Shown piece after piece: positions 1 to 64,000 of a stretch of DNA of 64,000 bases; the first letter of the stretch is position 1, and the number at the start of each line of letters is the position of its first letter. The DNA lies in contig NZ_JAAAPL010000008.1 of NCBI RefSeq assembly GCF_011317445.1, forward strand, positions 1 through 64,000. The letters run 5' to 3'. Under the pieces are notes generated by a model. It saw only the letters and a program-made list of their open reading frames with translations, had not been told where the DNA came from and did not search any database. A program made the position numbers and the translations under genes. The stretch comes from Chelativorans multitrophicus (GTDB lineage Bacteria > Pseudomonadota > Alphaproteobacteria > Rhizobiales > Rhizobiaceae).

Positions 1-1
1 A

Positions 2-80
2 AATTAACTGCCAATTCTCAAATTATGTGCCGGCCGAAGCATCTGGAATCGCTTGTATGGCATTCTCATAATTAAGTGCC
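2..80. repeat. short repeated AT-rich motif at the left edge
   Basis: Three related copies of a motif ending in TGCC occur at 2-12 (AATTAACTGCC), 15-31 (TTCTCAAATTATGTGCC) and 63-80 (ATTCTCATAATTAAGTGCC). They are all in one orientation and sit exactly where the neighbouring RibD-like gene loses its N-terminus. Repeated short arms like these are typical of recombinase-recognised element ends, but no recombinase is visible on this side, so the family is not assigned. Confidence 0.35.
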
Positions 81-556
81 AAGCGACACATCAGCACGCC
101 ACCGAGAGTATCGGCCGGGCCGATGCTCTGCTCTTTGGCCGCGTCACCTACCAGATGATGGAAGAGGCGTGGAGGCATGAGACGCGGACCATCACGCCGC
201 CTGACTGGACCGAGCCTTTCGCGCGCACCATCGACGCAATGAAGAAATACGTCGTTTCAAACACACTCGAGCGGGTCGATTGGAACGCGGAACGGGTTAG
301 CGGTAACCTCGGCGAGGCGGTCCGGAAGCTCAAGCAGCAGCCGGGCAGGGCGCTGTTCACGGGCGGCGTAAAGCTGCCGATGGCGCTGGCGGAGCTGGGC
401 CTGATCGACGAGTATGAATTCGTGGTACAGCCCAGGCTTGCCGGTCATGGGCCCACCTTGTTCGCCGGGCTCTCCAAATATATCGAGTTGAAGCTCGTCG
501 ACCGGCAAGAGCTCAGCTCAGGCGCTGTAGCGCTGCGCTACGAGCCGAGAAGGTAA
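53..556 (+). pseudogene. dihydrofolate reductase-like (RibD C-terminal domain) protein, N-terminally truncated
   Basis: From about base 92 the frame encodes the middle and C-terminal part of a RibD C-terminal/YyaP-like reductase: an ADALLFGRVTYQMM segment, then RALFTGGVKLPMALAELGLIDEY, split here by its fold into a substrate-loop and helix, and a C-terminal PRLAGHGPTLFAG stretch. Intact members begin with a beta strand and about 40 more residues that are absent. The first 13 or so residues of this frame look unrelated and are encoded by the repeated edge motif. The gene therefore appears cut by a rearrangement at the left edge and is probably not functional. The truncation is seen directly; the family call is from the conserved motifs. 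Confidence 0.65.
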
Positions 557-690
557 CGCGTGAGCCCGCCCCCTACATGGCCGGCCTGATCCCAGTTGTC
601 CTAGTAGATAGCGTGCCGCGCTTTGCGCCGCGTCCCGAACTGGTAGGCGCGACGTTGGGCCTTGCTCGGCATCCTCTGAATTGCCCGAGG

Positions 691-2316
691 CTAGCCCGTC
701 CTATTCATGAGCACGGCTTTGCGGATGACGCAGATCGATGGTGCGCGGGCAGTCGAGGCGTCTCTTTCACCGCGGGCGAGGCTGGACTTGTTGAACGCGC
801 TGGAGGTTGACGGGCTTGGTTGCGGGGGCATTCCGCCCTGGTCGTCTCAAGGTCCTGCCGGCTGCAGCTTGGCGGCAATGGAACGGAACAGACTTGCCTC
901 GGGACAGGCGGCGGCGAATGCCAATCGGATGCGCGAGACGGTTTCGGTTACACGGGCGCCGAGTTTGAGAAGCCTGAGCCGCAGCGTGGCGAACTCGGCT
1001 TTGCCAAGATGATGGGTAGCGGGCACCGCCTCGCGCAGCGTGAGCATGAGCCAGTAGGCGGCGGTGTGGAGAACGAGGCGCATCTGGTTGGCGACGGCCC
1101 GGCGACAGGAGGTTCGATCGGAGGCGAGTTGGCTCTTGTGCATCTTGATCAGGTTCTCGGCCTGGCCGCGCGCACAGTAGACGACGTCGTAGATGTGCTC
1201 AGCGGAGCCTTTGGCGAGGTTGGTGACGACGAAGCGGATGTCGAGGCCCATCGTGGTCGCCTCGATGCGGGCCGCGACGCGGCGCTCGGCCTTCCAGGAT
1301 TTGGCCTCGTAGCGGGTCTCGACATAGCCCCGCAGCACCGGCTTCTGCTCGAGCGCGCGGCGGGTGCGGATGTCGTCGGCGCTCGCGTCAACGAGACGCT
1401 TCAGGACCTTGTTGCCAGCAAGGCCGAAGACGTAGTCGATCGCGTTTTCCTCGCACCAGGCCATGACTTCGACCCGGCCATAATGGCTGTCACCGCGCAC
1501 GAGGATGCGGGTGTCCGGCCAGCGGGCACGGATGCACCGCGCGAGCCGGCGCAGATGACCACGGATCTCCTTGCCCGACGGGGTCTTGCCCGGACGCAGG
1601 ATCATGGCGACCGGGCGTCCAGTGGCGGCGTCGTAGATGTGGATCGGCAGGAAGCAGCGTTCGTCGTGGTGGCCGTTGAAGAGCGAGAGTTGCTGATGGC
1701 CGTGAACGACGTCGAGCGTGTCGTCGATGTCGAGGGTGACGCTTTTCGGCGGCGCAGGGTAGCTCGACAGCCACAGGTCGACCAGAACCCGGCCGAGGCG
1801 GATGACGGTCCTGAGGTCGGGCAGGTTCTCCAGACGCGAGCAGGTCGGCTGCGAGCACAGATCCTGACCGCTGTCGGGCAGCCGACCGCAGGCGAGCTTG
1901 AAGGCCGGATCGTTGCGAAGGCGGTCGAGGTCGTTGGCATCCTCGTAGCCGCAGGCAATGGCGAAGATGCGGGCGCGCAGGATGTCGGTCAAGCTGTGCC
2001 TGACACGCGCCGGATCGCGCGGGTCGCGGATGGCGGCAGCGAGCTTCTCGGCCAGCTTCAGGCGCCGCTCGGCGGCGGCCAAAAGCATGATCCCGGCATC
2101 CGAGGTGATGCGACCGCCGTCGAAGGCAGCCGTGATCTTCTTGGCGCGAACGGCTGGAAAAGAGAACGGCAGCAGCGTATCGTCGATCATGGCGGGTGTG
2201 GCTCGCGAGATGTTGTCTGCAGGACTGGCCTAAGCAACCGAATCCTACGCCACATCAATGGCTTATGCTACACCCGCCAGCCTCGCAAACGCGCCGTCAT
2301 GAATAAGACGGGCTAG
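691..2316. mobile_element. IS1380-family insertion sequence with terminal inverted repeats
   Basis: The left end CTAGCCCGTCCTATTCATGA (691-710) is matched, with one mismatch, by the inverse of the right end at 2297-2316. The two ends enclose one full-length transposase gene on the minus strand and give an element of 1626 bp, normal for IS1380 relatives. Flanking bases (GAGG to the left, ATGG to the right) do not form a clear target duplication, so later recombination may have altered one side. An internal inverted pair (GGCGGGTGT at about 2193 and ACACCCGCC at about 2273) lies in the promoter end. Confidence 0.8.
847..2190 (-). CDS. IS1380-family transposase
   Basis: This 447-residue protein is the transposase of the surrounding element. 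It shows the family landmarks: an N-terminal region with GRITSDAGIMLLAAAERRL, a catalytic VTLDIDDTLD strand, HIYDAATGRPVAMILRPGKT, an ILVRGDSHYG strand carrying a second acidic residue, and the C-terminal IYDVVYCARGQAENLIKMHK region, which holds the final acidic residue. The length matches intact family members, the frame is uninterrupted, and the start lies inside the right inverted repeat's promoter region. It is probably active or recently active. Opposite-strand open frames here are codon-bias shadows. Confidence 0.9.
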   Translation of the reverse strand: MIDDTLLPFSFPAVRAKKITAAFDGGRITSDAGIMLLAAAERRLKLAEKLAAAIRDPRDPARVRHSLTDILRARIFAIACGYEDANDLDRLRNDPAFKLACGRLPDSGQDLCSQPTCSRLENLPDLRTVIRLGRVLVDLWLSSYPAPPKSVTLDIDDTLDVVHGHQQLSLFNGHHDERCFLPIHIYDAATGRPVAMILRPGKTPSGKEIRGHLRRLARCIRARWPDTRILVRGDSHYGRVEVMAWCEENAIDYVFGLAGNKVLKRLVDASADDIRTRRALEQKPVLRGYVETRYEAKSWKAERRVAARIEATTMGLDIRFVVTNLAKGSAEHIYDVVYCARGQAENLIKMHKSQLASDRTSCRRAVANQMRLVLHTAAYWLMLTLREAVPATHHLGKAEFATLRLRLLKLGARVTETVSRIRLAFAAACPEASLFRSIAAKLQPAGP

Positions 2317-2396
2317 ATGGTTGTTTCAGGGGAATGATTGCCAGATGCAAACCGGCAGCGAATGACCCCTGCCGATTGTCAGATTGATCCCGACGC

Positions 2397-2771
2397 TCAT
2401 GAGGGGCGAAGGTTATCGAGTAGGCCGGCAATATCGACATTAAGCCTTCCAGCGATCCGGTACTCCCTTGCTTGACCTCGGCCCATTGAGTTTTTTGTCC
2501 AGGATCCTTCGATGAGTCCCCTTCTTCCAAGGGCGCCAAGAACCTCATCGGCAGCACCGCGCGTCATCCCGGTGACAGCGACAATATTGGAAATCGTTAT
2601 CGGCTCGCCCTTGCAGTGCAGGTCTAGGATAACCGTTACCATCGCGTATTGCCGTAGTCGTGCGCCTGGCGTCTCGCCGGCCAGCGGGAATCCAACGACC
2701 TGATGCAGCATCACATCGTGAATAAGCTGGAAGCCAAGCTTCGCCCTTGCCTCGGAACTACCCGTTGTCAT
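2397..2771 (-). CDS. small winged-helix/MarR-like DNA-binding protein
   Basis: A 124-residue protein is predicted from the ATG at 2771. The frame is open further upstream to 3293, but the extra sequence is not recognisable. The core GARLRQYAMVTVILDL, then ITISNIVAVTGMTRGAADEV and GRGQAREYRI, is a winged helix-turn-helix with a recognition helix and a positively charged wing. It is a clear paralogue of the gene at 45787-46140, next to the virB operon. Its natural partner operon is not present here, so its regulatory target is unknown. It sits just inside the IS1380 boundary and may be the survivor of a lost neighbourhood. Confidence 0.55.
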   Translation of the reverse strand: MTTGSSEARAKLGFQLIHDVMLHQVVGFPLAGETPGARLRQYAMVTVILDLHCKGEPITISNIVAVTGMTRGAADEVLGALGRRGLIEGSWTKNSMGRGQAREYRIAGRLNVDIAGLLDNLRPS

Positions 2772-3207
2772 TATCCGGTTTCGAAGCCATCGCTCGCGGT
2801 GCGCCCCCGCTCTGCGATGCTCATTGACCCCTTGGTGATCGGGGAGTTCGAAACCGTACCAGACGGCCCCATGGCCTTTAGCTCGGTGAGCCTGTTGTAT
2901 ACGCCACAGGCTCCCCGACCATAAGGTCAAGGAGGTTGGAATCATCCCGGTTGATTCCATACCGCTGGTAAGGGTTTCGACGCCCTTGAGGCAGTGCGTC
3001 GCTGCCTCAACTGAATCCATACCGAAAACGAACGGATTTGTCGCGGTCTCTTCGCGTTTTAGACGAAGGAAGGCGTCCGGACCGGAGAAAGGTCGATGCT
3101 GGGTGGCCAGAGGCGAGGTCGAGGCGGCGCGGCAGGCTCGACCGTGTTTGCTGCGGGCGCTTTCGTCCGCTTTTTGCTTGGGGCAGTCGCGTTCGCGCGA
3201 CCGCGCC
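2772..3207. other. no confident gene; minus frame remains open
   Basis: The minus-strand frame of the winged-helix gene stays open through this stretch, but the encoded residues match no family I recognise. No terminator, repeat or RNA gene stands out. It may be eroded coding sequence between the helix-turn-helix gene and the MucR remnant. Confidence 0.4.
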
Positions 3208-3345
3208 TCAGTCGCCGGCAGCAGGACGGCCTTCGGCAATGAGCCGCAGAAGCTCAGCCCTGGGTACGGAACTGTTGCTGACGTAAGCGGCAACGATCTC
3301 CGTGGTCAGGCCGATCAAATTGGCTGTCGGCTTTTGATGGTGGCG
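3208..3345 (-). pseudogene. MucR/Ros-family regulator, N-terminal remnant
   Basis: The minus frame ending at 3208 encodes ANLIGLTTEIVAAYVSNSSV followed by PRAELLRLIAE. This is the hallmark N-terminal helix of Ros/MucR zinc-finger regulators, which typically read LTAEIVAAYVSNN...LP.LI. The frame stops right after that helix, and no CxxCxxxxK/H zinc-finger region is recognisable in any minus frame downstream. The gene is thus broken or deleted. The upstream part of this frame (to 3468) is not MucR-like. Family assignment rests only on this helix. Confidence 0.5.
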
Positions 3346-3659
3346 ACATCGTCGGTACAGGAAGAACCGGTCCTCGCAAAGACCTTGATGATAGCGGCAT
3401 GCATCAGCCGGCGCTGTCTGCGGCATGAATCCGCGACGGTTCGTGCTGGAAATGCGGCTCAGGCGCAAAGATCACCCCCGCTCTTATCGGCTTATTTCCC
3501 TTGTTCCAGCCCGGACCTTGTCGATCAACCCGCGAGGGGTCGGACTACGCAAGCGTGCCGCCGCTTATGGCTTCGCCAACGCGGTGATCGCGGTCCAGGC
3601 CGGAACCGACGGGCGCCTGTCGAGCGGGGAATGGTCCCCGCAGCTACGGGAGTCACACC
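3346..3659. promoter_or_regulatory. GC-rich leader with stem-loop before the 62-aa gene
   Basis: There is no gene here. A perfect 7-bp stem (GCGGGGA at 3624-3630 and TCCCCGC at 3635-3641, loop ATGG) ends 18 bases before the ATG at 3660, and a purine-rich CGGGAG serves as ribosome-binding site. Similar long structured leaders precede several other plus-strand genes up to 22 kb. Confidence 0.4.
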
Positions 3660-3848
3660 ATGTCGCAAGAACTCAGCCTCGCTCAGAACCACGCCTGGAA
3701 CCTCGCGCGCACCCTGATGACGCCGGTCATCCTCTTCAAGGTCGATGAAGACGCATACGGCGTTCTTCCTGCCGACGACCTCGATGACGACGAGGTCAAC
3801 GCCCTCTACTTTTACGACCCCTACACGGGTGGCCAGCCGGTTCATTGA
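3660..3848 (+). CDS. small conserved-looking plasmid protein (62 aa)
   Basis: This is a short acidic protein with no signal peptide or membrane segment. Residues 20-35 are hydrophobic (TPVILFKVDEDAYGVLP), and a cluster of six acidic residues follows (DDLDDDE). A Shine-Dalgarno-like GGGAG precedes the ATG and codon use matches the neighbouring plasmid genes, which supports it being real. I do not recognise a named domain. It heads the series of hypothetical plus-strand genes of the predicted leading region, so a role in plasmid establishment is possible but only inferred from position. Confidence 0.55.
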   Translation: MSQELSLAQNHAWNLARTLMTPVILFKVDEDAYGVLPADDLDDDEVNALYFYDPYTGGQPVH

Positions 3849-4026
3849 ACCGTCTCTTGCCCGGCGTGCCGCTTGCGAGCGGCAGGCCGCAAGGGAAGCT
3901 GCGCCGCGGCAGGAGCCGCGCCCTTGCCCCCTTTGCTCTTCGCGCCGGTCGCTAAGGTGTTCCGCGAAGTGTGCGGAGAAGATAAACTGAATGAAAGGTC
4001 GGCCGAAAGGCCGCTGGGAGAAAAGA

Positions 4027-4926
4027 ATGGAAAAAGCGGATATCGAAGAGCTGCGAGGCAGGGTGGGTTGTGCGGCCGTGCTGGAGACCGGAGGGTTCGC
4101 GATCGACTTGAAGGAAAGCACGCGCAAGGCGGTGAAGTATCGCCGTGGCGATGACATCATCATCGTTATCCACGATGGCAAGGGCTGGTTTGATCCGCTC
4201 TCCGACGCCAAGGGTGATGTCTATTCGCTCGTTCAGCATCTGGACGGCGGCGATTTTCTGGAAGCGTTTGTGCAAGTCGCGTCCCTGGTCGCCTTCGAGC
4301 CCCGCGAGCCAGAATGGAAACGACAGTCGCGCGAGGCGGAACCTGACCAATCCATACCGGATCGTTGGGGTGCCCGGCGCAAGCCCTGGCGCGGGTCGGC
4401 AACCTGGCGATATCTGCGCGACGACCGGCACATTCCCGAACAGGTCCTCCGGGCAGCCATCGCCCAGGACCTTCTGCGGGAAGGGCCGCGTGGGAGCATG
4501 TGGGCCGCTCATCAGGGTGCCGATGGCGTGGTCACCGGTTGGGAGGAACGTGGTCCCGAATGGCGCGGCTTTGCAACCGGCGGCAGCAAGGTCTTGTTCC
4601 GCTTCGGGTTCAAGGGCGCCGCTCGCATCTGCGTAACCGAAGCCGCCATCGATGCCATGAGCCTTGGCGCGATCGAGAAGGCCCGGCGCGATACGCTTTA
4701 TGTCAGCACTGGCGGCGGCTGGTCGCCGGCCACCGACGGCGCCATTCGCATGTTGGGGGAACGGCCCGATGTCCGCTTCGTCGCCGCGACCGATGCGAAC
4801 ACGCAGGGCGAAGCGTTCGTGGCGCGGTTGCGTGAGCTTGCCGGTGAACTCTCCTGCGACTTCGAACGTCTGAAGCCGCGTGCGGAGGACTGGAATGCGA
4901 TGCTGAAGGAGGGGGCAATCGCCTGA
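4027..4926 (+). CDS. DUF3991/Toprim domain protein
   Basis: This 299-residue soluble protein has an N-terminal zinc-ribbon-less primase-like region, a central part resembling DUF3991 (GSATWRYLRDDRHIPEQVL), and a C-terminal Toprim fold. The Toprim signature is visible as ICVTEAAIDAMSL at about residue 200 (catalytic Glu) and FVAATDANTQGE at about 252 (the acidic DxD/DxN strand). Toprim proteins of this type are common on alphaproteobacterial plasmids and are thought to act in primase or nuclease-like DNA reactions on incoming or replicating DNA. The start at 4027 is chosen over 3991 because GGGAG sits 7 bases upstream. A complementary-strand initiation role in recipients is inference. Confidence 0.75.
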   Translation: MEKADIEELRGRVGCAAVLETGGFAIDLKESTRKAVKYRRGDDIIIVIHDGKGWFDPLSDAKGDVYSLVQHLDGGDFLEAFVQVASLVAFEPREPEWKRQSREAEPDQSIPDRWGARRKPWRGSATWRYLRDDRHIPEQVLRAAIAQDLLREGPRGSMWAAHQGADGVVTGWEERGPEWRGFATGGSKVLFRFGFKGAARICVTEAAIDAMSLGAIEKARRDTLYVSTGGGWSPATDGAIRMLGERPDVRFVAATDANTQGEAFVARLRELAGELSCDFERLKPRAEDWNAMLKEGAIA

Positions 4927-4951
4927 TCGGGCAGACCGGCACCTCCAGCGC

Positions 4952-5145
4952 TCATGATGCGCGATCGAGGATCGCTGGCCCGACCTTCGCCGTCGTCATC
5001 TCGATCCGCAATGGCGCGCCAAGTCTTGACGCGGCCTCCAGCTTCGCAGCTTCCACATCGGCCGACTTAGCTCTGGCGTGTAGATCTCCAAGATGATCTC
5101 GCCGGTAGCGACGAGGATTGGGGCGAAGACGAGTGCGCGGCTCAT
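4952..5145 (-). pseudogene. small gene broken by a 2-bp duplication
   Basis: Reading the minus strand from the ATG at 5145 gives MSRALVFAPILVATGEIILE, then a frame jump. The other frame continues as AKSADVEAAKLEAASRLGAP and on to a TGA at 4952. Removing one copy of a tandem GT (GTGT at 5078-5081 on the plus strand) restores a single 63-residue frame. The repaired product would have a hydrophobic N-terminus followed by an alanine-rich helix. Both halves have normal codon bias, so this looks like a recent frameshift in a real small gene. The family is unknown. Confidence 0.45.
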
Positions 5146-5388
5146 CGGCGGATCAGCCCGGGCATGCGGCCGAATTGGGGAGGAAGAAGAAGGAAATAAA
5201 ACGAATGAAACCCGGCTGCCGCATACCCGCCAGCCGCGTCAAGTGTGAAGCTTCGCCCGGCTCCGCCGGCACTTGACCCGGCCGGACGGAGAGGCGGCCG
5301 CTGGGGAGGGGTCAGGAAGGGCTGAAGATGATGGTGATCCCCGAGGATGCGTCGCGCTCCAGTCCGACGAGGCTGAAGGAGCCCGCCA
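5146..5388. other. intergenic with purine tract before DUF1419 gene
   Basis: No gene is visible. A purine-rich tract (GGGGAGGAAGAAGAAGGAAA at about 5177-5196) and GC-rich inverted segments precede the next gene. A comparable purine tract occurs upstream of the ParB-like gene at 13231-13263. Confidence 0.35.
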
Positions 5389-5994
5389 ATGAACCCCTCT
5401 TCTCCTATCCGCAAAGTCTACCAGGGTATTGCCGACCGCCGGCAGATGTTCCGCATGTTCGATCGCCACACGCAGCGCCCCAATCGTTTCGAGGATGCCG
5501 ATGCCGGCCTCTATCGCGGGGAGTGGTTCGAGCTTACCGAGATCGAGCATGATTACATGTTCAACATCCTGCCGCCGCTCTTCATGAACGGCGAGATGTT
5601 CGCCATGCGCGAATTCCTGACGGGCTGCATCACCAGCGTCTTCTTCACCCTGAAGATCGACGACCGGATGCGGTTCTTCCACGCCTATTGCGACCTTGCC
5701 GACAAGGGTTCGCCCGCACACATGCGCGCCGCCATTGTCGAGCGGGAAAGCCGTCCAGTCCGTGCAATGACCCGCGAAGAGCGGGTCGAGCATATCTGGA
5801 GTTCAAGCCACGACGAATACCGCGGTTACGCCGATTGGCGTTTCCCGCACGCGCAGCGCGGCCGGCGGACGGTCCTGTTCTTCGGTCCCGACCGAAGCCG
5901 CGACGTCAAGCTGCTCGACGAACTCACCGAGGCGGAAATCGCAACCAAGCTGCCGGTTCATCTCCGCCACCTTCCTTTTGCCGTTGCAGCGTGA
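5389..5994 (+). CDS. DUF1419 domain protein
   Basis: This 201-residue soluble protein matches my recollection of the DUF1419 family of rhizobial plasmids in its start (IRKVYQGIADRRQMFRMFDR) and in the FNILPPLFMNGEMFAMREF and ESRPVRAMTREERVEHIW segments. No catalytic motif is apparent, and the protein ends with a conserved-looking KLPVHLRHLP. It overlaps nothing and lies 10 bases before the next gene, so the two are probably co-transcribed. Function is unknown; the family is restricted to plasmid and ICE backbones as far as I know. The start is supported by an AAGGAG sequence 10 bases upstream. Confidence 0.65.
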   Translation: MNPSSPIRKVYQGIADRRQMFRMFDRHTQRPNRFEDADAGLYRGEWFELTEIEHDYMFNILPPLFMNGEMFAMREFLTGCITSVFFTLKIDDRMRFFHAYCDLADKGSPAHMRAAIVERESRPVRAMTREERVEHIWSSSHDEYRGYADWRFPHAQRGRRTVLFFGPDRSRDVKLLDELTEAEIATKLPVHLRHLPFAVAA

Positions 5995-6004
5995 GGGGGC
6001 GGCG

Positions 6005-6403
6005 ATGTTCACATTTCCCATTGTTGCCGTTCGCAAGGTCATCGATCGCGGCACGGCGGATTCCGCCATCAATGGCGGATTTCGCAATCCCTATTATGGC
6101 ATGAAGCCCGGCGAGGGCGAGATTCCAGGGCTCTGGCTCGTTGGAGACCAGGGCGTCTACATCATGTCGGACGGAAAACTCCCTGATGGCGGGCGCCCGC
6201 TCGTCGTCTATTCCGAGGAGTGCCATCCGGTCGGCAATCCCGACTGGTTTGACTACAAGCATCGCCATTTTGGGGGCGATGACGGCATCGAATTCATCGA
6301 CGCCGGGCAGTTGCTCCCGATGTTCGATCGGAATCTGCGCTGCACGCATCTCAATGTGCAGCTCACCGAGCACCAGGTCACGCTCTCCCTGATCGTTCGC
6401 TGA
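6005..6403 (+). CDS. DUF3085-like conserved plasmid protein
   Basis: This 132-residue protein has the motif PGLWLVGDQGVYIMSDGKLP and a conserved acidic stretch (YSEECHPVGNPDWFDYKH) that I associate with DUF3085. The gene starts 10 bases after the DUF1419 stop, with a GAGGGGGCGG ribosome-binding region, so the two form one transcription unit. No enzyme signature is visible. An upstream ATG at 5978 is in frame but would overlap the previous gene, and the 6005 start is better placed. The family name is given with moderate confidence. Confidence 0.55.
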   Translation: MFTFPIVAVRKVIDRGTADSAINGGFRNPYYGMKPGEGEIPGLWLVGDQGVYIMSDGKLPDGGRPLVVYSEECHPVGNPDWFDYKHRHFGGDDGIEFIDAGQLLPMFDRNLRCTHLNVQLTEHQVTLSLIVR

Positions 6404-6487
6404 CTCTTTCAAACCGCGAGCCTTTCCACGTGGCCGACGCTGTCGTCCGCGTGAAACGCGCTCGCCCGCAATCCAAGGAGATTTATC

Positions 6488-7024
6488 ATGTCGAATGACG
6501 ACCCCTTCACCATCGATCTTTTCGGAAACACGGCCCTTTCGTCCGGTCTCGGCCTCGGCGTGACGGCCTTTGCCGACAGATTTGAACCCGACGACGATCC
6601 TGATCCATCGTCCCCGGCGCCGGCGATGCCGATCGCGGCGGCCGCAGCACCCTCCAAGCCCGACCGGGAACGTGGCTCGAACTTCTATCTCGCCGACGAC
6701 CGGGGTCTGGCTCGGGGCTGGAAGGAGCGTGCCCGCGATAACGTCGCTGCGATCCGGCTCGCGGTCGAAATCGAGGCCGATGAGCGGCCGGCCACCGCCG
6801 AAGAGCAGGAGCAGCTGATCCGCTTCACCGGTTTCGGTGCGTCCGATCTTGCCAATGGTGTCTTCCGACGGCCTGGCGAGGTCGATTTCCGCAAGGGCTG
6901 GGACGAAATCGGCACCGATCTGGAGGATGCCGTCGGCGAGGGCGACTATACTTCGCTCGCCCGCTGCACCCAATACGCCCATTTTACGCCGGAGTTCATC
7001 GTCCGGGCGATCTGGTCGGGCCTC
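6488..7024 (+). pseudogene. strawberry-notch-like methylase-helicase, 5' part (interrupted)
   Basis: This is the N-terminal 179 codons of a very large plasmid protein, with a start supported by AAGGAG at 6475-6480. It holds a disordered acidic and alanine/proline segment, then RERGSNFYLADDRGLARGWK and LIRFTGFGASDLANGVF, and reads up to FTPEFIVRAIWSGL. At that point the continuous family sequence is lost because an IS110-type element is inserted. The same protein resumes at about 8594 with MGWRGGRVLEPGIGTGLFPA. The truncated product would lack both enzymatic domains. The disruption is directly visible from the two halves. Confidence 0.8.
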
Positions 7025-7026
7025 AC

Positions 7027-7339
7027 ATGGGCATTTCGATGTCAACGGTTGGCATTCGGTCACATGATGATGCTCCGTTTGTTTCAGGATCCGAGGTCCG
7101 AGCCCGAATGCATGACGCGGCCCGGTTCCGGGCACGATCAACCTCACATACGGTCGCGCAGGCGCCCTGTCGGGCTGTCGGCGGCGGTCCAGAATTCCGC
7201 TTGCGGCGGGCTGGGCTCGGGCGGATGAGACCAATCTTGAACACGGTTCTTGTCAGACCAGGGTCCGGCCCGGTTCATCCACCCGGATCCGGCGAGGCTG
7301 ATCGGGCCCCGTCGAATTTCGGAAAGGAGGGTATCAGGT
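7027..7339 (-). ncRNA. candidate bridge/seekRNA region of the IS110-type element
   Basis: This noncoding end of the insertion holds short matches to both of the element's junctions. CCTCACAT at 7142-7149 equals the left junction (7021-7028), and AATCTTGAAC at 7233-7242 equals the right junction (8585-8594). IS110-family recombinases use a structured RNA from a noncoding end, with loops that pair with target and donor DNA, and in the IS1111 group it is encoded downstream of the recombinase gene, as here. The matches could be the guide segments. RNA boundaries and folding are not established from sequence reading alone. Confidence 0.5.
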
Positions 7340-8509
7340 TCAGGCGGGTTTCATCGCGGCGCCCTCGATCACGACACCCGTGGCGACGTATTTCCAGAGT
7401 GCGACCAGCAGCTTTCGCGCCAGCGCCACGATGGCGGGTTTGCGCGAGCGGCCACCCTGATGCGCTACCCTGTCGCGGAACCACTGCGTCAACGCCGATG
7501 TCGGCTGGTGCTGCAGCCAGAGCCAGGCCAGCTGGATCATCGTGGTGCGCAACCGCGGATTGCCGGCTTTCGACACGCCTTGCTCCTGGTCGACCGCTCC
7601 GCTCTGCCACGGCGTTGGCGCCAGGCCCGCATAGGCGGCCACCTGCCGCCGGTTGTCGAAGTGACGATAGAGCCCCTCCGACCAGAGCAGCATGGCGAAT
7701 TCCGGGCCGATCCCCCTGATCTCCAGCAGCCGCGCGGCCGAGGCGGGCAGCGCGGCCTCCCGGGCCTGCGCCAGTTCGGCATCGCGCTCGGCCTCCACCG
7801 CCTTGATCTGCGCCAGCAGCAGTTCCAGCCGGTCGAGCTCGCGCAGGATCTGCACCGTCAGATGCCGCGGGAGTTCCCGACCGTCACCGGTGCGCAGCTC
7901 TTCCAGCCGCTTGCGACGATCGCGCCGCAGCGGCTCATATCCGCTCACGCCTTGCGCGAAGAGGAGCCCCTTGATGCGGTTGACATGCGCAACACGCTCG
8001 CCGGTCAGCGTCTTGCGCTCGCGCATGATCCGGCGCGCGTCCTCCTCTGCGGGCGACGGGGCCCGGACCATGGCGCAGACCCGCGGCTCTCCCCGCTTGA
8101 AGGCCAGTAGCGCCCGCACCAGGGCCTCCCCGTCGATCCTGTCGGTCTTGGCGCGCCGCCGCCGACGCGAGGTCGCGATCGAGGCCGGATCGACGACATG
8201 GCTCTCGATGCCCTCCTTCACCAGCGCGCGGTGGATCCAGAAGCCGTCGAGGCCCGCCTCCTGAATCGTCACGATCGGGAAATCCCGTCCCGTGCGACCC
8301 TTCGCTTTCGCAACAAGGAGCCGGAAACGCTCCATGAGACCCGCAAGATCGCCGCCCGGCACGCTGTGCTTCGACATCTTCTCGGCGCCGCCGGGCGACA
8401 GCGACGTGACGATCCAACGTGATCGGCTGAGTTCCAACGAAACAAAAATCGCGCCAAGATCGGTGCGGATCGCGGCTGGCGTGAAGATCGCGGGCAAAGG
8501 CTTGTTCAT
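7340..8509 (-). CDS. IS110-family transposase (DEDD recombinase)
   Basis: This 389-residue protein has an N-terminal RuvC-like DEDD domain (GAIFVSLELSRSRWIV, AKTDRIDGEALVRALL), a coiled central region, and the C-terminal Tnp20 part with LLEIRGIGPEFAMLLWSEGL and VSKAGNPRLRTTMIQLAWLW, including the family's serine region. The ATG at 8509 is preceded by AGGAG and replaces the longer upstream frame. The first acidic motif reads VSLE rather than the usual VD, a conservative change. It catalyses insertion and circularisation guided by an element-encoded RNA. The gene lies wholly within the insertion. Confidence 0.88.
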   Translation of the reverse strand: MNKPLPAIFTPAAIRTDLGAIFVSLELSRSRWIVTSLSPGGAEKMSKHSVPGGDLAGLMERFRLLVAKAKGRTGRDFPIVTIQEAGLDGFWIHRALVKEGIESHVVDPASIATSRRRRRAKTDRIDGEALVRALLAFKRGEPRVCAMVRAPSPAEEDARRIMRERKTLTGERVAHVNRIKGLLFAQGVSGYEPLRRDRRKRLEELRTGDGRELPRHLTVQILRELDRLELLLAQIKAVEAERDAELAQAREAALPASAARLLEIRGIGPEFAMLLWSEGLYRHFDNRRQVAAYAGLAPTPWQSGAVDQEQGVSKAGNPRLRTTMIQLAWLWLQHQPTSALTQWFRDRVAHQGGRSRKPAIVALARKLLVALWKYVATGVVIEGAAMKPA

Positions 8510-8593
8510 GGTTGTCTCCTGTGCAGATGGGCGTCTGAGCAACCCCACACTGCCAGAGCGCCGGTCGCGGTCCACCGCCCATGGAATCTTGAA

Positions 8594-11500
8594 CGCATGG
8601 GATGGCGCGGCGGGCGCGTGCTGGAGCCAGGGATTGGCACGGGGCTGTTTCCCGCCCTCATGCCGGAAGGCCTGCGCGACGTCTCCCATGTCACCGGCAT
8701 CGAGCTCGACCCGGTGACGGCACGCATCGCCCGGTTGCTACAACCACAGGCGCGTATCATTACAGGCGACTTCGCCCGCACGGAGCTGCCGGCGAGCTTC
8801 GACCTTGCCATAGGCAACCCGCCCTTCTCCGACCGGACCGTGCGTTCCGACCGGGCCTATCGCTCGCTGTCCTTGCGCCTGCATGACTACTTCATCGCGC
8901 GGTCGATCGACCTGTTGAAGCCAGGCGCCTTCGCGGCGTTCGTCACCAGTTCCGGCACGATGGACAAGGCCGATGTCTGCGCGCGTGAGCATATCGCGAA
9001 GTCGGCGGACCTCATCGCTGCGATCCGGCTGCCCGAAGGAAGCTTCCGCGCGGACGCCGGAACAAATGTCGTCGTCGACATCCTCTTTTTCCGGAAGAGG
9101 AAAGCTGGGGAGCCTGAAGGCGAGCAGTCCTGGCTCGACACCGAAAACGTCCGGCCGGTCACAGACGATGAAGGCGCGATCCGCGTCAATCGCTGGTTCG
9201 CGCGCCACCCGGACTTCGTGCTCGGAACGCACGCACTGACCTCTGGTCCCTTCGGCGAGACCTACACATGCCGGCCCCGCGACGGCGAGGACCTCGACGC
9301 GGCGTTGTCCGCTGCCGTCAGTCTCCTTCCGGAAGATCGCTATGACGGCGAACCCAGCGACATCGACCCTAATTTGGATGTGGCTGACGATCAGACCGTT
9401 GTCGATCTGCCCAATGGCCGGCATGTGCGCGAAGGGAGCTTCTTCTTCGACAACGCCCGCGGCCTGATGCAAATCATTGACGGCGAGCCGGTCGCTGTGA
9501 AGGTGCGCAAGGGCCGTAGTGCCGACGGCATCCCTGAAAAGCATGTCCGTATCATCCGCAAGCTGATCCCGGTCCGTGACGCGGTGCGCGAGGTGCTGAA
9601 AGCCCAGGAAGTGGACCAGCCCTGGAAAGACCGTCAGGTCAGGCTGCGCATCGCCTGGTCGAGCTTCGTTCGCGACTTCGGTCCGATCAATCACACCACG
9701 GTCTCGATCAGCGAGGACACGGAGACCGGCGAGACCCGCGAAAGTCATCGGCGTCCAAACCTTCAGCCTTTCCTCGACGATCCCGACTGCTGGCTGGTCG
9801 CTTCGATCGAGGACTACGACCTTGAAAACGACACCGCCCGGCCCGGCCCGATCTTCACCGAGCGCGTGATCTCACCGCCGGCGCCGCCGGTGATCTCCAG
9901 CGCGGCCGACGCCCTTGCCGTGGTTCTCAATGAACGCGGCCGTGTCGATCTCGACCATATCGCCGAGCTGCTCCACCGCGACCCCCAGGACGTCGTCGCC
10001 GAACTTGGCAGCGCGATCTTTCAGGACCCCGCCGACGGTTCCTGGCAGATGGCTGACGCCTATCTCTCGGGTCATGTCCGCGACAAGCTGAAGGCCGCGG
10101 AAGCTGCTGCTGCCCTCGATCCGGCCTATGAGCGCAATGTCACGGCCCTGCAGGGCGTGCAGCCGGTCGACCTTCGCCCCTCCGACATCACCGCGCGTCT
10201 CGGCGCGCCGTGGATTCCCGCTCTCGATATCGCGGCATTCGTCAAGGAGACGATGAATGTCGACATCAGGATCCACCACATGCCGGAACTTGCTTCCTGG
10301 ACTGTCGATGCGCGCCAGCTTGGCTATCTCGCCGTCGGTACATCGGAATGGGGGACCGAACGCAGGCATGCGGGCGAACTGCTGACAGATGCGCTCAACA
10401 GCCGCGTGCCACAGATCTTCGATACGATCAAGGACGGCGACAGCGAGCGTCGCGTCCTCAACGTCGTCGATACCGAGGCGGCCAAGGAGAAGCTTCACAA
10501 GATCAAGGAGGCCTTCCAGCGGTGGATCTGGTCTGACCCGGATCGAACCGACCGGTTGGCCCGCATTTACAATGACCGCTTCAACAATATCGCGCCACGA
10601 GCGTTCGGCGGCTCCCATCTGAAACTTCCAGGCGCCTCGGGCGCCTTTGTTCTTTATGGACATCAGATGCGTGGAACCTGGCGCATCATTTCGGCCGGTT
10701 CAACCTATCTTGCCCACGCCGTCGGCGCCGGTAAGACGATGACCATGGCAGCCGCCATCATGGAGCAACGCCGTCTAGGCCTGATCGCCAAAGCGATGCT
10801 CACCGTCCCCGGCCATTGCCTGGCGCAGGTGGCCCGTGAGTTCCTGGCGCTCTATCCGACCGCCCGCATCCTCGTCGCCGACGAGACCAACTTCACCAAG
10901 GATAAGCGCGTGCGGTTCCTGTCGCGGGCGGCAACCGCGACCTGGGACGCGATTATCATCACGCATTCCGCCTTCAAGTTCATCGGCGTCCCGTCTGCCT
11001 TCGAACAACAGATGATACATGACGAGCTGGAGCTCTACGAGACGCTTCTCACCAAGGTCGAAGGCGATGACCGCGTCTCGCGCAAGCGGCTCGAGCGGCT
11101 GAAGGAGGGCCTGCAGGAGCGGCTCGAAGCACTCTCCAGTCGCAAGGACGATCTTCTCACCATTGCTGAAATTGGCGTCGACCAGATCATCGTCGACGAG
11201 GCACAGGAGTTCCGCAAGCTCTCCTTCGCCACCAACATGTCGACGCTCAAGGGCGTCGACCCCAACGGCTCGCAGCGCGCCTGGGATCTATACGTCAAAT
11301 CCCGCTTCATCGAGACGAAGAACCCGGGACGGGCGCTCGTGCTCGCCTCCGGAACCCCGATCACAAACACGCTCGGCGAGATGTTCACCGTCCAGCGGCT
11401 GATGGACCACGCGGCGCTGATGGAACGCGGTTTGCACGAATTCGACGCCTGGGCGTCGACCTTCGGCGACACGACGACCGAGCTGGAGCTTCAGCCTTCC

Positions 11501-13147
11501 GGCAAATACAAGCCTGTTTCCAGGTTTGCCAGCTTCGTCAACGTCCCCGAACTGATCGCGATGTTCCGCTCCTTCGCCGACGTCGTGATGCCGGAAGACC
11601 TGCGCCAATTCGTCAAGGTGCCGGCGATCTCCACCGGCAAGCGCCAGATCATCACATCGAAGCCGACGCAGGCCTTCAAACACTACCAGATGGTCCTGGC
11701 TGCGCGCATCGCGGAAATCGAGAAGCGCGACCGGCCGCCTGAGCCCGGCGATGACATCCTGCTCTCGGTGATCACCGATGGTCGCCATGCTGCAATCGAC
11801 CTGCGCCTGGTCGACGCCGACAATGACAATGAGGCGGACAACAAGCTCAACGCACTCATCTCGAATGCCTTCGCTATCTGGAGGGCGACAGCCGGGCACC
11901 CCTATGTTCGACATGACGGTAAGCCTTTCGAACTCCCGGGCGCCGCCCAGATGATCTTCAGCGATCTCGGAACGATCAGTGTTGAGAAGAGCAGGGGCTT
12001 TTCCGCCTATCGCTGGATCCGTGACGAACTCATCCGCATGGGCGTGCCAGCCGGCGAGATTGCTTTCATGCAGGACTATAAAAAGTCGGAGGCCAAGCAG
12101 CGTCTGTTCGGCGACGTGCGCGCCGGCAAGGTCCGCTTCCTGATCGGCAGTTCCGAGACGATGGGCACCGGCGTCAATGCGCAACTGAGGCTCAAGGCGC
12201 TCCACCATCTCGACGTGCCCTGGCTCCCGTCGCAGATCGAGCAACGCGAGGGTCGCATCGTCCGTCAGGGCAACCAGCACGACGAGGTCGATATCTTCGC
12301 TTACGCTACCGAAGGTTCGCTCGACGCCACCATGTGGCAGAACAACGAGCGCAAGGCCCGCTTCATCGCCGCGGCGCTCTCCGGTGATACCTCCGTGCGG
12401 CGTCTCGAAGATCTCGGTGAGGGCCAGGCCAACCAGTTCGCCATAGCCAAGGCCATCGCGTCCGGCGATCAGCGCTTGATGCAGAAGGCTGGGCTTGAAG
12501 CCGATATCGCCCGGCTGGAGCGTCTGCGCGCGGCGCATATCGATGATCAGCACGCCGTTCGCTGGCAACTTCGCGACGCCGAGCGCGATATCGAGTTCTG
12601 CACGCGGCGGATTGGGGAGATCGGCCAGGATATCGGGATGCTCGTTCCGACCACCGGCGAGGCATTCACCATGACCGTGGCCGGTAAGGTCTACACTGAG
12701 CGCAAGGAGGCAGGCCGCGCGCTCATGAAGGAGATTCTGACCTTGGTGCAGCTTCAGCAGGAGGGCGAGAGCATCATCGGCTCTGTCGGGGGGTTCGATC
12801 TCGAATATGACGGCCAGCGCTTCGGCAAGGAAGGCTACCGTTATACCACCATGCTGACGCGCACGGGCGCCGATTCCGAAATCGAACTTGCCATGACGGT
12901 CACGCCGCTCGGAGCGATTTCGCGACTCGAACACTCGCTCGACGATTTCGAGGGCGAACGCGAGCGGTATCGCCAGCGTCTCGCTGATGCCCGCCGCAGG
13001 CTCGCATCGTACCAGTCGAGGGACAATGGTGCCGAGTTTGCCTTCGCCGGCGAACTGGCCGACAAGCGGCGGCAGCTTGGCAAGATAGAGGCGGCCCTGT
13101 CGGCGGATGTGGAAACATCTGCTGAACCTTTGCAGGATGCCGCATAG
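8594..13147 (+). pseudogene. strawberry-notch-like methylase-helicase, 3' part
   Basis: About 1,517 codons continue the protein begun at 6488. In order they encode an SAM-binding methylase core (RVLEPGIGTGLFP, then LAIGNPPFSD with an NPPF catalytic loop near 8815), a long linker, and an SNF2-like helicase. Helicase motifs are AVGAGKTMTMA (near 10720), VDEAQEFRKL (near 11190), ASGTPITNTLGEMF (near 11345) and SQIEQREGRIVRQGNQ (near 12240). A coiled region closes the protein. Reconstituted length is about 1,700 residues. With its 5' part removed by the IS, an internal ATG at 8597 could still give a nearly complete methylase-helicase, so residual expression is possible. Confidence 0.82.
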
Positions 13148-13503
13148 TCGATTCACCCCCCTCAGTCCCTCCGTGAAATGGCCGAGTGGCAGATATCCGG
13201 CTCTCGCATGTCGCAGCGGGGATGTTCTTTGAGAGGAGGAGGAGGGAAAAAGAAAAAGGAGGATGAGGAATCCGCTCGCAGATCGGTCGGACCGCTGACG
13301 CTTGCGCTCAACCGCGCCGGCTCGCGATCCCGGCCGCGTCGGCCTTCGCAAGGCTGTTAGCCCCGCTTGTCCTGCCGGGCAGGGATGCTCGGCCGCAGTT
13401 GCACCGGTCCGTCCGCTCCGCGGGCCAGAGGGTGTCTTCGGGAAGAAGACGAAGAAGGACGCAGCGATTGGCTGTGTCCGGCAACCCCGTGAGGAGCATT
13501 TCC
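13148..13503. other. leader with polypurine tract before ParB-like gene
   Basis: No gene is visible in 356 bases. A 33-base uninterrupted purine tract lies at 13231-13263 (G/A only), followed by GC-rich segments that can form several short hairpins. GTGAGGAGC ahead of 13504 is the ribosome-binding site of the following gene. Confidence 0.4.
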
Positions 13504-15243
13504 ATGGAACTGAAGTTTGTCGATCCGCGCGCGCTGAAGGGAAACCCCGACAAGGCGCGTCGTTCCAAGTCCAGTCCGCAGGCTGACGCATTGCTGCTGG
13601 CGACGATCCGCGCCGTCGGTATCGTGCAGCCGCCTGTCGTTGCACCGGAATCCGATGGTGGCAACGGCTTCGTCATCGATGCCGGCCATCGCCGCGTCAA
13701 GCAGGCCATCGCCGCAGGCCTTGAAGAGATCGCCGTGCTGGTGATCGAGCGTGCCGAGGATGGCGGCGCAATGCGCTCGCTCGCAGAAACGCTGGCGCAT
13801 GAGCAGCTCAATCCCGTCGATCAGTGGCGGGCGATCGAGCGCCTGGTCGCGCTCGGCTGGACCGAGGAAGCGATCGCTGTCGCCTTGGCCTTGCCGGTTC
13901 GCCAGATCCGCAAGCTGCGTCTGCTCGCCAATGTCCTACCGGCGATGCTCGACCAGATGGCCAAAGGCGACATGCCCAATGAGAGCCAGCTGCGCACCAT
14001 CGCGTCGGCCTCGCTCGACGACCAGAAGGAGGTCTGGAAGAAGCATAAGCCCTCGAAGGCCGACCCGCAGGTCTCCTGGTGGAGTGTCGCGCAAGGCCTA
14101 CAGAAGACCCGCATGTATGCCCGCGATGCGAGCTTCGGCGAGGATCTCGCCCAGGCCTACGGCATTGCCTGGGTCGAGGACCTGTTTGCACCGGCCGATC
14201 AGGACAGCCGCTACACGACCGACGTCGAGGCATTCCTGGGCGCGCAGCAGGAGTGGATGACGCAGAACCTGCCCAAGAAGGGGGTCATCACCGAGACCAA
14301 CAACTGGGGCCAGCCGGAACTGCCGAAGAAGGCGGAGCGCGTCTATGGCAAGCCGGGCAAGTCCGACCATACGGCCCTGTACCTAGACCGCGAGGGGAAG
14401 GTTCAGACGGTGCACTTCCGCATGGCGGAGGCGAAGAAGCCGAAGAAGGGCGAACAGCCGGCGGGCGAGGGTGACGATACTGCGATCGTCGTGAAGACCC
14501 GCCCCGATGTCACCCGCAAGGGCATCGAAATGATCGGTGATCTGCGCACCGATGCTCTGCATGAAGCGCTGTCGCGGGCTCCGATCGAGGACGACACGTT
14601 GATGGCGTTGTTGGTCCTGGCGTTCGCGGGACAGAACGTGACGGTGGCGTCCGGCACGCGCGACATCTCCTACTACGGGGCGGCCGGCCTTGGCGAACAT
14701 GCCGCGCGCCTGTTCGACGAGGAGGGCAAGCTCGACTTCGACATGGAAACGCTTCGGGTTGCCGTGCGCTCGCTGCTGATCGACGTCTTGTCGTGCAGGG
14801 AAAACCGTTCGGACAGTGGCATCGTTTCCCGCGTTGCTGGCGATGTGATCGGCGCCGACGGCTTCCTGCCGAACATGGGCACGGAGGAGTTCCTCTCCTG
14901 CCTGTCGCGACCGGCGCTGGAGGCGTCGTGCGCCGACACGTCGGTTCTTCCCCGGCAGAAGATCAAGGACACCCGCGCGGCCCTGGTCGAGCACTTCAAG
15001 GAAGGTCGCTTCGTCCATCCGTCGGCGCTGTTCGGTCCCGACCAGACCAAGCTCGCGTCGTGGCTGAAGAAAAACGAGCGCGTCGAGCAGCCTGAAGATG
15101 ACGGCACGCCGGAAGGCGAGGACGAGCTCGACGGCGATGCGGTCGTCGAGCCGGCGCATGACTATGTCGATGAAGATCAGGCTGCGGCCGACCAGGACCT
15201 CACCGACGAGCAGCGCGAGGCCTACAAGGTGGCCGCCGAGTAA
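13504..15243 (+). CDS. ParB/Spo0J-type nuclease-like protein (plasmid, long form)
   Basis: This 579-residue protein has an N-terminal ParB-like domain: FVDPRALKGNPDKARR, then VIDAGHRRVKQAI at about residues 57-69 (the GxRR box), and a helix-turn-helix segment (LALPVRQIRKLRLLANVLP). The rest is a long C-terminal region found in plasmid ParB-like proteins that are not partners of a ParA; it ends in a very acidic tail. The true partition ParB here is RepB at 50.1 kb, so this protein probably serves another DNA-binding or nucleolytic role. The start at 13504 is preferred over 13399 because of the GAGGAG site and the domain start. Confidence 0.78.
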   Translation: MELKFVDPRALKGNPDKARRSKSSPQADALLLATIRAVGIVQPPVVAPESDGGNGFVIDAGHRRVKQAIAAGLEEIAVLVIERAEDGGAMRSLAETLAHEQLNPVDQWRAIERLVALGWTEEAIAVALALPVRQIRKLRLLANVLPAMLDQMAKGDMPNESQLRTIASASLDDQKEVWKKHKPSKADPQVSWWSVAQGLQKTRMYARDASFGEDLAQAYGIAWVEDLFAPADQDSRYTTDVEAFLGAQQEWMTQNLPKKGVITETNNWGQPELPKKAERVYGKPGKSDHTALYLDREGKVQTVHFRMAEAKKPKKGEQPAGEGDDTAIVVKTRPDVTRKGIEMIGDLRTDALHEALSRAPIEDDTLMALLVLAFAGQNVTVASGTRDISYYGAAGLGEHAARLFDEEGKLDFDMETLRVAVRSLLIDVLSCRENRSDSGIVSRVAGDVIGADGFLPNMGTEEFLSCLSRPALEASCADTSVLPRQKIKDTRAALVEHFKEGRFVHPSALFGPDQTKLASWLKKNERVEQPEDDGTPEGEDELDGDAVVEPAHDYVDEDQAAADQDLTDEQREAYKVAAE

Positions 15244-15273
15244 GCGTCACACCCTCTCTTCCGAACGACCATC

Positions 15274-15309
15274 CCGCCGCCGGTGCATCACCGGCGGCGG
15301 TTCTGTTTT
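15274..15309 (+). terminator. intrinsic terminator after ParB-like gene
   Basis: There is a perfect 12-bp stem, CCGCCGCCGGTG (15274-15285) and its inverse (15289-15300), with a 3-base loop, followed by TTCTGTTTT. It lies 30 bases after the ParB-like stop codon and ends that transcription unit. Confidence 0.85.
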
Positions 15310-15332
15310 CCACTCAACACCACGGAGAAACC

Positions 15333-15809
15333 ATGTCCGCTCAGTTGATCTACGACCTCGTGCCCCTGGGCTCGACCCTGACATATTCCGACCGCTCCCC
15401 GCGCCCGCCGGAACGCCACCGCAAGAAGCTTGCCGCCTGGGAGACCCGCAACTCGGGCGGTCGCCTGATCCGCAAACAGGCCGGAGTACGTGTCGGCAAC
15501 ATTACGATCCCTGCCTCCATCACCCTCCACGAGGGGGACTATGGCAGCCAGGGGACGATTGTCCTGCGCGTCCACCGGACGTTTTCGGTGAACAGCGACC
15601 TCAAGTTCGCGGTCAAGGAACGGCCCGCGATCGGCTCGGTTCTCGTCCTCGATCGGGCCGGCGACGATGCCGAGCTTGTCCATCTTGCCGCCGATCGCAC
15701 CGCCGCCGCGGAATGGCTGACCCGCCACGGTTATCCAAATGCCGTGCTGCAGGAAATCACGGCCGATACGGAAGCGGCGGACAGTGTCGAGGGGAGGGCA
15801 GCGGCATGA
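15333..15809 (+). CDS. conserved hypothetical plasmid protein (158 aa)
   Basis: This soluble basic-start protein has no recognised catalytic motif. Its N-terminal half reads like a small beta-rich domain (MSAQLIYDLVPLGSTLTYSD, RNSGGRLIRKQ). The stop overlaps the ATG of the next gene in an ATGA arrangement, so translation of the two is coupled. The start follows ACCACGGAGAAACC. It belongs to the block of hypothetical genes that keep company with ArdC and ParB-like genes on rhizobial plasmids. Function is unknown. Confidence 0.6.
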   Translation: MSAQLIYDLVPLGSTLTYSDRSPRPPERHRKKLAAWETRNSGGRLIRKQAGVRVGNITIPASITLHEGDYGSQGTIVLRVHRTFSVNSDLKFAVKERPAIGSVLVLDRAGDDAELVHLAADRTAAAEWLTRHGYPNAVLQEITADTEAADSVEGRAAA

Positions 15810-16690
15810 GCGCACCTGCTTTCGAAACCGATGTCATCGAAGCCCCCGGTTTTCCGTGGGTTTCTTTTGGCAAAAGTGCAGATGGCCTGCCCGTTGCACT
15901 CGTCGACGAGCACGCCTTCGCCATGGCCCCCGCCCGAGACGGGCGCCATTTCCTTGTAACCGGGTGGCGTATCCGGCGGCCCATGGCCGACTGGACGCGG
16001 AGCGACTTCTACGGTCATGGCGGCGACCTTGCCGATGAGAACGCCTTCCGGACAAAGGTTCTGGAAAACGCCGAACACCAGCGCGAGAAGATCGCCCTCG
16101 GCCGACGCGAGGAGCGATCCACGGCGAGTACACCATGGGGTCCGTCACAGGGGGCGACCGTGTATGCTGACGGCATTGTCTTCCACTCGACGGCTGGCCA
16201 TGGCGGCTTCCTTCTTTCGCCCGACCGCAACCGCAAGGTTCATCCGTCGATCCGCGTCGCCGGCGGGGCCTATGAGGAGGATGAGGCCTGGGCGATCGTC
16301 GCCTTCAGCTTTCCGCATTTGTTCACCGCTTTCGAGCGCCGGGCTGCGGAAAAGACGATGAAGGACAGCTTCCCGGATGCGTGGGAGGCGATCACCGGCA
16401 ATGTGCTTGGTGCGGGTGAATCCTGGACGAAGGACGAACGTGCATTCTTCGCGCAGCACCGCGACGACTGGATCGTCATCTGGGCGATCATCTGCGACCA
16501 CCAACCCGGCTTCACCGAAGTAATCGCCACCCCCGGCGGTAAACGCGGGCCGGGTAGCGAGGAACGCCGGTTCCTCGTTCCTTCGGTTGAATATCGTGTC
16601 GGCCGCTTCGGCTTCGTCATCGATCCGGAGCGACACGCCGTCTATGGCGGGCCTTCGAGCTTTGTCGGCTGGCAGGGGAGACCAGCGTAA
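15806..16690 (+). CDS. DUF7007-like plasmid protein
   Basis: This 294-residue protein is translationally coupled to its upstream neighbour (ATGA overlap). The segment YADGIVFHSTAGHGGFLLSP, followed by HPSIRVAGGAYEEDEAWAIV and a FPDAWEAI stretch, is what I recognise as the DUF7007 family of alphaproteobacterial plasmids. No signal peptide or membrane segment is present. The frame is open further 5' (to 15098), but that part lies over the previous genes and is a shadow. Function is unknown; co-occurrence with ArdC and ParB-like genes suggests a backbone role in plasmid establishment. Confidence 0.62.
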   Translation: MSAPAFETDVIEAPGFPWVSFGKSADGLPVALVDEHAFAMAPARDGRHFLVTGWRIRRPMADWTRSDFYGHGGDLADENAFRTKVLENAEHQREKIALGRREERSTASTPWGPSQGATVYADGIVFHSTAGHGGFLLSPDRNRKVHPSIRVAGGAYEEDEAWAIVAFSFPHLFTAFERRAAEKTMKDSFPDAWEAITGNVLGAGESWTKDERAFFAQHRDDWIVIWAIICDHQPGFTEVIATPGGKRGPGSEERRFLVPSVEYRVGRFGFVIDPERHAVYGGPSSFVGWQGRPA

Positions 16691-17013
16691 TGGTCGCGCG
16701 AGGTCGCCGAGCGCGGCTCTTTCGCATGGAGGAAGCTCGCCGGCAAATCCAGCGTCAGCTGGACATGATCGACCGGCAGATCACGCGGCGCATGGCAGCG
16801 CTGATCCCGCAACTGCATCCGCGCCAGACCACGTATCGGCGCGGGAAGTCACCAGACCCTGGCGCATTCCTCGAACGGTATCGTGCCAATCTGGCTGCGA
16901 TCACGGCGGAACGTCAGCCGGAAATCGACGCCTTGACCCGTAAACTGGCACGCCAGGAAAGCACTATCACGGCATTGCGGGCGCAGCTCGACCCGGAAGA
17001 ACTGTGTGCGTGA
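16690..17013 (+). CDS. small coiled-coil hypothetical protein
   Basis: This is a 107-residue basic, helical protein. Its ATG overlaps the preceding TAA (TAATG), so it is the third coupled gene of this operon. The N-terminus is arginine-rich (MVARGRRARLFRMEEARRQI), and the rest is predicted coiled coil with regularly spaced Leu, Ile and Gln. There is no recognised domain. Codon use matches its neighbours. A DNA-binding or structural role is possible from the charge pattern but is not demonstrated. Confidence 0.5.
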   Translation: MVARGRRARLFRMEEARRQIQRQLDMIDRQITRRMAALIPQLHPRQTTYRRGKSPDPGAFLERYRANLAAITAERQPEIDALTRKLARQESTITALRAQLDPEELCA

Positions 17014-17495
17014 CGCGGATGTCGTTCTCGCCGCGGTACGACATTCATTCGTGGCGATGATGCTGGTTACAACCATGGTGACCAGATCGCTCCCGGCAAA
17101 TCGTGGATGACCTTCGGCAGCGCGGCTGGCCATGAAACACCATGGCGGTGCGGGTCGACCGGGCGCTTACCGGTCTGCATGCCGGTGTCACAGACCATCC
17201 CTCGCCGCTCTTCCCGGCGGGTTTGTTGCGGTCTGAACCAGCGGCTGGCCCCTTCAAGGCCGCTATCGCGCCGCGGAGCGGCCGGAACCCCGCCGATCTC
17301 GGCAAGGCCGGCCCGCGTCCCGCGCAGGGACCAGTGAAGAACTGGCCCCGGCTTGTCCGCAAGCCGGCCTCGCTCGCCTGGCAGGGTCCGGACCCTGAAG
17401 CGTCCAGCTTCCGCTGGTTCCTTTCGACCGCACCCGCAGGAAAGACCGGCCGAGGGCCGGATCACCTGAAGGGCATCGCTAGAAAGGTAAGCTCA
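17014..17495. promoter_or_regulatory. 482-base hairpin-dense leader
   Basis: No gene is visible, but the stretch is unusually structured. Long-range arms GCGGTC (17228-17233) plus GAACCAGCGG (17235-17244) pair with CCGCTGGTTC (17411-17420) plus GACCGC (17426-17431). Inside lie a perfect 8-bp stem (17348-17355 with 17360-17367) and a 16-bp palindrome CAGGGTCCGGACCCTG (17383-17398). It ends directly upstream of the gene at 17496. Such a fold would form readily in single-stranded DNA or in the transcript. Confidence 0.5.
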
Positions 17496-18083
17496 ATGTC
17501 CAGTTCAACCCGCTCCCCCAAGTCCAAGGCCCGCATCGTCCCGCTCCGCAAGGGCACGACCCTCGAAATGGTCCGGCTTTGCTGCCCTGACGGCAACCAG
17601 GCCGCGCTCATCTCCGAAAGTTTCGGCCTTCCGGTCCTCGACAGCGACGGCATCCGCGACTTCCACCAGCGCAGCCTGATCGAAGGCGCCGATACCCTCT
17701 CCGAGGGGCTTTCCGACAAGGCGATGCAGATTCACCTGCAGCGGATCGTCGGCTCCTATGTCGGCTCCGCCTACGGGGCAGGTCAGTTCTACTCCAAGGC
17801 CGTCACCGAGGCGAAAGACGCCACGGCCAAGCTCGCCAACGACATCCGCGACGAGGATCTGGACGGACCGGTCGGTTTCGACAGCAACGCCCAGCGCAAG
17901 CGCGAATTCGCGGCCGACATGGGGCTTCAGTCCCACGCCCTGCGCATGGCCGCCGAGGGTGCCGTCGCCGCTTACGAGCATATCGTCGGCGAGACCTGGA
18001 AGCCCTACGAGCGTCAGGTCGAAAATCCCGGCCAGACCGTCAGCCGGCAGGCGGCCGACCTCCAGATGGCGGCGCTCGGCTAG
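17496..18083 (+). CDS. conserved hypothetical plasmid protein (195 aa)
   Basis: This soluble helical protein has no recognised motif. The ATG at 17496 is chosen because the upstream part of the open frame consists of the structured leader. The protein begins basic (SSSTRSPKSKARIVPLRKGT) and continues with an alanine-rich helical domain (LQRIVGSYVGSAYGAGQFYS). It stands alone between the leader and two terminators. Being a single-gene unit with a long leader, it resembles the ArdC and DUF736 units downstream. Function is unknown. Confidence 0.55.
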   Translation: MSSSTRSPKSKARIVPLRKGTTLEMVRLCCPDGNQAALISESFGLPVLDSDGIRDFHQRSLIEGADTLSEGLSDKAMQIHLQRIVGSYVGSAYGAGQFYSKAVTEAKDATAKLANDIRDEDLDGPVGFDSNAQRKREFAADMGLQSHALRMAAEGAVAAYEHIVGETWKPYERQVENPGQTVSRQAADLQMAALG

Positions 18084-18091
18084 CCAATCCC

Positions 18092-18113
18092 GGGCGGAGC
18101 TTCGGCTCCGCCC
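18092..18113 (+). terminator. UUCG-capped intrinsic terminator
   Basis: A perfect 9-bp stem GGGCGGAGC/GCTCCGCCC (18092-18100, 18105-18113) with a TTCG tetraloop lies just after the stop at 18083. It is followed by a weak TCATCTT tract. Confidence 0.75.
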
Positions 18114-18132
18114 TCATCTTCCCATCGAGGCT

Positions 18133-18158
18133 GGTGTCCTTGCGGACACCGGCCTTTT
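18133..18158 (+). terminator. second hairpin with T-run
   Basis: Stem GGTGTCC (18133-18139)/GGACACC (18144-18150), extendable by flanking G-C pairs, is followed by CCTTTT ending at 18158. It makes a tandem terminator with the preceding hairpin and insulates the ArdC leader from upstream transcription. Confidence 0.65.
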
Positions 18159-18204
18159 CGCATGTGCGTCGCCAAGGAAACCCGACAAATGAAAACGATC
18201 CTGC

Positions 18205-18398
18205 AGGCCGCGCCAGTCGCGGCCGTCACGAATGTTGGTCCTGCTTCGGTCCTCGGCCCGCGAAACGGCTGCGCCGTCCTTCACTGACGTTGCGGCCCGC
18301 AACCGACATCTATCCTTTTTCCGATTGCTCTCGAGCGGGTTCGCGAACCTGCGGTCCTGCGCCTGCGGACCTCGTGACGGCCGCGACTGGCGCGGCCT
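18205..18398. repeat. 27-bp perfect inverted repeat flanking the ardC leader
   Basis: The arm at 18205-18231 (starting AGGCCGCGCCAGTCGCGGCC) is exactly the reverse complement of 18372-18398. The arms are separated by 140 bases, and the right arm ends 19 bases before the ardC start. In single-stranded DNA or RNA the arms would form a long stem closing a 140-base loop that has further internal pairing. Two terminators lie just upstream, so the element acts as an isolated leader for ardC. A role as a single-stranded-DNA promoter, similar in principle to Frpo elements of leading regions, is inference. Confidence 0.7.
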
Positions 18399-18417
18399 TG
18401 AATGGAGGTTTTGGAAA

Positions 18418-19344
18418 ATGAGCAGGAAAGAGAGCAAGCCCCGCGTCGATATCTACGCGAAGATCACCGACCGCATCGTCGCAGAGCTGGAAAAGGGCGT
18501 GCGTCCGTGGGTTCAGCCATGGAATGCTGGGAATACGACGGGTCGCATCACGCGGCCGCTGCGCCACAACGGACTGCCGTATCAGGGCATCAACACGCTG
18601 CTTCTCTGGTCGGAGGCGGTGGCGCGGGGGTTCGTCTCGCCCACATGGATGACGTTCAAGCAGAGCGTTGAACTGGGCGGTCATGTCCGCAAGGGCGAGA
18701 CCGGATCGATGGTCGTCTACGCCAGCCGCTTCACCCGCACAGAAACCGACGCGAAAGGCGAGGAAGTCGAACGCGGCATTCCCTTCCTCAAGGCCTATAC
18801 CGTGTTCTGCGCCGATCAGATCGACGACCTGCCGGCGCAGTACTACGGCAATCCCGCGCCGGTGGCCGATCCGGTCGAGCGCATCGAGCATGCCGATGCC
18901 TTCTTCACCAATACCGGCGCTGTCATCCGTCACAGCGGCGACAAGGCGTTTTTCAATCCGGCGCTCGACATCGTGCAGATGCCGCCCTTCGAGAGCTTTC
19001 GCGATGCTCCGAGTTATTACGCCACGCTCGGGCACGAGATGACCCATTGGGTCGGCTCGGAAAAGCGGCTTGATCGCAATCTCTCCCGCTATCACAAGGA
19101 TCGCTCCTTCAGGGCGCACGAAGAATTGGTCGCGGATTTGGGCGGCTGCTTCCTGGCGGCCGACCTCGGCATCGTCCCTGAACTGGAGCCGAGGCCGGAT
19201 CACGCGAGCTATTTGGCCAGCTGGCTTGAAATTCTCAAGAACGAGAAGCGCTTCATTTTCGCCGCGGCGGCGCATGCCCAGCGCGCCGTCAACTATCTGC
19301 ACGATCTCCAGCCGGGTGCGACGCAGGTCGCGGAGGCGGCGTGA
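18418..19344 (+). CDS. ardC: ArdC-like antirestriction protein
   Basis: This 308-residue protein has an N-terminal ssDNA-binding ArdC domain (ITDRIVAELEKGVRPWVQPW, RHNGLPYQGINTLLLW) and a C-terminal zincin-like metallopeptidase domain with ATLGHEMTHWVGSEKRLDR, whose HExxH-type motif here is HEMTH (about residue 205). A third ligand is in EELVADLGGCFLAADLG. ArdC proteins protect incoming plasmid DNA from restriction by binding ssDNA. The start at 18418 follows GGAGG and the leader. The stop overlaps the next gene's ATG (TGATG), so the two are coupled. Its position in the predicted leading region fits immediate expression after transfer. Confidence 0.9.
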   Translation: MSRKESKPRVDIYAKITDRIVAELEKGVRPWVQPWNAGNTTGRITRPLRHNGLPYQGINTLLLWSEAVARGFVSPTWMTFKQSVELGGHVRKGETGSMVVYASRFTRTETDAKGEEVERGIPFLKAYTVFCADQIDDLPAQYYGNPAPVADPVERIEHADAFFTNTGAVIRHSGDKAFFNPALDIVQMPPFESFRDAPSYYATLGHEMTHWVGSEKRLDRNLSRYHKDRSFRAHEELVADLGGCFLAADLGIVPELEPRPDHASYLASWLEILKNEKRFIFAAAAHAQRAVNYLHDLQPGATQVAEAA

Positions 19345-20285
19345 TGCTGCATTCTCCGAACATCATGGGGGAGGGCGCTGAGCCTTCCCCGCTCCGCTTG
19401 CGCGCGCTATCGCTTGGCGCTGGCGTGCAATCCACCACACTCGCTCTGATGGCGGCCCATGGCGAGATCGGCCCCATGCCCGACTGCGCTATTTTCGCTG
19501 ATACCGGCTGGGAGCCTCAGGCCGTCTACGATCATCTCGCATGGCTGATGTCGCCGAACGTCTTGCCGTTCCCGGTCCATATTGTCTCGGACGGCAATAT
19601 TCGCGAGCAGCTGATCGCGGCCGGGCAGGGCAACCGCTGGGCCTCGATCCCCGCCTTCGCCAGGACCGTCACGCCGGCAGGCGCGGTGGTCCCGGTTTTT
19701 GACGAGGACGACGAGGGCGAGCTCATCGAAGTCGCCACGCGCCAGACGACGACGGAGACCGTCTCGATCGGCATGATCCGTCGCCAGTGCACTACGGACT
19801 ATAAGATTGTTCCAATCCGTCGGAAGGTGCGTGAGCTGGCGGGCCTGACGCGCAAGCGCTCTCCCTCGTTTCCGGTCGTCGAATGCTGGATAGGCATCTC
19901 GACGGACGAGATTGTTCGGGCAAAGCCGAGTTTCGAGGCGTGGCAGGTCAAGCGCTTCCCGCTGATCGAAAAGCGCTTGAGCAGGCGGGATTGCCTCGCC
20001 TGGCTGCGTCGGCACGACTATCCCGATCCTCCGAAAAGCGCGTGCATCGGCTGCCCGTTTCACAGCAACGCCGTATGGCGATCGATGCGCGAACAGGATG
20101 CCGTTGCATGGCAGGACGCCGTCGAGGTCGACCGGGCGCTGCGGACAGGACTCAGGGGCATTCGCGGCGAGGTATACCTGCATCGATCCTGCGTGCCGCT
20201 CGAGGACGTCGATCTATCGACCGCCGCTGACCGCGGGCAGCTCGATCTCTGGCCGAATGAGTGCGAGGGCATGTGCGGTGTATGA
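19344..20285 (+). CDS. PAPS reductase-like PP-loop ATPase family protein
   Basis: This 313-residue protein is coupled to ardC by a 1-base overlap. It has a PP-loop-type N-terminus (LRALSLGAGVQSTTLALMAA), the adjacent FADTGWEPQAVYDHL signature of PAPS reductase/DndC-like folds, and a C-terminal cysteine set (SACIGCPFHSNAVW, HRSC, CEGMC) that could hold an iron-sulfur cluster. Members occur in phages and plasmids, and relatives (DndC/SspD) act in DNA phosphorothioation, but the other dnd or ssp genes are absent. A DNA-modification or anti-defence role alongside ArdC is inferred from position. A sulfur-assimilation enzyme is unlikely because the catalytic ECG-type tail is missing. Confidence 0.72.
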   Translation: MLHSPNIMGEGAEPSPLRLRALSLGAGVQSTTLALMAAHGEIGPMPDCAIFADTGWEPQAVYDHLAWLMSPNVLPFPVHIVSDGNIREQLIAAGQGNRWASIPAFARTVTPAGAVVPVFDEDDEGELIEVATRQTTTETVSIGMIRRQCTTDYKIVPIRRKVRELAGLTRKRSPSFPVVECWIGISTDEIVRAKPSFEAWQVKRFPLIEKRLSRRDCLAWLRRHDYPDPPKSACIGCPFHSNAVWRSMREQDAVAWQDAVEVDRALRTGLRGIRGEVYLHRSCVPLEDVDLSTAADRGQLDLWPNECEGMCGV

Positions 20286-20355
20286 GGCCGGCTTTGCCCC
20301 CGTAACGTTCGGGCCCATCACACGCGAGGAGCTTAACGCCCATCTCGTTCTATAG
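20257..20355 (+). CDS. possible small protein (32 aa)
   Basis: A short frame overlapping the end of the PP-loop gene encodes a 32-residue peptide whose second half, YEAGFAPVTFGPITREELNA, looks like a folded helix-strand fragment rather than random sequence. It ends 9 bases before the next start. It could be a coupled small protein or the 3' remnant of a larger gene. There is no clear ribosome-binding site of its own. Low confidence. Confidence 0.25.
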   Translation: MSARACAVYEAGFAPVTFGPITREELNAHLVL

Positions 20356-20364
20356 GGTCACAGG

Positions 20365-21177
20365 ATGGGCGAGATCCACCGCCCGACGCGCGGCTGGTCC
20401 TACGGCCTGCGCCACGAGGGCCGGCTGCTTGCCGTCGTCGCGACCGACACGCTCATACGTGAGCGTGTCGCCGGCTTGACGCGGCACGATGCAGTCGAGC
20501 TTTCGCGCCTGTGCGCAGCAAAACCGGATCTCTGCCGCGTGGCGCTGCGCCTCTGGCGATCCTTCGCCTTCCCGGCAATTGCTGTCGCACGCGGCTGCCG
20601 CTGGGCGGTCAGCTATCAGGATGCCGCCCTCCACAGCGGCAATCTCTTTCGGTTCGACGGGTGGGTTACACTCGGTCGATCGCGGAGCGGGACCGACTCC
20701 CGGTCCGGACGCCGGGGCCGAAGAAAGGTCATCTGGGGCTGGTGCGACGATCCGCAAATCAGGCGGAGCCGGGCCGTCGGTCTGGCGACGACGCCGACGG
20801 AGCGAAAGAGCGGACCGATTACCTTCAACGCCGAGGATGGCGTCGCGGCTGTTCCCTTCCAGATCGGCGATCTTGTCAATGTAGACGAGAATATCTACAT
20901 TACTGGCAAGAACTATCTACATGGAGGCCCCATGCCAATCAATGTCAATAACCCGGAGGCTGATGCGCTGACGCGCAGGTTCGCCCATATGGCCGGCGTC
21001 AGCATCACCGATGCGATCGTCATCGCGATGAAGGAGGCGATCGAGCGCCGGCGTGATGCCGAGAGCCCGCTTCAGACGGCTGCACGGCTTCGTGAAAAGC
21101 ATGGCGTGTCGCTGCGCAAGGCGGCGAAGAAGCCGCTCCCGCGCGAAGCTTTCGACAAGATGTGGGAATCGGAGTGA
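20365..21177 (+). CDS. Mom-like (GNAT-type) protein, frame continuous into VapB
   Basis: The first 130 residues have a block seen in phage DNA-modification acyltransferases of the Mom type: VELSRLCAAKPDLCRVALRL, then AVSYQDAALHSGNLFRFDGW and a basic stretch GTDSRSGRRGRRKVIWGW. Mom converts adenine in DNA to a carbamoylated form that blocks restriction. Oddly, no stop codon ends this gene: the frame runs on through 20931 into the vapB start at 20932. Either the product is a natural Mom-VapB fusion, or the Mom-like stop was lost. The region around 20770-20930 has no recognisable domain. Start ATG 20365 follows CACAGG. Confidence 0.55.
   Translation: MGEIHRPTRGWSYGLRHEGRLLAVVATDTLIRERVAGLTRHDAVELSRLCAAKPDLCRVALRLWRSFAFPAIAVARGCRWAVSYQDAALHSGNLFRFDGWVTLGRSRSGTDSRSGRRGRRKVIWGWCDDPQIRRSRAVGLATTPTERKSGPITFNAEDGVAAVPFQIGDLVNVDENIYITGKNYLHGGPMPINVNNPEADALTRRFAHMAGVSITDAIVIAMKEAIERRRDAESPLQTAARLREKHGVSLRKAAKKPLPREAFDKMWESE
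20879..20922. promoter_or_regulatory. candidate VapB operator
   Basis: ATGTAGA (20879-20885) and its inverse TCTACAT (20894-20900) form an inverted repeat with an 8-base spacer, and a third TCTACAT copy lies at 20916-20922, directly before GGAGG and the vapB ATG. This is the arrangement expected for autoregulation by a VapBC complex. Confidence 0.6.
20932..21177 (+). CDS. vapB: VapB-family antitoxin
   Basis: This 81-residue protein reads MPINVNNPEADALTRRFAHM with SITDAIVIAMKEAIERRR, the N-terminal DNA-binding fold of Rv0623-type VapB antitoxins, followed by a C-terminal toxin-binding tail (EAFDKMWESE). Its own GGAGG precedes the ATG at 20932. The stop overlaps the vapC ATG by one base (TGATG), the usual coupling. 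It neutralises VapC and, with it, should bind the inverted repeat just upstream. The same frame is open back to 20365, so a longer fused form is conceivable, but the ribosome-binding site supports independent translation. Confidence 0.85.
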   Translation: MPINVNNPEADALTRRFAHMAGVSITDAIVIAMKEAIERRRDAESPLQTAARLREKHGVSLRKAAKKPLPREAFDKMWESE

Positions 21178-21581
21178 TGTTCGTCGACGCGTGCGCGATC
21201 ATCGCCGTGCTGTCCGATGAACCGGAAGCGGGCCGCGTCTCCGATGCCATCGCTTCCGGGAAGAATGCCTTCACCTCGCCGGTCGCCGTGCTTGAGGCGG
21301 TGCTCGGTCTTGCGCGTCCCGACAAGTTTGGTCTTTCGGTATCGGAGGTGGAGCCGATCGTTGCCGAGTTCCTCGACGAGCGCGGGATCGAGGTCCGGGA
21401 TCTGCCGCCTGCAGCCGAGACCACCAGGCTGGCACTGTCGGCGGCTCACCGGTATCGCTCCGGCCGCCATGGCCTCAATCTCGGCGATTGCCTGCATTAC
21501 GCCTGTGCGAAATATTTCGCGGTGCCCATTCTGGCGACGGCCGATGAGTTTCGGCAAACCGATCTCGCCACGGTTCCCTGA
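21177..21581 (+). CDS. vapC: VapC-family PIN-domain ribonuclease toxin
   Basis: This 134-residue PIN-domain protein has the four acidic landmarks: MFVDACAIIAVL (Asp4), a Glu in AVLEAVLGL (about residue 39), LNLGDCLHYA (Asp near 103) and ILATADEFR (Asp near 121). VapC toxins cleave tRNA or rRNA when the antitoxin is degraded, which stabilises plasmids. The ATG overlaps the vapB stop, giving tight coupling. Length is normal, and the pair is a plasmid addiction module near the predicted leading end. Confidence 0.9.
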   Translation: MFVDACAIIAVLSDEPEAGRVSDAIASGKNAFTSPVAVLEAVLGLARPDKFGLSVSEVEPIVAEFLDERGIEVRDLPPAAETTRLALSAAHRYRSGRHGLNLGDCLHYACAKYFAVPILATADEFRQTDLATVP

Positions 21582-22262
21582 CGGGCGCCAGGTCGGCCCC
21601 GGGACCCGGAGGCGCCGCGCCTTCCCGCTGTAGTTTGTCAGGTCCGCGATCGGAACCCCGCCTGTACGGTCGTCCCTGGCGGTTAGCCATTCAGCTTGAA
21701 ACGAGAGCCAGGATAGGCAAATTGCCGGTCGCCTCTCCCGATAGCGCGCCATAGAAGCAGCGTCGGTTCAATGCATGGGTCAGCCTGGCGCGTAGCGTCG
21801 GGCGCTTGTCTCGCTGATCTCCCGGTGCGTCACCGTTCGAAGCCGGTGCGAGACAATGGGGCAACGGTCCCTGTCTTTGGGATCTGAGGCGCTGCGTGGC
21901 TTGACTGCGACCGCGATGGGCTCTCGACCGAACAGCCTCTGGCTCGTGGTATGACGCCGTCGACGGAAACGCCGGTCTTCATTCCGGTTTCCACAAAGGC
22001 CACGTCCATCTGCGTCCTCGATGTGACTGGTCTGACCGAAGGCCGATCCCGCTATTGCGGGCTCTCGATCTTGTCCCGGCAACGGCCTTCACGACTTTCT
22101 TCCCCTGACGGCTGCGCCGCCATTCCTCGCGGACCAAGAAAGCCGCTCCCGGCCGCCTTCCACTTTGTTCCAGCCCTGCGGGTGCCAGTCGATCGCCTCC
22201 GGTCCACCGACCGTCATCGAGGTCGCGATGGGCGCGGCCCGAGCAACAAAGGAATGAGACAC
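21582..22262. promoter_or_regulatory. 681-base structured leader before DUF736 gene
   Basis: No convincing gene lies here; minus-strand frames run into vapC as shadows. A perfect 9-bp inverted pair TTGTCTCGC (21806-21814)/GCGAGACAA (21848-21856) closes a stem that contains further CCGG pairing, and several shorter hairpins follow. This is the longest of the leader-like gaps in this part of the window and ends at AAAGGAATGAGACACATGG. Confidence 0.45.
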
Positions 22263-22571
22263 ATGGCTACCATCGGCACCTTCGCTTCCACGGGCAACGG
22301 CTTCAGCGGCTCGATCAAGACCCTCAACCTCAACGTCAAGGCCAAGCTGGTCCGCATCGAAAACCCCTCCGACAAGGGACCGCACTTCCGCATCTTCTCC
22401 GGCAATGTCGAACTCGGCGCCGCCTGGCAGAAGGTCTCCGCAGAGGGCCGCGACTACCTCTCGGTAAAGCTGGACGACCCGAGCTTCCCCGCTCCGATCT
22501 ACGCCACCCTGATCGAGGTGGAAGGCGAGGAAGGCCTGCAGCTGATCTGGTCCCGCCCGAACCGGGACTGA
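22263..22571 (+). CDS. DUF736 family protein
   Basis: This 102-residue protein begins [20 protein letters not shown] and has [20 protein letters not shown] and [19 protein letters not shown]. This is a clear DUF736 protein, abundant on rhizobial plasmids. It is predicted to be a small beta-rich protein without known enzymatic residues. GGAATGAG lies before the ATG, the gene stands alone after a very long leader, and a strong hairpin follows. Function is unknown. Its constant association with conjugative plasmids and placement in the predicted leading region suggest a role early in the recipient (inference). Confidence 0.85.
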
Positions 22572-22581
22572 GCATCCCGCC

Positions 22582-22613
22582 AGAGGACCCCGCCGCACAG
22601 GCGGGGTTCCTCT
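22582..22613 (+). terminator. hairpin after DUF736 gene
   Basis: AGAGGACCCCGCC (22582-22594) pairs with GGCGGGGTTCCTCT (22600-22613) with one bulge and a 5-base loop, 10 bases after the stop codon. It has no strong T-run, so it may act as a terminator or as an RNA-stability hairpin. Confidence 0.6.
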
Positions 22614-22871
22614 CAGCTATAGAGAAGCCGGAACCAGGCATCGAGCCTGGCCCCGGCTTTTTGCTGCCATCCGGTTGGGGAAGGTCTGCTCAGATCGTCC
22701 GAGGATGCCATGGCGTTCCGAAGGCCCCAAGGACTTCGTGGTACCCCCAAAATGCTGACGCATTTCGGCTCCCCCACTCGCCGGCTCCGCCGGTCGCGTG
22801 CCGCGCTCCTTGACCCCTCCGGCCCACCATGACCGCCGGTGTCATCTTTCACCAACATCAAGGAGATGAAC

Positions 22872-23036
22872 ATGTCGATCGATCAACACATCGAGGAGCT
22901 TCGGGCCGAGGCCAGAAATGCGATCTGCCGGGACGAGCGTCGCTGGATCGAAGAGGAGCTTGCCAGGGCGCTGGCCGAGCGTGAAGCCATCTGGGCCGAG
23001 CAGGAGGCGCTGATGAGCGCCGAGCCTCCTTTCTAG
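22872..23036 (+). CDS. small helical protein (54 aa)
   Basis: AAGGAG (22860-22865) lies 6 bases before the ATG at 22872. The 54 residues form two charged helices (SIDQHIEELRAEARNAICRD, EELARALAEREAIWAEQ) with a short tail. An in-frame ATG at 22866 is too close to the ribosome-binding site. There is no recognised family. Codon use and the ribosome site argue it is real. Its neighbours are the DUF736 unit upstream and a convergent WGR gene downstream. Confidence 0.55.
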   Translation: MSIDQHIEELRAEARNAICRDERRWIEEELARALAEREAIWAEQEALMSAEPPF

Positions 23037-23057
23037 GGGGCTTTCGCCCTGACACCT

Positions 23058-23092
23058 AACCTCATAAGCCGGATCGACCGGCCTATGAGGTT
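23058..23092. terminator. bidirectional hairpin between convergent genes
   Basis: AACCTCATA (23058-23066) plus GCCGG pairs with CCGGC plus TATGAGGTT (23084-23092). The hairpin lies between the 54-aa gene and the convergent WGR gene, overlapping the latter's stop codon, and can serve both directions. Confidence 0.7.
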
Positions 23093-23367
23093 CGCCGAGC
23101 CCGGCGATCATGCGGCCGGCGGCCCGTTCGTGGACCGTAACCGCGCGTGCGTTTGCTGCGCAGCAGCTCCAGAAAGAGCTGCACCGCGTCTTCCTCTTTG
23201 TTGAAATGATGTTGCATGATCTGCCCACGCGCGCCGATGCGTCCCCATCTGCGGGTCAGGCAGACGTCTCCGAACAGCGTCGCCTCGATCGACATGGCAT
23301 AGAACCGGGCCATGTTCTTCGTGGGATCCATCCGCTCGACGTAAAGCTGGTAGGGTTGCGCGATCAT
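23083..23367 (-). CDS. WGR domain protein
   Basis: This 94-residue protein is essentially one WGR domain: YVERMDPTKNMARFYAMSIE, LFGDVCLTRRWGRIGARGQI, and EDAVQLFLELLRSKRTRGY. WGR domains bind nucleic acid ends and nicks and are named for the Trp-Gly-Arg motif visible here. Stand-alone versions are common on rhizobial plasmids. The ATG at 23367 is preferred; the frame is open to 23403 but with a non-ATG start. The gene shares its upstream region with an inverted repeat at 23412-23439 and faces the DUF736 unit. Confidence 0.82.
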   Translation of the reverse strand: MIAQPYQLYVERMDPTKNMARFYAMSIEATLFGDVCLTRRWGRIGARGQIMQHHFNKEEDAVQLFLELLRSKRTRGYGPRTGRRPHDRRARRTS

Positions 23368-23403
23368 AGGGACAGAATCGCGCTTTACGATTTCAAGGTC
23401 CAA

Positions 23404-23750
23404 CGACTTCTATGAATCGGTTGCCCACGGCCGATTCATTCCGGTGATGGGTCAGCGCAGCGGCTCTGCCGTGGCCCTGCCATCGACGATTAGGCCATTC
23501 CTCGATCAACGTCGCGTCCTGACTATGGGCCGTACGTCCATATCAGGGCGTATCAGGAAAGTGGAAGATTCCCTTTCCGGTCGATGCTTCAACGATGCGC
23601 ACAGGGAAGTTGGGCGAGCCCCTTCGGGGACGGCTCTACTCGCACCGCAAGAGCGGTGCTCCCGGAGCCGCAAGCGGTCTCCGCGCAGTCGCGTGACGAT
23701 CCTCTCGCGGCCACGGGACCGTCCACAAATGATGGCTTTCGAAGCACCGC
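23404..23750. promoter_or_regulatory. intergenic with 9-bp inverted repeat and hairpins
   Basis: No gene is visible. A perfect inverted repeat ATGAATCGG (23412-23420)/CCGATTCAT (23431-23439) with a 10-base spacer lies upstream of the WGR gene and could be an operator. Between 23640 and 23700 there are short GC-rich hairpins (ACCGC-AAGA-GCGGT and similar) that fit the 3' end of the DUF1173 transcript. Confidence 0.45.
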
Positions 23751-24950
23751 TTACCGAGGAAGATCAGGCACTGGTCCTTCCGCGATGTCCCATATCCAGG
23801 AGTCCATTTCACTCTCCGAGACAAGCAGATCGAGCGTCTCGCGATAGGCGCCATCCGCGTCATCGGGAACGATGTACATCGCGATGGGCTGGCCGCCTTC
23901 ACGGGTCAGCACGACGCTCGCCATCGGCTGTGCCGGCGGCAAATTGTAACGCAACCCCTTCACGGATATGGAGCCGTGCTTCGTGAGCGCGTCAAGCAGC
24001 ATGCCTTCGTATTGGCTCTCGAATGGAATCCACCGTTCGCTGACCATCATCAGCGCGATCGCCTCGATGGCTGCGATGCCGGATACCCCGACCCCGAACG
24101 TTGCCGCTGCGATGAGATGCGATTCCGGGCTTGCCTCCCAAAGCGCGAGTTCGCGAGAAAAGACCTTGTTCATGCGGCGGGTGACGTCGTCGGCCAGCAT
24201 GAACGGATACCGGGGGGCGTGTTTGACGATCACACGCGATCCGGACCGAGACGGTTGTATCTCCTTCAACTCTCCGATCAGGATCGCGAGCGAACGGCGG
24301 TTGCCCTGTGACTGAACGGCTCTGCTCAGAAATGCCTGGCGGCGCTGAACGATTGCGTCGGCGCGCTCCGGATCGAACATCTCCGGAATATAGAGTGCGT
24401 CGGAAAGCGGCTTGCCCTTGGCGCTCGAGCTCGACGCCGCCTCGACGACGAACTTGCGCACCACCGCCCAATTGCGGCGGCCGGCCATCGCCGGCCGCCA
24501 GCGATTGAACTGCGCCCGGTCCCACAGGAAATGCAGCATCGCCTTTAACGACAATCGCGCCCCGTCGGTCCTGACGTCGCCCGGATCAGCGCTGTCCCCG
24601 ATTGCAGGCGCGGTCCGTCCGCCGAGCTTGGACAGGCTGAACCCGAGCTTCAGGGCCGTTGTGCCGTCCTGCACATTCTCGACGATTGCCTCGCCCTCGA
24701 CCGCGCTCAGGCCCGAGAGGTCGGATGGCGGCTCGTAGGACTCGCAGTCGGGCGCGTGCTGCGCCCCGGTGCCCGGCATCCGTTTCAGGATATGGCGGTC
24801 TTCAAACCGCGCGATGTACATCTGCACGCCGTCCGCCTGGCAGCGGCAAAGCGGATGTTCACGACGCGAATAGGCATCCGCCAACCGATCGTCGAACGCG
24901 GCATCAGCGATGTCGACATCAAGCCCGCCCATGCGGATATGCCGGCTCAT
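23751..24950 (-). CDS. DUF1173 family protein
   Basis: This 399-residue protein has an N-terminal metal-binding-like signature (HPLCRCQADGVQMYIARFED, then GTGAQHAPDCESYEPP) with conserved Cys and His spacing. The family name DUF1173 is assigned from this pattern. The middle holds an aromatic-rich region (LHFLWDRAQFNRWRPAMAGR), and the C-terminus carries long helices. DUF1173 genes typically sit next to conjugation genes in rhizobial plasmids. The gene is transcribed toward the WGR gene and away from the small membrane protein at 25.1 kb. Function is unknown; zinc binding is inference from the cysteines. Confidence 0.78.
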   Translation of the reverse strand: MSRHIRMGGLDVDIADAAFDDRLADAYSRREHPLCRCQADGVQMYIARFEDRHILKRMPGTGAQHAPDCESYEPPSDLSGLSAVEGEAIVENVQDGTTALKLGFSLSKLGGRTAPAIGDSADPGDVRTDGARLSLKAMLHFLWDRAQFNRWRPAMAGRRNWAVVRKFVVEAASSSSAKGKPLSDALYIPEMFDPERADAIVQRRQAFLSRAVQSQGNRRSLAILIGELKEIQPSRSGSRVIVKHAPRYPFMLADDVTRRMNKVFSRELALWEASPESHLIAAATFGVGVSGIAAIEAIALMMVSERWIPFESQYEGMLLDALTKHGSISVKGLRYNLPPAQPMASVVLTREGGQPIAMYIVPDDADGAYRETLDLLVSESEMDSWIWDIAEGPVPDLPR

Positions 24951-25104
24951 GGTCTTCCGGTTCCTGCGGTCATCATCAGACTGGTCTCCTCTTCACTTAT
25001 TCTGTTTCCGTTTGCTCCCGCGGTTTCGCCGGCCTGCGGTTCTTTGCTGTTCTTCTTCCGTCAATTGAACTCCGCCGATTCTCATTCTTCCAATTTCAGC
25101 TACA

Positions 25105-25539
25105 ATGACGCTCACCGCGAAAGGACAACGGATGCGATCTCCCACAAACGGCAATCACGACGCCCCCAACGCTGCCCCTGCCGACGCGCGGCCAACGTTG
25201 CGCCCGATGCCCTTCCTCGTCGCATTGCCCTTCAACGTGCTCGAGGCCATTGGCCGCGCCGGTTTCTACACCACCTGGCATCTGCTCTATTTCGTCGCCT
25301 GCGCGTTCCGCGCCTTCACCGGCTTTCTGTTCGTCGCCGGCATCGTCATGTTGCTCGTATCGATCGGTGTCTTCGTCAATCCGAATGCTGCGCCCATGCC
25401 GTGGTGGTTTTTCCTTTCCTCCGCGCTCGGCATGTTCGTCTTTGCGGTCGGCTACAATCTGTTCCTCGACTGGTTCGCGCCGCCCGGCGCGGAAGATCCG
25501 TTCGACCGGTACCGCCCTTCCGCTAAACGGCGGACTTGA
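25105..25539 (+). CDS. small integral membrane protein
   Basis: This protein of up to 144 residues has a polar N-terminus and three hydrophobic spans: LLYFVACAFRAFTGFLFVAG (about 60-80), IVMLLVSIGVFV, and WWFFLSSALGMFVFAVGYNL (about 99-118). The end is basic (DPFDRYRPSAKRRT). The true start may be 25132 (MRSPTN). Its 3' end overlaps the convergent traG 3' end by 17 bases, so the two terminate against each other. There is no named family. The location beside the coupling protein suggests a membrane accessory to transfer, but that is only positional inference. Confidence 0.55.
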   Translation: MTLTAKGQRMRSPTNGNHDAPNAAPADARPTLRPMPFLVALPFNVLEAIGRAGFYTTWHLLYFVACAFRAFTGFLFVAGIVMLLVSIGVFVNPNAAPMPWWFFLSSALGMFVFAVGYNLFLDWFAPPGAEDPFDRYRPSAKRRT

Positions 25540-27442
25540 CGAAACGGTTCGGACTGGCCTGCGCATCCATGTCCTTTCTCCGGAAGTAGATCGCCCGCCC
25601 GCAGCGGATCGGGTCGTGGCCCTGTACGATGATGATCTGCTCGTCCTTGCGCATCTGCTGCGTGATTTCGTGCGGCATGATCAGAGGGCGGCGTTGCAGG
25701 TTGAGGCTTTCCGAGCGCCGCGACCCGCTGTTGGAATTACTCCACCCGACATTGCGGGATTTGCCCTCGACCTCGACGGTCATCTCGCCGCATTGCGCCG
25801 AAACGTTCCGCGCGGTCTCCAGCGCCTTGATCGCGGCATAGGAGGCGAAGGCGCATCCATCGATCCATGACGTCGCGCCATCCTTGCCAAAATGCCGTTC
25901 GAGCTGGCCGACCGACTGGTACATGAGCATCAGCGTGATGCCGTATTTTCGACCGCGATCGCGCGCCTCTTCGAGAACGCGCATATAGCCAAGCAAATCG
26001 ACTTCATCGAGCATGAACAGGGCCCGGCGCTGAAACGCGCCGTCGGCCTGTGTCATGGCATTGATCAGGGAACCGATGATCACCCGGCCAATGCCCGGAT
26101 AGGAGCGCAGGATGGCGGCAGGGATGTTCAGGAACACGTCCCTCTTTCCGGCGACGAGATCGCTCGATTTGAACGATCGGCCGCAGACAAGCGCGGCATA
26201 ATCGTCGAGCGACAGCCACTGCGTATCCTTTGATGCCGTGGAGTACACGCCGGAGAATGTCTGCTCGGTCATGTTGGTGAAGACGCCGAGCGTTTCGCGG
26301 ATGAAGGCGGACGCCGATGTCTCCTGAATGTCGCGCAGCATGGCGAGCACGGACGGTTCCGGCTCGGAGACGATCTGGCGCAAACTGCGCAGGTTCCGCC
26401 GACCGGCATATTCCGGAGAGAGCACCACATGGGCGAGCAATCCGGTCAGAAGATTGTGCGCCTGGTTCTGGAAATAGCTGCCGGTCGAGGATTCGAACCG
26501 CGCGCTTTCCGACAGCAGCATGTGGGCTACCGCGACAATATCCTCCTCCTTGTGTTTTGACGTTTCGATCCAGTCGAGAACGTTGAACCCCGTCACTGGA
26601 TTTGTCGGGTCGAGGACCATGCACTCTCGCCCGAGCGATTGCGTCCGGTGCTCGACGACCATAGGTGCGACTTCGGTCGACGGGTCGAGGCAGATCAATG
26701 GCCCGGTATAGCGCAGCGCCGTCGGCACCACGTTGCTGGTGGTCTTGAATCCGCCTGAGCCCGCAAAGAACAGCATATGGGTGGAATCGAAATCCTGCTT
26801 ATAGGTGAGCAGCGGCGCGGTGCCGCCGCTTCCCCATGTCTCGCGGTCGGCCGGATCGAACGGCACGTCGCGGATCGTTTCCTTGTCGACGCGGTAACGT
26901 TCGCCGACGACGATCTCGCCGTCTGGCGGAAACAGCTTTGCGGCGGCCGACATGGTGAGCCAATCGGCATCACCGAAGGTTCCGCGCTTGGCGCGCTTCA
27001 CCGGATCGGACACGACGACCGATATCCGCGCCGATATCGCGACGATGACGAAACCGACGGCCGCAGCAATGACGGCGAAGAAGTCGAGATAGGACAGCAC
27101 CTCGTCCCAGGTCACCGAGCCGCTCTCGACGGATGGGGACAGCCGCGCATATTCGCGCAAAGCGTAAAAGCCGGCGACCCCGAGAAAGCAGATCAGGCTG
27201 ACCATCGCCACCGGCCGGCGGCGGTGCATCGGCAGCGCGAAGACAGTGATCAATCCCGCGATCGGACCGAAGAGCAGATTGGGAACGGGTGCTGAGCGTA
27301 AGAACCAATAGGCATTGGCAGGCGAGAACCCGCCCGCCATTGCCTGCCATCTGTACGATGTGATCGCCAGGGTCATCGCTGTCACGACGGCAGGCACGAT
27401 TGCCCATAACAGCGCCGGCTTCAGTTTCGTCTTTCCCGCCAT
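25523..27442 (-). CDS. traG: TraG/VirD4-type coupling protein
   Basis: This 639-residue ATPase recruits the relaxosome to the T4SS channel at the inner membrane. The N-terminus has several membrane spans (LLWAIVPAVVTAMTLAI near 11-27, FFAVIAAAVGFVIVAI near 121-136). The Walker A is GSGGFKTT at about 228-235, and the Walker B FMLDEVDLLG at about 476-485. The all-alpha region and C-terminal tail follow. Gene order traG-traD-traC, divergent from traA, is that of Ti-type transfer systems, and traD starts 24 bases upstream. The length is normal for the family. Confidence 0.93.
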   Translation of the reverse strand: MAGKTKLKPALLWAIVPAVVTAMTLAITSYRWQAMAGGFSPANAYWFLRSAPVPNLLFGPIAGLITVFALPMHRRRPVAMVSLICFLGVAGFYALREYARLSPSVESGSVTWDEVLSYLDFFAVIAAAVGFVIVAISARISVVVSDPVKRAKRGTFGDADWLTMSAAAKLFPPDGEIVVGERYRVDKETIRDVPFDPADRETWGSGGTAPLLTYKQDFDSTHMLFFAGSGGFKTTSNVVPTALRYTGPLICLDPSTEVAPMVVEHRTQSLGRECMVLDPTNPVTGFNVLDWIETSKHKEEDIVAVAHMLLSESARFESSTGSYFQNQAHNLLTGLLAHVVLSPEYAGRRNLRSLRQIVSEPEPSVLAMLRDIQETSASAFIRETLGVFTNMTEQTFSGVYSTASKDTQWLSLDDYAALVCGRSFKSSDLVAGKRDVFLNIPAAILRSYPGIGRVIIGSLINAMTQADGAFQRRALFMLDEVDLLGYMRVLEEARDRGRKYGITLMLMYQSVGQLERHFGKDGATSWIDGCAFASYAAIKALETARNVSAQCGEMTVEVEGKSRNVGWSNSNSGSRRSESLNLQRRPLIMPHEITQQMRKDEQIIIVQGHDPIRCGRAIYFRRKDMDAQASPNRFVKSAV

Positions 27443-27465
27443 GACCGGCTTCCTCTTGCTGGCGC

Positions 27466-27729
27466 TTAGTCGCCGTTTGCCTTCTCGGAATCGTCGGAGA
27501 CGGGCGATCCCGCATCCGCCGCTTCGGCGTCCTTCATGCGGTCGCGTTGGAACGCCATGCCGCCTTTTGCTTTCAGCCGATGATGCTCGGGCGATCCGAC
27601 GCGTACGGTCGCGGCTTCCAACAGGACACCGAGCAGGAACGCCCGGTCGGCCTGTCGCAGCCCGGCCTTCACCACCAATCCGCCGAGCGTGATCTTCTCG
27701 CGCGCGTCTTTCTTGCGATCCTCTGTCAT
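27466..27729 (-). CDS. traD: conjugal transfer protein TraD (Ti type)
   Basis: This is an 87-residue protein with DAREKITLGGLVVKAGLRQA and DRAFLLGVLLEAA, diagnostic for the small TraD of Ti-type systems (unrelated to the F-plasmid TraD ATPase). It lies between traG and traC as expected. The ATG at 27729 is chosen; the frame runs open to 27939, so a slightly longer form is possible. TraD is an accessory protein of DNA processing with no clear enzymatic motif. The acidic C-terminal tail (AEAADAGSPVSDDSEK) is variable in the family. Confidence 0.82.
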   Translation of the reverse strand: MTEDRKKDAREKITLGGLVVKAGLRQADRAFLLGVLLEAATVRVGSPEHHRLKAKGGMAFQRDRMKDAEAADAGSPVSDDSEKANGD

Positions 27730-27778
27730 CGTCTGCCGCCGCTTTCGTTCCAGGGCCACAATCCGCCGATCGAGGCGC

Positions 27779-28003
27779 TTAAGCAGATGCGCCTGAAGGC
27801 CCCTTGGCGCTTTTGCGAAATCGCGCGGCGATCTCCTCGAAGACAGCGTCGAGCTCATTGTCGGGAATATCCATCTCGGCCAGTCCTGCCTTGGCCGCCG
27901 CGCGCGCGAAGCGCTCATTGGCCTTGGCGAGGATTCCACGGCGTTTTTCGCGTAGTTTATCTATCTGGGCGTCAATCTCTGAAATCGATGATTTAGCGCG
28001 CAT
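27779..28003 (-). CDS. traC: conjugal transfer protein TraC (Ti type)
   Basis: This 74-residue helical protein has the TraC signature ISEIDAQIDKLREKRRGIL followed by an alanine-rich helix and ELDAVFEEIAARF. It is the first gene of the traC-traD-traG unit and starts about 220 bases from traA on the opposite strand, with oriT between. TraC is a relaxosome accessory protein thought to help TraA at oriT. It is somewhat shorter than Ti-plasmid TraC at the C-terminus. Regulation is presumably shared with traA through the oriT-proximal divergent promoters. Confidence 0.82.
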   Translation of the reverse strand: MRAKSSISEIDAQIDKLREKRRGILAKANERFARAAAKAGLAEMDIPDNELDAVFEEIAARFRKSAKGPSGASA

Positions 28004-28084
28004 TTTCTACCTTATCCTTTCCGGAAGCCTTCCTTTGCACGGCGATTATACCGTGTAGAAACGCATAGTAAAAGATGCTAGTTT

Positions 28085-28190
28085 GCGGCGAGCCGTGAGG
28101 CTCACTTTTGGTCTGCGCCCGCAAGGGCGCATCCCGAGAAGCGGCATCGGTCCTGCGGCCCGATCTGTTCGAGGGCGCAATATACGTGGC
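28085..28190. other. predicted origin of transfer (oriT), Q-type nic
   Basis: The divergent gap between traC and traA holds AGGGCGCAATATACGT at 28172-28187. Its reverse complement reads ACGTATATTGCGCCCT, matching the Q-type (RSF1010/Ti) nic consensus TATTGCG/CCCT on the minus strand. Upstream lie hairpins GAGCC-GTGA-GGCTC (near 28090) and TGCGCCC-GCAA-GGGCGCA (28114-28131). Position and sequence both match Ti-plasmid oriT organisation. If cut as in RSF1010, the strand entering first carries the 28-to-3 kb side. Confidence 0.75.
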
Positions 28191-28224
28191 GGAACGCGAC
28201 ATGCTTGGGAGAGGGTCTGATCGC

Positions 28225-31200
28225 ATGGCGATCATGTTCGTACGGGCACAGGTGATCAGCCGGGGAGCGGGACGCAGTGTCGTCTCGGCCGCGGCCTATC
28301 GCCATCGTACGAGGATGGACGAAGAGCAGACGGGGATGAGCTTCCGGTATGAGGGCGGCAAGGCCGAGCTCGTGCATGAAGAGCTGGCGCTGCCGGATCA
28401 GACGCCGGCATGGCTCCGCACCATGATCGATGGGAGGACGATCGCCGGCGCCAGCGAGGTGTTGTGGAATGCCGTCGATACCTTTGAGAAGCGGGTGGAC
28501 GCGCAGCTTGCCCGCGAGATGATCTTCGCGCTGCCGGAGGAGCTGTCGAAGGCGGAGAACATTGCCCTGGTGCGCGAATTCGTCCGCGACCATCTGACAT
28601 CAAAGGGCATGGTCGCCGACTGGGTCTATCACGACAAGGACGGCAATCCGCATATCCACCTGATGACCACCTTGCGGCCTCTGACCGATGATGGTTTTGG
28701 CAACAAGAAGGTCGCGGTTCTCGGCGATGACGGCAAGCCACTGCGTGTCGTCACCCCGGATCGGCCGAAGGGCAAGATCGTCTATCGGCTGTGGGCTGGT
28801 GACAAGGACACGATGAAGGCGTGGAAAATCGGCTGGGCGGAAACGGCCAACAAGCATCTTGCGCTTGCCGGTCACGATATCCGCCTGGATGGGCGCAGCT
28901 ATGCCGAGCAGGGCCTCGACGGCATCGCCCAAAGCCATCTCGGTCCGGCAAAAGCGGCCTTGGCCCGAAAGGGCAGGGAGATGTACTTCGCACCAGCCGC
29001 CCTGGCGAAGCGGCAGGAAATGGCCGACCGCCTTGCCGATGAACCCGGCCTTTTGCTGAAGCAGCTCAGCCGGGAACGTTCGACATTCGACGAGCGGGAA
29101 ATCGCCAAAGCACTGCATCGCTATGTCGACGATCCGGCGGTCTTCGCCAATATCCATGCGCAACTGATGGCGTCGTCGGATCTGGTGACGCTGAAGCCGC
29201 AGCAGATTGATTCGGACACAGGAAAGGTTGCCGACGTCGCCGTGTTCACCACACGCGCCATGCTGCGCACCGAATACGATATGGCGCAGTCGGCGCGGGA
29301 GCTGTCGCGTCGATCGGGCTTCACGGTGACGTCCGAAAAAGTCGGTAACGCCATTCGCCTGGTGGAGAGCCGCGATCCGGAGAAGCCGTTCAGGCTCGAC
29401 GCCGAACAGGTCGACGCCGTCCGGCACGTCACCGGCGATAGCGCTATATCCGCCGTCGTAGGGTTGGCCGGTGCGGGCAAATCCACCTTGCTCGATGCGG
29501 CGCGCATTGCCTGGGAGGCGGACGACCGTCGCGTCGTCGGAGCGGCCCTTGCCGGTAAGGCCGCCGAGGGTCTTGAAGAGAGTTCCGGGATCAAATCACG
29601 CACGCTCGCCTCATGGGAACTGGGCTGGGCGGACGGTCGGGACACGCTGCAAAAGGGCGATGTGCTGGTTATCGACGAGGCCGGCATGGTGTCGTCGGAA
29701 CAGTTGGCGCGTGTCTTGAAGATTGTCGAGGACGCTGGAGCAAAAGCGGTGCTGGTCGGGGATCCGATGCAGCTCCAGCCGATCCAGGCGGGCGCGGCGT
29801 TCCGGGCGATTGTCGAGCGCATCGGCTTTGCCGAATTGACCGGTGTTCGTCGCCAGCGCGAGCAGTGGGCGCGCGGTGCCTCCCGCCTGTTCGCGCGCGG
29901 GAAGGTCGAGGAGGCGCTCGACGCTTATGCGCAACATGACCGCATCGTCCAGCTTGAAACCCGCGATGCGGTGATCGAGCGGATCGTCGAGGATTGGGGG
30001 CAGGCGCGGGCGGATTACCGGAAGAAGGCGGAATCGGAAAGCCGCGTTCTCACCGGTTCGGAACTGCTGGTTCTGGCGCAAACCAATGATGATGTCGGAA
30101 AGCTCAATCATGCGATCCGCACCGTGATGCGTCGTCAGGAAGCGCTTGGCGAAGACCGCGCGTACCAGACCGAGCGGGGCGCGCGGCAGTTCGCGATTGG
30201 CGACCGACTGATCTTCCTCGAAAACGCCCGCTTCTTTGAGAAGCGCGCCGAGCATCTCGCTGTTCAGCAAGTGAAGAACGGCATGCTCGGAACCGTCGTT
30301 CGCACGACGAACGAGCGGGGCGAGACGCTGCTCACGGTAAAGCTTGATGCGGGGCGGGAGGTAACCTTCGGCCAGGACACCTATCGCAATGTCGACCACG
30401 GCTATGCGGCCACCGTGCACAAATCTCAAGGCGCGACCGTGGACAGGACGTTGGTTCTGGCCACCGGCATGATGGATCAGCATCTCGCCTATGTTGCGAT
30501 GTCGCGACATCGCGATCGGGCCGATCTCTATATGGCGCACGAGGATTTTGCGCCGCGCGAGAAATGGGGCAGGGCGCAGCGCGTCGATCACGCCGCCGGC
30601 GTCACCGGTCAACTGGTCGAAACCGGCGAAGCGAAATTCCGTCCAAACGACGAAGATGCAAAAGAGAGCCCATATGCCGACGTCAAAACCGACGACGGCG
30701 TGGTCCATCGCGTCTGGGGTGTCAGCCTTCCGAAGGCTATTGAGAAAGGCAGCGTCGAGATCGGCGACACCGTCACCTTGCGCAAGGACGGAGTTGAGCA
30801 CGTCACGGTGAAGATACCGGTCGTGGATCCCGAAACCGGCAAAAAGACCTTCGAGGAGCGTGAGGTCGAACGCAATGTCTGGATCGCAGAGCGGGCCGAG
30901 ACCGCGGATGTACGCCAAGAACGTCTCGCGCAGGAAAGTCATCGTCCGGAACTGTTTAAGTCATTGGTCGAGCGCCTGTCCCGCTCCGGCGCCAAGACGA
31001 CGACGCTCGATTACGAATCCGAAGCGGGCTACCAGGCACAGATTGTCGACTTCGCCCGCCGCCGCAACATGGATCATGCCATCGAGCTTGCTGCCGGAAT
31101 GGAGCAGGGGATGGAGCGGCGCCTGTCGTGGATTGGTGCACAACGTGATCGCGTGGCGCGGCTTTGGGAGCGCGCCAGCGTCGCACTCGGCTTTGCGATC

Positions 31201-32898
31201 GAGAAGGAGCGCAGCGTCTCCTACGACGATCGGGCGGTTCGGACGCAAACGGTGGATCCGGCATATGTCGGTGTATCTGGAATTGCGCCCGCGCAGATTG
31301 GGGCGGCTGCCGAACAGACGCGATATCTGCTCGCGCCACAGGCGAGTTTTATCCGCTCGCTGGACGAAGACGCGCGGATCGAGCATCTTGCGTCGACACG
31401 GTGGAAAGAGCGCGAGGCGATTCTGCTCCCCGTGCTCGAGCGTATCTATCGCAATCCTGCCGCTGCCCTCGATCGTCTGAACGCGGAGGCGTCGGCCTTT
31501 GAAGTCGAGCCACGGCAGCTCGGTGAAAAGCTTGCTCGCAGTCCCTCGATGCTTGGGGCCATGCGTGGCAGCGACAGCCTGGTCGACGGCCAGATAGCGC
31601 GGAAGGAACGGGCTGAGGCCGTCGCCGCTGTCGCAGAGCTCGGCCCCCTGGCGCGCAGTCACGCCGAAAACTTCAAGCATGACCGGGCCAATTTTGAGAA
31701 CCGTGAGCATGCGCGCCGCGCCGCCATGGCGCTTTCGGTCCCGGCACTGTCCCCGCATGCGGTGGCGCGGCTCAATGAAGTCGAGGCGGTTCGCGAGAAG
31801 GGCGGCGAAGGCGCCTACAAGACGGCCTTTACCTATGCAGCGTCAGAGCGCTCGCTGGTGCAGGAGATGAAGGCCCTCGGCGAAGCGCTGACCGCCCGCT
31901 TCGGCTGGAGCGCCTTTACCGAAAAGGCCGACCAGTATGCCGAAAAGCAGATGGTCGCGCGCATGCCCGAAGGAATGCCAGAGGCAAAACGGCAAGAGTT
32001 GACGACGCTGTTTGCGGCCGTGCGCCGTTTTAACGAACTGCAATATCTGGCCGAGCGGCACGATCCATCGCGGGTCATAGCGCCGGCGGCCTACGATCCG
32101 GCCACGGCTCCAGAGATGTCCAGGCCACCCGCCTTGCCGATGCTCGCGGCGGTCACCGAGTTCGCGGCAACTGTCGATGATGAAGCCAAAAAGCGTGCGC
32201 TGGAGGTTCCCCGCTATAGGCAACAGCGCGCAGCACTTGCTGAGGCCGCGCAGCGCGTCTGGCGCGATCCTGCGGCGGCCCTTGCGACGATTGAGGCTCT
32301 GGTCGTCAAGGGCGTCGAGCCCGAGCGCATCGCGCGTGCCGTCGCGAACGACCCCGCGGCTTATGGCGCACTGCGCGGTTCCGACCGCGTTGTGGATCGG
32401 CTCATGGCCACCGGGCGGGAACGCAAGGCTGCGGTCGAAGCCGTGGCGAGCGCAGCCGCCAGCGTCGTTGCAACGGGCAAGGCCTGGCAGGGCGCGTTCG
32501 ACGCCGAGAAGGCGGCCATTGCCGCAGATCGGGAGCGAATGAGCGTACCGGTGCCCGGACTGTCACCACGGGCGGTATCCGAGCTGGCCCGCGTGACGGC
32601 CACAGCCGAGAAGTCTCCCAAGGACATAACCCGGCTCGTCCGTTCTCTGGATGCAAAGGTGAGAGCGGAGTTCGCAGCCGTCAGCAATGCGCTCGACAAG
32701 AGGTTCGGGCCGAACGCGATTGGACGTGCGCAGGCAAACGTCATCGATCGGGTGCCGGCGGCGCAGCGCAAGGTCTTCGAGGCCATGCAGCCCCGCCTCA
32801 AGGTGCTGCAGAATGCCGTTCGCGCCGACAAGGCCCAGGACATCATCGCCGAGCGCCAGATGCGGGCACTCAACCAGACCAAAGGCATCACGAGATAG
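28225..32898 (+). CDS. traA: Ti-type relaxase-helicase TraA with BID-like C-terminal repeats
   Basis: This 1,557-residue MobQ-type relaxase nicks oriT and remains on the 5' end. The catalytic Tyr25 is in VVSAAAYRHRT, and the metal-binding histidines are in HDKDGNPHIH (about 136-145). A RecD-like helicase follows: Walker A GLAGAGKST (about 414), VIDEAGM (about 482), VGDPMQLQP and TVHKSQGATVD. Two tandem C-terminal repeats (about 1058-1180 and 1332-1455) share YRNPAAAL/WRDPAAAL, LGAMRGSD/YGALRGSD and SVPALSPHAV/PVPGLSPRAV, resembling BID translocation domains. The start at 28225 is preferred because the upstream frame covers oriT. Confidence 0.93.
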   Translation: MAIMFVRAQVISRGAGRSVVSAAAYRHRTRMDEEQTGMSFRYEGGKAELVHEELALPDQTPAWLRTMIDGRTIAGASEVLWNAVDTFEKRVDAQLAREMIFALPEELSKAENIALVREFVRDHLTSKGMVADWVYHDKDGNPHIHLMTTLRPLTDDGFGNKKVAVLGDDGKPLRVVTPDRPKGKIVYRLWAGDKDTMKAWKIGWAETANKHLALAGHDIRLDGRSYAEQGLDGIAQSHLGPAKAALARKGREMYFAPAALAKRQEMADRLADEPGLLLKQLSRERSTFDEREIAKALHRYVDDPAVFANIHAQLMASSDLVTLKPQQIDSDTGKVADVAVFTTRAMLRTEYDMAQSARELSRRSGFTVTSEKVGNAIRLVESRDPEKPFRLDAEQVDAVRHVTGDSAISAVVGLAGAGKSTLLDAARIAWEADDRRVVGAALAGKAAEGLEESSGIKSRTLASWELGWADGRDTLQKGDVLVIDEAGMVSSEQLARVLKIVEDAGAKAVLVGDPMQLQPIQAGAAFRAIVERIGFAELTGVRRQREQWARGASRLFARGKVEEALDAYAQHDRIVQLETRDAVIERIVEDWGQARADYRKKAESESRVLTGSELLVLAQTNDDVGKLNHAIRTVMRRQEALGEDRAYQTERGARQFAIGDRLIFLENARFFEKRAEHLAVQQVKNGMLGTVVRTTNERGETLLTVKLDAGREVTFGQDTYRNVDHGYAATVHKSQGATVDRTLVLATGMMDQHLAYVAMSRHRDRADLYMAHEDFAPREKWGRAQRVDHAAGVTGQLVETGEAKFRPNDEDAKESPYADVKTDDGVVHRVWGVSLPKAIEKGSVEIGDTVTLRKDGVEHVTVKIPVVDPETGKKTFEEREVERNVWIAERAETADVRQERLAQESHRPELFKSLVERLSRSGAKTTTLDYESEAGYQAQIVDFARRRNMDHAIELAAGMEQGMERRLSWIGAQRDRVARLWERASVALGFAIEKERSVSYDDRAVRTQTVDPAYVGVSGIAPAQIGAAAEQTRYLLAPQASFIRSLDEDARIEHLASTRWKEREAILLPVLERIYRNPAAALDRLNAEASAFEVEPRQLGEKLARSPSMLGAMRGSDSLVDGQIARKERAEAVAAVAELGPLARSHAENFKHDRANFENREHARRAAMALSVPALSPHAVARLNEVEAVREKGGEGAYKTAFTYAASERSLVQEMKALGEALTARFGWSAFTEKADQYAEKQMVARMPEGMPEAKRQELTTLFAAVRRFNELQYLAERHDPSRVIAPAAYDPATAPEMSRPPALPMLAAVTEFAATVDDEAKKRALEVPRYRQQRAALAEAAQRVWRDPAAALATIEALVVKGVEPERIARAVANDPAAYGALRGSDRVVDRLMATGRERKAAVEAVASAAASVVATGKAWQGAFDAEKAAIAADRERMSVPVPGLSPRAVSELARVTATAEKSPKDITRLVRSLDAKVRAEFAAVSNALDKRFGPNAIGRAQANVIDRVPAAQRKVFEAMQPRLKVLQNAVRADKAQDIIAERQMRALNQTKGITR

Positions 32899-32914
32899 CA
32901 GAAGGGACAAGACA

Positions 32915-33184
32915 ATGGCCGGACAGATAACAACGCTCGACGCGATTGTGCGGGCCGAGCTCGCCATCGAAATCATGAATCAGGCGCGTGGGTTGGTATC
33001 GGAACGCGTTGCCGCCATCGAGGCGAACGATCCGGCCGGCGCCGAAGCGCTGCGCGCCAAGCGGCGGGAGTTGCTTGCGGTGCAGAACCGCATTCGGGTC
33101 GGCGATCCCGAGCAGATCGAAGCCGTGATCGCGGAATGGGGGCCGCGGGTCAAAGACGCGGCCGCGTTCTGGCGGGAGCTCTGA
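32915..33184 (+). CDS. small protein preceding zeta toxin (candidate antitoxin)
   Basis: This 89-residue helical protein reads AIVRAELAIEIMNQARGLVS and ends in a Trp-rich tail (AEWGPRVKDAAAFWREL). It starts 16 bases after traA and ends 3 bases before the zeta-toxin gene, so the three are one operon. There is no sequence match to known epsilon antitoxins, but its size and placement are those of a toxin partner. Alternatively it may be an unrelated accessory of the relaxase. A direct antitoxin function is inference from neighbours. Confidence 0.6.
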   Translation: MAGQITTLDAIVRAELAIEIMNQARGLVSERVAAIEANDPAGAEALRAKRRELLAVQNRIRVGDPEQIEAVIAEWGPRVKDAAAFWREL

Positions 33185-33187
33185 TCC

Positions 33188-34948
33188 ATGGCGGACGAAG
33201 CTACCCTCGGCCGGCTGTCGGAGGCCCAGAACGAACACATCTTTCGCACGGAAATCCTGCCCGACTATCTCCCCGACGATATCGGCAAAGCGGACCGGCC
33301 GACCCTGATCGTGCTCGGCGGCCAGCCTGGTTCCGGCAAAACAGCTCTGCTGACGGCGAGCCTTACGGAGCTGGAGGAAACGGGTCCCGCCATCCGCGTC
33401 GTCGGCGATGATCTGCGATCCTATCATCCGGGTTTTGTCGCTCACCAGAACGCCGATCCGATGACGGCGTCGCGCTTCACGCAAGCCGACGCCGGTATCT
33501 GGAGCGAGAAGCTGCTCACCGCTGCCACCGGTCGCGGTGTCCATGTCGTGTTTGAAACCACGATGAGGACGCCCGACAATGTCGAGAAAATCATGACGGC
33601 CGGACGATCGGCCGGCTATCGCATCGAAGCGCGCGTGCTGGCCGTCAGTTCGCGAGTCAGTTGGCAGGGTTGCCACTACCGCTTCGAGGAATTGCATCAT
33701 GCCGGCGCAGCGGCGCGGATCCCGCCGCGCGCCGTCCATGATGCCGCCGTCACCGGCCTTGCCGAAAGCCTGGAGCGCATTGAGCGCCGCAAGCTCGCCA
33801 GCCGGGTCCTGATTCAACGGCCCGATGGCGAAGCGGTCTATGACAATGTTCTGTCCAATGGACAGTGGCGGGCGGCCGCCATGGCGCGCCAGGTGCTCGA
33901 GGAGACGCGCAGCCGACCTTTGTCCCGCGAGGAAATCGACGCCTTCGCGCTTGTCTGGGCCAAGGTCGTGGATCGTATGGAGGCTCGTAGTGCGCCGGCG
34001 TCCCTGCTCGATGAAGTCAAGGCTCACTCACGCGATGACCTCGCCTGGTTTCTGGCGGATCGGCGTCGCTCGGATGATGACGATGCCATGAAGACCGCCC
34101 GGGAGGTCAAGCAGCGGATCGGCATCGACCGGAGTCCCATCATTCCAGGCGGCGAAGACCCTCTGGCGCGTCCCCTGGTCCGTGATCGTGAGGAAGAGAA
34201 ACCGGAGCGGCAGGTTCGACCGGGAGAGGTCCTCATTCCCGGGCGGGACGTGCCCGATCTGAGCGAGGCCGAGATCGGCACCAAGCTGCGGCAATCCTCA
34301 CGGCTGGAGCAAAAGCGTTCTGAAATCGAACGGCTATCCCAACTGGTCTATGGAAACGCCGCTGCTACATCGGCGACGGTCGAGAGCATCGATGGCGCCA
34401 TGGCGGGCTCCGTCGCTGGACAGGATATCCGGGCTGGAAAGCTTGGACCCATGGCAGGCGAGGGCGGTCGGTTCCTGCGTGCCGAAAGCCCGGAACGCCA
34501 GACCGCGAAGGCACATCTGCCGCAGCTTGCCGCCGCAATGGAGGATTATGGCCGCACGGTCGATTTCGAGCGGCATCAGATCGAGACGAAGCATCGTGAG
34601 GAGCAACATCGCCAGCGTCAGGAAATCCGAGCGCCATCGGTGGGATTGACGGCAATCCTGCAGGCGCCGGCGCACGAGCAGGCCGCGAGGCTGCACGCCG
34701 CCCCGCAGTTGCGACGGGAGCTGGACGGCATCGCTTCGTCAATCAATCGGCGGTTGACGCCCTCTGACCGAAATGCCTTGAAATCAGGGGATCTCGATCG
34801 ACTGTCACGAAACCTCGCTGTCCCTCATGAGCGTGTCGCCACGCTCGCGCGCGTGCAGTCTCAGGTGCAGGCGGTGCATGGTCAGACCCAGCTGCAGCGA
34901 CAGCAATTGGAACGCGGCCGCAATGCTGGGATCTCGATAAAGCGATAA
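33188..34948 (+). CDS. zeta-toxin family kinase with long C-terminal extension
   Basis: This 586-residue protein has an N-terminal zeta-toxin kinase domain: Walker A VLGGQPGSGKTALL at about 41-54, VGDDLRSYHPGF, and FETTMRTPDNVEKI. Zeta toxins phosphorylate UDP-sugars and block cell-wall synthesis. The remaining 350 residues are helical and end in a basic tail (ERGRNAGISIKR), unlike short plasmid zeta toxins. It is encoded immediately after traA and the 89-residue candidate antitoxin. The basic C-terminus resembles T4SS secretion signals in charge, so co-transfer of the toxin with the relaxase is possible but untested. Confidence 0.75.
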   Translation: MADEATLGRLSEAQNEHIFRTEILPDYLPDDIGKADRPTLIVLGGQPGSGKTALLTASLTELEETGPAIRVVGDDLRSYHPGFVAHQNADPMTASRFTQADAGIWSEKLLTAATGRGVHVVFETTMRTPDNVEKIMTAGRSAGYRIEARVLAVSSRVSWQGCHYRFEELHHAGAAARIPPRAVHDAAVTGLAESLERIERRKLASRVLIQRPDGEAVYDNVLSNGQWRAAAMARQVLEETRSRPLSREEIDAFALVWAKVVDRMEARSAPASLLDEVKAHSRDDLAWFLADRRRSDDDDAMKTAREVKQRIGIDRSPIIPGGEDPLARPLVRDREEEKPERQVRPGEVLIPGRDVPDLSEAEIGTKLRQSSRLEQKRSEIERLSQLVYGNAAATSATVESIDGAMAGSVAGQDIRAGKLGPMAGEGGRFLRAESPERQTAKAHLPQLAAAMEDYGRTVDFERHQIETKHREEQHRQRQEIRAPSVGLTAILQAPAHEQAARLHAAPQLRRELDGIASSINRRLTPSDRNALKSGDLDRLSRNLAVPHERVATLARVQSQVQAVHGQTQLQRQQLERGRNAGISIKR

Positions 34949-35016
34949 GCTTGCCTGGCGGGGTCCCGGCCACCACTGGAATCGCTGGGATCAGGAAATC
35001 AGATCATGCTATCGCG

Positions 35017-35054
35017 TCGCCTCATCGCCTCATCGCCTCATCGCCTCATCGCCA
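35017..35054. repeat. tandem 8-bp repeat
   Basis: Four exact copies of TCGCCTCA occupy 35017-35048, followed by a partial copy. It lies in the intergenic space between the zeta-toxin gene and the convergent 116-aa gene. Unit length and uniformity exclude a CRISPR array. Confidence 0.85.
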
Positions 35055-35070
35055 CGGCGAGCGCGCGGCT

Positions 35071-35421
35071 CTAGTAGGCGGTGATCTGGCCGGACTGGAT
35101 GACTGCCCGGACGGCCGCAAAGGGCTCGTGCTCCGCCTGCACCCACAGAACATGTCTCGGCGCATCCTCTCGAGACGCTCTCAGGGCAGACTCGAGTAAC
35201 ATCTTCGTTCCAATGCAGGTCAGCAAATCGGACGCGTCAACGCGTAGCCACAGCATTCCCGGAACGGGCCGGATGATGGCACGGGAAGAGTCGAGCTCGA
35301 GAATAAGATCGTCACCCTCTCTCATTTGTTCTCTACAGTAACACGCGAGAGCCAAATTGATGGATTGAGCGAGATGCTCCCCTTCGGAGACGGTCAGACA
35401 TGCTTCGTTCGAGGTGCGCAT
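35071..35421 (-). CDS. hypothetical protein downstream of virB11
   Basis: This 116-residue protein is predicted from the ATG at 35421 (MRTSNEACLTVSEGEHLAQS). It has LALACYCREQMREGDDLILE and PGMLWLRVDASDLLTC, and looks soluble and mixed alpha/beta. Codon use is less GC-biased than in the virB genes. It lies 150 bases downstream of virB11 on the same strand, with a palindrome in the gap, so it may have its own promoter. The frame can be extended to 35565, but the extension is arginine-rich and unconvincing. No family is recognised. Confidence 0.5.
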   Translation of the reverse strand: MRTSNEACLTVSEGEHLAQSINLALACYCREQMREGDDLILELDSSRAIIRPVPGMLWLRVDASDLLTCIGTKMLLESALRASREDAPRHVLWVQAEHEPFAAVRAVIQSGQITAY

Positions 35422-35445
35422 ACGAAGACACCTTTCTGCAGACCT

Positions 35446-35457
35446 TGCGGTACCGCA
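35446..35457. promoter_or_regulatory. 12-bp palindrome upstream of the 116-aa gene
   Basis: TGCGGTACCGCA is a perfect palindrome 25 bases upstream of the predicted start at 35421. It is a candidate operator for a dimeric regulator; no regulator can be assigned. Confidence 0.4.
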
Positions 35458-35573
35458 GGATAAGTTTGTCGCAAAATGTACGGGGAGACTGGCCGATCGC
35501 CGACGGCGCGCTGTTTTCATAAGATGGTCCAACTTTCTAAAATGCGGATCTTGCCTAGCCCGCACGCTATGGA

Positions 35574-36608
35574 TTATGGCGCGACCCCTCCAGCTGAAGA
35601 GATGCGGGCGGTCGGGGCAATGGCGTCAGCGAAGTAAATCTCCGTCACCCGGAACCTGCCGCCGACCCTCTTGCACTGCACGATCACGTCGATCGAAATC
35701 TTCAGCAGGTTTCGGATGTCTTCCCGGTCGAGGTCCTGTCCCCCCTCGGATTCTTTGACCAGGAGTGTCAACTGCTCGAACGCCAGGCTTGGTGAATCCG
35801 CATGGACGGTGGTGATCGAGCCGGGGTGCCCGGAATTGATGTTTCGGATGTAGTAGAACGCAGTGCCGTCACGCAGCTCCTGCAGGAGGACCCGATCCGG
35901 GCGCATGCGCAGGCACGATTCAAGCAGATCCTTCGCGCCGAGCTTTGCCAGCCCCTGCCCGCCCTTGGAATAGAACAGCCGGACATGGTTCGGCTGCGGG
36001 ATCGTCAACTCCGGTGTGTCTTCGATGCTGATGAGCCGTTCGTCGTCTGGAATGTGCTGGATTAGCGCCTTCGAGATCGTGGTCTTGCCGGATCCCGTGG
36101 CGCCAGAGATGATGATGTTCTTGCGCGCAAGAACCGCACCTTCGAGAAAGACGCGATACTGTCCGCTGCGGTAGCTCGCTAACAACGGATCTTCACGAGA
36201 GGTCTGATCGGCGCTCGCAACGACATTCTCGAACAAGCCGCCCTCCTCCAGATCAGCCGTGGACAGCGCAACAGATGAGGGCTTGCGGATGGTGATGGAA
36301 ACGGTGTCGCGTGTCGTCGCCGGCGGGATCACAATCTGGATGCGTTCGTCGTCCGGAAGGGTGGCAGAGAGAAGCGGGCGCGTCTCGTCGATGCCCTGAT
36401 TTGAGTAACTTGCCACCGCGCGGGCCAGCCGCATCAGCTTGTCAAACGACAGGTCCGGCAGCTCGTGGCGTTTCCAGCCAGCCGTTCCTTCCGTCAGCAC
36501 TTCGCCGGGTCGATTGATGACGACCTCGTAGAGGCTCTCGTCTTTCAAGAAGCGATCGAGCGGCAGAAGCAGTTGGCGGACGACGCCAGCATCGGAGTTT
36601 TCCGCCAT
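35574..36608 (-). CDS. virB11: VirB11 secretion ATPase
   Basis: This 344-residue hexameric traffic ATPase acts at the cytoplasmic base of the T4SS. Walker A is GATGSGKTT at about 166-174, followed by LISIEDTPELTI (Asp box), a His-box GHPGSITTVHAD, and the Walker-B-like arginine region MRPDRVLLQELRDG. The N-terminal domain (YEVVINRPGEVLTEG) is complete. It is the last T4SS gene of the operon and starts 8 bases after virB10's stop. The length is as expected. Confidence 0.95.
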   Translation of the reverse strand: MAENSDAGVVRQLLLPLDRFLKDESLYEVVINRPGEVLTEGTAGWKRHELPDLSFDKLMRLARAVASYSNQGIDETRPLLSATLPDDERIQIVIPPATTRDTVSITIRKPSSVALSTADLEEGGLFENVVASADQTSREDPLLASYRSGQYRVFLEGAVLARKNIIISGATGSGKTTISKALIQHIPDDERLISIEDTPELTIPQPNHVRLFYSKGGQGLAKLGAKDLLESCLRMRPDRVLLQELRDGTAFYYIRNINSGHPGSITTVHADSPSLAFEQLTLLVKESEGGQDLDREDIRNLLKISIDVIVQCKRVGGRFRVTEIYFADAIAPTARISSAGGVAP

Positions 36609-36616
36609 CCCCTGCC

Positions 36617-37789
36617 CTATTTCGTGACCAAATCGGATTTTGGATAGAAGTCGCCTATCACGGCGCGGTCGTAGATCGTGTTGCGCGGCTCGGTGACCCG
36701 CAGACCATAGATGCTTGAGAAATCGAGATCGCGCGCCACGAAGATCGAAACGAGTGACCCCTGGTGCTTCATGAGCGTTGGCGGAATGTTGATGGACTGC
36801 TCGACGGCGATCGCGGCGGCGTCTTTGCCGGCGCTTGTCGTGCCCTGCGCCTGCACATCACTGCGCTGTAGTTCCTGACCGGCATAGGTGGCAATATCGC
36901 CGACCACCGACAGAAGTAGCGCGCTTCCGAAGCGCTCCCACCAATGCGTATCGACGTAACCATCAAAGCCAGCCCGGCCGATCGCATCGGTTGCCGGCGA
37001 GGCCAATGTGATGATGACGCCTGTGGGCGTCTTGGCTCGGTTCCAGAGCACGAACAACCGGCTTTGGCCGCGGCGCAGTCCGCCACGATATTCGCCCACG
37101 ACCTGGGTGCCTTTCTCCATCAGCACGACCCGGCCGTTGTCGGAGAGAATATCTCGGGTAATCACGCAACTGGTGAATCCCGGCTGATCGGATGACAGCG
37201 CGGTTTCGAGCGCGCAGGGGATCGAGGTCCCCATCGCCACGATGAAGTTCCGGTTGCCGAGATGTCCGGCCTTCGATCCTTCCAGGACAGTTGGCTTCAG
37301 CATCCGGTTGAAGCGCTGATCCTCGTTCTCGCCCTGCCCCCCTCCTCCCAGGAGGCCGTCAACCGGGACGAAGTTTGGATCGGTCGTCGCGTCGCCCGTA
37401 TTGGAAGGCCTGGCATTGTTGCCGGACTGACCGCCGCCAAAGGCCATCACCGGCGCCCGTCTTGCCGCATCGAGCAGTTCATCGACCGGGGGCGTCTCCG
37501 CCGTCTCGACGGCCGGCGTCGGTAGTTTGATCTCGGGAACTGGCAGGGCCACGGGCTCGGGTTCGGCCCGGGCCGGTTCGAACTCCGTCGTCTGACGGAT
37601 CACTCCCGATCCCGGCTGCTCGACGTCCTCCTTCGGCCCCTGGCGCATCGACCACATGGCGAAACCCATGAAGGCGACGACCGCCAGCACGACCGCGCCT
37701 CGCTTGAGCAAGGGATTGCTGTCGACCTTGCGTGCCGCCGAGGTCTGACCGCGTTCGCCGGGGATCGATGTTTCTGGCGTATCTGTCAT
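36617..37789 (-). CDS. virB10: VirB10 core-complex protein
   Basis: This 390-residue TonB-like protein spans both membranes. It has a cytoplasmic tail, one membrane anchor (GAVVLAVVAFMGFAMWSM at about 32-49), a proline-rich periplasmic linker (EPEPVALPVPEIKLP) and the beta-barrel TrbI domain with ALSSDQPGFTSCVITRDILS and GRVVLMEKGTQVVGEYRGGL. It links energy from VirB11 and VirD4 to the outer-membrane pore. It lies between virB11 and virB9 in the conserved order. Confidence 0.94.
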   Translation of the reverse strand: MTDTPETSIPGERGQTSAARKVDSNPLLKRGAVVLAVVAFMGFAMWSMRQGPKEDVEQPGSGVIRQTTEFEPARAEPEPVALPVPEIKLPTPAVETAETPPVDELLDAARRAPVMAFGGGQSGNNARPSNTGDATTDPNFVPVDGLLGGGGQGENEDQRFNRMLKPTVLEGSKAGHLGNRNFIVAMGTSIPCALETALSSDQPGFTSCVITRDILSDNGRVVLMEKGTQVVGEYRGGLRRGQSRLFVLWNRAKTPTGVIITLASPATDAIGRAGFDGYVDTHWWERFGSALLLSVVGDIATYAGQELQRSDVQAQGTTSAGKDAAAIAVEQSINIPPTLMKHQGSLVSIFVARDLDFSSIYGLRVTEPRNTIYDRAVIGDFYPKSDLVTK

Positions 37790-37799
37790 GGCGGCTCCC

Positions 37800-38657
37800 T
37801 TATTGTCCGGCGGCCGGAACCTTCACCACTCGTTCGACCGAGGGCGAGGTGGTATTGGTTCCCGGATCGACGCCTACCGGCGAATAGGCCTCGTTGAAGA
37901 TGCAGAGCGTGTCCGATCCACGCCGCAGGATAAACTTGCGGCTGATCGCATGGACCAGAACGAGGTCGCCCTGAACCGTCTTCGGCACCAGGCTTTCCGT
38001 CCCGTCGGAATTCTCTATGTAGATCGCGGGCATCTCCTGATTGCCGCTGAAGGCAAAGGTCGTCACCTTGCCATTATCGTAGACCGCCTGCGGTTCGATT
38101 GCGGCGGAGCCTTGCGCCGAATAACGCCAGTTTCGTGGGCCGTATTGTTCATGGATGCCGAGGACCTGATCGGCATAACCAGCCTCGGCCGCACGCTTCT
38201 TCGCCTCATCCTCGAGGCGTCGCCGCTCTGCTTCATCGGCTGGATAACGGTACTTCACATAGAAATAGGTATTTTGCCCGGCATCGACCGACCCGTCTCG
38301 AACGACCAATTCCATCTGATAGCTGCGCTTGGAGCCGTCGCGCCGTGTCGTCACAACCGAGATGTTGGTGGCGGGTTGGTTCTCGCGTGGTTTGAGGAAC
38401 AGGATGTGGCCGGCAGGTGCGACTTCCCAGGCAACGGTATTGCCGAGTGCCACATGAGCGATTTCCTCGTCTGGCGCGAACTCCACCTGGACCGAAGAAC
38501 GGATCGTGCCGACGATGCGGGTGATATTGTAGGGTTGGTAGCTGACGAAACGCACGCGATTGTCCTGCTGCGCGCTGGTCGGAATCTCCAGGGTCTGAAC
38601 AGGGAATGCGGTCAGTGCCGCGATGATGGCCACGGCAAGGAACGATCGTTTTCTCAA
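37800..38657 (-). CDS. virB9: VirB9 outer-membrane core protein
   Basis: This 285-residue secreted protein has a signal peptide (RKRSFLAVAIIAALTAFPVQ), then the VirB9 N-lobe (IEVEFAPDEEIAHVALGN-like segment, PAGHILFLKPRENQPATN) and C-lobe (VYDNGKVTTFAFSGNQEMPA, LRRGSDTLCIFNEAY). The likely start is TTG at 38657, overlapping the virB8 stop in a TTGA arrangement. The longer upstream frame runs into virB8 and lacks a signal peptide. It forms the outer ring with VirB7 and VirB10. Confidence 0.92.
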   Translation of the reverse strand: MRKRSFLAVAIIAALTAFPVQTLEIPTSAQQDNRVRFVSYQPYNITRIVGTIRSSVQVEFAPDEEIAHVALGNTVAWEVAPAGHILFLKPRENQPATNISVVTTRRDGSKRSYQMELVVRDGSVDAGQNTYFYVKYRYPADEAERRRLEDEAKKRAAEAGYADQVLGIHEQYGPRNWRYSAQGSAAIEPQAVYDNGKVTTFAFSGNQEMPAIYIENSDGTESLVPKTVQGDLVLVHAISRKFILRRGSDTLCIFNEAYSPVGVDPGTNTTSPSVERVVKVPAAGQ

Positions 38658-39325
38658 TTCAAGGCCTCCGGATCGGCCCGGTACTCGCTCACCACGAACC
38701 CAAGCGGGTTCACCAACCGGTCGCTGGAGGATATTGGGGCATTGGCATAGGAATAGGTGATCGTTGCCACCCAATGGGTTGTGCGGACATCTTCGCCGCG
38801 TGTGATTGTCCGCGTGTAGCGGACTGAAACGACATTGCTGTTGATGAGTGAGATTGACTTGATCCCGATACGGGACGTCGCCGAGCGCCCATAGACATTC
38901 TGCGGAGATTCCGGATTGCCGCCGCGATACGCGGCCGCAAAGCGCTGCTGCTCAGCCGCGTTCGACATCAGCGATGCGGTCCGGAAATTCTCTTCCGCTT
39001 CCGACCAGACATAGCCTTCGCGTGCCCGGACGTAACGGGCGGCGAAATATTTGGTGACCTCCTCGTCATAGTTGCCGGCGGTCGACGCCATGGCTGACAC
39101 GACGTCGACGATGCCGGTCGAATTGTCGACGCGGATGACAAAGGGTTCGACCGTCTTGAGCGGCGTCAGCGCGACCACGGCGGCAACCGAGACGCAGGCC
39201 AGCACGCTGGCGACGATGGCGACGAACCAGGCGAGTCGTTTTGAGCGCTCGGCGGAGACCATCCGGTCCTGATCGAAGCGGCGCGCCTTGTCGAAATATT
39301 CCTTGAGACTGTCTGTCGTCACCAT
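38654..39325 (-). CDS. virB8: VirB8 inner-membrane assembly factor
   Basis: This 223-residue bitopic protein has a short cytoplasmic N-terminus, one membrane span (LAWFVAIVASVLACVSVAAVVAL, near 32-54) and an NTF2-like periplasmic domain (TPLKTVEPFVIRVDNSTGIV, YVRAREGYVWSEAEENF, VVSVRYTRTITRGED). It nucleates T4SS assembly. The ATG at 39325 is preferred to 39346 because it follows the stop of the lipoprotein gene by 5 bases and has a purine-rich site. Confidence 0.93.
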   Translation of the reverse strand: MVTTDSLKEYFDKARRFDQDRMVSAERSKRLAWFVAIVASVLACVSVAAVVALTPLKTVEPFVIRVDNSTGIVDVVSAMASTAGNYDEEVTKYFAARYVRAREGYVWSEAEENFRTASLMSNAAEQQRFAAAYRGGNPESPQNVYGRSATSRIGIKSISLINSNVVSVRYTRTITRGEDVRTTHWVATITYSYANAPISSSDRLVNPLGFVVSEYRADPEALN

Positions 39326-39330
39326 GCCCC

Positions 39331-39621
39331 CTACCCTGCCCGGCAAGCGGCGTGAGAGCCGGCTTCGTCGAATCCGGCGAAGGCTACGGTCGCGACGGTT
39401 GGTTCATGCTCGGCGAACGCCAAGGCTAACGCGTCGCCACCAGCGCGCGAGGATTGCTGTTGCGGATTGCCCTGTGCTTTCCCGGCATCCCAATCCCACA
39501 TCGAACGATTGAGCGGACGCTTCGCGTAACCGTCGCATTTGGGCAGCGGGTAACTTAGCGTCGCGCAGCCGGAGACCGCCGCCAGCAGCCCCATCATTGT
39601 TACAACTCGAACTATATGCAC
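39331..39621 (-). CDS. virB7: VirB7-position lipoprotein
   Basis: This 96-residue lipoprotein has a short signal ending in a lipobox (MMGLLAAVSGC, cleavage before Cys19). The mature part includes YPLPKCDGYAKRPLNRSMWD, with one further Cys, and a low-complexity C-terminus. VirB7 proteins are poorly conserved, and this call relies on the lipobox and on the position between virB6 and virB8. It would anchor VirB9 at the outer membrane through disulfide or hydrophobic contacts. Confidence 0.75.
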   Translation of the reverse strand: MHIVRVVTMMGLLAAVSGCATLSYPLPKCDGYAKRPLNRSMWDWDAGKAQGNPQQQSSRAGGDALALAFAEHEPTVATVAFAGFDEAGSHAACRAG

Positions 39622-39648
39622 GCTGAAATACCCCTCATGGTAATGGCG

Positions 39649-40545
39649 TCAGGCTCCTCTGCCGGTCAGCCTGCGCCAACTCCAACCGATCGCGCGCACT
39701 ACGGTGTTGTTGTGCCCATCGCGCGCCGCGGTATAGCCATAGGTCAGCGAGGCACCGCCGGAGGCGAGCGCCGAGGCAATACCTGGCAGCTGATAAAAGA
39801 CGTACAGTGACGCAAGCCCGATGGCGCCGACGGCGATCGGGCGCATCAGGACGTCGCTGTAAGCCTCGACAGTCGTAAACATGGTCGCGAAGCTGGTGAC
39901 CAGCAGCGAGCCGACCGCGACAACCAGAACCTGCAGAATGACGAAGTTGGCGAGCTGCCCGATCCACGCCTCGGTGAAGCGGCGTGTCGACTGGAACATG
40001 GCCAGTGCGATGAAGATCGGTCCGATCGCGAGAACGATCGCAAGGGCGACCCGCGCATAGAGTGAAACAACATAGCCGATCGAGGCCACGACAAAAGTCA
40101 CAAACACGACGACAAGACCGGCAAAACCGGTCAGCGGATCGACCGGCCATGAGGCCTGTGCCCAAATATCATTGGCGGATTTCTGACCCTTGTCGAGCAG
40201 ACTGTCGAAGGTCGTAGCGCTCGGCGCGCCGCCGGTATTCAGTGCTTCGGAAACTTCCCTGGGCAGAATCTCGAAAAAGACGTTAGTCACATAGGTCTGA
40301 TATTCGCCGGCGTTCCTCAGCAGCATCAGTATGATGGCGAGCTTTATCGCCCGGAAGGCAAACTCCATGATCGGTTCCTGCACCGATCCGCGCAGGATCA
40401 GGAAACCGTAAAGGATCACGTAGAGTGTCAGCGCTGCTGTCAACGGCCCCGTCACCCACGCGCTGATCCCGCTTGTACCGGAACTGATGAAGTTCTGGAG
40501 CGGCGTCGTGAACTGGCGATCGAGAAAGCCGAAGACGGTGTACAT
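39649..40545 (-). CDS. virB6: VirB6 polytopic membrane protein
   Basis: This 298-residue protein has six or so hydrophobic spans, among them WVTGPLTAALTLYVILYGFL, FRAIKLAIILMLL, FAGLVVVFVTFVVASIGYVV and VALAIVLAIGPIFIALAMF. The last precedes the family's RRFTEAWIGQLANFVILQVL segment. TrbL/VirB6 proteins form the inner-membrane part of the DNA path. It starts 4 bases after the EexN-like gene in this operon. It has no long C-terminal extension. Confidence 0.93.
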   Translation of the reverse strand: MYTVFGFLDRQFTTPLQNFISSGTSGISAWVTGPLTAALTLYVILYGFLILRGSVQEPIMEFAFRAIKLAIILMLLRNAGEYQTYVTNVFFEILPREVSEALNTGGAPSATTFDSLLDKGQKSANDIWAQASWPVDPLTGFAGLVVVFVTFVVASIGYVVSLYARVALAIVLAIGPIFIALAMFQSTRRFTEAWIGQLANFVILQVLVVAVGSLLVTSFATMFTTVEAYSDVLMRPIAVGAIGLASLYVFYQLPGIASALASGGASLTYGYTAARDGHNNTVVRAIGWSWRRLTGRGA

Positions 40546-40549
40546 GGCG

Positions 40550-40786
40550 CTATCCCCCCAGCGCCCTGTTCATGCGCTCGAGCCGGGCCTTGCCTTCCGC
40601 CTCTTCGGCATTGCGGCAATTGGGCGTCTCCCCGAGTTCACCGGGGTTCTCGCGGCACTTTCCGATATGATCAGCGCGCAGGCTCTCGTCGGCGAGAAAT
40701 TCGCTGACGGTGATGACCGTAGCCGGAGGCGGTTCCGAACACGCCGCCAGCAATGCCATCATGACGAGAGCCGCGACATGCTTCAT
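40550..40786 (-). CDS. eexN: EexN-family entry-exclusion lipoprotein
   Basis: This 78-residue lipoprotein has a lipobox MMALLAAC (Cys16). Its mature region follows the EexN pattern: VSEFLADESLRADHIGKC, NPGELGETPNCRNAEEA. Three cysteines are present in the mature chain. EexN-type proteins block the entry of a second identical plasmid by acting on the VirB6-class partner, and the gene sits exactly next to virB6. It overlaps the virB5 end by 4 bases (ATGA-type). Confidence 0.85.
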   Translation of the reverse strand: MKHVAALVMMALLAACSEPPPATVITVSEFLADESLRADHIGKCRENPGELGETPNCRNAEEAEGKARLERMNRALGG

Positions 40787-41478
40787 TGCGACAGCGCCGT
40801 GTTCATCGTGTCGATGCGCTTGCGCCAGTCTTCCGCCTTGCGCTGATCCTCGACCTGGGCCTGCGCCTGCTGGACCATCTGCAGCCCCTGCATCCTAAGG
40901 AGATCGGTCTGCAGGAAGGCACTTTCGGCCTGAATGCGCGCCTGGAGATCGGCGATGTCCTTGGCATCGCTTGCCGACGATATCTGCTGGCGCAACTGAT
41001 CGATCCCATCGATGCGCTTGGTGGCGGCATCGTAAATCTGCTGGCCAAGGCTCATTTGGCCGGCATTGCGGTTCTGAACGCGCGCCAGTTCCTGGGCGTA
41101 GAAATCGTTGGCCGAGGTCTGGTAGGTCGAGTTCTCGCCGAGGAATTTCGAGGCGGCATCGCCGAACGCACCCGAGCCGTTGCCGCTGAGCAGGCTTTCG
41201 ATCGCCGCAAAGTCTTGCGGTAAGGCTTTGCGGATTTCCGGCTGGTTCAGGAGGGAAACAACATCGGCCATGTTCGTCAGCTTGTTCAGCGATCCGAACA
41301 ATTGCTCGGCTTGGGTGATTTGCTGATTGAGCGCGTCAAGCTGCGACTTGAGCTGGGTGATGCTCTCAATGTGCTTCAGGATCGCCGTCTGGTCGATCAC
41401 GGGAATCCCTTGCGCGCCGGCGCCGCTGGCCGACAGGACAAGGATGGCGGCAGCCATCATCGATTTGCGCATACGCAT
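40783..41478 (-). CDS. virB5: VirB5 pilus-tip protein
   Basis: This 231-residue secreted helical protein has a signal peptide (MMAAAILVLSASGAGAQ), then ILKHIESITQLKSQLDALNQ and long coiled helices rich in Gln and Ala, as in VirB5/TraC minor pilins. Its ATG (41478) overlaps the virB4 stop in an ATGA arrangement; the longer upstream frame is rejected because the signal peptide then lies internal. It acts at the pilus tip in contact with the recipient. Confidence 0.9.
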   Translation of the reverse strand: MRMRKSMMAAAILVLSASGAGAQGIPVIDQTAILKHIESITQLKSQLDALNQQITQAEQLFGSLNKLTNMADVVSLLNQPEIRKALPQDFAAIESLLSGNGSGAFGDAASKFLGENSTYQTSANDFYAQELARVQNRNAGQMSLGQQIYDAATKRIDGIDQLRQQISSASDAKDIADLQARIQAESAFLQTDLLRMQGLQMVQQAQAQVEDQRKAEDWRKRIDTMNTALSQ

Positions 41479-43880
41479 CAGCCTGCACTCCTTTGCTGCT
41501 GGAAGAGAGGAAGCCATGCTTCCGGATCGTCGCCGGTCTCCGCCCGGATCGTATCGGCAAGTTCGACGTTGGCGGTGCGACCGGAGAGCACGGCGAGTTC
41601 GTCGTCGAAGCCGCCGAGATTGAGCTCGGCGACGACGCTGTTATGACCCTGCTTGACGATGAAGCGGCGGCTCTCGTTGGAGAGCTCCCGTGCGATCAGC
41701 TCATATTCCCGTTCGGTGAGCTTGAAGCCGTCGACGTAGTCGGCTCGACTGCCACGCGAGTTGGGCATGAAGACCTGGGTGGGGCACTGCTCGATGATGG
41801 TGTGCGCAATCGGAGAGTTGATCGCATCGCGCGGGCTTTGCGTGGCGAACAGCATGAGCCCATTCTGTTTGCGGATGGTCTTGAGCTTGTTCTGGGCGAG
41901 ATCGCGAAAGCCTTCGTCGGCAAGCGCCTTCCAGAACTCATCGATCACGATGATGATGCGGCGGCCGTCGATCAGCTGCTCGACCCGGTGGAAGAGATAG
42001 GCCATCAGCGGCGTGCGGATTTCCTCATTGTCGAGGAAGTCGGTCATGTCATAGCCGACGAACTTGCCGCCAACACCGAAGTCTCCAAGGCCAATGTCCT
42101 CAATGACGTTATCGAATACCCAACCGAGCGGCCCTCCCCTCTCCCAGCGGCGCAATCGAGATGCGATGCCTTCGGGATCGGTGTTGTTGAGAAAGGTGCG
42201 CAGCGCGCCGATCGTGCGCCGCTCTACCGGCAGATCGGCGAGCCCATCGATGGCATTGGCGATGTCGCGGGTTTCCGCGACGGAGAGTTCTCGCGTTTTC
42301 GAGCCGACAAGCTTGGTCACCCATTGCGCCAGAAACACTTTGTTCTCCGGCGTCAGTTCCATGCCCTTCAGCGGGGCACAGCCGGTCGGCCGGCCATTTT
42401 TTAGCGGCAGGTATGTGCCGCCGGCGGCGCGCACGAAAAGATCGGCGCCGCGGTCCTTGTCGAAAAACACAATATTGGCATCAAACTTCTCGCCCTGCGA
42501 CAGGATGAAGTTGAGCAGCACCGTCTTGCCAGAGCCGGAAGGTCCGCCGATGAAGGTGTTGCCGAGATCGCCATAGTGAAGATTGAAATAGAGCGGAGAT
42601 CCCGACGCCGTCTTCAGCATGGCAACGGCAGGTCCCCATTCGTTGCCGTCGCGCTGACCGACCGGATAGGAATGAAACGGCGAAAAGGCCGCGAAATTCT
42701 TCGAGGTGATCGCGCCGGAGCGGACGCGATAGCGGAAGTTGCCGGGAAGCTGCGCCCACCAGGCCGCTTCCAGCCCGAGATCCTCGCGCGCAACGACCGC
42801 GCCGCCGTTGGTCAGATGGGTTCGGCTCTTCGCCAGATTGTCCGTTAATTCCCTCACCGTTCCGGCGAAGACCGTAAGCGTCAAGTGATGGTTACCCAGC
42901 ACGAAGCGGTTGGATTCCAAATCGTCCAGCGCATCATCGAGCTCCTCGAGCTGCGACCCGGCCTTGTCGCCGGCGCTGACCATCTGGTTCTGCTTGCGTC
43001 CCATCACCGTCTTCGCATCTGACTTCGACAGGAATGAGAAGCTCTGGGTCAGGATCAGTTCATAGGGGACGGTCAACAAGCCATCGAACATGCCGGGCCG
43101 CGTGCGGGCCGGATATTCCTTGAAACCGAACATGCCTGCATAACGGCTCGATCCTTCGTGACGGATCTCGACCGTCTCGCGTCCGACAATGACGCGGTCG
43201 GAATAAATTGCCGATGAAACGCGGCCCTCGGTCAGCGGCACGGCTTCACGGCGGCCGCCCACCAGTTGGTGCAGCACTTCGCTCGGCTCCGAGAAGACAA
43301 GGCCGTCGCGCTCTTGAAGGGTGAGAACGCGCGGGCCGAAACGCTTCAGGCCGGCTGTAACGTCGACGATGGTGTCGTCGAGACGCTTGAGGGCATCCAC
43401 ATCAAGCTCCACCCCGCGTCGCCGCGCCTTGCGCAATCTCGACAGGAACGCTGCCACCCGCTCGGCTGCATCCTTGCCCGGGTGCCATACGAGGCTGAGA
43501 TACAGATCGTTGCGGAACAAGTCCTCGCCGATCATGCGGTTGCGGTACTTGTCGTTCAGCGTGCGCGAGAAGGCGTTCGCGAATTCGCCGTCAGGATACT
43601 CGTTGTCGCGTCGCCGAACGACATGCGTCCACAGCGCCAGCCGCTCATCCGCGATGTTGCGGTAGAGCGTGTTGAGGTCCCGGTGCAGCGCATTGAGGTC
43701 CAGCGTGTCGGCCGTCTCGAACGACACGCCTTCGAGCGCGATGACCACCATCAGGGCACGGGAGTCAAGCGCGATCACCCGTTCATCGATGTGGCGGACG
43801 TAGGGGATGAAGGTCTCGGGTTCGAGCTCACGGCTCCTGACGGTCGCGGTACTAGGCAAGGCCGAGATCCCTTTCGTCAT
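41478..43880 (-). CDS. virB4: VirB4 ATPase
   Basis: This 800-residue AAA+ ATPase has the CagE/TrbE N-terminal region, Walker A GGPSGSGKTVLLNF at about 445-458, VFFDKDRGADLF, and Walker B RIIIVIDEFWKAL at about 638-650, followed by FATQSPRDAINS. It energises pilus assembly and substrate transfer. The 5' end overlaps virB3 by 29 bases. A virB3-virB4 separate-gene arrangement is kept, not the fused form. The length is standard. Confidence 0.95.
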   Translation of the reverse strand: MTKGISALPSTATVRSRELEPETFIPYVRHIDERVIALDSRALMVVIALEGVSFETADTLDLNALHRDLNTLYRNIADERLALWTHVVRRRDNEYPDGEFANAFSRTLNDKYRNRMIGEDLFRNDLYLSLVWHPGKDAAERVAAFLSRLRKARRRGVELDVDALKRLDDTIVDVTAGLKRFGPRVLTLQERDGLVFSEPSEVLHQLVGGRREAVPLTEGRVSSAIYSDRVIVGRETVEIRHEGSSRYAGMFGFKEYPARTRPGMFDGLLTVPYELILTQSFSFLSKSDAKTVMGRKQNQMVSAGDKAGSQLEELDDALDDLESNRFVLGNHHLTLTVFAGTVRELTDNLAKSRTHLTNGGAVVAREDLGLEAAWWAQLPGNFRYRVRSGAITSKNFAAFSPFHSYPVGQRDGNEWGPAVAMLKTASGSPLYFNLHYGDLGNTFIGGPSGSGKTVLLNFILSQGEKFDANIVFFDKDRGADLFVRAAGGTYLPLKNGRPTGCAPLKGMELTPENKVFLAQWVTKLVGSKTRELSVAETRDIANAIDGLADLPVERRTIGALRTFLNNTDPEGIASRLRRWERGGPLGWVFDNVIEDIGLGDFGVGGKFVGYDMTDFLDNEEIRTPLMAYLFHRVEQLIDGRRIIIVIDEFWKALADEGFRDLAQNKLKTIRKQNGLMLFATQSPRDAINSPIAHTIIEQCPTQVFMPNSRGSRADYVDGFKLTEREYELIARELSNESRRFIVKQGHNSVVAELNLGGFDDELAVLSGRTANVELADTIRAETGDDPEAWLPLFQQQRSAG

Positions 43881-44190
43881 AGCGCCGAACGAGCTTCATC
43901 GGAGTGAGACTCGATCCGCCCCAGAACCCGCTGTTGCGGGTTCTGCCCCGCGTCTCGATCCAACCGAGCAGCACGCGGAACATATTGTGGTCGTGCTTGA
44001 CGATGGCCTTGAAGATGACGTGGAACACCAGGCCCACGAGCGCGTAGGCCACGGATCCCGCGACTATGAAGAGGATCGTCGTGAAGATCATGTTGATCCC
44101 CATCGCCTCCATCGTCACGCCGCCAATCATCGCCGGCCTGGTGCAGGCGAGAAACAGCGTGTCTTCCTCAAGGGCAATCCGTTCGGTCAC
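43852..44190 (-). CDS. virB3: VirB3 inner-membrane protein
   Basis: This 112-residue protein has two membrane spans (MEAMGINMIFTTILFIVAGS and VAYALVGLVFHVIFKAIV) and an N-terminal LFLACTRPAMIGGVT, the VirB3 family signature. A conserved cytoplasmic segment (KHDHNMFRVLLGWIETRGRT) follows. It overlaps virB4 by 29 bases, and its start is 4 bases downstream of virB2's stop. It works with VirB4 in pilus biogenesis. Confidence 0.92.
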   Translation of the reverse strand: MTERIALEEDTLFLACTRPAMIGGVTMEAMGINMIFTTILFIVAGSVAYALVGLVFHVIFKAIVKHDHNMFRVLLGWIETRGRTRNSGFWGGSSLTPMKLVRRYDERDLGLA

Positions 44191-44193
44191 GCA

Positions 44194-44493
44194 CTAGCCT
44201 CCTGAGATCATGTTGACGATCTCGGTCGCACCGAAGATGATTCCGATGCCAAGCACGACAAACGCCGCCTTGCGAAGATCGAGGTAGCCGAACATCCATG
44301 CGATCCCGACAATGATCACGGCGATGATGGCCAGCAGTCTGGCGACATTGCCGGTGAGCATGTTGACGATATTCTGCAGCACACTTTCGATGCCGCCCGC
44401 CTGGGCGAAGCTCGGCTCGACCAAGGACAGGGAAAATACCGCCGCCATCGTCGCGGTCGCCGCGAATGGCCTTATGCGAGCCGATAGGTTCAT
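44194..44493 (-). CDS. virB2: VirB2 major pilin
   Basis: This 99-residue prepilin has a long signal peptide (AATATMAAVFSLSLVEPSFA, cleavage near 31) and a mature two-helix pilin: SVLQNIVNMLTGNVARLLAI, and AWMFGYLDLRKAAFVVLGIG. The mature size (about 65-70 residues) fits T4SS pilins. The ATG at 44493 is chosen over a longer non-secreted frame. It lies between virB1 and virB3. Confidence 0.92.
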   Translation of the reverse strand: MNLSARIRPFAATATMAAVFSLSLVEPSFAQAGGIESVLQNIVNMLTGNVARLLAIIAVIIVGIAWMFGYLDLRKAAFVVLGIGIIFGATEIVNMISGG

Positions 44494-44500
44494 GGGCTCA

Positions 44501-45175
44501 TCACTCCTTTTGCTCGTTGGAAAAGACGAGGACGGAGGATTGCCGCCCCGCGTTATAGACGTCCCATCGCGGCACTGAAGCCTGCGACCTCTGCTGGCTC
44601 TTCTCGGCCTGATCGCCTTCGGCCGTCGCGGCAGACGACTCCCCTGCCCTCTCGCGTGCGGGCAACGCCTGCGCCTTCGCTTCGACAATCTCGATACTGT
44701 CGAGTTGGTTGGACAGTCGCGCGCGCTCGGCCAGCACTTTTTTGTCGTAGCGCACCATTTCGCCGACAGAGGGGTCGCCATTGCCGAAATAGCTTCGCAG
44801 CATGACGGCTTCGGCCTGCGCCGTCGTCGCGCCGCCTTGGAGCGCTATTTGGTAGTAATGCTCAAGGAGCGACGCGCTGGCCTTGATGTTGAGGCAGAAG
44901 TCGAAGGTATCGCTGACGGAAAGGCCGAGCCGGCCGAGATTGCCGGAATTGATCCCGGCAAGTCCGAGGTCAATATCGTGGCCCTCGGCAATCAGGGTTG
45001 TCGCGGTTTCGATTGCCTCGGCTCTGGTTTTGGGCTGCTCGGCGAGCGGACGATCTGTGTTGATGCGGATGGCAAAGGGTTGGAAGCCGCTCTCGACGCT
45101 CACGACAGCCGCGATTGTTTCCGTGGCGATCTGCGGCGCGCAGTTTTGAGCGAGATCGAGGAAGGCAACCGGCAT
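44501..45175 (-). CDS. virB1: VirB1 lytic transglycosylase
   Basis: This 224-residue protein has an SLT domain: IAAVVSVESGFQPFAIRINT carries the catalytic Glu (about residue 28), with GLAGINSGNLGRLGLSVSD and ASASLLEHYYQIALQGGATT. It opens peptidoglycan for the pilus. There is no obvious signal peptide, so export may rely on another route, or the true start lies further upstream. A charged C-terminal extension (RERAGESSAATAEGDQAEKS) follows. It starts 3 bases after the hypothetical secreted gene. Confidence 0.9.
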   Translation of the reverse strand: MPVAFLDLAQNCAPQIATETIAAVVSVESGFQPFAIRINTDRPLAEQPKTRAEAIETATTLIAEGHDIDLGLAGINSGNLGRLGLSVSDTFDFCLNIKASASLLEHYYQIALQGGATTAQAEAVMLRSYFGNGDPSVGEMVRYDKKVLAERARLSNQLDSIEIVEAKAQALPARERAGESSAATAEGDQAEKSQQRSQASVPRWDVYNAGRQSSVLVFSNEQKE

Positions 45176-45178
45176 AGG

Positions 45179-45697
45179 TTAGAACCACACGCGCTGGCGG
45201 CCGGCGCCATCGATGGTAACGTCGACGTACCTCGGCTGCTCGCGCACATAAGGATGTTGGGTGACCAGTGCCTTGCAAACCCGCTTGCCGTCCTCGAAAT
45301 GCCAGCGTCCCGAGGCGCCCCCATTGTCACGATAACTGCACATGGCGCTGCTAACGACTTTGGGTTCGGTGGAGACGCAACCGACTTCATTCCGACGATC
45401 CCCCGAACGCGTGACGAGACGGAACCCGGCATCGCAATAGTACGGCTCGTAACGGGGCTTCGTCGCTGTGAAGCCGACACCGCTGCAAATCGGGAAGGAA
45501 CGGCCCTTCGCCAGATGCGACCACAACCGCTCAATCGGGGGGCGGCACTCGGCGTACTGCGTTGCGCCACCGGGATTCGAAAGGCATAGGAGAACCTGGC
45601 AACCCCAATCATCTGCCCGCGCAATGGAAGACGAAAACGTGTACAATGGAACGCAGAGTAAAAAGGCAGAAAGTGCCCGAATGACCGCATTTTTCAT
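45179..45697 (-). CDS. secreted Cys-rich protein heading the virB operon
   Basis: This 172-residue protein has a signal peptide (VIRALSAFLLCVPLYTFSSS) and a mature chain with seven or more cysteines (DDWGCQVLLCLSNPGGATQY, AECRPPIERLWSHL, CDAGFRL). Homologues occur just upstream of virB1 in AvhB-type operons of rhizobia, though I do not know a function. It is the first gene of the operon transcribed toward virB11. The ATG at 45697 replaces a longer frame that crosses the divergent promoter. Periplasmic location and disulfides are inferred. Confidence 0.6.
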   Translation of the reverse strand: MKNAVIRALSAFLLCVPLYTFSSSIARADDWGCQVLLCLSNPGGATQYAECRPPIERLWSHLAKGRSFPICSGVGFTATKPRYEPYYCDAGFRLVTRSGDRRNEVGCVSTEPKVVSSAMCSYRDNGGASGRWHFEDGKRVCKALVTQHPYVREQPRYVDVTIDGAGRQRVWF

Positions 45698-45786
45698 GCC
45701 CAAACTCCCGTTTGTCTCTCCACTGGCTCGCCGTCCGTGAGGCTTCACCACCTTTTCATACTGCACGTTAACGAATAGATAAGAAG

Positions 45787-46140
45787 ATGCCAAGCCCATT
45801 AAACCAACGCTGGCACAACACGGTTTTTGCGACCTTGGCTACGCACGAGATCATGTCAAAGCCCCTGCCCGACGAGACGCCGAATTCGCGTCTGCGCCAG
45901 CTCGGCATGATGAATCTCCTGTACACGCTGCAAAAGGCAGATACGGCGCTGACCATAACGAACGTGACGGAAGTCACTGGAATGACAAGGAAAGCAGCGC
46001 AGGAAGCCATTGATCCGCTGGTCGTGCGAGGGCTTTTGAAAGAGTCCTGGGGGCGCACGTCAATCGGGCGTGGCAAGGCCCGGCAGTACGAGATCGCGCC
46101 GGAAATCTTCGAGAGGCTTCAGGGCGTTTACGGCTCCTAA
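45787..46140 (+). CDS. winged-helix/MarR-like regulator beside virB operon
   Basis: This 117-residue protein is divergent from the virB operon, with 89 bases between the starts. It has SRLRQLGMMNLLYTLQKADT, LTITNVTEVTGMTRKAAQEA and GRGKARQYEI, a winged helix-turn-helix with a basic wing. Most likely it represses or activates the divergent T4SS operon, a common arrangement. It is about half identical, by eye, to the gene at 2397-2771. No ligand-binding domain is visible. Regulation of virB is inference from position. Confidence 0.75.
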   Translation: MPSPLNQRWHNTVFATLATHEIMSKPLPDETPNSRLRQLGMMNLLYTLQKADTALTITNVTEVTGMTRKAAQEAIDPLVVRGLLKESWGRTSIGRGKARQYEIAPEIFERLQGVYGS

Positions 46141-46326
46141 ACCGCGCTACGTGATCCTCAGTCGTTTGAAAAGTCGTCTTAAAAAGACTTCCATTACATG
46201 ATGAAAACGCACAGTAGTGCTTGCGCATAAGCGCGCTAGCATACTTCGCGCAACGACTCACCTGCTCTCACGCGCAGACTGATTCGTTTCGCGTAGACAA
46301 ACCGTGTGATGGAGAAGCTATACGGC

Positions 46327-46426
46327 AAAAAAGGAACGGCCCCGGAAGTTGACGCTTCCAAGGCCGGTTCACTGAAGATCGAAATTCTTTGCTGGGGCTC
46401 TTTGGCGAGAACCGCAACCTGTGACG
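46327..46426 (-). ncRNA. predicted antisense ctRNA of the RepC-like gene
   Basis: A minus-strand transcript is predicted from a promoter at 46433-46461 to an intrinsic terminator whose 12-base stem halves are 46337-46348 and 46355-46366, followed (in the transcript) by a run of six U (46332-46327). With a start near 46426, the RNA would be about 100 bases and antisense to the leader of the gene at 46516. The arrangement is the same as that of the ctRNA between repB and repC, which controls RepC synthesis in repABC plasmids. Confidence 0.6.
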
Positions 46427-46432
46427 GGTCGA

Positions 46433-46461
46433 ATAATCGCAAAAGCCCAAATTTGTGTCAA
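46433..46461 (-). promoter_or_regulatory. near-consensus promoter for the antisense RNA
   Basis: On the minus strand, TTGACA (46461-46456) is followed by a 17-base spacer and GATTAT (46438-46433). The -35 is perfect and the -10 differs at two positions, an unusually good match for this GC-rich region. Confidence 0.65.
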
Positions 46462-46515
46462 GGCAAAACGCCACTTCGGCGAACGATCCTGCTTGCCGTT
46501 TCGGGAGGTACCGGA

Positions 46516-48048
46516 ATGAGCACTACTGAAGAATTTGCATCGGCCGAAGGATTGAAACCAGTGGCCGGTGTTCGTCGGATCACGCCCGCCGGCCTGGCCG
46601 CGCACCGGGCAGCTCGGGACTATGCTGGCGATCGGACACTGGCCGTAAAGCGGATTGAGGCATTGCAGTTGGCTAAGCGCGCGGCCGCCGCGTTGGGACT
46701 GAAGGCGGCGAAGATTGCGATGATAGACAAACTGTTCGGCTATTCGCCCGCGGCCGACTGGACCTGCAAGGACGCCAGCCCGATCGTCTGGCCCTCTAAC
46801 GAGGCCCTCGCGCGGCAACTCGGCTTATCCATCTCTACGGCCCGACATCATCTGCGCGGGCTGGCCGCGGCAGGACTTATCGCGCATGCATCGCACCCCA
46901 CCTACCAGCGTCGTGGTGTTCGGGACGACCAAGGCAAGATCGTGGAGGCGTTTGGGATCGACCTATCGCCGATCATCATGCGTTATGACGAACTTCTCGA
47001 GATCGCCCTTGCCTATGAGCAGGAAGGACGCGAGCGCAGGACGCTCTCCTATCAGCGTACACAGATCCGCAGAGAGATCGAGGCTGTCCTGGTGGCGGCG
47101 GAACGCGATGGGCTCGTGGGCAACTGGCAACACTTCCACGCGAGGCTGGATAGGCTGCGGGAATGCGTGCCGGGTGACCTGGGCCAATTCCGCGAGTTGA
47201 TCGAAGAGTTGACCGTTCTCCGTGAGCAGGTTGAAGAGGCGTACCGAAGCGCGTCGCAACGCTCAAATTTAGACACCGCGGTGACGAGTTTTCGTCAGGT
47301 ACAAACTACAGCGGATCTTCCCTGTGTAGAAGAAAGTAGAAACTCGCCCCCCGCCGTAACGGACAGACTTATTTCAGGCGCCCCACCCCGCCCCACCCCA
47401 CTGACTTCCGGAAGAAGACTGGCAGATGCGCTAGCGGCCGCTGGAACGGATGGCAGGCCGGCGCTGAGCCCGGTTGACGACATCGGCAATGTATCGCTCG
47501 GACTGGTGCGAGCCGCCTGCCCTGCCCTTCAAAAGCACGTCCCCGAGGTCTTCGACAGTTGGACAGCGCTGCGGTCATCAGGCCGCCGGCTGTGCGCCGC
47601 CGCGACAATCAATGCCCAGGTATGGACCGAGGCGGAAAACGATCTGGGACCGGACGCGGCGATCGCCGCGCTTGCTGTCACCGTGCAGCGCGCAGATGAT
47701 GGTCAGGTCGCCAACCCCGGCGCGTATCTTCGGAGACTCATTCAGCGAGGCAGAAACGGGCAGTTGCGAATTAGCCGGTCTTTGTTTGCGCTTGCCGGCG
47801 CGAAGGGCGGCGGCGTCGCAATTCATTCCTCGCGCCCGGTACATCCCTATCGCGGCTTTCCTCAGGACCGCATCAACTGGTCCGGTTGGGCGGAGCTGGT
47901 TCGCGAGCATGCGCCCAAACCGACGCCTGATGTCGAGACCGTGGCGGATGCCTTCAGGTCCTGGTGCCGCAAGGGGAATATCGATCTCGCCCAACCGAGC
48001 ATCGAAAAAGCATTTATTGGGTTCTGCAAGAAGTGGCGGATGCGTTGA
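46516..48048 (+). CDS. RepC-like replication initiator (orphan)
   Basis: This 510-residue protein shows the RepC landmarks in order: LAKRAAAALGLKAAKIAMID, IVWPSNEALARQLGLSISTA with RHHLRGLAAAGLIAH (winged helix), and VEAFGIDLSPIIMRYDELLE, then the C-terminal QVANPGAYLRRLIQRGRNGQ. It differs strongly from the canonical RepC at 51.3 kb and is longer. It has no repA or repB directly upstream but its own antisense RNA, so it may be a second replicon, a helper, or a remnant of a co-integrated plasmid. A nuclease-like gene is translationally coupled to its end. Confidence 0.78.
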   Translation: MSTTEEFASAEGLKPVAGVRRITPAGLAAHRAARDYAGDRTLAVKRIEALQLAKRAAAALGLKAAKIAMIDKLFGYSPAADWTCKDASPIVWPSNEALARQLGLSISTARHHLRGLAAAGLIAHASHPTYQRRGVRDDQGKIVEAFGIDLSPIIMRYDELLEIALAYEQEGRERRTLSYQRTQIRREIEAVLVAAERDGLVGNWQHFHARLDRLRECVPGDLGQFRELIEELTVLREQVEEAYRSASQRSNLDTAVTSFRQVQTTADLPCVEESRNSPPAVTDRLISGAPPRPTPLTSGRRLADALAAAGTDGRPALSPVDDIGNVSLGLVRAACPALQKHVPEVFDSWTALRSSGRRLCAAATINAQVWTEAENDLGPDAAIAALAVTVQRADDGQVANPGAYLRRLIQRGRNGQLRISRSLFALAGAKGGGVAIHSSRPVHPYRGFPQDRINWSGWAELVREHAPKPTPDVETVADAFRSWCRKGNIDLAQPSIEKAFIGFCKKWRMR

Positions 48049-48647
48049 TGAAGGTTCGGACGAGATATGTGGAAAGCCGAGGCTGCGGGTGGGGTCCGGC
48101 AGCCTATGCGATCGCCATTGCATTCAGCTTGTTCTCGACCGCCGGCAGCGTCGCCGCCCAGGGTTTGCCGGAAACGGTCATAGGCAAAGCGCAAATCTAC
48201 GATGGCGTCACGTTCGATTTGATTCAGGACGGAGGACGATATCGTACTGCGACCCGAATCCGCCTGGAGGCCGTCGATTCCTGCGAACTCCGACAGAAGG
48301 CGCGTCTTGGAAATGTGGACTGGCCATGTGGCGCAGTGGCTACGGCGTGGCTCGCGTCTCGCACATTGGTCAAGGAGGTCGAGTGTCGGCCGACCCGCGT
48401 TATTCCAGGTGGAGGGTATCGAGCGCTGTGCTACGTCGACGCGATCGACATAGCAGCTTTGGGTCTCGGGCAGGGGATGTATGTCCTGGCTGTGTCAAAG
48501 CATGAAGATCCGCTGCCCGGCTATGCGGAGATCGAGGCGAAGGCAAAGGCCGCGAGCGCAGGGATTTGGTCGAGTAATTTCATGACTCCTGCGGATTGGC
48601 GCCGCGCTAATGGCACGTATAATCCTCTCTCGCCACAACGATGGTGA
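48048..48647 (+). CDS. secreted SNase-like nuclease (thermonuclease family)
   Basis: This 199-residue protein has a signal peptide (AYAIAIAFSLFSTAGSVAAQ) and an OB-fold like staphylococcal nuclease: IYDGVTFDLIQDGGRYRTAT, RIRLEAVDSCELRQ, ending in the YAEIEAKAKAASAGIWSSNF helix typical of the family. The usual catalytic RLxGIDxPE/Q is changed to RLEAVDSCE, so activity is uncertain. Its ATG overlaps the RepC-like stop (TGATG), so it is expressed with that gene. A role in clearing competing DNA, or simple cargo, is unclear. Confidence 0.6.
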   Translation: MKVRTRYVESRGCGWGPAAYAIAIAFSLFSTAGSVAAQGLPETVIGKAQIYDGVTFDLIQDGGRYRTATRIRLEAVDSCELRQKARLGNVDWPCGAVATAWLASRTLVKEVECRPTRVIPGGGYRALCYVDAIDIAALGLGQGMYVLAVSKHEDPLPGYAEIEAKAKAASAGIWSSNFMTPADWRRANGTYNPLSPQRW

Positions 48648-48724
48648 TTCTCGTAGGCGCCATCGCGGTTGGGCTCCGTCGACACCGTGCGTGGCTGTGG
48701 CCCTGGGGCGGACCGAGATTACCA

Positions 48725-48740
48725 GTTAGCCGCGGCTAAC
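48725..48740. promoter_or_regulatory. parS centromere-like site for RepA/RepB
   Basis: GTTAGCCGCGGCTAAC is a perfect 16-bp palindrome fitting the repABC parS consensus GTTNNNNGCNNNNAAC. It lies 155 bases upstream of repA, in the cassette's promoter region. RepB should bind here for partitioning and autoregulation. Only this one copy was noticed. Confidence 0.85.
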
Positions 48741-48894
48741 TTCCCCGACTGAATGCTGGTACCCCGGGGCATTCATATCTCGTTAACCCTTATTTTGTTG
48801 CAGAACAGAAAGAATCGGGCATAGTTCGCTCACCTGCGGAGTTTTTCGCAATCTCGTAAATTTTCCGCAACTACCGCAGGAATGGAAGAACCTG

Positions 48895-50112
48895 ATGGAG
48901 ACCACTGCTAAACCGCCAGCGTCAACCGACGTGACCAATGAGCTCAAGACCCTCATTCAGCGTCATTCCGCGGCGCTGTCGTCCGAGCTCCAAGCACATC
49001 ACGTTAGCACATTTCAACCAGGCGCGGAAAAAGGCATTCGCAATTTTTCGCCGGCCGAAACCGCGAAGCTGATCGGAATCACGGAGGGTTACCTCCGACA
49101 GGTCGCTAGCGAGATGCCGGACGTTAGTAACGTCTCGGCGGGGGGGCGCCGTACATATTCGGTCGAGGCGATCCATGAGATTCGGAAGTCACTGGACAGT
49201 GGGACTCGAGGAAACAAGCGATACTTACCCTGGCGCACCGGCTCCGAGCAACTCCAGGTCATCACTGTGATGAATTTCAAGGGGGGGTCGGGAAAGACAA
49301 CGACGACGGCCCACCTCGCTCAGTATCTTGCTCTTCGCGGCTACCGCGTCCTAGCTATCGACCTGGACCCGCAAGCAAGCCTCTCCGCGCTGTTCGGACA
49401 CCAACCCGAGCTCGATGTCGGGCCCAACGAAACGCTCTACGGAGCAATCCGGTATGACGAAGAGAAGCGCCCGATCGCCGAGATTGTCAGAGCAACGTAT
49501 ATCCCAGATCTCCATCTGGTGCCTGGCAATCTCGAATTGATGGAGTTCGAGCACGATACGCCAAAGGCCCTAATGACGCGTGCGCCGGGCGATACTCTGT
49601 TCTTTGCGCGCATTGGACAGGCGCTTTCTCAAGTTCAGAAGCTGTACGATGTCGTGGTAATCGATTGCCCGCCGCAACTAGGTTTCTTGACGATGTCAGC
49701 GCTTACCGCCGCGACGTCGGTTCTGATCACGATTCATCCGCAGATGCTGGACGTAATGTCGATGAGCCAGTTCCTGGCGATGACGGGAGATCTGCTCGAA
49801 GAAATCAGTAGGGCAGGGGCGTCGTCGCAATATCTCTGGATGAAGTACCTAGTGACTCGCTTTGAGCCAAGCGACGGCCCGCAGAACCAGATGGTCGCCT
49901 TTTTGCGCTCTATTTTTGGCGATCACGTCCTCAATCACCCGATGCTCAAGAGCACCGCGATTTCCGATGCCGGTCTCACCAACCAAACAATTTTCGAGGT
50001 GGAGAGAAGCCAGTTTACGCGGTCGACCTACGACAGAGCGTTGGAATCTGTTGACAGTGTCAACGCTGAAATTGAGGCGCTGATCAAGAAAGCATGGGGT
50101 AGGGCCGCATGA
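48895..50112 (+). CDS. repA: RepA partition ATPase (ParA type)
   Basis: This 405-residue ParA-family ATPase has a DNA-binding N-terminal region (FSPAETAKLIGITEGYLRQV) and the deviant Walker A FKGGSGKTTTTAHLAQYLAL at about 127-146, RVLAIDLDPQASLSALFG, and YDVVVIDCPPQLGFLTMSAL (Walker B). It segregates the plasmid with RepB and represses the operon. The stop overlaps the repB start by 4 bases (ATGA). The start is supported by a GGAA(G)AACCTG region 10 bases upstream. The length is standard. Confidence 0.95.
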   Translation: METTAKPPASTDVTNELKTLIQRHSAALSSELQAHHVSTFQPGAEKGIRNFSPAETAKLIGITEGYLRQVASEMPDVSNVSAGGRRTYSVEAIHEIRKSLDSGTRGNKRYLPWRTGSEQLQVITVMNFKGGSGKTTTTAHLAQYLALRGYRVLAIDLDPQASLSALFGHQPELDVGPNETLYGAIRYDEEKRPIAEIVRATYIPDLHLVPGNLELMEFEHDTPKALMTRAPGDTLFFARIGQALSQVQKLYDVVVIDCPPQLGFLTMSALTAATSVLITIHPQMLDVMSMSQFLAMTGDLLEEISRAGASSQYLWMKYLVTRFEPSDGPQNQMVAFLRSIFGDHVLNHPMLKSTAISDAGLTNQTIFEVERSQFTRSTYDRALESVDSVNAEIEALIKKAWGRAA

Positions 50113-51155
50113 GCCGGAAGCAGATCTTTGGCAACCTGTCGCAAAAGCCGACGGATCAAACCCGCGATACCGTGCCCGCAGTCTCGCAGGAAGACCAAGG
50201 CCCACGCCGGCCATCAAGGCTGCGACCTCTTCTAGGTTCACCTGATTTGACCGATCCGAGCGATGCCACGCCGGTTGGTGCCCTTGGGCAGTCGCTCGGG
50301 GAGCTCAGTGAGCGTTCGAAGCGAGCGGACGAAATTGAAAAGAAGCTCCTATCGGGCCAGATCATAGTCGAACTCGACACTGCCGACGTAGAGCCTTCAT
50401 TTATCCCGGACCGAATGTTGTCCGATGATGAAGCTTTTCGCGGTTTTGTGGACTCGATCCGGAACGAGGGGCAACAGGTTCCCATCCTAGTTCGGCCCCA
50501 CCCCGACGACCCAGCGAAATATCAAGTTGCATTCGGACATCGCCGACTGCGCGCTGCGATCGCTCTGGAGCGGCCGGTAAAGGCCGTCGTTAGGACGATG
50601 AGCGACCAAGAACTGGTCATTGCGCAAGGGCAGGAGAACAACGAGCGGCAGGACCTCTCCTACATCGAAAAAGTTCGCTTCGCGCAACGCCTCGAAAAGC
50701 AGTTCCCTCGTGACGTCATCATGTCAGCCTTGGCGATCTATAAGAGTGATCTTTCAAACATGCTGGCTGTCGCGGCGAAAATTCCCGAGGACTTGATTGA
50801 AGCCATCGGCCCCGCGCACGGCGTAGGCCGTCGCAATTGGATGGCATTGGCCGATATGTTGGCGTCAGACAAACAGCGCGCAAAGCAGGCGCTGAACGTC
50901 GCCAATCGTCCTGGGTTCGAGCTGCTTAAGTCGAAGGAGCGCTTCGAGGCAGTTGCGAAAGCTCTCAAGGACGGTGCGCTCGCTCCGAAAGACGAGGTGC
51001 CTGTCACTCACCAGGGCAATGAAGTTGGTAGAATTTCTCAGACGAAGCAGAAGGTGACGCTCAGCGTCGATCGGAAGGCTTCCCCCGAGTTTGCGGAATT
51101 CGTCTTGAACGAGGTCCCCCGACTCTACGCGGAATACCGCAAGAGCGTCGGATAG
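50109..51155 (+). CDS. repB: RepB centromere-binding partition protein
   Basis: This 348-residue ParB-family protein has the N-terminal arginine-rich linker, VELDTADVEPSFIPDRMLSD, the ParB box YQVAFGHRRLRAAIAL, and EQENNERQDLSYIEKVRFAQ-like helix-turn-helix residues (QGQENNERQDLSYIEKV). The C-terminal dimerisation part is basic. It binds parS (48725) and works with RepA, and the ATGA overlap with repA couples their translation. The usual 190-base repB-repC gap with a ctRNA follows. Confidence 0.94.
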   Translation: MSRKQIFGNLSQKPTDQTRDTVPAVSQEDQGPRRPSRLRPLLGSPDLTDPSDATPVGALGQSLGELSERSKRADEIEKKLLSGQIIVELDTADVEPSFIPDRMLSDDEAFRGFVDSIRNEGQQVPILVRPHPDDPAKYQVAFGHRRLRAAIALERPVKAVVRTMSDQELVIAQGQENNERQDLSYIEKVRFAQRLEKQFPRDVIMSALAIYKSDLSNMLAVAAKIPEDLIEAIGPAHGVGRRNWMALADMLASDKQRAKQALNVANRPGFELLKSKERFEAVAKALKDGALAPKDEVPVTHQGNEVGRISQTKQKVTLSVDRKASPEFAEFVLNEVPRLYAEYRKSVG

Positions 51156-51195
51156 CGGCGAACTGAACACGAAGCAGGAGATCGAAACGAAGCAA

Positions 51196-51244
51196 AAGAA
51201 AAAGGCCCCCAAAACATCGTTCGGAAGCCCTTCTCCAAGTTAGC
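51196..51244 (-). ncRNA. repABC antisense ctRNA
   Basis: In the repB-repC gap, the minus strand carries TTGACT (51279-51274), a 17-base spacer and GATTCT (51256-51251), then a 50-base transcript. It ends with the stem GGCUUCC/GGGGGCC (51229-51223, 51210-51204) and a U-rich run. This is the conserved position of the ctRNA that inhibits RepC translation and determines incompatibility. Confidence 0.75.
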
Positions 51245-51345
51245 ACCCAGAGAATCGCACTTCCGCGAATCGCAGTCAAGAGTCCGCGACGGAAAACGTC
51301 GTTTCGGCGAGCCAATTTCTTTTGCCTAGCGATAGGTGAAAGACA

Positions 51346-52656
51346 ATGCAGATACATATTTCAACGACGCCCTTCGGGCGGCGAGCGCTGACGCTTGGCC
51401 AGATCGCCAGCCAGGCGACCGCAAAGGCAATGCCCAAGGAGGCAGCCGCCAATAAGTGGCAGGTCTTCCAGCATATCCGTGAAGCGCGCGAGCCGCTCGG
51501 CGCGACCGATCGCTCTCTGGCGATCCTCAACGCGCTGCTTTCATTCCACCGGGAAACGGAGCTCTCGGCCGTGGGGGAACTCATCGTCTGGCCGTCGAAC
51601 GAGCAGCTCATGGCCAGGGCCAATGGCATCTCGCCGGCAACGCTTCGCCGCCATCTGGCTGTGCTGGTGGAATGCGGTTTGATCATTCGTCGCGACAGTC
51701 CGAACGGCAAGCGCTTCGCCCGCAGGAGCAGGGCAGGGGAAGTGGAGCAGGCCTATGGCTTCGACCTGTCGCCGATCGTCGCCCGCGCCGAGGAGTTTCG
51801 TGATCTCGCTGAGACCGTCCAGGCGGAGAAGAAGGCGTTTCGCGTTGCCAGGGAGCGTCTGACGCTGCTGCGGCGCGATATCGTCAAGATGATTGACACC
51901 GGGATCGAAGAGGGCGTGCCGGGTAATTGGGGCAGGGTGCTTCAAGCCTATCAAACGATCATCGCAACGCTTCCGCGCACGGCGCCGAGGCAACTTCTCG
52001 AGGACATCTGCGGGCAACTCGCGGAACTTCACGCCGAGATCAGTGACATATTGGAATCCTTTACAAAAACGCAAAATGCGAACGCCAATGAGTCTCATTT
52101 TGAGCGCCACATACAGAATTCAAATCCCGAATCCATATCTGAATCTGAACACGGCTTTCGAGAAAAGAATGAAGCGAGCGGCAGCGCTGCGGAAACCGAC
52201 AACGTGCGGAGCTTGCCGAAGCGTGATTTGCCGTTGAGTATTGTGCTGGATGCCTGCCCTAACCTGCTGGAAATCGTTCAATCGGGTGAGATCCGCCACT
52301 GGCGCGACTTGCTTGCGGCCGCAGAACTTGGACGAACGATGCTCGGTATCAGTCGGAGCGCCTGGCAGGATGCCCAAGGCGTCATGGGCGAGGTTCAGGC
52401 CGCGATTGCACTGGCCGCGATTTATCAGCGATCGGGTCAGATCAACAGCGCGGGCGGATACTTGCGGAGCCTGACAGACAAGGCGAGGGAAGGGAAGTTC
52501 TCGACCTGGCCGATGATCATGGCGCTGCTGCGGGCCAAGCTGTATGAGAACAAGCGGCGGCAATCAGAAGCCGCGGGCAACGCCGGCGGAGCACCGCGAC
52601 TTGAGTTCTCGGATTCGCTCGTGAAAAGTCTGCAGAAGTTAAAGCCGCTGCCATGA
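51346..52656 (+). CDS. repC: RepC replication initiator
   Basis: This 436-residue initiator has the classic RepC features: PKEAAANKWQVFQHIREARE, SVWPSNEQL-like VWPSNEQLMARANGISPATL, RRHLAVLVECGLIIRRDSPN (winged helix), VEQAYGFDLSPIVARAEEF, and a C-terminal SAGGYLRSLTDKAREGKF. RepC opens the origin, which lies within its own gene in an AT-rich stretch. Expression is controlled by the ctRNA in the upstream gap and by RepA-RepB. The length is standard. Confidence 0.95.
   Translation: MQIHISTTPFGRRALTLGQIASQATAKAMPKEAAANKWQVFQHIREAREPLGATDRSLAILNALLSFHRETELSAVGELIVWPSNEQLMARANGISPATLRRHLAVLVECGLIIRRDSPNGKRFARRSRAGEVEQAYGFDLSPIVARAEEFRDLAETVQAEKKAFRVARERLTLLRRDIVKMIDTGIEEGVPGNWGRVLQAYQTIIATLPRTAPRQLLEDICGQLAELHAEISDILESFTKTQNANANESHFERHIQNSNPESISESEHGFREKNEASGSAAETDNVRSLPKRDLPLSIVLDACPNLLEIVQSGEIRHWRDLLAAAELGRTMLGISRSAWQDAQGVMGEVQAAIALAAIYQRSGQINSAGGYLRSLTDKAREGKFSTWPMIMALLRAKLYENKRRQSEAAGNAGGAPRLEFSDSLVKSLQKLKPLP
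52050..52175. other. AT-rich segment within repC, likely oriV
   Basis: Bases 52050-52175 are clearly AT-richer than the rest of repC (TTTACAAAAACGCAAAATGC, several AAT/ATT triplets). In repABC plasmids the replication origin lies in such a segment inside repC. No iterons were identified by eye. Confidence 0.55.
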
Positions 52657-52713
52657 TGCCGCTCGTTTGGTGTCTCTCACGATCGGGCACTGGCTGTCAC
52701 CGCCCAGGCATGG

Positions 52714-53667
52714 TCACGAAGTTTCGCTCGCCAGCAGTCCAGAGCGCCGGGCGCGGTCGAGCAGGTTCTTCACCGATGATGGAGACCACTTGGCTCCGCC
52801 GCGCGGTGTGCGCTCGTGAAGTTTCTCGAGCTGCGCCCCAATCTCCCGGAGCGTCAAATCCGGGTTCGAGGCGTGGATACCAGTGACCAGCGTCATCAGC
52901 CGGTCCTCCGGGAGGCGAGGCGGCGATTTCCGAAGCAAGGCGGGGTCTGCCATGTGCTCGGTAACCAGCCATCTCACGGCGCGACGAAGCCGCTCGGGCG
53001 TCCAGTCCTGCCCTCGTTGCTGCAGTACCCGCGCGATGTCATCCCAAGTATGATCCGGGCGCATGCGCTTCACAGTCGGAAGCCACTGGCTGGCAGTTGC
53101 CTGGATGCGTGCGCCGTAAGCTGCCTTCTGGGCGGCTGTCATCATGGCGAGCGTCTCCGGTCGGCGTTCGCGGATCCCAGGGTTTCCGGAGAGCTTTCCC
53201 CTCGCCTTCGCCGCCCTTATGCCGGCCTTCGTGCGTTCGGAAATCAACGAGCGCTCCAGCTGCGCCACGGCGCCGAGCACTTGGAGAGAAAACATGCCCT
53301 GCGGCGTCGTGGTGTCGATCGGATCCCGCAGCGAGCGAAAATGCACCCCTCTTTCCGTCAGGTCCTCAATCACCTCGAGCAAATGGCTGACGGAGCGCGC
53401 AAGGCGGTCGATGCGGACGACAACGAGGGTGTCGCCGGCGCCAACGTCGCGCAGCAGCTTGCTGAGAGCCGGCCGGGCGCGCGATGCGCCGGAGCCGTGC
53501 TCCTGGACGATCACATCGCAGCCGACAGAGCGCAGTTCGATTTCCTGCGCTTCTGTCGCTTGTTCATCCGTAGACACGCGCGCATAGCCGATCAGGCGGC
53601 CCTGTGGTCGACGGGAAGCTCGTTTTTGCGTCTCAGCTGCCATTTGGAGCGCCTCCGAGCTGCCCAT
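52714..53667 (-). CDS. serine recombinase (resolvase/invertase family)
   Basis: This protein of about 317 residues has the catalytic N-terminal domain LIGYARVSTDEQATEAQEIE (Ser nucleophile), VVVRIDRLARSVSHLLEVIE and QVLGAVAQLERSLISERTKAG. The C-terminal part is longer than in small resolvases and carries two helix-turn-helix-like stretches (HTWDDIARVLQQRGQDWTP and LTLREIGAQLEKLHERTP). It may resolve plasmid multimers or co-integrates. The start at 53667 is preferred over the long upstream frame. A 12-bp palindrome lies 33 bases upstream. Confidence 0.85.
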   Translation of the reverse strand: MGSSEALQMAAETQKRASRRPQGRLIGYARVSTDEQATEAQEIELRSVGCDVIVQEHGSGASRARPALSKLLRDVGAGDTLVVVRIDRLARSVSHLLEVIEDLTERGVHFRSLRDPIDTTTPQGMFSLQVLGAVAQLERSLISERTKAGIRAAKARGKLSGNPGIRERRPETLAMMTAAQKAAYGARIQATASQWLPTVKRMRPDHTWDDIARVLQQRGQDWTPERLRRAVRWLVTEHMADPALLRKSPPRLPEDRLMTLVTGIHASNPDLTLREIGAQLEKLHERTPRGGAKWSPSSVKNLLDRARRSGLLASETS

Positions 53668-53699
53668 CGTTCCGTTTTCCAAACATAGAAGATACGGAT

Positions 53700-53711
53700 A
53701 AACGATCGTTT
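53700..53711. promoter_or_regulatory. palindrome at the recombinase promoter (res/operator)
   Basis: AAACGATCGTTT is a perfect 12-bp palindrome followed closely by a half copy (GTAAACG). It sits in the upstream region of the serine recombinase, where resolvases bind their res subsites and autoregulate. Confidence 0.45.
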
Positions 53712-54090
53712 GTAAACGTCTCTTGAAGGCCTTCCTGACACTCGGCCGAGCTTGAAACCTCCGCAAATCGGCGTTTCTCGTCAATCTGAGCCACGATCGA
53801 GGAGCATCTGTTCAATCCGGAAGCCGCTGACGCATCTTATTGTACGCGCGCGTGGCAAAAGTACCGCTGTGACGGAAGTGAAGACTATGATAGCTTCCGC
53901 ATGGAGAACAAAGTGAAGTTATTACAATGCGGTATGAGATCGGAGATTTGCCCCTCCAAGCCCTCCTGCCGGCGATCGGCAGAGCGGATGTCGGTTTTAC
54001 TTCCCGATTTCAATTGAAGCGCTAAGCTGAAAATCCCCCTCCGGAGCCGCTTCTCGGCGGCCGAAAAACGGGGGAGGGGAGGGGGCTTTT
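53712..54090. other. intergenic between recombinases
   Basis: There is no gene in about 380 bases. The right part (54029-54082) has a G-rich minus-strand terminator candidate (CCCCCTCCGG... and GGGGGAGGGGAGGGGGC) just after the tyrosine recombinase stop. The left part may hold further recombinase-binding subsites. Confidence 0.45.
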
Positions 54091-55317
54091 CTACAACCCC
54101 GACGCCTTGGTGAGATTGACGCGAAACCGATCGCGCCGCCGCTGATACTTGCGAGTCATCTCCGCGCTCGAGTGGCCGAGCTGCTTCTGGACGTAGCGTT
54201 CATCGACCTCGGCCGAGGACGCCAGACCGGCGCGGAGCGAATGGCCGGCAAACTTCATTCCGCGCTCGCCCTCCGGCAGATCGCCGCGCACGCCAGCCGC
54301 CAGTGCGGTGCGTTTTACGAGGCGGGCGACCTCCTGGTCGTTGAGCCGATCGGCTCCGACTTTTTTGCCTTGCCCCGTCACCCTTCGGAACAGTGGTCCA
54401 TGAGCGATGCGGGCGAGCTTGAGCCAGGTCTCCAGCGCGACGACGGGGCAGGTGGTGTCGGACGAGCCTCGTCCGACCTCGACCTCGCGCCAGCCGGTCT
54501 TGCCGCGCAGGCGCAACAGCATCCCCTTGTCGAGGATTTCGATCCAGCCGGACGAATCCTCGGTCTGGTCGCGGCCGCAGTCGAGGCCCACGACTTCCGA
54601 ACGGCGCAGGCCGCCGGCAAAGCCGAGCAGCAGCATGGCGCGATCGCGCAGGCCACGCAGGGTGCCGCGGTCGAGCGTTTCCAGCATGGCGATCAGATCC
54701 TCGGGCAATACCGCCTCTTTCTGCCGGGGCGGGGCGGCATGCTTGTTGCGGATGCCGGCCATGACGGTGGCGATGTGCCGATCCTTCCTGTCGAGCGGCT
54801 GGCCGCGCTGGGCATAGTTCCACGTCAGCGCCGAGAGCCGGCGCTCGATCGTCGACACGGAGTTCGGCTTCCTGTCCCCGGTTGCCTTTCCGGACGCGCA
54901 GGCGGCGATGTAGAGGCCGACCACCTGCGGATCGGGCGGAAACATCTCGACGCCCTGCCGTCGGCACCAGCTCGCAAACTGCTTCCAGTCCGAGGCGTAG
55001 GCGCGGCGCGTGTTGGACGAGCTCGCCGCCTCGACGTAATCGCGGGCCCGATCGGCCAGCGCGTCGAGATGCGCCGGCAGGCGCGGGGTCGAGACGACCG
55101 GAAGGGCAGGGGAGGGGGCACCGTCCGGCGGCTCCTCCGGCGCGCGGCCCATCTCCAGGACAACGTCGATGATGTCGGGCATGTCGTCGGCGATCGAGGC
55201 ATCATGCTCGGCCGAGCCCGCCGGCGCGGTTTCGTCCACGCCCGGCGGCGTTTCCTGTGGTTGAGCGGAGCGATGCCGAGTACGATTTTCGGAGTTTTGA
55301 TCGATGTGAGAGGCCAT
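54091..55317 (-). CDS. tyrosine recombinase/integrase
   Basis: This 408-residue protein has an N-terminal SAM-like core-binding domain (TRRAYASDWKQFASWCRRQG, SVSTIERRLSALTWNYAQRG) and a catalytic domain: the first Arg is in GFAGGLRRSEVVGLD, followed by HSLRAGLASSAEV (His-x-x-Arg), then QLGHSSAEMTRKYQRRRDRF (His and nucleophilic Tyr). A long disordered N-terminal tail precedes. It starts 21 bases from an inverted repeat, and faces the DUF1403 remnant, a pairing seen in other rhizobial plasmids. It may act in plasmid dimer resolution or element integration. Confidence 0.87.
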   Translation of the reverse strand: MASHIDQNSENRTRHRSAQPQETPPGVDETAPAGSAEHDASIADDMPDIIDVVLEMGRAPEEPPDGAPSPALPVVSTPRLPAHLDALADRARDYVEAASSSNTRRAYASDWKQFASWCRRQGVEMFPPDPQVVGLYIAACASGKATGDRKPNSVSTIERRLSALTWNYAQRGQPLDRKDRHIATVMAGIRNKHAAPPRQKEAVLPEDLIAMLETLDRGTLRGLRDRAMLLLGFAGGLRRSEVVGLDCGRDQTEDSSGWIEILDKGMLLRLRGKTGWREVEVGRGSSDTTCPVVALETWLKLARIAHGPLFRRVTGQGKKVGADRLNDQEVARLVKRTALAAGVRGDLPEGERGMKFAGHSLRAGLASSAEVDERYVQKQLGHSSAEMTRKYQRRRDRFRVNLTKASGL

Positions 55318-55337
55318 TTTCTATATAAAGACGAAAA

Positions 55338-55364
55338 TGACGGATAATGCAAGATTATCAGTCA
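55338..55364. promoter_or_regulatory. candidate core recombination site of the tyrosine recombinase
   Basis: TGACGGATAAT (55338-55348) and ATTATCAGTCA (55354-55364) are 11-bp inverted arms (one mismatch) with a 5-base centre. Arm length and spacing are similar to core sites of Xer/integrase recombinases, and the site adjoins the recombinase start. It could also be the operator of the divergent promoter. Confidence 0.5.
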
Positions 55365-55442
55365 TTATGTGATGAAGACAAGCCGTGCGGATAACTGCGA
55401 AGAATCTGGCCTAAACCGCACCGATGCAGTAGTCTTGCGGAC

Positions 55443-55695
55443 ATGGATTCGTCTTTCGCCACCGCCTTTCCGAGATCCGCGCCACCGGCCCTGCTGCCCG
55501 CCTGGTCTGTTCCGCGCGGACGTGATTTGGCAGAGACGGATGCGGCGTTTCATGCCGGTATCGCGCTGAAATCACTTGATGATCTTGTGCGTTCCGAACC
55601 GAACTGGGCCGGCTGCTGGCGGCAGCGCCAGGCGCTGAAATGCGCCGCAACGGCCGTGCGACTGATGGGCCGCAACGAGGACGAAACGGCGCTGC
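55443..55695 (+). pseudogene. DUF1403 family protein, 5' fragment
   Basis: The frame reads MDSSFATAFPRSAPPALLPA, AFHAGIALKSLDDLVRSEPN and CWRQRQALKCAATAVRLMGR, the start of DUF1403 proteins. After ETALR the family sequence stops exactly at the left end of the IS6 element (55696), and a stop codon follows within the IS. The rest of the gene (normally several hundred codons) is not present after the IS. It is broken by the insertion and an adjacent deletion. The protein's function is unknown. Confidence 0.7.
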
Positions 55696-56514
55696 GGGTG
55701 GCGTCGCCTTAACGGGCTGTTTGCACCGACTTGCTATCGGGCTTTGATGACCGAGACCTCGCTTGCCCACTTCAAACGCCACCGGTTTCCCGCTGAGATC
55801 ATTGCTCATGCTGTCTGGCTCTATTATCGGTTCCCGCTCAGCTTCCGTGATATTGAGGATCTGTTGGCGGAGCGCGGCATCAGCGTCTCATTTCAGACCG
55901 TCTCGGAATGGGCGGCGAAATTTGGCGTGAAGTTCGCCCATCAGCTCCGACGCCGCTCACGAGGCTACTTTGCCGACAAATGGCACCTCGATGAGATGGT
56001 GGTGACGATCAAGGGAAAGAAATACTGGCTGTGGCGCGCTGTCGATACCAACGGTTACGTCCTCGATGCCCTGCTGCAAAGCCGAAGGAACAAGGCGGCC
56101 GCTATGCGTTTGATGCGCAAGCTGCTCAAGGACCAGGGTACCGCCCCGCGTGTGATGGTGACCGACAAGCTGCGTTCCTATTCCGCCGCAAAATCCCAGT
56201 TGATGCCGGGCGTCGAGCATCGCTCGCACAAAGGGCTCAATAATCGGGCCGAGAATTCTCACCTTCCCGTGCGACGACGCGAGCGACGCATGATGCGCTT
56301 CAAATCCGCGCGCCAATGTCAGCGTTTCGTCTCAGCTCACGGCCAGATTGCCAATCTCTTTCTTCTTCACCGGAAATACTTGACCGCCGCAGACCATCGC
56401 CAGCTTCGCGCTCACGTCATCTCGACATGGCGCGAAATCGCTTCATCCATTGGCGCGTGAAATTCTAGCGGAAGAAACTATCGCGTCTCAAAATCGGTTA
56501 AGGCGACGCCACCC
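55696..56514. mobile_element. IS6-family insertion sequence
   Basis: Perfect 18-bp terminal inverted repeats GGGTGGCGTCGCCTTAAC (55696-55713 and inverse 56497-56514) bound an 819-bp element with one transposase. The 8 bases outside the ends (GGCGCTGC and CCTGCACA) are not duplicates, so the IS does not sit in a simple insertion site. Both flanking genes are truncated, and different, fitting an IS6-mediated deletion. Confidence 0.9.
55747..56460 (+). CDS. IS6-family transposase
   Basis: This 237-residue DDE transposase has the helix-turn-helix (FRDIEDLLAERGISVSFQTV), catalytic DDE residues in WHLDEMVVTIKGKKYWLWRA, RVMVTDKLRSYSAAKSQLMP and NRAENSHLPVRRRERRMMRF, and a normal C-terminus. The element is intact, with inverted repeats on both sides. 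Replicative IS6 transposition forms co-integrates and adjacent deletions, matching the two broken neighbours. Confidence 0.93.
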   Translation: MTETSLAHFKRHRFPAEIIAHAVWLYYRFPLSFRDIEDLLAERGISVSFQTVSEWAAKFGVKFAHQLRRRSRGYFADKWHLDEMVVTIKGKKYWLWRAVDTNGYVLDALLQSRRNKAAAMRLMRKLLKDQGTAPRVMVTDKLRSYSAAKSQLMPGVEHRSHKGLNNRAENSHLPVRRRERRMMRFKSARQCQRFVSAHGQIANLFLLHRKYLTAADHRQLRAHVISTWREIASSIGA

Positions 56515-56934
56515 CCTGCACATACCTGGTTGCCGCACGTATTCGGCGGCTCAATACCGCAAACCAGGCCAGGCTCGATCGAGGAGCGGCTCGTCAATAC
56601 CGTGCTGAACCGCCACGACGAAGTCGAAAGCCTGCTGCGCGACGCGCCCGGGCACTACTTTCCGATCTTCATGAACCACAAGGGCGAGACCATCGTCGGT
56701 CCCTGGGCGATCGGATTTTCCCTTGGCCTCAGTCTGGGCGGCGAAGCGTGGGCGCCGATCCTCCTTGCCACGCCAAAGCCCGTGATCGCCCCCATCATGG
56801 CCGTCAATCCGCAGCTCGCCAAACTCCTCATCCGGCTTTCTCCTCAGGAGCGGCGCAAAATAAGGGCGACGGCCCACCACCATATCTCATCCGCAGTCCT
56901 GCAATTGCACGCAATCACAAGACACGCTCGGTAA
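56515..56934 (+). pseudogene. UPF0149/YecA-like protein, 3' fragment
   Basis: Starting at the right end of the IS6 element the frame reads TWLPHVFGGSIPQTRPGSIE, LRDAPGHYFPIFMN, then VGPWAIGFSLGLSLGGEAWA and RKIRATAHHHISSAVLQLHA. This matches the C-terminal half of UPF0149-like proteins. The 5' part is missing, removed with the region next to DUF1403. Translation from the TTG at 56530 is conceivable but likely non-functional. Confidence 0.6.
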
Positions 56935-57107
56935 CAACGCGCCCAGCAGCATCAACCCAACCTACATGCAAGGTGGTGGGTTCGTCGCGCTTACAGTCGA
57001 ACGAAGTGGATGGTGAGGTCGACGGCATGATCCTGGCGGGTCTCCTGAACGGAACGGGCGAAAGCCCAAAAAAACATGCCTTGACACATAGCCCGTCAAT
57101 GGCCTGA

Positions 57108-57959
57108 TTGTTCCTGCCAATTATCTTGCGAAGGGCAGGCCATTTGTTCAAGCACTCACAGCTCGAATCCGTGCAGGCCTGGATGGCCCATCCTGCCAAT
57201 GCGACGATGCCGCTGCACGCCCGGATACAACGGGCGATCCGGCAGTTGATCCTCGACGGCGTGCTGGGACCGGGCAAGCCGTTGCCGGCCACCCGCGGGC
57301 TTGCCAAGGCACTTGGCGTGTCGCGTGATACGATCGAGGCGGCCTATATCCAGCTTCACGCCGAAGGGTTCATCGAGCGGCGAGTCGGCAGCGGCAGTTT
57401 CGTGGCCGAGATCTCGGCATTTCAGCCCGGCCAGCGCAGATCGCGGCGGGATTCGCTGTTGCGCAACCAGGCCCCGAACCTCAGCAAGCGTGGAGCAGCC
57501 ATGTTCAGCGGCGGCGGCGTGCGTGACATCCTCGCGCCACGGCCGTTCACGCATGGCATACCGGAAACACGGGAGTTTCCGCTGCAATTGTGGGAGCGCC
57601 TGGAGCGGCAGGTCCTCAAGGACTACGGCACGAAAGCCCTTCTGCACGGCGATCCTCAGGGCGCCGAACCGCTCCGGAGAGCCATCGCCGACTATGTCAA
57701 TCTGGAGCGCGGCGCGCGTGCCACGGCCGATCGCGTTCTCGTCCTCACCAGTTCGCAGCAGGCGATGTCGCTCTGTGCGACGACGCTGCTCGATCCCGGC
57801 GCTCTATTTCGTCGAACAATTGTAGCCGCAAAACAGTTGTACGGCGTTCGTGGAACGGTTGATGCAGCTATCGATGGCATATTCGGGATAGTGACACATG
57901 ATCCCATGGTCAATGGTATCCCATGCCACCATATAGCAAATGAATGGTTCCCTGCTTAG
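57108..57959 (+). pseudogene. MocR/GntR-type regulator, truncated in the aminotransferase domain
   Basis: From the ATG at 57183 the frame gives MPLHARIQRAIRQLILDGVL, TRGLAKALGVSRDTIEAAYI and GFIERRVGSGSFVAE, a GntR winged helix, and then an aminotransferase-like domain (ETREFPLQLWERLERQVLKD, GDPQGAEPLRRAIADYVNLE, RVLVLTSSQQAMSLCATTLL). After DPGALF (about 57805) the family sequence ends and an unrelated, AT-richer tail follows to 57959. Intact MocR proteins have about 470 residues including a PLP-binding lysine, absent here. This is probably a deletion remnant and may once have controlled an amino-acid pathway. Confidence 0.7.
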
Positions 57960-58708
57960 AGCTACGAACGTAACGAACCAATTTATCGTCATTGTTCCAG
58001 CGAGGTGTACTATCTCCGCGCCAAAATGCGAGGCCGCCTCAATTCATCCTATCCTAACACCGGTTGGGGGAGCATGACGGCACGCAGATCCTTGAGCTGT
58101 GCGCCTGCAGAATGACTGAGATTGCCACCTATGCCACAGGCGGAAGTCATGCTTCCATTTACCCCATGCACCTCATTCGACAGTAGCGGTCCAAACAGCT
58201 TACACCGCCTCATGCATAGGATTTTTAGAGCGTAGCCGCTTTGAATCCGCCGAGCCAGATCCAGAACCCTTCGTGCAGCTCCGGCTCAGAGTCGCCAGGC
58301 ATTTCTAAAGGTGCGAACCAGCATTGCTGCGTCGTAGAGACTAGCCGCATGCAGGGCTGGGAATTCGGCCCCCACCCGCTCCGGGGGCGATGCTCGTAAG
58401 CTGATAATACACTTGCTCCCCTCAATGACGCTCATTCTTCGCAGCTACGCATCGATTGGGCTTTTATCATTTACGTTCAGCGTCAACGATATTTCTAACC
58501 TCCGTCGATAATATAATATTTGATTATAGATAGCGCAATAATTGGCATTTGACTAAGCGTTATCATGTTGAAATATTATGCATATAGGCGGCATGAAGGC
58601 AGCCAGGGCTGAGGTGTGGAGCCGGACGTAGCTGCAGTGCCTAACACCGAATCCTGCCTACAGCGCGACCTGTAGTTGGCACGATTCCATGAATGCAGGA
58701 GCAAGACG
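57806..58708. other. AT-richer junction region without clear genes
   Basis: About 900 bases of lower GC lie between the truncated MocR gene and the catabolic operon. One minus frame (58225-58425) encodes 66 residues with CWFAPLEMPGDSEPELHEGF and WIWLGGFKAATL, which looks like a gene fragment but is not recognised. A very AT-rich stretch (58517-58555, many TATAAT-like runs) precedes the first ridA gene and may be its promoter. Confidence 0.45.
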
Positions 58709-59056
58709 ATGATCACACGTCGAGACAGAACACCAATCATGCATCGGTCAGTTGAATATGCTGATGTGATTTACTTCGGTGGCGTGCTGGCCGATGAACT
58801 CAAGGGCGCCTCGATGCGGGCCCAAACGACGCAAGTTTGTGCCAAGCTCGACAAATTCCTCGCAGAAGCGGGAACCGACAAGACGAAACTAATTTCCGCG
58901 ACCTTGTTCATCACTGACATGAACCTGAAGCAAGAGATGAACGACGTCTGGACTTCTTGGCTCGACGCACAGGATTTGCCCGCGCGTGCGACGATAGGGG
59001 TTTCAGATCTTGGCCAGGACGTCCTGATCGAAATCGTCGTTACCGCAGCAAGGTAA
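58709..59056 (+). CDS. RidA-family protein 1
   Basis: This 115-residue trimeric imine/enamine deaminase-type protein reads YADVIYFGGVLADELKGASM, LISATLFITDMNLKQEMNDV and LPARATIGVSDLGQDVLIEI; the Arg in PARAT is the conserved substrate-binding residue. RidA hydrolyses reactive imines formed by PLP- or flavin-dependent enzymes. AGGAG precedes the ATG. It heads a run of codirectional genes with the FAD dehydrogenase 76 bases later, whose iminoacid product would be its natural substrate. Confidence 0.82.
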   Translation: MITRRDRTPIMHRSVEYADVIYFGGVLADELKGASMRAQTTQVCAKLDKFLAEAGTDKTKLISATLFITDMNLKQEMNDVWTSWLDAQDLPARATIGVSDLGQDVLIEIVVTAAR

Positions 59057-59132
59057 GGCACGCCGAATTTTATCACCTACCGCGAAACGGTGGCTAGGCA
59101 GCGAGAGACTGTCGGCTCCGCGGGAGCATCCT

Positions 59133-60428
59133 ATGTCTGAGAACCACAAAAAAGTAGGCATCGCTGGAGCCGGAATCGTCGGCGTATGCACGGCGCTGAT
59201 GCTTCAGCGCCGCGGATTCAAAGTCACCTTGATTGACCCGAACCCTCCTGGCGAAGGTGCATCGTTTGGGAATGCCGGATGCTTCAACGGCTCAGCCGTC
59301 GTCCCTATGTCCATGCCGGGAAACTTGACGAGCGTGCCGAAGTGGCTCCTTGACCCGATGGGGCCGTTGTCAATCCGGTTCAGCTATTTTCCAACCATCA
59401 TGCCCTGGTTGATTCGCTTTCTGTTAGCCGGAAGACCAAACAAGGTGAAGGAGCAGGCGAAAGCACTCCGCAATCTCATCAAGTCCACGGTGCCTCTGAT
59501 CAAGTCATTGGCGGAGGAGGCTGATGCGAGCCATCTGATCCGCCATGAAGGTCATCTGACCGTATATCGTGGAGAAGCAGACTTCGCCAAGGACCGCGGA
59601 GGTTGGGAACTGCGGCGTCTCAACGGTGTTCGCACGCAGATCCTCAGCGCCGATGCGTTGCGGGATTTCGATCCGAACTTGTCGCATGCGTTTACCAAGG
59701 GCATTCTTATAGAAGAGAACGGTCACACGATTAATCCGCAAGGGCTCGTGACCCTCTTGTTTCGGCGTTTTATCGCGAACGGTGGCGAATTCGTATCTGC
59801 GCGTGTCATCGGCTTTGAGACTGAAGGTAGGGCGCTTAAAGGCATTACAACCACGAACGGCGTTCTGGCCGTTGATGCAGCGGTTGTCGCAGCCGGCGCA
59901 CACTCGAAATCACTTGCTAATTCGCTAGGCGATGACATCCCGCTCGATACCGAACGTGGATATCATATCGTCATCGCGAATCCGGAAGCCGCTCCACGCA
60001 TTCCGACGACCGATGCGTCAGGAAAATTCATCGCGACACCTATGGAAATGGGGCTTCGCGTGGCGGGTACGGTTGAGTTCGCTGGGCTCACAGCCGCTCC
60101 TAACTGGAAACGTGCGCATGTGCTCTATACGCACGCTCGAAAACTTCTTCCAGCCCTCGCGCCTGCGAGTTCTGAAGAACGATATTCCAAATGGATGGGG
60201 TTCCGGCCGAGCATCCCGGATTCGCTCCCCGTGATTGGCCGGGCAACCCGGACACCCGACGTAATCTATGCTTTCGGCCATGGTCATCTCGGCATGACAG
60301 GGGCGCCGATGACCGCAACGCTCGTCTCAGAGCTCCTCGCAGGCGAAAAGACCTCAATCGACATTTCGCCCTTCGCACCAAACCGCTTTGGTATTGGCAA
60401 ATCCAAGCAAACGGGTCCGGCAAGTTAA
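59133..60428 (+). CDS. FAD-dependent D-amino-acid/glycine dehydrogenase (DadA-like)
   Basis: This 431-residue flavoenzyme has a Rossmann N-terminus (VGIAGAGIVGVCTALMLQRR), the DadA-type GASFGNAGCFNGSAVVPMSM loop, and a C-terminal AFGHGHLGMTGAPMTATLVS. DadA-like enzymes oxidise D-amino acids, or glycine in some relatives, to imino acids, passing electrons to the respiratory chain. Two RidA genes flank it and would hydrolyse the imine. Codon use is less GC-biased than in the plasmid backbone. In this operon glycine to glyoxylate is an attractive reaction, because both feed the downstream aldolase; substrate is inferred only. Confidence 0.75.
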   Translation: MSENHKKVGIAGAGIVGVCTALMLQRRGFKVTLIDPNPPGEGASFGNAGCFNGSAVVPMSMPGNLTSVPKWLLDPMGPLSIRFSYFPTIMPWLIRFLLAGRPNKVKEQAKALRNLIKSTVPLIKSLAEEADASHLIRHEGHLTVYRGEADFAKDRGGWELRRLNGVRTQILSADALRDFDPNLSHAFTKGILIEENGHTINPQGLVTLLFRRFIANGGEFVSARVIGFETEGRALKGITTTNGVLAVDAAVVAAGAHSKSLANSLGDDIPLDTERGYHIVIANPEAAPRIPTTDASGKFIATPMEMGLRVAGTVEFAGLTAAPNWKRAHVLYTHARKLLPALAPASSEERYSKWMGFRPSIPDSLPVIGRATRTPDVIYAFGHGHLGMTGAPMTATLVSELLAGEKTSIDISPFAPNRFGIGKSKQTGPAS

Positions 60429-60507
60429 GTACTTACGCGGTCGTGAGTACAGCGCAGAGCCGGTGTCAAGATCAATCTGCACCTCGCAATCACCTCGGAG
60501 ACGCGAA

Positions 60508-60933
60508 ATGGCGCAAATAGAACACATATTAACGAGTCACGCCCCGAAGCCTTTGGGTCACTACAGTCAGGCGGCCCGAGCGGGTGGATTCATTCATGTT
60601 TCCGGTCAGCTTCCGATCAAACCAGAAGGCCAGTCGGAGCAATCTGACGATCTCTTCGATAACCAGGCCAGTCTCGTTCTCCGGAATTTGCTGGCCGTAC
60701 TCGAGGCGGCTGGTGCGACGCCTTCTCATGTCGTGAAAGTCACAGCTTACATCGTCGGCGTCGAGCATTGGAGCAGCTTCAACGCAGCATATGCCAAGGC
60801 GTTCGGTGAAGCGCGTCCTGCCCGGTCGGTCGTTCCAGTGCCGGCGCTTCATCATGGATACCTCATCGAACTTGATGCTGTTGCTCTCGATCCGAGCGAT
60901 ACCGATCGAGGCGCCGCAGCGATTACAGCGTAA
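60508..60933 (+). CDS. RidA-family protein 2
   Basis: This is a 141-residue Rid protein with GHYSQAARAGGFIHVSGQLP, NLLAVLEAAGATPSHVVKVT and RPARSVVPVPALHHGYLIEL (conserved Arg in PARSV). It is distinct in sequence from the upstream RidA 1, so the two probably belong to different Rid subgroups. Its stop lies 15 bases before bhcB, in the same operon. It may hydrolyse 2-iminoacetate from the flavoenzyme or iminosuccinate from BhcB. Confidence 0.85.
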   Translation: MAQIEHILTSHAPKPLGHYSQAARAGGFIHVSGQLPIKPEGQSEQSDDLFDNQASLVLRNLLAVLEAAGATPSHVVKVTAYIVGVEHWSSFNAAYAKAFGEARPARSVVPVPALHHGYLIELDAVALDPSDTDRGAAAITA

Positions 60934-60948
60934 GGAGCGCGCTTGGAT

Positions 60949-61896
60949 ATGTACATTCCGAATCTTACCGACGTGCTTGCAGCACGAGCCTTAATCGAAC
61001 CCCATATTCATCGCACACCCGTTCTCACATCGACATTCATCAATGGACTTGCTGGCGCCGAACTCTTCTTCAAGTGCGAGAACCTTCAGAAGGCTGGGGC
61101 CTTCAAAGCGCGCGGCGCGTCGAACGCGGTGTTTGGCCTGAACGACGAGCAGGCGAAGAAGGGTGTTGCAACGCACTCGTCCGGCAATCACGGAACCTGC
61201 CTTTCCTATGCAGCTGGTCGGCGCGGCATTCCCTGCACCGTAGTGATGCCGCGCACCGCGCCGCAGGCTAAGAAGGATGCGGTCCGGGGCTACGGCGGTC
61301 GTGTCGTCGAATGCGAGCCGTCAACCTCGTCGCGTGAGGCCGTCTTTGCCGAGGTTGTTGCCGAGACCGGCGCGGAATTCGTGCATCCCTATAACGACCA
61401 TCGTGTCATCGCCGGGCAGGCGACCTGCTCTGCCGAGTTGATCGAGCAGGTCGACGGTCTCGACGCCGTGGTCGCGCCGATTGGCGGCGGCGGCATGGTG
61501 TCGGGAAGCTGCCTGACGCTCTCCAATCTCGCGCCCGGCGTAAAGATCTACGCCGCCGAGCCCGAGCAGGCCGACGACGCCTACCGTAGCTTCAAGGCCG
61601 GCCGCATCATCGCCGACGACGCGCCAGAAACGGTCGCCGACGGCCTGAAAGTGCCGCTGAAGGAACTGACCTGGCATTTCGTGAAGAACAACGTCACCGA
61701 CATCCTGACGGCTTCCGAGCAGGAGATCGTCGACGCGATGAAGCTGATCTGGAAGCGCATGAAGATCGTGATGGAGCCGTCCAGCGCCGTGCCGCTGGCG
61801 ACCATCCTGAAGAACCCTGATGTCTTTGCCGGCAAGCGCGTCGGCGTGATCGTGACGGGCGGCAATGTGGATCTCGACAAATTACCGTGGAACTGA
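60949..61896 (+). CDS. bhcB: beta-hydroxyaspartate dehydratase (BhcB-like)
   Basis: This 315-residue PLP enzyme of the serine/threonine dehydratase fold has the lysine motif ENLQKAGAFKARGASNAVFG (PLP Lys), SSGNHGTCLSYAAGRRGIP, the glycine-rich VAPIGGGGMVSG and the C-terminus VIVTGGNVDLDKLPW. These match the BhcB branch, which turns erythro-beta-hydroxyaspartate into iminosuccinate. The neighbours bhcC and bhcD support this over a generic threonine deaminase. The start is ATG 60949. The first third is noticeably less GC-biased at third codon positions than the rest. Confidence 0.85.
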   Translation: MYIPNLTDVLAARALIEPHIHRTPVLTSTFINGLAGAELFFKCENLQKAGAFKARGASNAVFGLNDEQAKKGVATHSSGNHGTCLSYAAGRRGIPCTVVMPRTAPQAKKDAVRGYGGRVVECEPSTSSREAVFAEVVAETGAEFVHPYNDHRVIAGQATCSAELIEQVDGLDAVVAPIGGGGMVSGSCLTLSNLAPGVKIYAAEPEQADDAYRSFKAGRIIADDAPETVADGLKVPLKELTWHFVKNNVTDILTASEQEIVDAMKLIWKRMKIVMEPSSAVPLATILKNPDVFAGKRVGVIVTGGNVDLDKLPWN

Positions 61897-61906
61897 GGAG
61901 AAGAGC

Positions 61907-63070
61907 ATGAACACGACGACTCAAACTGAACAACTCGACGTCGGTTTCGACGTGCCGGCGGTCCCCGGCATGGACGAATCCCAGATCCAGACGCCCTGCC
62001 TGATCCTCGACCTCGACGCGCTGGAGCGCAATATCCGCAAGATGGGCGATTACGCCAAGGCGAACGGTATGCGCCATCGCAGCCACGGCAAGATGCATAA
62101 GTCGGTTGACGTGCAGAAACTGCAGGAGAGGCTCGGCGGCTCGGTCGGCGTCTGCTGCCAGAAGGTCAGCGAGGCGGAAGTCTTCGTGCGCGGCGGCATC
62201 AAGGACGTGCTGGTGTCGAACCAGGTGCGCGACCCGGCCAAGATCGACCGGCTGGCCCGCCTGCCCAAGCTCGGCTCGCGCATCATCGTCTGCGTCGATG
62301 ACGTTGCCAACATCGCTGACCTGTCTGCTGCCGCCGAAAAGCACGGCACGCAGCTCGAAATCTTCGTGGAGATCGACTGCGGCGCCGGCCGCTGCGGCGT
62401 CACCTCGACCGACGCCGTCGTGAAGATCGCCCAGGCCGCCGACGCGGCGCCGGGCCTCAAGTTCACCGGCATCCAGGCCTACCAGGGCGCGATGCAGCAC
62501 ATCGACAGCTATGAGGCGCGTAAGGAGAAGCTCGACGCGGCGATCGCCATGGTCAAGGACGCCGTCGAGGGCCTGAAGGCTGTCGGGCTGGAGCCGGAAC
62601 TGGTTTCCGGCGGCGGCACCGGCTCCTATTATTTCGAGACGGGCTCGGGCGTCTATAACGAGCTGCAATGCGGCTCCTACGCCTTCATGGACGCTGACTA
62701 CGGCCGCATCCTCGATAAGGATGGCCACCGCATCGACAAGGGCGAATGGGAGAACGCGCTGTTCATCCTGACCAGCGTGATGAGCCACGCCAAGCCCGAC
62801 CGCGCCATCTGCGACGCCGGCCTCAAGGCGCAATCGGTCGACAGCGGCCTGCCCTTCATCTACGGCCGCGACGACGTGAAATACATCAAGTGCAGCGACG
62901 AGCACGGTGTGATCGATGACCCCAAGGGCGTGCTGAAGGTCAACGACAAGCTCAGGCTGGTGCCCGGCCATTGCGATCCGACCTGCAACGTCCATGACTG
63001 GTATGTCGGGGTGCGCAACGGTAAGGTCGAGACGGTCTGGCCGGTGTCGGCACGCGGCAAGGCGTATTGA
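61907..63070 (+). CDS. bhcC: beta-hydroxyaspartate aldolase (BhcC-like)
   Basis: This 387-residue PLP enzyme of the D-threonine aldolase/alanine racemase fold reads IQTPCLILDLDALERNIRKM, RHRSHGKMHKSVDVQKLQER (PLP Lys), LVSGGGTGSYYFETGSGVYN and the metal-binding end LVPGHCDPTCNVHDWYVGVR. BhcC condenses glycine and glyoxylate to beta-hydroxyaspartate. It follows bhcB by 10 bases with GAGGAGAAGAGC. The length agrees with characterised BhcC. D-threonine aldolase proper is less likely given the neighbours. Confidence 0.86.
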   Translation: MNTTTQTEQLDVGFDVPAVPGMDESQIQTPCLILDLDALERNIRKMGDYAKANGMRHRSHGKMHKSVDVQKLQERLGGSVGVCCQKVSEAEVFVRGGIKDVLVSNQVRDPAKIDRLARLPKLGSRIIVCVDDVANIADLSAAAEKHGTQLEIFVEIDCGAGRCGVTSTDAVVKIAQAADAAPGLKFTGIQAYQGAMQHIDSYEARKEKLDAAIAMVKDAVEGLKAVGLEPELVSGGGTGSYYFETGSGVYNELQCGSYAFMDADYGRILDKDGHRIDKGEWENALFILTSVMSHAKPDRAICDAGLKAQSVDSGLPFIYGRDDVKYIKCSDEHGVIDDPKGVLKVNDKLRLVPGHCDPTCNVHDWYVGVRNGKVETVWPVSARGKAY

Positions 63071-63128
63071 GAACGTACCTGCGAAGCGCAACTGGGCGCT
63101 CCGGTGTTATTCTTGGAGGAGTCAATCC

Positions 63129-64000
63129 ATGATCATCGTACCGGAGCGTCTGATCTCCGACCTCATGAGCGAGGCCGCTGTCTTTGAAGCCATCGAAAGC
63201 GTCTTCGCTGCCATGGCGCGAGACGAGGCCCGTAACTTCCCCGTCATCCGAGAGGCGATCGGCTATGCCGACGCGCTCTACGGCTTCAAGGCTGGCTTCG
63301 ACAGTGCGGGGCTCGTCCTTGGGGTCAAGGCGGGCGGCTACTGGCCGGGCAACATGGCGAAGGGCTTGACCAACCACCAGTCCACGGTGCTGCTGTTCGA
63401 CCCGGACACCGGCCGGATCAAGGCGGCGGTCGGCGGTAACCTGCTGACCGCGCTGCGCACGGCCGCCGCCTCGGCGGTGTCGATCAAGCATCTGGCCCGC
63501 CCCGACGCCCGCGTGCTCGGCATGGTCGGGGCCGGTCACCAGTCCGCCTTCCAGATGCGCGCCGCAGTGCGGGCGCGCAAATTCGACAAGGTGGTTGGTT
63601 GGAACTTGCACCCCGAAATGCTGTCGCGGCTGGCCGACACGGCGGTCGAACTCGGCCTGCCTTTCGAGGTGGTCGACCTGCCACAACTCGGGGCACAGGC
63701 CGATGTCATCATCACGATCACATCCAGCTTCGCACCGATTCTTCTTTCCGGGCATATTCGCCCAGGAACCCATCTCGCTTGCATGGGGACCGACACTAAA
63801 GGGAAGCAGGAAGTAGAGGCGGCTCTTTTCCCACGCGCTCGGCTCTTTGCCGATGAGGTTGAACAGTCCGTCACCATCGGTGAGGCGCAGCACGCGGTGG
63901 CGCAGGGATTGATCGCGACCGGCGACATCACGCCGCTCGGCGCGGTGATCGCCGGCCTGGCGCCGGGGCGGACCTCGCCGGAGGAGATCACGTTGTTCGA
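63129..64000 (+). CDS. bhcD: iminosuccinate reductase (BhcD-like), cut by window end
   Basis: The 290 codons visible belong to the ornithine cyclodeaminase/mu-crystallin fold: VKAGGYWPGNMAKGLTNHQS, VGGNLLTALRTAAASAVSIK, the NAD(P)-binding VLGMVGAGHQSAFQMRAAVR and ITITSSFAPILLSGHIRPGT. In this context it is BhcD, which reduces iminosuccinate to L-aspartate. TTGGAGGAGTCAATCC precedes the ATG. The frame is open to the last base, so the gene continues. A simple ornithine cyclodeaminase would not explain the bhcB-bhcC partners. Confidence 0.84.
   Translation, partial: MIIVPERLISDLMSEAAVFEAIESVFAAMARDEARNFPVIREAIGYADALYGFKAGFDSAGLVLGVKAGGYWPGNMAKGLTNHQSTVLLFDPDTGRIKAAVGGNLLTALRTAAASAVSIKHLARPDARVLGMVGAGHQSAFQMRAAVRARKFDKVVGWNLHPEMLSRLADTAVELGLPFEVVDLPQLGAQADVIITITSSFAPILLSGHIRPGTHLACMGTDTKGKQEVEAALFPRARLFADEVEQSVTIGEAQHAVAQGLIATGDITPLGAVIAGLAPGRTSPEEITLF

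What the first reader, a model, noticed from the sequence alone, without database searches (positions are those of the whole stretch)
3346..28190. Leading region with anti-defence genes and hairpin-rich leaders next to a Q-type oriT
The predicted nic (28172-28187, minus strand) would make the 28-to-3 kb side enter the recipient first. That side carries ArdC, VapBC, a Mom-like and a PAPS-reductase-like protein, Toprim and ParB-like proteins. From 3.6 to 23 kb all genes except the broken one at 4952-5145 and the IS transposase are plus-strand, so the incoming minus strand is their template. Many have 300-680 base gaps full of stems (17014-17495, 18133-18417, 21582-22262, 13148-13503). This fits expression from folded single-stranded DNA, known for F-like leading regions but not, as far as I know, described for Ti-type rhizobial plasmids.
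Basis: partly seen in the sequence, partly recalled or inferred. Interest (0 to 1): 0.72.

Follow-up and report, generated by a model that had tools for sequence, protein, structure and literature searches.

The report
Folded leaders on incoming plasmid strand
Rhizobial plasmids carry, in front of several of the genes that enter a new cell first, conserved folded stretches of DNA, at least one and probably two of which are built to fold on the strand that is transferred, which suggests a way to switch on protective genes before the plasmid becomes double-stranded.

Summary
The finding holds up in part and can be sharpened. A nic-like site lies on the minus strand in 27 of 27 loci with TraA, the window included, so the 28-to-3 kb side would lead and its plus-strand genes would have the transferred strand (T-strand) as template. 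The leaders of ParB, a 195-aa protein (P195), ArdC, DUF736 and a 54-aa protein are conserved folds: in 20 to 75 non-redundant sequences each, the number of base pairs changed on both sides exceeds all 200 shuffles, which it does in none of six coding controls. The P195 leader is more conserved than four-fold sites of its gene in 74 of 77 loci. Polarity is the T-strand's for P195 (clear) and DUF736 (good), unresolved for the other three. F-plasmid Frpo, a proven single-strand promoter, gives the same kind of signature here. The leaders have no sequence similarity to Frpo and no sigma70 boxes that I could recognise: they may work like Frpo but are not members. Single-strand promoter function is inferred; minus-strand RNAs are the main rival. 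The DUF736 leader occurs in 76 of 397 Hyphomicrobiales genomes.

The parts
28172..28187 (-). nic-like site CGTATATTGCGCCCTC; the transferred strand would start at CCCT and run toward lower coordinates
   Evidence: site of this kind on the minus strand in 27 of 27 loci upstream of TraA. Likeness to RSF1010/pTi nic and the cut position are recalled, from no call
28225..32898 (+). traA relaxase (MobA/MobL, helicase and BID domains)
   Evidence: Pfam
22600..22871 (-). leader E, upstream of the 54-aa gene; conserved fold, polarity not resolved
   Evidence: 35 pairs changed on both sides, shuffle maximum 24; wobble 24:20, p 0.65
22872..23036 (+). 54-aa conserved protein, unknown
   Evidence: plus strand in 22 of 22 loci; no Pfam match
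21997..22243 (-). approximate core of leader D, upstream of DUF736; T-strand polarity well supported by wobble
   Evidence: 45 pairs changed on both sides, shuffle maximum 30; wobble 39:17, p 0.0046; folding-energy difference not beyond shuffles
22263..22571 (+). DUF736 protein
   Evidence: PF05284
20932..21581 (+). VapB (end of ORF 20365-21177, start approximate) and VapC
   Evidence: PSK_trans_fac and PIN
19341..20285 (+). PAPS-reductase-like protein
   Evidence: PHROG 424
18205..18398 (-). core of leader C, upstream of ardC: perfect 27-bp terminal stem, multi-branched; polarity not resolved
   Evidence: 26 pairs changed on both sides, shuffle maximum 17
18418..19344 (+). ardC antirestriction gene
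   Evidence: ArdcN and MPTase-PolyVal
17199..17465 (-). approximate core of leader B, upstream of the 195-aa gene: about 270-nt branched hairpin; clear T-strand polarity
   Evidence: 30 of 65 pairs with compensatory changes in 45 sequences; wobble 49:15; energy difference 4.7 sd
17496..18083 (+). 195-aa conserved all-helical protein, no known relative
   Evidence: no Pfam match
13270..13424 (-). approximate core of leader A, upstream of the ParB-like gene; conserved fold, polarity not resolved
   Evidence: 24 pairs changed on both sides, shuffle maximum 19
13504..15243 (+). ParB_N-domain protein
   Evidence: PF02195
6488..13147 (+). methylase/helicase gene, interrupted by an IS110 element at 7340-8689
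   Evidence: (best Pfam hits lie just below the curated cut-offs); single long gene in relatives
5389..6403 (+). DUF1419 and DUF3085 genes
3991..4926 (+). DUF3991/Toprim protein

Best explanation
This is the conserved leading region of Ti-type and related rhizobial conjugative plasmids, with folded elements placed directly upstream of several of its genes. Shown by computation: five leaders are selected to keep a large branched hairpin; in one (P195) clearly and in a second (DUF736) with good support the fold belongs to the minus strand, which is the strand predicted to be transferred; gene direction toward oriT is the same next to TraA- and MOBP-type relaxases. Inferred: when the T-strand enters a recipient, each leader folds into a partly double-stranded hairpin just before the ribosome-binding site; RNA polymerase (or a primase making a primer that also serves as message) starts there on the T-strand template, so that ArdC, VapBC, the ParB-like, P195 and DUF736 proteins are made before the second strand. 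Once the plasmid is double-stranded the hairpin is lost and expression falls.
For: Geometry: nic-like site on the minus strand in 27 of 27 loci. Among 90 loci with P195 (set as plus), all hits found are on one strand: TraA plus 27 of 27, TraG minus 40 of 40; with correct reading frames ArdC plus 81 of 81, ParB 76 of 76, DUF736 69 of 69, 54-aa gene 22 of 22. A different (MOBP) relaxase is plus in 4 of 4 loci. Selection on folding: (pairs changed on both sides beyond all 200 shuffles in five of five leaders, in zero of six coding controls); leader B also (30 of 65 pairs against 21.2 shuffled; 257 double-changed cells against 68.9). Leader B more conserved than four-fold sites in 74 of 77. Polarity: pairs with more wobble on the T-strand than on plus: A 33:20, B 49:15, C 23:19, D 39:17, E 24:20. 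Energy difference between strands, corrected by shuffles: B 4.7 sd, against at most 2.0 in 28 coding segments of the window. Calibration: RNase P gives 45:10 for its own strand; Frpo, a known single-strand promoter, gives 21:9 for the T-strand (p 0.04) and a better T-strand fold. Few promoter-like sites.
Against: No promoter activity was or could be measured. No -10/-35 boxes were recognised in the G+C-rich stems, whereas Frpo is reported to rebuild them (PMC9849209, passages). Polarity is unresolved for C (p 0.64) and E (0.65); for A (p 0.098) the unpaired columns show a transition bias as large (7.0 against 3.7 per column). For D the shuffle-corrected energy difference is only 1.0 sd (1.8 with DNA parameters). 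A strict fold without G-U gave only 41:26 pairs over seven leaders, one leader below 0.05. Toprim and DUF1419 leaders prefer the plus strand with RNA parameters. Coding controls are not neutral: 3 of 7 give wobble p below 0.05 toward plus, 4 of 7 fold better on the T-strand by consensus energy, and majority-wobble pairs are commoner on the T-strand in 4 of 7; double-changed cells exceed shuffles in four of six. Polarity does not separate DNA of this strand from RNA of the same sequence. On the minus strand around the ParB start, promoter-like scores are somewhat above shuffled (6.61 against 6.15).
Confidence: 0.46

Rival explanations
1. The leaders are genes of structured minus-strand RNAs, divergent from each leading-region gene, acting as antisense or trans-acting regulators; the fold is that of the RNA.
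For: Wobble intermediates at GC/AT-switching pairs of leaders B and D are as RNA-like as in RNase P (GT:AC 140:27 and 127:4 against 103:27); several pairs of B are G.T in most sequences. Promoter-like scores on the minus strand at ParB lie above shuffled. Antisense RNAs are common on the C58 plasmids (PMC3738593, abstract and passages: 43 ncRNA candidates on pAt; coordinate lists not seen).
Against: Frpo, reported to act as DNA, shows the same wobble bias (50:14). Five different large RNAs each exactly upstream of a leading gene would be odd. Best minus-strand promoter positions are scattered and mostly near the shuffled score level. Orientation relative to the relaxase would not need to be kept.
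Confidence: 0.25
2. The hairpins are single-strand initiation sites: primase or primosome loading sites for making the second strand in the recipient, with gene expression a side effect.
For: T-strand polarity; a Toprim/DUF3991 (primase-like) protein belongs to the module (13 of 13 hits on the same strand).
Against: Priming would not need a site in front of several genes, each just before the start codon.
Confidence: 0.13
3. The leaders are 5' untranslated regions of the plus-strand messages, folding as mRNA regulators.
For: They sit directly upstream of ribosome-binding sites; leader C folds equally well on both strands; A and E are not resolved.
Against: Polarity of B, and probably D, is the opposite strand; no Rfam family matches.
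Confidence: 0.11
4. The leaders are double-stranded protein-binding or cruciform elements, for example sites for the module's ParB-like protein, and the folding is incidental.
For: Near-invariant blocks; ParB_N protein in the module.
Against: Compensatory changes keep pairing rather than sequence; polarity would not be expected.
Confidence: 0.05

Closest known systems
Frpo1/Frpo2 single-strand promoters of the F plasmid
   Same: Long T-strand hairpin of about 300 nt, about 45 nt before the ssb start; T-strand is the template; T-strand folds better than its complement and carries more wobble pairs; neighbours include ParB-like, antirestriction and methylase genes
   Different: No sequence similarity; no -10/-35 boxes recognised; G+C-rich; a distinct element before each gene, whereas Frpo copies are 84-97% identical to F Frpo2; different relaxase and host class
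Anti-defence islands in leading regions (Samuel et al. 2024, PMC11541004, passages only)
   Same: Antirestriction and toxin-antitoxin genes in the leading region, oriented with the T-strand as template; that study includes MOBQ elements
   Different: Term counts in its main text are zero for rhizob, Agrobacter, Alphaproteo, DUF and ArdC; its promoter search started from known Frpo/ssi sequences and -35/-10 consensus
ssi / primase-recognised hairpins (recalled)
   Same: Hairpins that act on single-stranded plasmid DNA
   Different: Usually short and few; not placed before several genes

Membership tests
Frpo/ssi single-strand promoters | T-strand folds into a long stable stem-loop | tested here: met
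   T-strand rather than complement clear for B, good for D, unresolved for A, C, E
Frpo/ssi single-strand promoters | Located in the leading region, upstream of genes templated by the T-strand | tested here: met
   given the recalled nic polarity
Frpo/ssi single-strand promoters | Sequence similarity to known Frpo | tested here: not met
   best E 0.034 over 18 nt
Frpo/ssi single-strand promoters | Hairpin rebuilds -10 and -35 boxes | tested here: inconclusive
   mean scores of E. coli-type hexamer pairs at most 0.12 above shuffled, except on the minus strand at ParB (0.46 above); an alphaproteobacterial consensus or mismatched hairpin boxes were not tested
Frpo/ssi single-strand promoters | Transcription from the single-stranded form | not testable with these tools
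   needs in vitro transcription or mating assays
ArdC antirestriction proteins | ArdcN domain plus zincin-like metallopeptidase domain | tested here: met
Ti-type (MOBQ) oriT | TGCGCCCT nic core between divergent traC and traA | tested here: met
   nicking itself not testable
Known structured RNA families (Rfam 15) | Match at gathering score, or a low E-value | tested here: not met
   whole window, gathering; 12900-23200, best E 0.14, none in a leader core

The most novel reading that the evidence does not exclude
A new class of single-strand promoters, unrelated in sequence to Frpo and without sigma70 boxes, spread over rhizobial plasmids and integrative elements; several leading-region genes each have their own hairpin, read on incoming DNA either by the alphaproteobacterial RNA polymerase in an unusual way or by a plasmid primase.
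Probability: 0.33. Interest if true: 0.88.

Novelty: new variant of a known kind. Interest (0 to 1): 0.72.

Why it matters
Early expression from incoming single-stranded DNA has been shown for the F plasmid. If these leaders do the same in a different bacterial class with different sequences, the mechanism has either arisen twice or diverged beyond recognition, and it becomes testable in well-known plasmids such as pAtC58. It could help explain how At, Ti and symbiosis plasmids survive restriction in new hosts, and it suggests a way of finding such elements without sequence similarity: compensatory pairing plus wobble polarity relative to nic.

Tried and rejected
Rejected or inconclusive: (1) Coding extensions: the leader frames are open in the window, but relatives differ by non-multiples of three. 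(2) Known RNA family: none. (3) Shared 12-mers (up to one mismatch) among the five leader consensuses: none, though C and D share short blocks in a cross-BLAST. (4) A strict no-G-U fold as polarity test: weak result, reported above. (5) First RNase P control was invalid because the loci lay on mixed strands; the corrected one is (13 of 30 reversed; four loci near contig ends are cut off-register; 26 sequences counted). (6) Structure of P195 (45 of the 90 sequences aligned): all-helical model, mean pLDDT 81, no fold match at E 0.001. (8) Aminobacter p1 has two further DUF736 genes in opposite orientation on the lagging side, one whole (70% identical) and one with stops, with only fragments of the leader D core: fits loss of the leader in the wrong orientation, but it is one case. 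(9) In one search the ArdC and DUF736 queries were one base out of frame; strands were recounted with correct frames, and all leader extractions used the correct frames.

Counting notes: non-redundant means at most 97% identity (98.5% for Frpo, giving 16; 97% gives 10, where Frpo covariation is only marginal, 7 pairs with a shuffle maximum of 7). Sequences with more than 15% or 20% (later calls; 25% for Frpo) gaps were dropped, which is why n for ArdC is 46 or 60. Alignment A4 holds 45 of the P195 leaders (83 distinct). The 80 loci are the best 80 of 436.
Full report
Where it is. The window is 64 kb of a 71.8-kb contig of a 4.8-Mb genome. Its gene order, Toprim - DUF1419 - DUF3085 - methylase/helicase - ParB-like - small genes - P195 - ArdC - (PAPS-reductase-like) - (VapBC) - DUF736 - 54-aa gene - traG/D/C on the other strand - oriT - traA, largely recurs in plasmids of Aminobacter, Agrobacterium (At and Ti), Shinella, Ancylobacter and Rhizobium, and partly, with another relaxase, in Mesorhizobium pMLa and Bradyrhizobium p195_2. 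A search of genome contigs with P195 found 436 relatives, of which the best 80 were kept with up to 10 kb on each side.

Direction of transfer. The nic-like sequence lies on the minus strand in 27 of 27 loci that hold the start of TraA, window included. That the strand starting at CCCT leads is recalled from RSF1010/pTi work and was not tested. It makes the minus strand the T-strand and the plus-strand genes its transcripts. Orientation is constant among the hits: TraA plus 27 of 27, TraG minus 40 of 40; ArdC plus 81 of 81, ParB 76 of 76, DUF736 69 of 69, DUF1419 26 of 26, 54-aa gene 22 of 22, Toprim 13 of 13, with P195 plus by definition in 90. Four loci with a different, MOBP relaxase have it on the same strand. 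In 397 Hyphomicrobiales genomes, own included, the DUF736 leader is found in 76. Reading together, all 12 leader-TraA pairs that share a contig and lie within 100 kb are on one strand; in three further genomes both lie on chromosome-sized contigs more than 300 kb apart and were not counted, and in two of these some pairs differ in strand. These counts follow partly from shared ancestry.

The leaders are conserved and noncoding. Queries with a leader plus 23 to 35 coding bases match 73 (ardC), 450 (P195), 674 (DUF736) and 405 (ParB) plasmid records. Over 70 to 83 sequences, long blocks are nearly invariant. The P195 leader is on average 74% identical to the window against 63% at four-fold sites of the gene it precedes, and higher in 74 of 77 loci.

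They fold, and evolution keeps the fold. For T-strand alignments, pairs changed on both sides number 24 (ParB; shuffle maximum 19), 49 (P195; 38), 26 (ArdC; 17), 45 (DUF736; 30) and 35 (54-aa gene; 24); RNase P in the same pipeline gives 70 (55). Six coding segments of the same loci give 12 to 28, never above the shuffle maximum. Their double-changed cells do exceed it in four of six, being 1.2 to 2.2 times the shuffled mean, against 2.9 to 3.8 times in the leaders; related sequences inflate this measure. With the dedicated tool, 65 pairs of leader B in 45 sequences: 96.0% of cells paired against 86.2% shuffled, 257 double-changed cells against 68.9, and 34-49% paired when slid by one to three columns.

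Which strand folds. A G.T pair on one strand is A.C on the other, so wobble tolerance shows the strand under selection. Over pairs that are Watson-Crick in most sequences, T-strand wobble wins in 49 pairs and loses in 15 for P195 (p 2e-5), 39:17 for DUF736 (p 0.005), 33:20 for ParB (p 0.10), 24:20 for the 54-aa gene and 23:19 for ArdC. Pairs within a helix are not independent, so these p values are optimistic. At unpaired columns (per column) G-to-A against C-to-T transitions are 5.9 to 4.7 for P195 and 4.4 to 4.4 for DUF736, so mutation bias does not explain these two; for ParB they are 7.0 to 3.7, which could explain its excess. Six T-strand pairs of leader B are wobble in most sequences and none on plus, but coding controls show up to nine against three, so this count alone proves little. 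Folding energy of the window copy favours the T-strand for B by 33 kcal/mol, 4.6 sd beyond shuffles (4.1 with DNA parameters); D gives 1.0 and 1.8, A 0.3 and 2.0, C 0.1 and 1.0, E 1.0 and -0.9. In a repeat with 28 coding segments of the window, those range from -1.4 to 2.0, and only B (4.7) lies outside. Controls for the wobble test: RNase P 45:10 for its own strand; the oriT region 22:22; of seven coding segments three lean significantly to plus, four are neutral, and four fold better on the T-strand by consensus energy. A strict fold without G-U gave a weak 41:26, and Toprim and DUF1419 leaders prefer plus with RNA parameters. So polarity is clear for B, good for D, open for A, C and E.

Comparison with Frpo. 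Frpo1 and Frpo2 of F are reported as single-strand promoters needed for early expression of leading genes (PMC9849209, passages). From F and ten related plasmids I took 22 copies. Their T-strand folds better than the complement (consensus of 16: -278.0 against -255.6; the two F copies 1.6 to 3.4 sd beyond shuffles), wobble pairs lie mostly on the T-strand (50 cells against 14; 21:9 pairs, p 0.04), and the hairpin ends about 45 nt before the ssb start. So an element known to act as DNA shows the wobble bias that one might have taken as proof of RNA. The rhizobial leaders share this architecture, not the sequence. Mean scores of E. coli-type -35/-10 pairs are at most 0.12 above shuffled sequence in nine of ten leader-strand tests; the exception is the minus strand around the ParB start (6.61 against 6.15), with scattered positions (a scan of the window finds one promoter-like site where 1.4 are expected). 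An alphaproteobacterial consensus was not tested.

Mechanism. Best reading: single-strand promoters or promoter-like priming sites on the incoming strand, 0.46. Main rival: structured minus-strand RNAs, 0.25.

Novelty. Samuel et al. (PMC11541004; passages) describe anti-defence islands and Frpo-like promoters widely, MOBQ included, but the terms rhizob, Agrobacter, Alphaproteo and ArdC do not occur in its main text. Searches listed no paper that, by title or abstract, describes folded leaders or single-strand promoters of Ti-type plasmids; three of the lists were cut (20 of 49, 15 of 580, 15 of 21). I file it as a new variant of a known kind, with the question of promoter boxes open.

Noticed in passing
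L151:4187-17713 (own genome, contig C1, 1,694,186-1,707,712): A chromosomal element with a DUF3363 (RlxS-like) relaxase, a replication initiator, a DUF736 gene with a 72% identical piece of leader D, and a Toprim_3 protein, all on one strand: the leader occurs outside Ti-type plasmids too.
   Followed up: partly
window 7340-8689: An IS110-family element interrupts the large methylase/helicase gene (parts at 6488-7228 and from 8597), which is one long gene in relatives; the gene recalls phage P1 DarB (recalled, not tested).
   Followed up: no
window 20365-21177: A Mom-like-looking stretch (no database match) runs in frame into VapB, giving one 270-aa ORF; it may be a fusion or two genes.
   Followed up: partly
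window 28225-32898: TraA carries two stretches matching the BID domain of Bartonella effectors (PF17841, E 5e-21), presumably a type IV secretion signal.
   Followed up: no
L004:37149-40061 (Aminobacter niigataensis p1): On the lagging side, two further DUF736 genes in opposite orientation (one whole, one with stops) with only fragments of leader D; there the T-strand would not be the template.
   Followed up: partly
window 17496-18083: The 195-aa protein behind the best leader has 436 relatives in genome contigs, is predicted all-helical, and has no Pfam, PHROG or PDB-fold match.
   Followed up: yes
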